This document shows, in pieces, positions 1-24,321 of a stretch of DNA of 24,321 nucleotides (its first letter is position 1; each line of letters starts with the position of its first letter). The notes below the pieces were generated by a model. It saw only the letters and a list, made by a program, of their open reading frames with translations. It was not told the origin of the DNA and did not search any database. Source of the stretch: Microcaldota archaeon (lineage in GTDB: Archaea > Micrarchaeota > Micrarchaeia > Micrarchaeales > Micrarchaeaceae); the NCBI GenBank assembly GCA_021828345.1, contig JAJZJI010000010.1, forward strand, positions 1 to 24,321, written 5' to 3'. A program made the translations under genes and the position numbers.

Positions 1-1
1 C

Positions 2-1657
2 TTAAATGGAACTAATGGCAATTATTCTATATATCAACACCAAACAATACCTATTAATGCAACAACAACAGAAAATACTACATCAGACAATATAACAATA
101 GAATTAAATAGCACACCAATAATATCTCTATTAAATTCACAGAATATAAGCATAATCCAGCAACCTAACACGACAGCACTATACAATTATACAGGAATAA
201 TAACAAATAACAACTATACGACAATAAGCCAAAGCTTTACGCTAAATACGACAACGCCATTCTATAATTTCACGCTTATACCAACATATCAATACCTATT
301 GCCTAATGCAACTTTGAACGGAACAGCCCCACAGATATTCAATCTATTAAATTATACCTATTATCTAAACGGCTCTTCATATTGGAACATTACAAATATA
401 ACAATAACATTCGCAAATAGCACTACAATATTAAATGGCTCTGGAAATACAATAAATCAAAGCTTATATAATCTATTCACAAATAATTCAATAACAAACA
501 ACACAGCAGTAATATCGGAAATAGACCAGTTCAACGACACATTAAATCTAACCCAGTATATTACAAGCACGCCATACGTATTCCCGCAGATAACAGTCCC
601 GATTATAGAAACAGATAATTTCATAAATTATACTTATACTAATATTACTTCAACGATACAGGTAAATCAATCTGGTGGAAGTTTTCCATTAAGCGGACTG
701 ACTATGTATTTCGGAGATGGAATTAATGCGACTACTTCAGCAGTAAAATTAACTCAAACTCAAATAAGCATAAACCATATCTATACAGCCAGTGCAAGCA
801 ATATAACATTATTGGCAAATCTTTCGGATATTAATTCATTTTCAGTGGAAAATTCAACGCAAATCCAGGTTCTAAATTATACAGCTCCGACAGTAGTAAT
901 GAATACCCAGCAAGGTTATATACATAACCAAAGCTATGTATTCACGGCATATAGCGGAACATTCGGATTAAGCTATGCTACGGTAATATGGGGCGATGGA
1001 AGTCAATCAAGCTATACATTTGGAGGAGCAACTGGCAAACAGGCGTTTTATTTCTACCATACTTATACAATACCGCAGACTTATGTAGTTACGGTGCAAA
1101 TATATGATATGCAGAATTTAGAATCAACATATGAATTTACGCTTCCAGTTTTATCATTTAATCCACCAGCGGTAATTTCGGTTCTGCCTAATGCTCCTTA
1201 TAATGGGGCAGATGCAGTTACCGAGACTTATGATTTCTCAATCCAGCAGGGCAGTTACCCAGTAAAAAACATAACAATATTATGGAACGACGGATATGGC
1301 AGTGTTCCAGCTACGGAAAATCAGTTTAATATAACAGGAGGTTTTAGCGTAGTGCATACATTCCCTTATTTAGATAATTTTACAATAACAACAATTATAT
1401 GCGACAATCTGGGAGACTGCAACACGCAGAATTGGGGGATAGTATTAGGATTTCCCCTGCAAAATGCAACAACACAGAATCTGGCTAATAATTTCACGCA
1501 GACGCAACTTTACATTAAAGAATTAAAAAATGAATCAGCGTTTCTGCAAAATCCGTCAAGCATAATTTATATGGTGGCGTTTTTTTCTGGAATTGGAACT
1601 TTGATAATTGCCTTGATTTTCAGGGCAAGGAAAAGAACCAAAAGAATAAGTTTATAG
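2..1657 (+). CDS. PKD/Ig-repeat surface protein, C-terminal membrane anchor (5' truncated)
   Basis: The frame is open from the first bases of the window, so the gene starts upstream and the TTG at 299 is only an internal codon. At least 551 residues are visible. Three PKD-like cores, with FGDG, WGDG and WNDG at the usual turn, lie near 712, 988 and 1288, about 95 residues apart. N-x-S/T sequons are very dense and Lys/Arg are nearly absent until the end. One hydrophobic helix near the C-terminus is followed by a basic tail (RARKRTKR), so the protein is most likely secreted with a single C-terminal anchor and a short cytosolic tail. The last repeat contains a C-D-x-x-G-x-C motif (1400-1420) also found twice in the next gene. 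PKD repeats are generally extracellular adhesion or structural modules; the specific role, whether host surface layer or virion decoration, cannot be told. Confidence 0.85.
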   Translation, partial: LNGTNGNYSIYQHQTIPINATTTENTTSDNITIELNSTPIISLLNSQNISIIQQPNTTALYNYTGIITNNNYTTISQSFTLNTTTPFYNFTLIPTYQYLLPNATLNGTAPQIFNLLNYTYYLNGSSYWNITNITITFANSTTILNGSGNTINQSLYNLFTNNSITNNTAVISEIDQFNDTLNLTQYITSTPYVFPQITVPIIETDNFINYTYTNITSTIQVNQSGGSFPLSGLTMYFGDGINATTSAVKLTQTQISINHIYTASASNITLLANLSDINSFSVENSTQIQVLNYTAPTVVMNTQQGYIHNQSYVFTAYSGTFGLSYATVIWGDGSQSSYTFGGATGKQAFYFYHTYTIPQTYVVTVQIYDMQNLESTYEFTLPVLSFNPPAVISVLPNAPYNGADAVTETYDFSIQQGSYPVKNITILWNDGYGSVPATENQFNITGGFSVVHTFPYLDNFTITTIICDNLGDCNTQNWGIVLGFPLQNATTQNLANNFTQTQLYIKELKNESAFLQNPSSIIYMVAFFSGIGTLIIALIFRARKRTKRISL

Positions 1658-1660
1658 ATA

Positions 1661-1670
1661 CTTATATATA
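1661..1670 (+). promoter_or_regulatory. Archaeal TATA box for the PKD protein operon
   Basis: CTTATATATA sits about 33-42 bases upstream of the TTG start at 1703, in a 45-base gap after a stop codon. A TATA box here would place transcription start near 1690, leaving a very short leader with a weak AGGT ribosome-binding site at 1693-1696. Inferred from position and consensus only; the surrounding DNA is itself AT-rich. Confidence 0.5.
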
Positions 1671-1702
1671 ATTTAGGTATAATATAATAGATAGGTTTTA
1701 AA

Positions 1703-2860
1703 TTGGAAAAAAGATTTTTTTTATTATTTATATTTGCATCAGTATTAGGCATAGGCATAGCGTCGGCTGGAAGTGTTACAATACTTAATAGCTCGTTATC
1801 TTCGCTTAATGCAACGCAGATAACTCCGAACTCAACATACCAATATTTAAATACCACATTCAGCGTAAATGTTTCGGATAATGTTTCATTAACAAATTAC
1901 TCTTGGTATTTCAACAATACGCTGGTAAATTCAAGCACTACAAACATAACGAATGGAACTATAAATTACACATTCAACTATAACTTTTCAGGAACTTTGC
2001 CTTTGACTTTTATAGCGAATGACACGCTAAATAATTCAGTAAATTCAACTCAAAATATTACATTTAATACCTATATTCTCCCTAAAATCTCAACGATAAC
2101 TCCTGCAAATTCAACGGTAAATGTAAGCACGATATGGCAGACAACAGGAACTGCTGGCAGTTTCCCAATAGCGAATGTAACTTGGGATATGCAGAATAAT
2201 TATTTCATAAATTTAGGATTTAATGGAGACAATTATGTGTCATACGCTTTTAATCAGTCTGGCTATTTTAACACAGTAGTCCAGATATGCGACATAAATG
2301 GATTCTGTTCGGAAAGCACTACAAATCTTTATATATCTTCAAACCAGCCGTCAAGCTATTGGGAAGTATCAAATGCGTCTCTAATAATAAATCTTAATCC
2401 GCCCAACCAGGAAATAATGACATTAACATGGATACCTATAAATGATACATATTCAATAAGTCAGGTTAATATAAACTGGGGCGATGGAAGTCCAATATCT
2501 CAAACGATATTTTCAAGTGCAGGGACTACACAATATACATTTGAGCATCAGTATTCAACAGCAGGACATTACAATGTTTCAGTAACAACTTGCGATACGC
2601 AAGGCAATTGCTTCTCGCAGTCAATAGCGACGGTAAATTATATCCAGACAGTAGTGGGAGGAGTAGGGCAACTGCTCTTCAATAATAATCCAAATATAAA
2701 TGAAGGAGATGTATTCACTAATTTGTTCAGCAATGTATTCGGCTCTGCGATAAGCACGGCAATAGGTGATATTTTATTTACAGTATTGATTGTAATAGTT
2801 TCAATATTGGTTTTATTGGTTGCTGGAATGATATTGTGGAAATACATAAATAATCTATAA
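1703..2860 (+). CDS. PKD-repeat type I membrane protein with CDxxGxC motifs
   Basis: The 385-residue product begins at TTG; an in-frame stop lies at 1688 and no ATG is available, so TTG is the best start. It has an N-terminal signal peptide (about residues 1-23, hydrophobic, ending IASAG), roughly three PKD/Ig-like repeats, and a C-terminal transmembrane helix (about 355-380) followed by a short tail. A clear WGDG core is encoded near 2479. Two repeats end in a C-D-x-x-G-x-C motif (2288-2308 and 2591-2611), where a typical PKD repeat has a D-x-x-G turn without cysteines. A disulfide staple across that hairpin is a reasonable inference. Only 14 bases separate it from the giant PKD protein downstream, so they are probably co-transcribed. 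Ectodomain sequons are abundant. Function is unknown beyond a surface or adhesion-type role. Confidence 0.85.
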   Translation: MEKRFFLLFIFASVLGIGIASAGSVTILNSSLSSLNATQITPNSTYQYLNTTFSVNVSDNVSLTNYSWYFNNTLVNSSTTNITNGTINYTFNYNFSGTLPLTFIANDTLNNSVNSTQNITFNTYILPKISTITPANSTVNVSTIWQTTGTAGSFPIANVTWDMQNNYFINLGFNGDNYVSYAFNQSGYFNTVVQICDINGFCSESTTNLYISSNQPSSYWEVSNASLIINLNPPNQEIMTLTWIPINDTYSISQVNINWGDGSPISQTIFSSAGTTQYTFEHQYSTAGHYNVSVTTCDTQGNCFSQSIATVNYIQTVVGGVGQLLFNNNPNINEGDVFTNLFSNVFGSAISTAIGDILFTVLIVIVSILVLLVAGMILWKYINNL

Positions 2861-2874
2861 TTTAAGGTAAGAGG

Positions 2875-5800
2875 ATGAACAAATTATTATTGTTTTTACC
2901 ATTGGTGTTAATTGCAGGAATAATTAGTATTAGTGGGGCATCTTATATAAGTCCTACAGGTTCAATCTGTCAATTAAGCACTATCTACGGTTCATTTACT
3001 TCTGAAATTTGTTCTTACCATAATTATAATGGAGATTATTGGGGCTATGACAGTTCAATCTCTCCTGGAACAAGCTCAAGCTCATGGAGCCAAGCTATGC
3101 AGTGGGGATTATACTGCGGAGGCGATATATCGGCAACTGCAACTTATTACTGGGGCGATGGAAGTTCAGACACAATGCAATTTAATTCTGGATTATCTGC
3201 TCTTTCATCTAAGCCTTCGCTTACGGTAACCGTAGACGGAGTGGCGATAAATAATGTGGTGTTTTGTTCTGGAAGTTTTGGCTATACGCCAGTATCAACA
3301 ACAGCTTTCTCGGCTCAATATTCATCAACTAATACAGAACAGGGTCCAAACGGAACTGAATACCTGCAATTAAACCACGAATATGCATCTACTGGGATTT
3401 ATTCTGCATATATTCATATAGTAACAGGGGGAGGGAATGGTAATACTGCAACTTTAACAAGCGTAATTATAGTAAATCCTTCTGCAAATGCCCCTACTCT
3501 AAAATACGCAACAGCAGATGCTGGCTCAACAATAACAGCGGCAAGTTCATTTACCTGCGGTTCATCTACATTATGTGCAAATGTAAATTTATATTCAAAT
3601 TCTGAAAATAACCCAAGCAGTCCTGGAGTAATAACAGCGACAAAAGCATATTCAGCAAACGGAGCATATTACCCAAGCACGACAATATACAATCCTATAA
3701 CTTCTTCAACTTATGACAGTGGGCAGACATTATTGATTATTTATCCTGATTTGGCAACGCCTTCAATATCCTTTTCGCAATCTCCGTCGGCAAGCAATGG
3801 CTATGTAACATCAGTTCAGATGACTGCTACTATAACAGTTCCACAACAGACAACAAACGGATATACAGAACAAGCCCCTTCTGGAACATTCAATTGGGGA
3901 GACGGAACTACAAGTCCGCTTTCATCGTCATCATTTTCAGCATCAGGCAGTAATTGGGTGGCTACGATTACACACACTTATTCAACTCCTAACAGTTATA
4001 CTACTTCTGTTTCGCTACAATCTTATTATTATACAAATGAGGGTTCTGCTTATGGCTCTACTTCATCTTCTTCATCATCGGTTACGATAAATGCCTATGA
4101 ATATCCAATTGTATCTATATCTCCACCATCATCAAATGTCTGCAACGGGGCAGTAAGCGGAATTTATAATGATTATCCAGGAACTTATAGTTTCAGCATT
4201 GCGACTGGTTCATACCCTGTAAGCAATCTTTATATAGAATGGGGAGGTTCAAGCAGTTCATATACTGAATACTCGACAGCAAGCACAGAATCGCATACTT
4301 ATTCAAATTCAGGTTCAAGAACAATAGACGCTTATGCAGTAGATTCAAACGGAAAAAGCGGAAGCATAGCATCATCGTCTATAAATGTAAATTCTTGGGT
4401 AGGACCAACAATTTCTTCATTAAACGCCCAATCATCAACAGCAACCCAATCGCAGACATTTTCAATTGGCATTACAAAAGGAACTTGTCCTCTAAATACT
4501 TTAACCTGGAATTGGGGCGATGGTTCTGCATCAATATCCCAGAGTGTAAGTGGTAGTGGAACTTATACAGAACCTCATACTTATCAAATGAACTCTAAAA
4601 GCGGGAGTGGAAGCGAAACAAATACTTATACATTATCTGCAACATTAACAGACAATATGGGAAATTCAGGTTCAGGTTCGGCGACAATATCAGTGTCTTA
4701 TGTATATCCGACAGTAAGCACGATAACACCTACCTCTACTTATGATACGCCAGCAGGTTCGACATATACAAATACATTCTCCACCACACTGACACAAGGA
4801 ACTAATCCTTTGGCAAATTTAAATTGGAATTTCGGAAATGGAAATACATATTCAAATGGGGCAGTAAGCGGAAGCAATAGCCAAACTAATGCCTATTCAG
4901 CGACAGGAACTTATACTGCAACAGCAGAAGCAATAGACTCGCAAGGATATTACGATATTTCATCAACTTCAATATCTGCAACAGCGTATCCAATGCCGAC
5001 TATTGGGAGTATATACATAACAAATCCAAATAACGGAACAATCACGACCAGCGTATATACTAATACTAATTTTGATTATAATGTAAATGTAACTCCAGGC
5101 GGATTTTCATTAGGCAATATTGTTTGGTATAATGGTGGAAATATAATAGCATCGGTTCAGGCAGTTAGCGGAACTAATACCTACGAATACAAGATAACTT
5201 CAGCAGGGACATATACTATTGAAGCACAAGTAAGTGATATAAATGGTGCATCGGTAAGCACATCTACAAGTGTGGTAGTAACGCTTTATTATCCCCCAGT
5301 AGTCAGCAATTTGACAATATATCCTACAACAAACTTAAACCCGCAGACAGCCAGTGGGCAGGTTAATATAGTAAATGGCATATCTACGCAGTTCAGTGTA
5401 AATCTAACGCAGGGCAATTATTCAATAGTCCAGTTGGCATGGAATTTCGGAGACGGAAATACTACGATAATAAACTCGACAACATCGCCATCGCTTAATG
5501 CAACTGGGATAAACTATATTTCGCATACTTATGCTCAGGCAGGAAGTTATATAATACAGGTGAGTGCAACTGATTCAAACGGGTTTTCTGGAAGCAACTC
5601 TACTGCAATTACAGTGTCAAATTATGCTAATGCAGTATTGTCTGGATTTACTCCGACGCAAGTGATATATAATACTTCTGTAAGTTATGGCATAACAATC
5701 CAGGAGGGTTCATTTCCAATACAGTCAGTAATATTCAGCTTTAATGGGACTAATGTATCGGTTTCAACTCCACCGACACTCGGAGGAATAGCAAATGTTG

Positions 5801-7506
5801 AATACGATTTTACGACAGCAGGAAGCTTTCCAGTAGTAGTATATGCAACCGACATATACGGAAATACAACATCAGAACAATATTCAGTATATGCCCAGCA
5901 GTTGGCACAGATAACTTATTTCAATTATGAAACCTATAATGGCAATCTATATTCAAAAGTAAATACTACATTCCAAGTAAATGTAACCGCAGGCTCGAAT
6001 CCGCTTTCAAATATGACGATGCATTTCGGAGACGGTTCAACCCCTGAATTTATTAATTTGAATAATGTATCATCAATATCGCAGGATATAAATCATATTT
6101 ATTCGCCAGGCACTTATGTGGCATATTTTACGATTACTGATTCCAATAATAATACAGAAACAAGCCAAAGCATAACATTAACTGTAGAACCTTATGTAAC
6201 CCCGCAGGTTATAAGTATAACTCCAACAACGGTATATGATGTAGTCTCAAATAATTTCTATTTTAATGTAACTAATGGCAGTTTTCCATTATCTTATATT
6301 CAAGTAAATTGGGGCGACAATTCAAGCGTAGAAAATGTAACAACAAATTCAAGCACTTATATAGCCCACACATATCCTCTGGCATCGGCGACTACTTATA
6401 ATATCCAGGCGTATGCAGTGGATATTAATAACTACGCAACTGCTTTCGGACAGAATATAACGACTTTATACCAACTTCCTACTATAAATTCAGTAAGTCC
6501 AACAAGCACTTATGCAACAGTTCCAACAAGTTTTACATTCAATGTAACTCCAGGAACTTTCTCGTTATCAACCATACAGGTAAATTTTGGTAATAATAAT
6601 ACAGTTTCACAGGCAATAACCAACCAAACCGAAGTGGTTGTCAATAATACTTATGCTTCGGCAGGAACATACCTGCTATCGGCAAGTGCAATAGACATAA
6701 ATGCCCAGCCAAGCCCCCAATTCACACAGACAATAACTGTAAATCCTTATACGCCTCCAGCGATAAGCCAGTTGTCTCCAACAAGCGTTACAGCAGGATT
6801 GAATACTACATATACCTTTACGGCACAAGCAGGAACATTCCCTCTGGCAAATTTGACTATAAACTGGGGCGATGGGCAGATAATAAATTATACTAATATA
6901 ACTAATGGATTAAATTCAATACAATTTATGTATCTATCAAACAACAGTTTTACTGTAACCGAAAAGCAATATGATACATTTGGGGTATATACAATGAATA
7001 CCTCGCTGATAACAGTTTTGGGTGCGCCATTTAATTTCAGCAGTCCAGAACCAGTAATAAATTATATTATAAGCAATAACACTCCGTCGTCAGAGTATGT
7101 CCAATTAAATCTTACATTTTTAGGAAATGCAACACTACCAGTTAATTATACTGTTCAATCAGACAATTTCATAAATTCTTATTCCTGCCAGTCAAGTATC
7201 TCGAATGCAGGGCTATTTGGAATATTCTGTGGATTGAATCCAGATGCGATAAGCTATGCCCCTGAAACATTATACGCAACGATTTACGCAACAGATACCG
7301 CAGGGATAACAAAGGCGATAACCGAAACCATAAACATAAATACAATAATAACTCCTCCGCCGATAGCTCAGCCATTTGATATGAACCTTACAGTAGCAAC
7401 TCCTTATATATTAACGCAGTATTCCCCGATAAGCTTTTATATAATTATGTTGGTTTTAGGAGTGGTAATTATTATAGGAAGTATTGTATTTTTATTATTT
7501 GGTTGA
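2875..7506 (+). CDS. Giant 1543-residue PKD-repeat surface protein
   Basis: Start ATG is preceded by an AGGTAAGAGG ribosome-binding stretch. The protein has a signal peptide (about 1-22, MNKLLLFLPLVLIAG then a small-residue cleavage zone), a Cys-containing N-terminal region, a long run of PKD-like repeats, a C-terminal module with two cysteines, and a transmembrane helix (about 1517-1541) ending almost at the C-terminus. The recurrent unit is a G-x-F/Y-P-L segment, an N-W/F-G-D/N-G core, an H-T-Y strand, a G-T/S-Y strand, a D-x-x-G turn, and a Y-x-x-P-x-I linker. Lys plus Arg total only about a dozen in the whole chain by eye. It is extracellular, probably a long fibre or adhesin, and could be a host S-layer-like stalk or a virion fibre. 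It is the largest gene in the window and sits between a shorter PKD protein and a tiny HTH gene. Confidence 0.88.
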   Translation: MNKLLLFLPLVLIAGIISISGASYISPTGSICQLSTIYGSFTSEICSYHNYNGDYWGYDSSISPGTSSSSWSQAMQWGLYCGGDISATATYYWGDGSSDTMQFNSGLSALSSKPSLTVTVDGVAINNVVFCSGSFGYTPVSTTAFSAQYSSTNTEQGPNGTEYLQLNHEYASTGIYSAYIHIVTGGGNGNTATLTSVIIVNPSANAPTLKYATADAGSTITAASSFTCGSSTLCANVNLYSNSENNPSSPGVITATKAYSANGAYYPSTTIYNPITSSTYDSGQTLLIIYPDLATPSISFSQSPSASNGYVTSVQMTATITVPQQTTNGYTEQAPSGTFNWGDGTTSPLSSSSFSASGSNWVATITHTYSTPNSYTTSVSLQSYYYTNEGSAYGSTSSSSSSVTINAYEYPIVSISPPSSNVCNGAVSGIYNDYPGTYSFSIATGSYPVSNLYIEWGGSSSSYTEYSTASTESHTYSNSGSRTIDAYAVDSNGKSGSIASSSINVNSWVGPTISSLNAQSSTATQSQTFSIGITKGTCPLNTLTWNWGDGSASISQSVSGSGTYTEPHTYQMNSKSGSGSETNTYTLSATLTDNMGNSGSGSATISVSYVYPTVSTITPTSTYDTPAGSTYTNTFSTTLTQGTNPLANLNWNFGNGNTYSNGAVSGSNSQTNAYSATGTYTATAEAIDSQGYYDISSTSISATAYPMPTIGSIYITNPNNGTITTSVYTNTNFDYNVNVTPGGFSLGNIVWYNGGNIIASVQAVSGTNTYEYKITSAGTYTIEAQVSDINGASVSTSTSVVVTLYYPPVVSNLTIYPTTNLNPQTASGQVNIVNGISTQFSVNLTQGNYSIVQLAWNFGDGNTTIINSTTSPSLNATGINYISHTYAQAGSYIIQVSATDSNGFSGSNSTAITVSNYANAVLSGFTPTQVIYNTSVSYGITIQEGSFPIQSVIFSFNGTNVSVSTPPTLGGIANVEYDFTTAGSFPVVVYATDIYGNTTSEQYSVYAQQLAQITYFNYETYNGNLYSKVNTTFQVNVTAGSNPLSNMTMHFGDGSTPEFINLNNVSSISQDINHIYSPGTYVAYFTITDSNNNTETSQSITLTVEPYVTPQVISITPTTVYDVVSNNFYFNVTNGSFPLSYIQVNWGDNSSVENVTTNSSTYIAHTYPLASATTYNIQAYAVDINNYATAFGQNITTLYQLPTINSVSPTSTYATVPTSFTFNVTPGTFSLSTIQVNFGNNNTVSQAITNQTEVVVNNTYASAGTYLLSASAIDINAQPSPQFTQTITVNPYTPPAISQLSPTSVTAGLNTTYTFTAQAGTFPLANLTINWGDGQIINYTNITNGLNSIQFMYLSNNSFTVTEKQYDTFGVYTMNTSLITVLGAPFNFSSPEPVINYIISNNTPSSEYVQLNLTFLGNATLPVNYTVQSDNFINSYSCQSSISNAGLFGIFCGLNPDAISYAPETLYATIYATDTAGITKAITETININTIITPPPIAQPFDMNLTVATPYILTQYSPISFYIIMLVLGVVIIIGSIVFLLFG
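3145..6880 (+). repeat. Array of about twelve PKD-like repeats within the giant protein
   Basis: Cores resembling W/F-G-D/N-G are encoded near 3150, 3895, 4240, 4513, 4830, 5122, 5443, 5740, 6024, 6308, 6585 and 6862 (residues about 92, 341, 456, 547, 653, 750, 857, 956, 1051, 1145, 1237, 1330). From 4240 onward spacing is 273-321 bases, or 91-107 residues. The repeats are diverged at DNA level, so this is an old protein-domain array and not a fresh tandem duplication. The gap between the first two cores probably contains one or two further Ig-like domains lacking the core motif. Confidence 0.75.
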
Positions 7507-7510
7507 TTGA

Positions 7511-7642
7511 ATGGTAACTATTGAGACGAAAAAGAGAATAAAAAGAATGCGCTTAAAAGGATATAAATTAAAGGAGATTTCAAGAACGACAAAAGTATCT
7601 TTAAGGAAAATAAAATACATAATTTACGAGCAGAAAAGATGA
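7511..7642 (+). CDS. 43-residue basic helix-turn-helix protein
   Basis: A short ORF (ATG 7511, TGA 7640-7642) begins four bases after the giant PKD gene. It is strongly basic, and residues about 18-40 (YKLKEISRTTKVSLRKIKYI) read as a helix-turn-helix: helix, S-R-T-T turn, V-S-L start of a recognition helix. It has the lysine-rich composition of the cytosolic proteins, unlike the genes just upstream. It lies immediately before an inverted repeat and the triple GTCCGAT repeats that precede the next promoter, so it is a candidate regulator of that promoter. It may be translated by coupling from the upstream gene. Existence as a gene is inferred from the motif, composition and tight spacing; there is no family match I can name. 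Confidence 0.55.
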   Translation: MVTIETKKRIKRMRLKGYKLKEISRTTKVSLRKIKYIIYEQKR

Positions 7643-7658
7643 CATTTCCAAAAATGTC
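7641..7658. repeat. 7-bp inverted repeat GACATTT/AAATGTC
   Basis: GACATTT at 7641-7647 and AAATGTC at 7652-7658 are perfect complements separated by four bases. There is no T-tract after it, so a protein-binding palindrome is more likely than a terminator. It overlaps the stop of the small HTH gene and the first GTCCGAT repeat. Confidence 0.5.
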
Positions 7659-7683
7659 CGATTTAGTCCGATAAAAGTCCGAT
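7656..7683. promoter_or_regulatory. Three phased GTCCGAT direct repeats (operator candidate)
   Basis: GTCCGAT occurs at 7656-7662, 7666-7672 and 7677-7683. The start-to-start spacing is 10 and 11 bases, close to one helical turn, so all three would face the same side of the DNA. They end about 17 bases upstream of a TATA box at 7701. In a window this AT-rich, three copies of a CCG-containing heptamer in 28 bases are unlikely to arise by chance. An activator or repressor site for the operon starting at 7743 is the natural reading; the adjacent HTH gene is a candidate binder. Confidence 0.55.
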
Positions 7684-7700
7684 GAAGCCAATAGTAGGGG

Positions 7701-7733
7701 TTTATATACTTATCTATTTAAAATAATAAATAG
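7701..7733 (+). promoter_or_regulatory. Archaeal promoter with palindrome downstream of the TATA box
   Basis: TTTATATAC at 7701-7709 is a good archaeal TATA box, preceded by a G-rich stretch (GTAGGGG). An inverted repeat CTATTTA (7714-7720)/TAAATAG (7727-7733) lies where transcription is expected to start. AGGTGA (7732-7737) then serves as ribosome-binding site for ATG 7743. This is the clearest promoter in the window. Confidence 0.65.
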
Positions 7734-7742
7734 GTGAATTAA

Positions 7743-8189
7743 ATGATAAATGTAACCCCAACAGCTCCCCCAGCTCTTCCGATACTCTATACATGGAATA
7801 ACGGACAAGTGTATGAATTAGCAGGTCTTAGCGGCTTCGGCTGTGTAGATACAGTCTATTCGACAACTGCATCAACAGTTAATGGAACAACTACATATAG
7901 CAATTATTCAGTTTTGCCAGCAGACCAAGGTATGCAGATAATTGAAGCATATCAAGTTCAATTTGGAAATTCCAATTTGGCTTGTTCAAGCTATGTCCAG
8001 CAGGCAGAAATGCTTAGCGGTGCGGCATCCAGTGCATCGGCATCCAGTGCATCTTCAACAACTGTTTTAGGAATTAATTTAAATTCTTTTGGAGGTATAA
8101 TTGAATTTGGAGTTCTGGTAGTGATAATTATTGCATTTTTCGTGATAGGCGCAAAATTGGTTGAACACATTGGCGGAAAACGCAGGTAA
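7743..8189 (+). CDS. 148-residue C-terminally anchored protein with YTWN/two-Cys domain
   Basis: First gene of a four-gene cassette with its own promoter and AGGTGA site. No signal peptide is visible. Residues about 12-90 form a domain with Y-T-W-N-x-G-Q-V-Y (16-24), Cys34, L-P-x-D-Q (58-62) and Cys81. This domain recurs in the 239-residue protein at 8897, where the two cysteines are also present, suggesting a conserved disulfide. An Ala/Ser-rich linker (about 91-106) leads to a transmembrane helix (about 117-139) and a basic tail (GGKRR). With no signal peptide and a basic C-terminus, an N-out/C-in insertion by the C-terminal helix is likely. I do not recognise the domain. Cassette context suggests a membrane or virion-envelope component. 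Confidence 0.78.
   Translation: MINVTPTAPPALPILYTWNNGQVYELAGLSGFGCVDTVYSTTASTVNGTTTYSNYSVLPADQGMQIIEAYQVQFGNSNLACSSYVQQAEMLSGAASSASASSASSTTVLGINLNSFGGIIEFGVLVVIIIAFFVIGAKLVEHIGGKRR
8024..8053. repeat. Tandem 15-bp duplication in an Ala/Ser linker
   Basis: GGCATCCAGTGCATC is repeated exactly at 8024-8038 and 8039-8053, encoding two copies of an ASSAS-type stretch. It is identical at DNA level, so it is a recent expansion in the linker before the transmembrane helix. Confidence 0.85.
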
Positions 8190-8222
8190 GCAATTAATCT
8201 AAAAAATTAAAAAGTGATAAAA

Positions 8223-8507
8223 ATGAAACTTTTTAAAAAAATAGGGTTAATTGTTAGTGGTGTTGTAGGTTCAGTTTCTATTTTAATAGGAACTGCATCT
8301 GCACAACTGACTACATATTATCCAGCGTCGTCAGATGCATATACCCAAAGTCTAAGCAATGGCGTATTCCAGAATACTGCATTTACTCTTGGGCAGGCAA
8401 GTAATGCAACAACATTACTTGTTCCAGCGGCAGAGATAATATTAGTTATAGTAGTAATATTAGCATTTGTTGCGATATTGCAAAGATTAGGGCTAATATT
8501 TAAATAA
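8223..8507 (+). CDS. 94-residue secreted or membrane protein, candidate small virion protein
   Basis: GTG at 8214 is in frame, but GTGATAAAA-ATG is the usual ribosome-binding pattern in this window, so ATG 8223 is chosen. The N-terminus is a signal peptide (basic KLFKK, hydrophobic core, GTASA cleavage-like site about residue 27). A roughly 40-residue polar ectodomain rich in Ser, Tyr, Gln and Asn follows, then a long hydrophobic helix (about 66-86) and a short end. The mature product would be about 67 residues with one membrane helix. Size and layout resemble small membrane-embedded coat proteins of enveloped archaeal viruses, but no sequence signature proves this. It sits between the two-Cys domain protein and a Gly/Pro-rich protein. 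Confidence 0.75.
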   Translation: MKLFKKIGLIVSGVVGSVSILIGTASAQLTTYYPASSDAYTQSLSNGVFQNTAFTLGQASNATTLLVPAAEIILVIVVILAFVAILQRLGLIFK

Positions 8508-8516
8508 GTGGTAAAT

Positions 8517-8873
8517 ATGCTACCATTTATTTTTTTTATGGGCTTCGGTAGTTTTTTCAATGGTATGGGTAGTGGCATCAGTAATATTTTTAATGGTATG
8601 TTAGGAATAAAAACAGACCCCCCAGACCCCCCTCCGACATTGGTAGGAACTTATGGAAATTTAGTGGATTTGCCAAATTCAAATATTGCTGAACTTCCTC
8701 CAACATTACCGACATTGCAAAATCCAATAGCAGTAAGCAATACGCAAAATCCATTTAGCAATGTATTTAATATGTTTGGGAATATATTTGGAAGTAGTAA
8801 TATAGGAACTGCACAATCAGGAAATCCATTCGGTCCAGCAATTAATCCCGCCCCAAGTCCGTATCTACCTTAA
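8517..8873 (+). CDS. 118-residue Gly/Phe/Pro-rich hydrophobic protein
   Basis: ATG 8517 is preferred over in-frame GTG 8508, which falls in the ribosome-binding region. The N-terminal 30 residues are hydrophobic and glycine-rich (FFMGFGSFFNGMG), followed by a proline-rich segment (DPPDPPPT, about 34-41) and a low-complexity middle. An F-N-M-F-G-N-I-F-G stretch near residue 86 echoes the N-terminus, then comes a Pro-rich end. Charged residues are very few. There is no clear catalytic motif and I recognise no family. Within the cassette it could be a membrane-associated scaffold or minor structural protein. Confidence 0.65.
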   Translation: MLPFIFFMGFGSFFNGMGSGISNIFNGMLGIKTDPPDPPPTLVGTYGNLVDLPNSNIAELPPTLPTLQNPIAVSNTQNPFSNVFNMFGNIFGSSNIGTAQSGNPFGPAINPAPSPYLP

Positions 8874-8896
8874 CAAATTGAAATGAGATGATAAAA

Positions 8897-9613
8897 ATGA
8901 AAATGAATAAATTGTTTATAGGAATATTTGTTAGTATTTTGATGGTTGGCATAGCGTCGGCATCATCAATAAGTGTGTCGTCAATAACTCCAACTACGGT
9001 GTTCCAAAATTCAAATTCGGTTTTTTCATCTTCAATTTCAGATACGGCTACTAATGCAACGCTTACTTATGCAGTTTGGTATTGGAATGGCGTGCAGATA
9101 GCCAACAATACTATATCAGGAACATCGGTTACAGCAACACAATCTTATATGCCTTCGCAAACAGGATATTTCCCAATGGAAGTAATCGCTTTGGATAACC
9201 AGAGTAATACAAATAGTGCTACAAGTATAATAACTGTAACTGGAAATATAACGCAGGCAGAAACATATTCCTTCCCTATAACATATACATGGAATCAAGG
9301 ACAAGTGTATATAATACAAGGAGCTCCAAATCAGAACTGCGGTTTGCTTGTTTTCAATACAATCTATAAAAATGGTAATTATACCCAATCTACATTATTG
9401 CCGTCAGACCAAGCACTCGTAGTTATGCAGGCGTATGCTGAACAAATATTGCAGGTGCCTCCATCGGTATTTATATGCCCAGTAGTATTCCAGGAAGTCC
9501 AAGCAACAACTCCTATATCAAATCAACAGACAAATCCAATAGGAGCAATAATCGGAGGAGCAGTAATATTGGCTATAATAGCTGGTGTATATCTCAAATA
9601 CATTAAGAAATAA
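8897..9613 (+). CDS. Surface protein: Ig-like domain plus YTWN/two-Cys domain and C-terminal anchor
   Basis: ATGs at 8888, 8897 and 8903 are in frame; 8897 fits the GATGATAAAA-ATG spacing seen elsewhere, giving 238 residues. Domains in order: signal peptide (about 1-21, ending GIASA), one PKD/Ig-like domain (about 25-115, with WYWNGVQI), and the same domain as in the 7743 gene, with Y-T-W-N-x-G-Q-V-Y (about 130-138), Cys near 148, L-P-S-D-Q (about 168-172) and Cys near 194. A transmembrane helix (about 214-232) and basic KYIKK end follow. It is the last gene before a strong terminator. Domain sharing with the 7743 gene indicates a duplication in which one copy gained or lost the signal peptide and Ig-like domain. 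Confidence 0.8.
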   Translation: MKMNKLFIGIFVSILMVGIASASSISVSSITPTTVFQNSNSVFSSSISDTATNATLTYAVWYWNGVQIANNTISGTSVTATQSYMPSQTGYFPMEVIALDNQSNTNSATSIITVTGNITQAETYSFPITYTWNQGQVYIIQGAPNQNCGLLVFNTIYKNGNYTQSTLLPSDQALVVMQAYAEQILQVPPSVFICPVVFQEVQATTPISNQQTNPIGAIIGGAVILAIIAGVYLKYIKK

Positions 9614-9624
9614 TAAATTTTAAA

Positions 9625-9657
9625 ACCTCTTATTTAAGAGGTCTTTTTATTTTTTTT
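9625..9657 (+). terminator. Hairpin plus T-tract terminator
   Basis: ACCTCTTA (9625-9632) and TAAGAGGT (9635-9642) are perfect complements around a two-base centre, so a 6-7 bp stem with a small loop forms. A T-rich run follows at 9643-9657. It lies 12 bases after the stop of the preceding gene and just before the next TATA box, as expected for a terminator. Confidence 0.8.
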
Positions 9658-9664
9658 AGCAAAC

Positions 9665-9689
9665 CTTTATATAGTTTTCTTAACTATAT
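9665..9689 (+). promoter_or_regulatory. Archaeal promoter overlapped by an 8-bp inverted repeat
   Basis: CTTTATATA (9665-9673) is the TATA box. ATATAGTT (9669-9676) and AACTATAT (9682-9689) are perfect complements with a five-base spacer and cover the TATA box and the region up to the expected start site. GTGAG (9696-9700) precedes ATG 9704. A repressor bound here would block the promoter. Confidence 0.6.
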
Positions 9690-9703
9690 TATATTGTGAG
9701 AAA

Positions 9704-9901
9704 ATGATACATATCATTCTATTTCTATTGCCTACTTCATCTGCAACGACAACTTCGTTTAATTTTTTTAATCTTCCTGCAAATCCCTTAAGTATGCTAT
9801 TTACCGTCGCTATGCCATCAGTTTTAATTTTATTTGTTTTAATGGTTATACAATATATAGTAAATATATTGAGTAAAATTCGTTCCGCCGTGCTAAAATG
9901 A
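9704..9901 (+). CDS. 65-residue membrane protein
   Basis: It starts at ATG after GTGAGAAA and overlaps the next gene by four bases (ATGA). A short hydrophobic N-terminus (IIHILLFLL-like) is followed by a Ser/Thr/Phe segment, one transmembrane helix (about 36-57) and a basic tail (KIRSAVLK). The product is short, but promoter, ribosome-binding site and overlap support it. Function unknown; the size suits a small coat, holin-like or assembly peptide, with nothing to separate these. Confidence 0.7.
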   Translation: MIHIILFLLPTSSATTTSFNFFNLPANPLSMLFTVAMPSVLILFVLMVIQYIVNILSKIRSAVLK

Positions 9902-11382
9902 ACAAATTATTCCGTTTATTGTATTTATTGCCAATATTATTTATTTTAGGCGTAGTTAATGCTGGCTCGGTTTCATTAAGTATGCCTTCATCAACAATTT
10001 ACGGCAGTCAATTAACAGCAACTGCAACTCAATCATTCAATTCAACAGATACGATAGCAATATATGTTAATGGCACACAAGTGGCAGAAGCCCAGAATAC
10101 TACTTCATATACATTCTTCGCAGGTTCATCATCATATTATTCGGCAGGGTTATACAACATAACAGCAATAGACTTAAACCAGACAACTGATAATTCATCA
10201 ACCCAGAACCTTACGATTAATCAGGCAGTGCCATCAATATCAATAGGTTCGATGCCAGCACTTAACCAATTTTATTATGGACCAATTCCATTTAATTTAG
10301 TTTATTCAATACAAACCTATAATAATCAGCTGAATGCTTCGTTGTATATAAATCAGATTTTAATCAGTAATACAAGCACAAACAATAATTATACGCAAGG
10401 AAATTCATTAGGTGATTATGCAATAGTTTTGAATACAACAGGAAACCAGAACTATACTAATAATTCCTTAACAAATTATATATTCATAAATACCCAATTT
10501 TCAGGAACGACTCAAACAACGAATTATTTAAATTATTTAACAGGCACAAGTATCTATAATCCTGACGATATACTTTCGTTAAATTCAAATATCTTTCCGC
10601 AAATTTATTCTGCAGGGCTTATAATATATCTGAATCCAGCAGGATATATAGAATTTATCCTATCAAACAGCACATCATATAAAAGCAGTAGTTTTTTCAG
10701 TTCAAATCTATATGAGAATACCGCTCCAGACATGTATATGACAATTCCGCTTAATGTAACTAATTTTATACAGAATACTTCAGATTATACTTATCAGGGG
10801 GCTATATTTTATACGCCAGTAATAGATATTTCGCCTTTGGAAGATTGCATACTTGGAGTTGTTGGGTGTTTAAATCCGAGCAGTTCTACAAATTCAACAG
10901 GGCTTACATCTGATGGATTATTTACATTTTTAAGCCAAAGTCCGATTACTTACAATACAACGATAGTATATTCCACTCTGCCAACACTAACAAGTTTTCT
11001 TTATAATTCTTTTATAGACGCCGTTAATATAGGAGCTAAGATAGGAGTTTCAGTTATCCCATCAGCATCATCATTAGTTCCATTATCTTATTCAAATCCT
11101 ATGGCTAATAATTTTGAATACATAACACCCCAACAGAATGCAATAGCTTTATTATCATCCCAATATAATTCTCCAAATCCTCTTGCAGTTTATTTTGATT
11201 TAAACAATGGATTGTTATCATCTAAACCAAATTCGCAGAGCGCATTATATCAATTCAATACCTATTACGATAATCAATATTCATCGAATCAGGCACTTAA
11301 TTATTTTTTTTATAATGGATTAGGTCTTATTTTAGGATATACTATAATAATATATATCTTAATAAAAATAAATGGCGAATAA
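9898..11382 (+). CDS. 494-residue secreted surface protein with C-terminal anchor
   Basis: Start overlaps the previous stop (ATGA), indicating coupled translation. A signal peptide (about 1-22, ending VVNAG) precedes an Ig-like region (about 24-105) with I-Y-V-N-G-T and a G-L-Y-N-I-T strand, a second Ig-like stretch to about 200, and then a long unique region. The unique region has a lone acidic/Cys patch (LEDCILGVVGCLN, near residues 314-326). One transmembrane helix (about 470-488) ends at KINGE. Ectodomain Lys/Arg are rare and sequons common. It belongs to the same anchored-ectodomain class as the PKD proteins but has no WGDG cores. Probably a virion or cell-surface component; I recognise no family. 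Confidence 0.8.
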   Translation: MNKLFRLLYLLPILFILGVVNAGSVSLSMPSSTIYGSQLTATATQSFNSTDTIAIYVNGTQVAEAQNTTSYTFFAGSSSYYSAGLYNITAIDLNQTTDNSSTQNLTINQAVPSISIGSMPALNQFYYGPIPFNLVYSIQTYNNQLNASLYINQILISNTSTNNNYTQGNSLGDYAIVLNTTGNQNYTNNSLTNYIFINTQFSGTTQTTNYLNYLTGTSIYNPDDILSLNSNIFPQIYSAGLIIYLNPAGYIEFILSNSTSYKSSSFFSSNLYENTAPDMYMTIPLNVTNFIQNTSDYTYQGAIFYTPVIDISPLEDCILGVVGCLNPSSSTNSTGLTSDGLFTFLSQSPITYNTTIVYSTLPTLTSFLYNSFIDAVNIGAKIGVSVIPSASSLVPLSYSNPMANNFEYITPQQNAIALLSSQYNSPNPLAVYFDLNNGLLSSKPNSQSALYQFNTYYDNQYSSNQALNYFFYNGLGLILGYTIIIYILIKINGE

Positions 11383-11892
11383 ATGTTACCTATATTTTCT
11401 ATTATTCCAGGAGGAAGCACATTAGTTTGGATTGCAGTAGCAATATCCTTTATAACATTATTTTGGAATCCAATCGTTATAGGTCTATTCATATTTGTTT
11501 ATGAACTTCTTTTAAGACTTGATTTATACGGAGGAATTAATAAACTTGTAGAGGCATTTCTTGTTAAGAAAAATGGGAGTGGATTTTTTTCTTCGAGCAA
11601 CGAACCAATGGGAGCGGAAACAAAGAAAATTTTATTCGGATTAAGCAGTCCTTTTAAGGCATTGCTTAACATTAACAGAGGATTGCTTTATGCGGCATTT
11701 TTCATAACATTAATAGGGTCATTTCCATTAAGTCTTATGTTTAAATTGCAAGGAACTGGAGTTATTTTCGGATTTATAGATACAATAATAAATCTGGAAT
11801 TTCCAGTGCTGACGCTCTTAATCGGATTAGTAGTTGTGGATAAATTAAGTGATATAATGATTTCAATATCTGGAATCGCAGGCAGGATATAA
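11383..11892 (+). CDS. 169-residue multi-pass membrane protein
   Basis: It follows the previous stop with no gap and overlaps the next start by one base. There are likely four hydrophobic segments: about 15-28 and 30-46 (possibly one re-entrant unit), 104-122 and 140-153. Between them is a soluble loop (about 47-100) with several Lys. Such loops suggest the N- and C-terminal membrane parts bracket a cytosolic segment. Placement between two large surface proteins suggests a role in anchoring or assembly. No motif I recognise. Confidence 0.75.
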   Translation: MLPIFSIIPGGSTLVWIAVAISFITLFWNPIVIGLFIFVYELLLRLDLYGGINKLVEAFLVKKNGSGFFSSSNEPMGAETKKILFGLSSPFKALLNINRGLLYAAFFITLIGSFPLSLMFKLQGTGVIFGFIDTIINLEFPVLTLLIGLVVVDKLSDIMISISGIAGRI

Positions 11893-14018
11893 TGGACAAA
11901 AATCAAATAGTATATGCTACATTCGTTATAATATTAATGATGGGAATATCATTTGCAGTTCTATCTGGTTCATTACAGCAGATAAATAATTTCTTTCAAA
12001 TTCAATATGCCCAGATGACTGGGCAGTTTCTCACGAATGATATGGTAACATTTTTTACAACAAGCAGTTATCCTCTGAATAATGCAATATCAATGCAGAA
12101 CTATAATCAGATGCTGGCAAATGGCAGTTATGCCACGCTGACGAATATAACAAGATATATTGCCACAGAGGGAGTAAGCATAATGCCTTTGATAACACCT
12201 TATTACACCCAGACTCCATTAAGCGATTATGTGAGCGTCCAGGCTCCTCCGTCCTTGATTTACGCAGATAATCCTTCAAACATACCGCAACAGAATGTAA
12301 CTTCAAACTATATATATCCAGCATATCTTATGTCCTATACTGCTAATTGCTCTGCTTTATCTATACAACAGCTTCAACAGATAGCATCAAATAATCCTAT
12401 GATTTATATGCTAAATCAATGCAATGCAACGACTTCAAATGAAACATTTTATGCTTTGGTAGGGATAAGCAATAATACCTCAACTAATGTAGACGCTATA
12501 TTCACTTCAATGAACCCAACTTATTCCGCAGGAGTATCTGAAACCGAGCCATTGGCTACATACGACCAGTTTGGCAATATAATTATAAATAATACTGCAA
12601 TATCAGGACAAATATTAGGATATGCTGTTTCATCTACCTTTGGATTAAACATAATTAATTTTGACGGACAAACTGAAACATTAAATCCAATAAGAGATAT
12701 TTTTCAAGGAAATTTCACTACTGGAACTACATTCATAGACAATTCATTCTGCTGGAATATAGCGCAAACCTCGCTTACGGATTATTTGACAACACAAGGA
12801 TATACTCAATTTCCATATCTTTATCAATATCATTATAACGGCGATAATTACTTATGCTTAAATATCCAGGCAACAAATAATCTATTAAATGCGACTTCCA
12901 ATATAGACGGAACAGCATTCTCATTCAATCCGACAGCATCGCTTTTGGCAAATGGAAGCTTGCAGAATTACGATTATATAATAGCAAAACAAATAGGAGA
13001 AATATCATCATTTCAATACTTGATTCAAGGAAGTTCCATATCAGTTGATAATTTATCTATAAGCCAGCCATATTGGTTTATTCCAAATATGACAGACACA
13101 TTCAGCATAAATCCTGCTCCAAATTATGAATTTACGCTTATTACGGCTCTACAGCCCTATATTTCGTCATATATCCCGATTAGCGGGCAGGAGCCTTCGT
13201 ATTCCCCAATAGTATTCAATATAACTGAAAATTCGGCAAATTACCAGGCAAGCTCGATAATAACTTCGATTAATACTTATCTATATAGCCCATTACTGCA
13301 AAATATTACATATCAGTATCAATTTGAACAGCCAGTCAACGGAACTCCAGTATACTGCATTAATATCTGCAATTATAATGGAAGTTTAGTTTATCAGGAT
13401 TTTGAGCATAATTATCAATATGCAAATCCTAATTTTGGATATTTAGTATTACCTCAATTAAATCAAACACTTTATTACACGCCGCAATTCACTTTGATAG
13501 CACAGACGCCATTAGTAAATAATACAGATGCATTATCTCCACTTATGGGGCAATATTGTTATTATACTGGTTCAATATATACCTGCAAGTATGGATTGAC
13601 GCCAAGCCAGACATTTAATAAGGAACAGAATGTCAGCAGTTTTGTTATATACGAAAGAATAAATCCTAACGATGTATGGCAAGTCGGAGGACAGCAATTG
13701 ACAGGGTGGCAGAATTTCGTAGGATACCTGCAACAGCAAAATCAAATCAATAATATACAAACAATATCAAAACTAAATCCAGAAGGCGAAATTCAATATA
13801 CAGTTACAGGAAAGGTAATAGCGATAAATCCGAGTTTTATTTATATAGTGCCGAGCAGTTATTCAATTAATCCACTGGCATATCCTCCTGCGCAGGTATT
13901 AAGCACATCTCCTTATTCTGTCGTGGAATTTATAATATTCATTGTAATACTTCCTTTTATCTCGTATTTGCTCACAAGCATAAAAGTAAAGGATATTATA
14001 GTAAAAGGAAATAAATGA
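11892..14018 (+). CDS. 708-residue protein with membrane helices at both ends
   Basis: ATG overlaps the previous stop by one base. An N-terminal hydrophobic helix (about 7-24) lacks a clear cleavage site and is probably an uncleaved anchor. It is followed by a polar, Asn/Gln/Tyr-rich ectodomain of about 640 residues with scattered cysteines, and a C-terminal helix (about 675-696) with a basic tail (KVKDIIVKGNK). Both ends would face the cytosol with the middle outside. There are no PKD cores. A glycoprotein or baseplate-like role is conceivable; no family is recognised. It is the last gene before a promoter-containing gap, closing the operon that began at 9704. Confidence 0.8.
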   Translation: MDKNQIVYATFVIILMMGISFAVLSGSLQQINNFFQIQYAQMTGQFLTNDMVTFFTTSSYPLNNAISMQNYNQMLANGSYATLTNITRYIATEGVSIMPLITPYYTQTPLSDYVSVQAPPSLIYADNPSNIPQQNVTSNYIYPAYLMSYTANCSALSIQQLQQIASNNPMIYMLNQCNATTSNETFYALVGISNNTSTNVDAIFTSMNPTYSAGVSETEPLATYDQFGNIIINNTAISGQILGYAVSSTFGLNIINFDGQTETLNPIRDIFQGNFTTGTTFIDNSFCWNIAQTSLTDYLTTQGYTQFPYLYQYHYNGDNYLCLNIQATNNLLNATSNIDGTAFSFNPTASLLANGSLQNYDYIIAKQIGEISSFQYLIQGSSISVDNLSISQPYWFIPNMTDTFSINPAPNYEFTLITALQPYISSYIPISGQEPSYSPIVFNITENSANYQASSIITSINTYLYSPLLQNITYQYQFEQPVNGTPVYCINICNYNGSLVYQDFEHNYQYANPNFGYLVLPQLNQTLYYTPQFTLIAQTPLVNNTDALSPLMGQYCYYTGSIYTCKYGLTPSQTFNKEQNVSSFVIYERINPNDVWQVGGQQLTGWQNFVGYLQQQNQINNIQTISKLNPEGEIQYTVTGKVIAINPSFIYIVPSSYSINPLAYPPAQVLSTSPYSVVEFIIFIVILPFISYLLTSIKVKDIIVKGNK

Positions 14019-14024
14019 AAAGGT

Positions 14025-14053
14025 ATTTATACTTTTAGGTATATATTAATATA
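14025..14053 (+). promoter_or_regulatory. Promoter with TATATTAATATA palindrome
   Basis: ATTTATAC (14025-14032) is a TATA-like box. A perfect 12-bp palindrome TATATTAATATA (14042-14053) lies just downstream, near the expected start site. GGTG (14065-14068) is the ribosome-binding site for ATG 14074. An alternative reading is that the palindrome itself contains the TATA box of a leaderless transcript. Confidence 0.5.
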
Positions 14054-14073
14054 CATCCTTTTTTGGTGCAATA

Positions 14074-14712
14074 ATGAACTTATCTAAATATGTCTATATG
14101 ATTATAGCTGTTGGTGCAGTAGCTATTATCGGATTTTTTGCAACCATGTTTGCTTTTCAGTATTTTGGGCTGATTGGTGGAATAATATTGCTAATTACAA
14201 CAATATTCAGTGCATTTGGAATTTTGGCAATTTTTATAATAAGACACGCTCCTGTTGAAAGCTTTTATGATGCTGTAAAAGAGCAAGGCAGACCACAGGC
14301 AAAAATGGTAATAATAAAAGATGAGAAGACAAATACAATGTGGTTTCAGGAAATGGGGGAATTGATAATGACTGATAAAGGTGGTTTCTTCTTTTACGGA
14401 CACCCATTCATAAAGCCAAGAAGAATTTTATTGATAAATTCATTATCATCAGCGGAAGCTGTTCCGCAGTTCATTGTAATAAACGGAGTGCCACGATTCA
14501 AGGACAGAATGCTTTATGTAGAGACTAATCATGCTGTCTTGATAAAAGGCAAGCCTACGACATACGAGGACTTAATAGAGAGCATAGCGGCAACTGATAC
14601 AATATCCAGATTATCAGATAATGTAAGGAAAGCAATCGGTGGAAACAACGAATTCATTAAAGACAAAACAGATAAAATGAGAATGGATGAGTTTGACAAA
14701 GGGGGAATATGA
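14074..14712 (+). CDS. 212-residue protein: two TM helices plus cytosolic domain
   Basis: Two adjacent transmembrane helices (about 6-28 and 33-55) are joined by a short turn, so both ends face the cytosol. The remainder (about 60-212) is a soluble, charged domain with alternating beta strands to about 165 and a helical end rich in Lys and Asp. The composition of that domain matches cytosolic proteins and differs sharply from the secreted ectodomains upstream. It overlaps the next gene by four bases (ATGA). First gene of a long operon. No motif recognised; a membrane-tethered assembly or matrix role is possible. Confidence 0.78.
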   Translation: MNLSKYVYMIIAVGAVAIIGFFATMFAFQYFGLIGGIILLITTIFSAFGILAIFIIRHAPVESFYDAVKEQGRPQAKMVIIKDEKTNTMWFQEMGELIMTDKGGFFFYGHPFIKPRRILLINSLSSAEAVPQFIVINGVPRFKDRMLYVETNHAVLIKGKPTTYEDLIESIAATDTISRLSDNVRKAIGGNNEFIKDKTDKMRMDEFDKGGI

Positions 14713-15119
14713 AGATTAAGGTTAATAGTTTAAATATTTTTGATTATTCAAAAGCAGTGAAATATTCTACAAAGGAATATCTTGATTTAAGGATAAACTG
14801 GATGAATCTTAACCATGCCCAGAATATAATATTTTCGTTAAGCAAAACTTCAATAAAGGACGAATTAAGGGCGTCGGAAATCTTCAATAGCATATTATCT
14901 GCAATGGGAAACCAGTATACCTATAAAATAAAGATACTTATCGGAGCTGAAATTATCGGAAAGAAACAAAGATGCGATATAAGACTCACGGAAGAAAATC
15001 AGAAGAAATATGATACAATCAAGGAAGAATTTAAGATGAATGGCAAGGATGAAGAATTATTCAATATTTTAATCAAAATATTTTGCGATGAATACGAGAT
15101 GATGCAGTATGGAAAATAA
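14709..15119 (+). CDS. 136-residue soluble protein of unknown function
   Basis: Start is coupled to the previous stop (ATGA) and the end overlaps the next gene by 11 bases. It has no signal or membrane segment. It is mixed alpha/beta and charged, with a helical C-terminal half (E-E-N-Q-K-K-Y ... D-E-Y-E-M-M). Sandwiched between two membrane proteins, it may be a peripheral partner on the cytosolic side. I recognise no family. Confidence 0.75.
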   Translation: MKIKVNSLNIFDYSKAVKYSTKEYLDLRINWMNLNHAQNIIFSLSKTSIKDELRASEIFNSILSAMGNQYTYKIKILIGAEIIGKKQRCDIRLTEENQKKYDTIKEEFKMNGKDEELFNILIKIFCDEYEMMQYGK

Positions 15120-15666
15120 GTTTAATACAGCGTCAGTGATATTGTTCCTGACAGGGTTATTATCAGTTATAGTTTACATAATGTTAAGATTATTTGTAAA
15201 TCCGACATTCCAGCAGGGACTGGCATCTGCAATGATGACTGCATTCATATTGTCCTTATTTATTGCATTATCAGTATTAGTTAATTATGTATATTTGTCA
15301 AGGTGGAGGAAAGGCAAACCTTTGTTCGGAATGTTCTCTATGATTGTGAAGCACACTAAAAAGCCAATATCAAAACTTGGAGAATTTTCAATTATAAAAG
15401 AATATCTGCTTTGCAGATTGGATTCTATGCCAATTGTGGTTTTCGGATATGGATTTTTGACATGGTGGCTTATCCAACCATTATTATTTACTATAAGTTT
15501 TTCACAAGCAGAATTGATTTTGTCAATATTGTATATAAGTTTAATGCTTTCATATATAATTTATGTGGGTATAATGGGATTTATGCTTTATTTAGATATA
15601 TTATCCAAGAAAGAAGAGTTTAATGAGAATCAAATAAATGACATGGTAATGGGTATATTCAAATGA
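15109..15666 (+). CDS. 185-residue four-TM membrane protein
   Basis: Four hydrophobic helices are visible: about 8-29, 38-62, 108-130 and 134-163. A basic soluble loop (about 64-103, with SRWRKGKP and KHTKKP) lies between the second and third, and an acidic tail ends the protein. The basic loop predicts N-in/C-in topology. It overlaps both neighbours (11 bases upstream, ATGA downstream), so it is firmly part of the operon. No catalytic motif. Confidence 0.78.
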   Translation: MENKFNTASVILFLTGLLSVIVYIMLRLFVNPTFQQGLASAMMTAFILSLFIALSVLVNYVYLSRWRKGKPLFGMFSMIVKHTKKPISKLGEFSIIKEYLLCRLDSMPIVVFGYGFLTWWLIQPLLFTISFSQAELILSILYISLMLSYIIYVGIMGFMLYLDILSKKEEFNENQINDMVMGIFK

Positions 15667-16154
15667 GGAAACTTACATTCGCATTGTTTTCAATGACATT
15701 TATGTTGTCAATAATAGTAATAGCAAATGCCGATAGTGTATCATTGATTCCAAGCACGAATAACCAAATATACAACTATCAAATAAATATAAATAAGCTT
15801 AACGATACTCCGCCAATATTTACATTTCTATTAGCGAATAGCACAGGAACACCATACATATATCCTGCGTCGCAGAACTGCACGATAACTAATATAGTAA
15901 CTTGCCAGGCAGTATTTTTAAAAACTCCTGGATTTTACGATACAATATTGGTTTATCAGAACTCAAAATTATACGAGACACTCCAGCTTACAGGGGGAGA
16001 AATAATCTATGAACCGCAAACAATAGGGCAACAGATAGATATAACAAAGGTTTCAAATATAAAATGGATAGTAGGTTGGGCTGGATTATCTATAATAATA
16101 GTCTTATTATTGGGAAATACAATATATTATTTATATAAAAAAGGAGGAATTTAA
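15663..16154 (+). CDS. 163-residue type I membrane protein
   Basis: Signal peptide (about 1-23, ending IANAD), a beta-rich ectodomain of about 110 residues with two cysteines close together (Asn-Cys-Thr and Thr-Cys-Gln, about residues 79 and 87), then a transmembrane helix (about 136-157) and KKGGI tail. Same anchored-ectodomain plan as the larger surface proteins but small. Start coupled by ATGA overlap. Function unknown. Confidence 0.75.
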   Translation: MRKLTFALFSMTFMLSIIVIANADSVSLIPSTNNQIYNYQININKLNDTPPIFTFLLANSTGTPYIYPASQNCTITNIVTCQAVFLKTPGFYDTILVYQNSKLYETLQLTGGEIIYEPQTIGQQIDITKVSNIKWIVGWAGLSIIIVLLLGNTIYYLYKKGGI

Positions 16155-16621
16155 TGAAAGCTTTATATATTTTGCTGGATAATTTAAATATTATAGAAAA
16201 AAAAGAAGACGATGTTTTAACTGATAGCTTATTTAAAAAAATCTCAGATAAAATAGAGTATAATTATTTGGATAAAAATTCAAAGGAACTAATTGTTGCT
16301 GTTCTATATGTCCATATAAAATACGGAATACCTATTACATATAGTTCTTCGCTGTTAAATCTGAATAAATACGAAGTCTTAAAAATAAAAAGAAAATTGC
16401 ATATAAAAACAAATAACGGAAATGTCCAGAAATTTGCGGAATATATGTTTAAAACATTTAAAACGAAAATTAAGATTGCACCAAGTGATACTTATCCGAG
16501 TTTAATAGCAAAATTTGCTCTGTTGAAGAAGGCAAAGAAAGACGAGGATTATAAAAAAAATATATTCGGTTATTCCCCAGAAGCTATTAGATATTATTTT
16601 AAAAAAAATAAAAGTGGTTAA
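16154..16621 (+). CDS. 155-residue protein, possible TFB-like cyclin fold
   Basis: A strong GGAGG ribosome-binding site (16142-16146) precedes ATG 16154, which overlaps the previous stop by one base. The protein is cytosolic, helical and basic. Residues about 44-82 (K-E-L-I-V-A-V-L-Y, then Y-G-I-P-I-T and K-Y-E-V-L-K-I-K-R-K-L) follow the order seen in a TFB/TFIIB cyclin repeat. Residues about 112-150 (YPSLIAKFALL ... YSPEAIRYYFK) could be a second, shorter repeat. There is no N-terminal zinc ribbon. If right, it would be a promoter-recognition or anti-TFB factor encoded by the element. The match is by pattern only; a generic helical DNA-binding protein is the main alternative. Confidence 0.65.
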   Translation: MKALYILLDNLNIIEKKEDDVLTDSLFKKISDKIEYNYLDKNSKELIVAVLYVHIKYGIPITYSSSLLNLNKYEVLKIKRKLHIKTNNGNVQKFAEYMFKTFKTKIKIAPSDTYPSLIAKFALLKKAKKDEDYKKNIFGYSPEAIRYYFKKNKSG

Positions 16622-16622
16622 T

Positions 16623-16943
16623 ATGAGTATAATAGATACAATGAAAGTGGCTAACGCCATAAGCTCCAAAATAGAGCCAGATGTGAAAGCAATAATGCAA
16701 CAAATAGAAAGTTATTACGCATCAATTAACGAAAAGCCTTTAACAGAGGATATTTTGGTAGCTTCAATAGAAATTTTAAATACTTGGGATTATGTCGATG
16801 CACATCCTCATGCAGTAAAAAAGGAAATAAGGAAGGCAATGGAACATATACCAATAAATAAAAGACTATACGCTTTATTTTATATTATTCAGGCAATTGT
16901 CCTGAACAGCATACAAGAAGATATAAAGAACGGAAAAATATAA
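16623..16943 (+). CDS. 106-residue helical cytosolic protein
   Basis: ATG 16623 is chosen; GTG 16614 is in frame but falls in the GTGGT ribosome-binding region and inside the previous gene. The protein is all-helical by composition, with an H-P-H-A segment (about 62-66) and amphipathic helices on each side. No signal or membrane helix. Lies between the possible TFB-like protein and the stalk protein. Function unknown. Confidence 0.7.
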   Translation: MSIIDTMKVANAISSKIEPDVKAIMQQIESYYASINEKPLTEDILVASIEILNTWDYVDAHPHAVKKEIRKAMEHIPINKRLYALFYIIQAIVLNSIQEDIKNGKI

Positions 16944-16965
16944 AAATAATAAAAAAAGGATAAAC

Positions 16966-18117
16966 ATGAACAAAACAAAATTAGCAATGATAGGCATAAT
17001 ACCATTCCTGCTTTTATTCGGAATGGCAAGTGCGCAAAGTATTTTAGTTCCAAATAGCATTTATGCGAATAGCACATTTCCAATAGCCATTTCTGGTCTT
17101 CCAAGCCCAAATAATACGATTGGAATGATAATGGTTGATGTTGCAGGAAATAGTTATCCAGTTGTATATACAAATACTACTGCAACTACATTCGGTTTTA
17201 TAAACTCAATAGGTAATTATACAATAACAGCATCAGAATTTGTGAATAATTCTACTTCGCAAATAGCTTCAATAAATATATCTGTATTGGCTAATCCAAG
17301 TGATGTAATCCAAGCTAATTTAACACAATACGAAGCGAATACATCAGCAGATTTATTTAATCTAACAAATTCAACAAATAATAGCATAACTGCATTTAAT
17401 ACAACTTTATATAACCTTACAAATTCAACAAGTAATAGCATAAATACCTTCAATTCAACATTAGGGAACATAAATTCTGAAATATCTTCTATAAACTTAA
17501 CAAGCACAAGTGCAATAAGTTCTATAAATGGGCAGATAGGAAATATAAATGGACAGATAAATAACATAAATACTGCATTATCAAATCAAGCACAGGTATT
17601 GACAGGCATAAATTCAACAATACTCCAGCAGGCAAATACTACTGCAAGTGGTATAGCAAATTTGAATACCTTGATTCAGGATTTGTCAAATGGCACAAGC
17701 CAGAACTTCAAAGAAACCAATCTATATGTAGATGGAGCTTATATAATAGGCATTTTAGGCATTGCAATAGGCATAGTATCAATACTATTCTTTTCAAACA
17801 AACCGAATAAACCTAAAACAGACCCAATAAAGCAAATATTAATCCAAGAAACAAAAGAGGAACAGAAAGAAAAAAACAAGACAAAGGAAAACGCAGAAAA
17901 ACTAAAAGAATTTGAAGAAAAGAAAAAGCAGGCAAAAGAAGAGGGAACAATAGAATATATAAAGGAAAGAATGAAGAAAGACAGGGAATTTAATAAATTA
18001 AAGAAATTATATGAAAATACAAAAAAGAAATATCCAGAAACATATAAAGAAGCTCCAGAAACAAAAGCTCTGATTGAGTATGTAAAACAAGTATATAATC
18101 AGGATATAACTGTTTAG
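16966..18117 (+). CDS. 383-residue stalk protein with extracellular and cytosolic coiled coils
   Basis: Domains in order: signal peptide (about 1-23, ending GMASA), an Ig-like head (about 25-110), a heptad-like Asn/Ser/Ile-rich stalk (about 120-250) containing two near-identical 18-residue units, a transmembrane helix (about 260-281), and a highly charged Lys/Glu-rich cytosolic coiled coil (about 290-380). The stalk has regular Ile/Leu every three to four residues and many sequons, so an oligomeric fibre is likely. The large charged internal tail is unlike the other surface proteins here, which have only a few internal residues. It could link an outer spike to an inner layer. Ribosome-binding site AAGGA precedes ATG. 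Confidence 0.82.
   Translation: MNKTKLAMIGIIPFLLLFGMASAQSILVPNSIYANSTFPIAISGLPSPNNTIGMIMVDVAGNSYPVVYTNTTATTFGFINSIGNYTITASEFVNNSTSQIASINISVLANPSDVIQANLTQYEANTSADLFNLTNSTNNSITAFNTTLYNLTNSTSNSINTFNSTLGNINSEISSINLTSTSAISSINGQIGNINGQINNINTALSNQAQVLTGINSTILQQANTTASGIANLNTLIQDLSNGTSQNFKETNLYVDGAYIIGILGIAIGIVSILFFSNKPNKPKTDPIKQILIQETKEEQKEKNKTKENAEKLKEFEEKKKQAKEEGTIEYIKERMKKDREFNKLKKLYENTKKKYPETYKEAPETKALIEYVKQVYNQDITV
17359..17466. repeat. Two 54-bp units encoding 18-residue stalk repeats
   Basis: Units 17359-17412 and 17413-17466 encode residues 132-149 and 150-167. Both read N-L-T-N-S-T-x-N-S-I-x-x-F-N-x-T-L and each has several N-glycosylation sequons. Further degenerate units follow (I-N-x-x-I-x-x-I-N), consistent with stalk growth by tandem duplication. 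Confidence 0.75.
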
Positions 18118-18126
18118 GAGGGTAAT

Positions 18127-18915
18127 ATGAGTTTTAAACAAAAAGTTAAAATGCCTGCGATAATATTCGCAATTTTAGGCGTAATTTTAATAGCATCGGC
18201 AATAGTGTCAATGCTTCCTTTATTTTCCCAGCCTACGCCTATTGCGACATATAATTTTATAAAAACTAACTTTAATGCAACTGCAATAAATACAACATTA
18301 AGCCCGCAGATAATAACAATAAATTCAACAATACCAATACAGAACTATACAACGATAGTGTTCCCTAATGGCACATATCTATATTATTTCGGTGCAAAAT
18401 TCTGCCCATTTTGTGCGTCATCTGGCTACGCTATATATAGTATATCACATAACTATACAATTCCAGCATATAACACAAATTTCTATAATGCGGAAGGAAA
18501 TGTTCCAGCAATCCCAGTAAACCAGATAGCAAGTGGAAGCATAAATGGCATAAATGCAATGTATCTATATGAGAATCCGATAAGCACAATAGAACTGCAA
18601 GATGAACCTTCATATCAAATAGCCAATCTAACGGCAAACTGGGAAAGGAGTCTGCCGCCAACGGCGTTATATCTGTTTGCAATGCACTCCAGTTATCCTG
18701 ATTTATATGTAGTGAATACAAACGGTTCAAAAACAACAATATGCAATGCTTATCAAGGTATAAATATATACGATTATAACCAGACGACAATGAAGGCATT
18801 AAGTGAAAATTTCAATACCGAAGGACTGCCACTGAACAGTGTGATACCAGATACCAATAATATGGAACAGGAACAGAGTTTAATATATGATTGTATACAA
18901 GCATACAAGAAATAA
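18127..18915 (+). CDS. DUF929-like thioredoxin-fold membrane protein with CPFC motif
   Basis: A strong GGAGGG site precedes ATG. Residues about 9-32 form a signal anchor; the rest is extracytoplasmic, with several sequons. F-G-A-K-F-C-P-F-C-A (88-97; Cys93 and Cys96) is a thioredoxin-like CxxC site and matches the G-A-x-x-C-P-Y-C-A pattern I associate with DUF929 proteins of Sulfolobales and Thermoplasmata. Two more cysteines (206 and 256) could form a structural disulfide. It would act outside the membrane as a thiol-disulfide oxidoreductase. Upstream secreted proteins carry paired cysteines, so they are plausible substrates. The family assignment is from memory of the motif. Confidence 0.75.
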   Translation: MSFKQKVKMPAIIFAILGVILIASAIVSMLPLFSQPTPIATYNFIKTNFNATAINTTLSPQIITINSTIPIQNYTTIVFPNGTYLYYFGAKFCPFCASSGYAIYSISHNYTIPAYNTNFYNAEGNVPAIPVNQIASGSINGINAMYLYENPISTIELQDEPSYQIANLTANWERSLPPTALYLFAMHSSYPDLYVVNTNGSKTTICNAYQGINIYDYNQTTMKALSENFNTEGLPLNSVIPDTNNMEQEQSLIYDCIQAYKK

Positions 18916-18924
18916 AGTGATAAA

Positions 18925-19098
18925 ATGGAGGAGAATAAAAAAAAGTTAGGAATACTGCACGACTCATATAAAACAGAATATAAAGACGGATTTGCTACTT
19001 ATAAATGTGGGCAATTCCACGATGGCATAATGCTAATTACAGGAAATCGAAAGGAAATAAGAAAGCATATAATGCAAGTTCATTATGGCTATAGGTGA
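18925..19098 (+). CDS. 57-residue small basic protein
   Basis: ATG 18925 follows AGTGATAAA, the standard ribosome-binding pattern of this window, ten bases after the DUF929-like gene. The product is charged, with a Y-K-C-G-Q-F-H segment (about 26-32) and two His further on (48, 53), which could bind a metal but form no recognised finger. It is the first of the DNA-metabolism-side genes. Supported by start signal, composition and spacing. Confidence 0.55.
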   Translation: MEENKKKLGILHDSYKTEYKDGFATYKCGQFHDGIMLITGNRKEIRKHIMQVHYGYR

Positions 19099-19102
19099 TA
19101 TA

Positions 19103-19276
19103 GTGAACGAAAAAACAAAGGAATTTATAAAAGATAAAAAAATATTAGTAGTGCATAATCCAACAGAAGTAGAATTAAAGGAATTTTATGGCGAAGGATA
19201 TATCCCAAAAAGTATGAAGTTTGTAGAAGGAGGACTGTCAATAACGATAATTCTAAAAAAATTAAAAAGAGAGTGA
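19103..19276 (+). CDS. 57-residue small cytosolic protein
   Basis: Two starts are possible: ATG 19085, which overlaps the previous gene by 14 bases and has no ribosome-binding site, and GTG 19103, preceded by GGTGA at 19094-19098. I prefer 19103. The product is Lys/Glu-rich with a beta-alpha-beta feel (K-I-L-V-V-H-N-P, then L-S-I-T-I-I-L-K-K). No motif recognised. Next gene follows five bases after its stop. Confidence 0.55.
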   Translation: MNEKTKEFIKDKKILVVHNPTEVELKEFYGEGYIPKSMKFVEGGLSITIILKKLKRE

Positions 19277-19281
19277 GATTT

Positions 19282-19929
19282 ATGGATGATATAAAAATAA
19301 TGAAGGCAAGTGAACTTGAATTAAAGGAAATTGATGAGAAATACAGTAAAGCTACATTTGAGAAATATATTGGAACTATTCCAGTAAAAATAGACCAAGA
19401 CAAAGTGCTTCAAGCAGAGAAAGAATGGTTTGAGGAAAATGTTCAAAAATCAAGATGGCTGGAAAAAGCAAAATTAGGCATATTGAATAAAGACGATTTT
19501 CAGAATATCGGTGGAAAACAATTTATCAAGAAATCTGGAGTTAAAAAACTGGCTAATGCGTTCCATATAAGTGTAAGTATATTAGAAACTGAAGAGCATA
19601 TAATAGATTGGGGTTCAACTCCGCAGAAGACTGAAAGAGGAATAATAATGACACCATCAGGTAAAGAGCTTATAATCAAGGTAAAAGCAAGAGCAGAAAG
19701 GAGGATAATGATAACCGACAAGGAAACTGGCAAGACCTTTGATGTAGTAGTAGATACAGTAGAAGATATAGGGGCTTGTAGTTCAACAGAATTAGCAACA
19801 AAGAAAGGGCAAGCATACAATTATCACAACCTCTATACAACTGCTGCGACGAGGGCTACAAACAGAAGTATAATGAACTGTATTGGTGGGTCTGTAACTG
19901 CAGAGGAAGTGGATGCAGATATGGGTTGA
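19282..19929 (+). CDS. Rad52-type single-strand annealing protein candidate
   Basis: ATG 19282 is preferred to in-frame GTG 19273. Of 215 residues, about 76-94 (I-G-G-K-Q-F-I-K-K-S-G-V-K-K-L-A-N-A-F) and about 181-210 (Y-H-N-L-Y-T-T-A-A-T-R-A-T-N-R, I-G-G, T-A-E-E-V) follow a pattern I know from archaeal and phage-associated proteins related to Rad52-like annealases: a G-K-x-F-x-x-K-S/T-G-x-x-K-x-A motif, a beta-rich centre, and an A-x-T-R-A-x-N-R helix. These proteins anneal complementary single strands during recombination. The next gene is a RecB/Cas4-type nuclease, the usual partner. Family call is by pattern and context. Confidence 0.75.
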   Translation: MDDIKIMKASELELKEIDEKYSKATFEKYIGTIPVKIDQDKVLQAEKEWFEENVQKSRWLEKAKLGILNKDDFQNIGGKQFIKKSGVKKLANAFHISVSILETEEHIIDWGSTPQKTERGIIMTPSGKELIIKVKARAERRIMITDKETGKTFDVVVDTVEDIGACSSTELATKKGQAYNYHNLYTTAATRATNRSIMNCIGGSVTAEEVDADMG

Positions 19930-19933
19930 TTAA

Positions 19934-20704
19934 TTGATAGTCGAGCTTATAGAAAAAGGAATTAATGAAATAGATTCCTCGCCAGATAAAGTCAAGAAAG
20001 AAGGAGTATATTACATAAGCGAGGCATCGAAATGTGTAAGGCAAGCATATTATTCCTATTTTGAGAAACCAAAATACAATATAGAGACTTTAAAGGCATT
20101 TGGAATAGGAGAGGCATTACATACATTAGTCCAGAAAGCATTTGAAGCCAATAAGGATTATGAAGTAAAAAATGAAGTTCCAAATTTATATTATATTGAT
20201 AAATTGGCAAATCTTGAAATTCACGGAAGATTAGACACTATAATAACGAATAAAAAAACAGGAAAAATAGATATAATCGAGATAAAATCAATAGCAAATC
20301 CTAAATACGCTCCAATCAAGGAACATTATGAGCAGTTAAATTATTATTTATATTTTTATAAGGAGGCAGAAGGGCATTTATTATATGTAAACAAAACAAA
20401 AAAAATGCAATTGGATAATGATTATGTAACTTTTAAAGAAATACCAAAGGAAGGGGATAATCCAATAAAATTTGATGAAGTATTATTCACTTATGTATTA
20501 AATCGAATACGGATTTTACACGATTATGTAATTAGAAAAAAACTGCCTTATCCAGAAGCCAAGCTGTCAAGTGATATGTATTGGGCATGTGGATATTGTC
20601 CGTATAGGCAAAAATGCGACAGGGAGGAAAATGAGAATATTATAGGCAAGAAAGAATATGCAGAAATAGCAAAGAAATATGAAAATAAAGTTGTAGGTGA
20701 TTGA
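19934..20704 (+). CDS. Cas4/RecB-like PD-(D/E)XK nuclease with Fe-S cysteines
   Basis: Starts at TTG 19934, four bases after the previous stop; no ATG is in frame nearby. Of 256 residues, His63 (G-E-A-L-H), Asp101 (H-G-R-L-D), Glu116-x-Lys118 (I-I-E-I-K) and Gln134 (Q-L-N-Y-Y) are the ordered catalytic set of RecB-family nucleases. Cys34 together with Cys219, Cys222 and Cys228 (C-G-Y-C-P-Y-R-Q-K-C) match the split four-cysteine 4Fe-4S arrangement of Cas4 and AddB. It should resect DNA ends to give single strands for the annealing protein just upstream. No cas1, cas2 or CRISPR repeat is nearby, so a recombination role is more likely than spacer acquisition. Confidence 0.88.
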   Translation: MIVELIEKGINEIDSSPDKVKKEGVYYISEASKCVRQAYYSYFEKPKYNIETLKAFGIGEALHTLVQKAFEANKDYEVKNEVPNLYYIDKLANLEIHGRLDTIITNKKTGKIDIIEIKSIANPKYAPIKEHYEQLNYYLYFYKEAEGHLLYVNKTKKMQLDNDYVTFKEIPKEGDNPIKFDEVLFTYVLNRIRILHDYVIRKKLPYPEAKLSSDMYWACGYCPYRQKCDREENENIIGKKEYAEIAKKYENKVVGD

Positions 20705-21151
20705 TTGGGGTCTCCAGATTGGGAAGATTTATACGAAAAATTTATTGAGCCAGAAGTGGAACGCTCTACAAAAGATTACCAGATATATTTTAAAAAAGGC
20801 GTAGGTGAGAATCAGTTGCATAATTTAATATTCAATATGCAGTATAATTATAGACAAAGAAAGGGATATAAAACTAAAAATCCACAAAAGGATATACATA
20901 AGTTAAGCATAGTAAAGAACTCAAATAAAATGTTGCCTTATGTCCAGGCAAAGTTAATCCAGGACAAGAAAGTAATCAAATATCAATATAAAGAAAAGGA
21001 AATCATACGCAATAATGTCAAATGGACTGATGAGGAGATTAAAACTGTGTTCACTTTAAAAGAACAAGGAATGCCTATAAAATCTATTGCAAAAAGATTA
21101 GGGCGAAGTTATGCTTCAATATATAATAAATTGAAGAAGGTAATAAAATGA
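20705..21151 (+). CDS. 148-residue protein with C-terminal helix-turn-helix
   Basis: TTG 20705 directly follows the nuclease stop. The N-terminal two thirds are basic and helical. Residues about 105-146 (V-K-W-T-D-E-E-I, L-K-E-Q-G-M-P-I-K-S-I-A-K-R-L-G-R-S-Y) form a Myb/SANT-like or resolvase-type helix-turn-helix: W-T-x-E-E-I opener and I-A-K-R-L-G-R-S turn. Likely DNA binding, as a regulator or a nuclease-module accessory. The end overlaps the OB-fold gene by four bases. Confidence 0.75.
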   Translation: MGSPDWEDLYEKFIEPEVERSTKDYQIYFKKGVGENQLHNLIFNMQYNYRQRKGYKTKNPQKDIHKLSIVKNSNKMLPYVQAKLIQDKKVIKYQYKEKEIIRNNVKWTDEEIKTVFTLKEQGMPIKSIAKRLGRSYASIYNKLKKVIK

Positions 21152-21447
21152 CCGAATTAAAAAAAATAACAGAGATAAAGGAAAATGAGAATGTCAAAAT
21201 CGAGGGAATAGCAATGGAGGTATTTGAAGCCCAAGATTTAGTTAAGAAAAGTGGAGAGAGAATAGGAATGCAGGAAATTCTTGTAGTAGACGATACAGGG
21301 GAATCGATAATATTAAAATTATGGGGTAAAGACATAAATACTATAAAGCTAAATGACAAAATAAGAGCAGAATGTTTTGTAGGAAAATTTAAGGATAATC
21401 TATATTTATCAAAAGGAAAATACGGAAAGATAGAAAAAATTAAGTGA
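21148..21447 (+). CDS. Short OB-fold protein, RPA/SSB-like
   Basis: A 99-residue single domain started by an ATGA overlap. The strand order N-V-K-I-E-G-I-A, I-L-V-V-D-D-T-G-E, I-I-L-K-L-W-G, then L-N-D-K-I-R-A-E and L-Y-L-S-K-G-K-Y-G is that of an archaeal RPA/SSB OB fold, including the D-D-T-G turn and L-x-L-W-G strand. Probably binds single-stranded DNA, supporting the annealing and nuclease proteins or the primase. It has no acidic C-terminal tail of the bacterial SSB kind and no zinc finger. Confidence 0.78.
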   Translation: MTELKKITEIKENENVKIEGIAMEVFEAQDLVKKSGERIGMQEILVVDDTGESIILKLWGKDINTIKLNDKIRAECFVGKFKDNLYLSKGKYGKIEKIK

Positions 21448-21451
21448 GTGA

Positions 21452-21688
21452 ATGCACAAAAACAAAAAGGAAATTCCAGAAAACGAGAAGGACGGAATAG
21501 AAATAGAAGGTATAGCTATATCTGATAAATCCTTTAAAATAGTTAAATGCCCTGCAAATCATAATGTATATGTGGCAGATTGTTATCCAGAAACTTATAC
21601 TAAATTAGTTTGCCAGGAATGTAAAATAAAAGGAGTCAGATATAAATATCCTATTAAAAAAGATATAAGACAGGAAACAATATTGTGA
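21452..21688 (+). CDS. 78-residue zinc-finger-like protein
   Basis: ATG 21452 follows GTGAGTGA. Cys33, His37, Cys44, Cys54 and Cys57 (K-C-P-A-N-H, A-D-C, V-C-Q-E-C) give a plausible zinc site. Small and charged, located between the OB-fold and primase-like genes. It might be an accessory zinc domain split from a replication protein; no family recognised. Confidence 0.68.
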   Translation: MHKNKKEIPENEKDGIEIEGIAISDKSFKIVKCPANHNVYVADCYPETYTKLVCQECKIKGVRYKYPIKKDIRQETIL

Positions 21689-21695
21689 TGATTGA

Positions 21696-22334
21696 ATGTA
21701 TATTATCCCTAATAGCCAATTTAGGCAGTATAAAATGAGAAAGGGAGATAAATGGTTTATCCTAAATAAAAAAATAAGGAGGGATAACCAGCTTTTAGAA
21801 TATATGCTTAAAATCCAGCCCACTGATGTTTATCAGACAGTTTCTTATTGGCTAAATCCGACCAGATTAGGAAGCAAGAAATTTAATAGCCCAAAATATA
21901 CTGGTGATAAAAAAATCATAAAAGGCGCAAAGTTGTCGCATTTTTTGGCTAATCTTTTTTTGGGTAGTGATTATATAATGGATTTTGATGATAAGGACTA
22001 TACGAATGGGCAGGATGAAAGTAGAAGCAATTTGCAGTTAGCTAAATTAAAATTACAAGAACTTGGATTCAAGGAATTTCTTTCCTTAAGAACTGGCAGA
22101 GGTTATCAGTTATTGGTTATGGATTTCAATGAATGGGCAAAAAAGGATATGAAAGCAGTAATGCCGAGAGACAGGGAGGAATTTTATCTCTTAAAAATGA
22201 GAAAACTTACAAAAATATTATTGGATGCAAAAATAAAATGGGATTATAAAGTAAGCATAGATACGAGAAGAATATTTAGAGTTCCGAATACATTGCATAA
22301 TAATGGGAATATAGTAAGGATATTAAAGGAATAA
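21696..22334 (+). CDS. Archaeo-eukaryotic primase (PriS-like) catalytic domain
   Basis: ATG 21696 is fixed by an in-frame stop just before it. Asp96 and Asp98 (I-M-D-F-D-D) are motif I. L-R-T-G-R-G-Y-Q (131-138) occupies motif II, where S-x-H is usual. Asp189 with R-R-I-F-R-V-P-N-T-L-H (191-201) is motif III and the following conserved basic segment. At 212 residues it is shorter than cellular PriS (about 330-380), and the zinc-binding stem is not seen. The motif II His is replaced by Gln138, which would alter nucleotide binding. It is therefore either a minimal primase or a remodelled nucleotidyltransferase. Neighbouring OB-fold, Zn and PCNA genes support a replication role. No PriL is visible. 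Confidence 0.8.
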   Translation: MYIIPNSQFRQYKMRKGDKWFILNKKIRRDNQLLEYMLKIQPTDVYQTVSYWLNPTRLGSKKFNSPKYTGDKKIIKGAKLSHFLANLFLGSDYIMDFDDKDYTNGQDESRSNLQLAKLKLQELGFKEFLSLRTGRGYQLLVMDFNEWAKKDMKAVMPRDREEFYLLKMRKLTKILLDAKIKWDYKVSIDTRRIFRVPNTLHNNGNIVRILKE

Positions 22335-22338
22335 TTTG

Positions 22339-22375
22339 CTATAAAATAAATATAGAGATATTAACATGATAATAT
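22339..22375 (+). promoter_or_regulatory. Promoter for the PCNA-side operon
   Basis: CTATAAAATAAATATA (22339-22354) is TATA-like and falls in the only gap of this region. An inverted repeat ATATTA (22358-22363)/TAATAT (22370-22375) lies at the expected start site. The gene starts at ATG 22374, so the transcript would be nearly leaderless. Consensus and position only. Confidence 0.42.
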
Positions 22376-22595
22376 GGCTATTATAGTAGATTTGGAAAGA
22401 AAGAAAATAATAAAAACAAAACGAGCAGATGAATGTGAATATGGAAAATTCATTATCAACGAGGAGGAAATTTTCGTAAAATACGAGCAGATTAATATGA
22501 ACGAGAATGAATTAAAGAAAAGAATAATTGAGATTATACATACTTATGACGGATTAATTGAGCCGAAAGGCAATGATAATGGTCGTCCTATTTAG
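22374..22595 (+). CDS. 73-residue soluble protein of unknown function
   Basis: ATG 22374, stop TAG 22593-22595. The product is charged, with an N-terminal beta pair (A-I-I-V-D-L) and a C-terminal amphipathic helix (E-L-K-K-R-I-I-E-I-I). Its stop codon forms the left edge of the structured RNA candidate. I see no motif. Confidence 0.62.
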   Translation: MAIIVDLERKKIIKTKRADECEYGKFIINEEEIFVKYEQINMNENELKKRIIEIIHTYDGLIEPKGNDNGRPI

Positions 22596-22650
22596 CTGGG
22601 GCTGAAGCGAATGGCTGAAATGCTATTCAGCGTCATAAGCATCCCCAGTT
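22594..22650 (+). ncRNA. Structured RNA element with mutually exclusive hairpins
   Basis: AGCTGGGG (22594-22601) pairs with CCCCAGTT (22643-22650), an 8-bp closing stem with one G-T pair. Inside, GCTGAA (22614-22619) pairs with TTCAGC (22626-22631). Alternatively GAATGGC (22609-22615) pairs with GCTATTC (22622-22628). These two cannot form together, and GCTGAA is also repeated at 22601-22606. G+C is about half here against about a third around it, and it is the only non-coding stretch of its kind. It ends four bases before the GGTGA (22654-22658) of the next gene. It could be a cis-acting leader switch or a small RNA; no tRNA, C/D or clear H/ACA signature. Confidence 0.5.
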
Positions 22651-22662
22651 TATGGTGAATAC

Positions 22663-23028
22663 ATGGAAAATATAAAAATGGAAATAAAAATAGAAGTGCC
22701 TAAAAAAATCGTTATCCATAACATAACAAAAATGGATATATCTGGTTTGCTAAAGTCTGTAAGGACGCCAGCAGGGACAATGCCTTTAATGTGGGCAAAG
22801 GGATATGCTTTTGTAGTAAATGCGCTACCTTTACAAGGCAAGGCATTAGAATTATATATTGAAGGAGAACTACATTATACCGATATAATATTCAGCAAGA
22901 TGGAAGACTACAAGGAGGTAGTAGAAGCGGATATTGATTTGAAGGCGAATGTATTTGATATGTCAAAATCAGCAATTCATAATGCAATGGCTGATGCTAT
23001 TAAGCAATATGATGCTTTAATTTTGTGA
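22663..23028 (+). CDS. 121-residue soluble protein of unknown function
   Basis: ATG 22663 follows GGTGA just after the RNA structure. Mixed alpha/beta: N-terminal strands (M-E-I-K-I-E-V-P), a G-T-M-P-L-M-W-A-K-G-Y segment (about 38-48), and a C-terminal helix. No signal or membrane helix. Its position beneath a structured leader suggests regulated expression. Not recognised. Confidence 0.72.
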   Translation: MENIKMEIKIEVPKKIVIHNITKMDISGLLKSVRTPAGTMPLMWAKGYAFVVNALPLQGKALELYIEGELHYTDIIFSKMEDYKEVVEADIDLKANVFDMSKSAIHNAMADAIKQYDALIL

Positions 23029-23032
23029 TAAA

Positions 23033-23281
23033 ATGCCTGTTCTGCAAATTTATTTAGATGATAAAGAATACAATAGATTTAGGAATATAGCAAAAAAAAG
23101 AGGAATTTCGGCAAGGAAATACGCTTATAAACTATTATTCAGAAGGGCTAATTCAGAACTTGATAAAGATATGATAGCGGAAATCAGAGCAGTTTATGTA
23201 AGCAATAAAAACAAAGCATATATAATAAAAGAATATAGAATAAGTAGATATAAATTGAATAAAATAATCAATGGTGTATAA
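23033..23281 (+). CDS. 82-residue ribbon-helix-helix-like DNA-binding protein
   Basis: ATG 23033 follows GTGATAAA. Residues 1-36 (V-L-Q-I-Y-L-D-D-K-E-Y, then A-K-K-R-G-I-S-A-R-K-Y-A-Y-K-L-L) fit strand-helix-turn-helix of CopG/RHH proteins. Residues about 58-80 (Y-I-I-K-E-Y-R-I-S-R-Y-K-L-N-K-I) look like an extra helix-turn-helix resembling that of the 43-residue protein at 7511. Probable transcriptional regulator or plasmid copy/partition factor, two bases before PCNA. Confidence 0.7.
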   Translation: MPVLQIYLDDKEYNRFRNIAKKRGISARKYAYKLLFRRANSELDKDMIAEIRAVYVSNKNKAYIIKEYRISRYKLNKIINGV

Positions 23282-23283
23282 AA

Positions 23284-23997
23284 ATGGAAATAAGAATAGA
23301 GGATGCAAGGTATTTTGGGGCGTGTATAGAAACAGTGTCTTTATTAGTAGAAGAAGCCAATATGCAATTTTTAAATGAAGGTATTGAGATTGTGGCTATG
23401 GATTCTTCTGCAATAGCTTTAATTGAATTTAATCTTCCAAACAAGGTATTTTCAAAATACGATGTCTTGGATGAGAAATTAGGGATTAATTTTAAGGATT
23501 TGAATAAGATAATGTCAAGGGCAAGAGAAGACGAATCATTAGTTTTAAAGAAAGATAAAGATAAATTGAATGTAATTTTCTTAAAAGATAAATCCCAAAG
23601 GAAATACAAAATAAATCTAATACAATTAGATAAAGAAGTTAAAAAATTAAAGCCAAAGGCTGAAATTGAGGTTAAAGTGGCACAATCTGAATTTTTAAAT
23701 GTTTTAAAGAATACTGCATTAGTGGCAGAATATCTGCAATTTAAAACCGATAAAAATAAGCTTATGATTTATGGCAATGGTTCATACGCAGAAGTAGAAA
23801 GCGATTTTATAGATATAGATAGCAAGAATGAGATTAAAGTAATGTTTAATCTTAAATATTTACTTGCTATGGCTTCAAAAGCAGACAAGGACTCGGAGAT
23901 TAAATTAACTCTGGCAAACAATGAACCTCTATCATTAAATTATAATATAAGAGATGCCAGTATAAAGTTCGTATTAGCTCCTTATATGAATGAGTGA
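23284..23997 (+). CDS. pcn: PCNA sliding clamp
   Basis: The 237 residues are near the usual archaeal length (about 245-250). G-I-E-I-V-A-M-D-S-S-A-I-A-L-I-E-F (33-49) is the PCNA signature, followed by L-P and F-S-K-Y-D. An interdomain connecting region follows near 115-125. The C-terminal domain ends Y-N-I-R-D-A-S-I-K-F-V-L-A-P-Y-M, matching the canonical L-A-P end that binds clients. It forms a ring that tethers polymerase, ligase, nuclease and FEN1 to DNA. The sequence is diverged, as expected for an element-encoded copy. No polymerase is present in the window, so it may capture host replication proteins. Start ATG follows GGTGTATAAAA. Confidence 0.92.
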   Translation: MEIRIEDARYFGACIETVSLLVEEANMQFLNEGIEIVAMDSSAIALIEFNLPNKVFSKYDVLDEKLGINFKDLNKIMSRAREDESLVLKKDKDKLNVIFLKDKSQRKYKINLIQLDKEVKKLKPKAEIEVKVAQSEFLNVLKNTALVAEYLQFKTDKNKLMIYGNGSYAEVESDFIDIDSKNEIKVMFNLKYLLAMASKADKDSEIKLTLANNEPLSLNYNIRDASIKFVLAPYMNE

Positions 23998-24001
23998 GTA
24001 T

Positions 24002-24169
24002 ATGAAAGAAATATCAAAAGCAATAAGCCATCTGGCAAGAGCTAAAGCAATAGAAGATGCTATATTGTATGTAGATTATCTAAACAAGAATTTTAGTCTT
24101 AATTTAAGGAAAAATCCAAAGGACATAATAAGCATAGCAAGGGAATTTACAAAATTCATAGAGGAGTAA
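24002..24169 (+). CDS. 55-residue small helical protein
   Basis: ATG 24002 comes four bases after PCNA, preceded by GTGAGTAT. Helical and Lys/Ala-rich (A-I-S-H-L-A-R-A-K-A-I-E-D-A-I), no motif recognised. Stop 24167-24169 abuts the next ATG. Supported by start signal and operon spacing. Confidence 0.55.
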   Translation: MKEISKAISHLARAKAIEDAILYVDYLNKNFSLNLRKNPKDIISIAREFTKFIEE

Positions 24170-24321
24170 ATGGAACACAAAAACATAAAGCTGGAATTGG
24201 AAGGAAAAAAGTATGATATTGAATATAAACGAACCCAGAGTGTTCTTTACTTTAACGATAAGAATGGAGCAAGCATAGGTTTTGTTAAGGACAAAGGTAG
24301 ATTAAGCGTTTTCGTAAATGA
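24170..24321 (+). CDS. Small soluble protein, 3' truncated by window end
   Basis: ATG 24170 immediately follows the previous stop, with GAGGAG as ribosome-binding site. Fifty codons are open to the end of the window with no stop in frame. The visible part is beta-rich and charged (L-E-L-E-G-K-K-Y-D-I-E-Y). Not recognised. Confidence 0.5.
   Translation, partial: MEHKNIKLELEGKKYDIEYKRTQSVLYFNDKNGASIGFVKDKGRLSVFVN

Follow-up and report, generated by a model that had tools for sequence, protein, structure and literature searches.

We interpret the window, that is, the whole 24,321-nt stretch of DNA analysed here, as an undescribed mobile element, with about even odds that it is viral. On our main reading it represents about 24 kb of a micrarchaeal extrachromosomal element, most likely an undescribed virus with a membrane virion bearing anchored surface proteins (rough probability 0.45). 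What favours a virus is that the annealase has viral relatives, that the layout is modular and on one strand, and that the two modules are unevenly spread. The original prediction had proposed an archaeal virus or large mobile element; its second half is supported, as an archaeal mobile element with separate modules that appears as a known element in none of the collections searched, whereas no hallmark gene bears out the first. Titles and abstract openings in the literature likewise contain no description of such an element.

Gene organization of the window

Of the 77 ORFs that reach 50 aa or more, 33 were accepted as genes by length and packing, without a gene finder, the first and last being truncated at the window ends. 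All 33 lie on the plus strand, as does every feature described below; minus-strand ORFs, none longer than 122 aa, were set aside. The accepted ORFs give a coding share of 97.3%, overlap at 11 of 32 junctions and leave a largest gap of 236 nt. With an additional 43-aa HTH-like ORF, they agree with the one-strand, tightly packed arrangement predicted earlier from a count of 31 genes. The predicted split into modules is also recovered: a surface/membrane block comes first and a replication/recombination block follows, with a hydrophobic segment present in 15 of the 19 ORFs of 2-18915 and absent from all 14 ORFs starting at 18925 or beyond. The window yielded no tRNA in a tRNA scan and no Rfam match at the gathering threshold, and contains a 54-nt tandem repeat in two copies (17352-17459). 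Its first and last 400 bases share no 12-mer and form no terminal repeat, so there is no sign of circularity.

The surface and membrane block

The block opens with three mutually related ORFs of the PKD type, two of which exceed the Pfam cut-off while the third falls below it. The latter, cut at its 5' end (2..1657; PKD, E = 0.0027), has a C-terminal transmembrane (TM) segment and 7.3 N-glycosylation sequons per 100 aa. It is followed by a PKD surface protein with a hydrophobic N terminus and a C-terminal TM segment (1703..2860; PKD, 7.5e-7) and by a giant multi-PKD surface protein of 1543 aa with a signal-like N terminus and a C-terminal TM segment (2875..7506; PKD_4, 9.3e-19, four stretches). 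Next come two paralogues (32% over 75 aa, 4.7e-7), namely a C-terminally anchored protein (7743..8189) and a surface protein with a signal-like N terminus and C-terminal TM segment (8888..9613). Between them the ORF list and hydrophobicity place a 97-aa protein with a signal-like segment and one C-terminal TM segment (8214..8507), a candidate virion membrane protein, and a 121-aa Pro/Gly/Asn-rich protein without a TM segment (8508..8873).

By the same measures, these are followed by a 65-aa TM protein (9704..9901), a 494-aa surface protein with a signal-like N terminus and C-terminal TM segment (9898..11382), a polytopic membrane protein with five hydrophobic segments (11383..11892) and a 708-aa protein hydrophobic at both ends (11892..14018). 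The 212-aa membrane protein at 14074..14712 belongs to a rare family, of which five proteins were found, the window's own included; the structure model of this family (pLDDT 49) was of no use. Six small membrane or soluble proteins (14709..18117) ensue, among them one with a TM segment and a charged tail (16966..18117). The last member is an N-terminally anchored protein (18127..18915) with no profile match above cut-off and an FCPFC motif, which we take to be thiol-redox-like. Lysine and arginine together make up 0.8-2.9% of seven surface proteins, 3.8% of the 18127-18915 protein and 8.4% of the 16966-18117 protein.

The replication and recombination block

The original prediction recognized an annealase, a Cas4-like nuclease, an OB fold, a primase-like protein and PCNA here; the PCNA, the OB fold and the nuclease pass Pfam cut-offs, and the primase-like protein and annealase are weaker calls. 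Downstream of two small charged ORFs of 57 and 63 aa (18925..19276), the 218-aa product of 19273..19929 is probably a single-strand annealing protein of the Rad52/Sak type, as judged from the structural alignment of a low-confidence model, among whose best alignments are Rad52, Sak and Mgm101. Pfam, PHROG and NCBIfam gave it no match better than E 0.01, and phrog_7821 ('virion structural'), at E 0.01, was taken as chance. Foldseek placed no PDB chain at E <= 0.001, with a Rad52 chain ranked second at 0.03. Against viral models it placed two at that level (an uncharacterized Caudovirales-phage protein and a nameless entry), with RecT and ERF entries lower at E 0.02-0.25. Relatives of the annealase sequence occur in two archaeal tailed viruses, in one of which (vir080) a helicase gene is located some 3 kb away, and on a 71-kb IMG/VR contig, the IMG/VR scan having returned at least one relative, a distant one. 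The term 'viral relatives' here refers to the viral collections in which such relatives were sought.

The adjacent Cas4-like PD-(D/E)XK nuclease (19934..20704; PDDEXK_1, 2.6e-11; phrog_1706, 3e-26) has its core recognized by PDDEXK_1 at 44.4 bits against a cut-off of 22, and its translation reads GRLD..EIK and a C...CxxCxxxxxC cysteine cluster. With 34.7 bits against the NCBIfam model TIGR00372, it does not reach the cut-off of 65; on these sequence criteria it is a relative rather than a CRISPR Cas4. The genes that follow encode an HTH DNA-binding protein (20705..21151; HTH_38, 2.9e-7, which exceeds the Pfam cut-off, and PHROG scan), an RPA-like OB-fold single-stranded DNA-binding protein (21148..21447; REPA_OB_2, 8e-8, with NCBIfam matches below cut-offs) and a 78-aa ORF with cysteines (21452..21688). 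Beyond the primase lie two ORFs of 73 and 121 aa without assignment (22374..23028), and a possible ribbon-helix-helix (RHH) regulator (23033..23281; RHH_1, 0.0034) whose RHH_1 and NikA-like matches fall below the Pfam cut-off. After the PCNA gene, two small ORFs (23990..24321), the second truncated, complete the window.

The 212-aa product of 21696..22334 resembles the catalytic core of a PriS-like primase. Its family profile matches PriS chains (31 bits for the best PDB PriS chain), and the NCBIfam PriS model matches at 0.0001, far under its cut-off. In common with archaeal PriS/AEP enzymes, the family has the motif I DxD, kept in 19 of 19 alignment rows, and a conserved RR..R motif; it differs from them in that the window protein comprises the core only and has Gln, at position 138, for the motif-II His. 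This histidine is a feature of archaeal PriS, visible as GRGYH in PriS 9f26, and is replaced by Gln in 18 of the 19 family members, the remaining one having His. The searches found 23 proteins of the primase family and five of the 14074 family, a disparity compatible with a mosaic element but one that could also arise if the families change at different rates. Searched against 301 Micrarchaeota genomes, the profile matched 22 (eight at 44-90 bits, 14 at 18-27). At L055, one of two such loci opened, a 426-aa primase sits, by eye, between glutamine-synthetase-like and UppS-like ORFs. None of the nine genomes tested first with the profile, A_DKE included, gave a match, a point against the main reading.

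PCNA ancestry and the likely host

Both domains of the PCNA sliding clamp (23284..23997; PCNA_N, 7.5e-15) exceed their Pfam cut-offs (PCNA_N 55.2 bits against 20.3; PCNA_C 27.6 against 23), and its matches to NCBIfam clamp models lie below theirs. A search with it returned 21 proteins, at identities of 99-100% (three), 48-52% (four), 36-37% (five), 31-32% (eight) and 23% (one). The one member of the 36-37% group with an organism name comes from a Marsarchaeota MAG, and four of the 31-32% group are named Thermococci or Thermococcus. The exact PCNA is present on 13 contigs, and a genome fragment with a Micrarchaeota-derived PCNA would supply marker genes for counting the element, along with a primase variant to assay. 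Because a contig of 40,473 bp carries a near-identical PCNA, the window probably represents a fragment.

Genomes were also scanned with an alignment headed by the 36-37% group, and hence biased to that group; this gave 53 loci, of which 43 are labelled Micrarchaeota, Micrarchaeum or Micrarchaeaceae, two Marsarchaeota, one 'archaeon' and seven otherwise. In a 43-row tree, five element PCNAs fall in a 28-row clade (99/96) with 23 cellular PCNAs, including the branch of Micrarchaeum A_DKE, an acidophile; six further rows of the same cellular group fall outside it. A constraint separating the cellular from the element rows was rejected with p about 0.03 (32 rows), in two tests of about the same split, with the group named after the tree had been viewed and the window row on a long branch. 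These sequence comparisons point to a Micrarchaeota ancestry for the window PCNA and make the same ancestry probable for the element. The tree holds no Thermoplasmatales rows, and the host is therefore something we infer.

The host might instead be a co-resident archaeon, for example a Thermoplasmatales cell, with the PCNA acquired earlier from Micrarchaeota. It would suit this explanation that the tree records the ancestry of one gene, that no spacer links the element to a host and that the element is in no MAG. We nonetheless consider it unlikely. With the window PCNA as the only query, the cellular group placed by the tree in Micrarchaeota scores 138-148 bits, versus 112 for the best Thermococci, and the primase profile reaches 90 bits with its best micrarchaeal match versus 31 with the best PDB PriS chain. 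The tetranucleotide trend runs the same way: among loci of at least 10 kb, correlations with the window are 0.23-0.58 for 39 loci (36 labelled Micrarchaeota, two Marsarchaeota, one 'archaeon') and 0.05-0.24 for five other archaeal loci. At 33.2%, the GC content of the window is below that of all but three of the 39, which counts against the main reading.

Presence in Micrarchaeota genomes and CRISPR spacers

The annealase and the 708-aa protein each found no match in the 301 Micrarchaeota genomes, and the 14074 family no real one, all three being queries without a positive control there. The single 14074 candidate, in G301, was rejected as a chance stretch: it scores 19 bits over 24 residues, contains an internal stop and overlaps the beginning of a 401-aa ORF in a different frame. 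Of the 164 genomes that represent the order, 147 had a match to the PCNA query, and no listed match exceeded 40% identity. Seven of the 164 (G119, G133, G143, G183, G192, G260 and G261) have two PCNA matches; those in G143, G260 and G261 look like split genes, and G183 carries a fusion of an HTH with PCNA, in chromosomal surroundings. At the DNA level, positions 4322-24321 gave matches at E <= 0.01 in 83 of the 301 genomes, with two candidates per genome scored, so that protospacers may be missed. The best among the matches listed is the PCNA gene (71%, G168); the others listed, 22-147 nt at 68-100%, were not convincing.

An integrated element, whether an island in the chromosome of a micrarchaeon or a provirus, is among the readings that these counts address. 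Large secreted proteins are abundant in Micrarchaeota genomes, and the ends of the element lie outside the view, both of which count for such a reading. However, the absence of the annealase and the 708-aa protein from all 301 genomes makes a conserved island unlikely; together with the listed PCNA identities of at most 40% in the 164 genomes and the open, tightly packed frames, it leaves integration improbable, more so than a different host. The same data run against the host island that the original prediction had allowed for, and the conserved housekeeping synteny in related hosts that it had named as contrary evidence was not seen in these genomes.

Cas1 was matched in 37 of the 301 genomes. 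With G202 excluded because its match fell short of the cut-off, the other 36 supplied 37 stretches, which gave 16 arrays in 15 stretches near cas1, with 287 spacers (284 distinct), the repeat ends of one array (L130) being badly set. None of these 287 has a near-full-length match to the window. Five real spacers and a reversed one share the best score, 28.2 bits, with alignments of 14-22 nt.

Virus or plasmid

Profiles for capsid, packaging ATPase, terminase and integrase were found neither in the Pfam scan (30 of 34 ORFs) nor in PHROGs (20 of 34 ORFs) of this probably partial window, in keeping with the earlier remark that no packaging ATPase or integrase is seen. These scans likewise returned no significant match to the HK97 capsid, portal, terminase and tail genes of Caudoviricetes; weak PHROG tail or virion labels (E 0.003-0.03) on the ORFs at 7743, 8508, 16154 and 16966 likely reflect low complexity. 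If the 40,473-bp contig is the same element, 16 kb remain unseen and the absent capsid genes say little.

A lesser but substantial possibility is a non-viral plasmid of Micrarchaeota with its own replication set, whose PKD adhesins alter the host surface and which spreads by cell contact or vesicles. The window without a virion hallmark is compatible with this, as are PCNA genes known on archaeal plasmids (12 records). PCNA also occurs in two haloviruses and one Methanomicrobiales virus. Four of five proteins, namely the PCNA, Cas4-like nuclease, primase and 14074 protein, showed no relative in IMG/VR in six pattern-based scans that needed short exact patterns. This counts for a plasmid and, together with the absence of a match among the 287 spacers, against a virus of a readily recognised kind. 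In other collections, the nuclease had no match in phage records, the 14074 protein none in plasmids and the primase none in either. Against a plasmid, no relaxase, VirB4/TraG-type or other conjugation ATPase passed the cut-off in the Pfam scans (30 of 34 ORFs), and the annealase relatives found in the viral collections searched are viral.

Relation to known systems and proposed mode of replication

The window shares its Rad52-like annealase family with the archaeal tailed viruses vir080 and Methanobrevibacter virus vir075, but those records are Caudoviricetes with an integrase, whereas no tail, portal, terminase or integrase is recognized in the window. In the rudivirus SIRV2, one operon holds genes for an SSB, an annealing protein and a Cas4-like nuclease together. 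The window groups the corresponding genes, a likeness in gene content, and differs in its additional PriS-like primase and PCNA. The virions of pleomorphic or spindle-shaped archaeal viruses consist largely of membrane-anchored proteins; the window resembles them in its anchored proteins but has no match to theirs in the Pfam and PHROG scans. As to Micrarchaeota and their relatives, Burstein in 2017 reportedly tied a small circular sequence to ARMAN-1 through Cas9 spacers, and the work of Comolli in 2009 is said to have been ARMAN microscopy. PMC6349945, citing Comolli 2009, mentions that some DPANN archaea are infected by viruses, and in PMC9061769 the predicted hosts of viruses from acid mine drainage (AMD) sediment include 41 Micrarchaeota populations. 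PMC2745766 ties AMDV viruses to Leptospirillum and '-plasma' archaea, not ARMAN, and PMC5704561 describes how archaeal viruses have recruited Cas4.

We propose that, in the micrarchaeal virus favoured here, the OB protein would coat single strands, the PriS-like enzyme would prime or extend, and the element's own PCNA would recruit a polymerase and a ligase from the host. Ends resected by the Cas4-like nuclease may then be annealed by the Rad52-like protein, which would amount to recombination-dependent copying. Operons would be switched by the HTH and RHH proteins. In the least certain step, the Lys/Arg-poor, glycosylation-rich PKD proteins might serve as spikes or adhesins held by C-terminal anchors in a host-derived envelope. 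More tentatively still, the element could represent a new family of enveloped Micrarchaeota viruses with giant PKD glycoproteins, a host-captured clamp and a minimal PriS-like enzyme without the motif-II His, perhaps with an unusual strand start or extension.

Candidate regulatory sites

The largest non-coding gap, upstream of the ORF at 7743, holds the 43-aa HTH-like ORF (7511..7642), a candidate regulator with its HTH read by eye, three GTCCGAT copies spaced by 10 and 11 bp (7656..7683), and a TATA-box-like TTTATATA about 35 nt before that ORF (7701..7708). The same word stands 30 nt upstream of the ORF at 9704 (9666..9673). It has 12 copies in the window versus 10.1 expected and is not enriched, so position is the sole argument for reading these two as candidate promoters. 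GTCCGAT, a pattern picked after being seen, has four copies in the window versus 1.05 expected. The boxes and GTCCGAT copies have the look of candidate promoters and of an operator in phase with the DNA helix, or of iterons.

Among the PCNAs recovered by searches of other archaeal genomes (coordinates are positions within each excised locus), those at L014:7666-8409 and L021:10001-10756, from the two MAGs labelled as Marsarchaeota, FK_Sedi_B_Bin.316 and.344, are placed by the PCNA tree within the Micrarchaeota clade. The Marsarchaeota labels of these MAGs may be wrong. In a Micrarchaeota genome, a 345-aa protein (L196:9264-10301) fuses an N-terminal segment, HTH-like by eye, to a divergent PCNA, and genes that by eye resemble type I restriction-modification components lie nearby.

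In the 19-member alignment of the PriS-like primase family represented at window 21696-22334, the DxD motif is invariant and 18 members carry Gln in place of the motif-II His.

Upstream of this gene, the anchored protein at 18127-18915 bears an FCPFC motif and is suggestive of the DUF929 thioredoxin-like family; it has no profile matches above the cut-off. The ORF at 16966-18117 contains a 54-nt tandem repeat (17352-17459) of two copies, 83% alike. Finally, the window's largest non-coding gap harbors three GTCCGAT repeats (7656-7683; spacings of 10 and 11 bp), directly preceded by a 43-aa ORF that appears HTH-like by eye.
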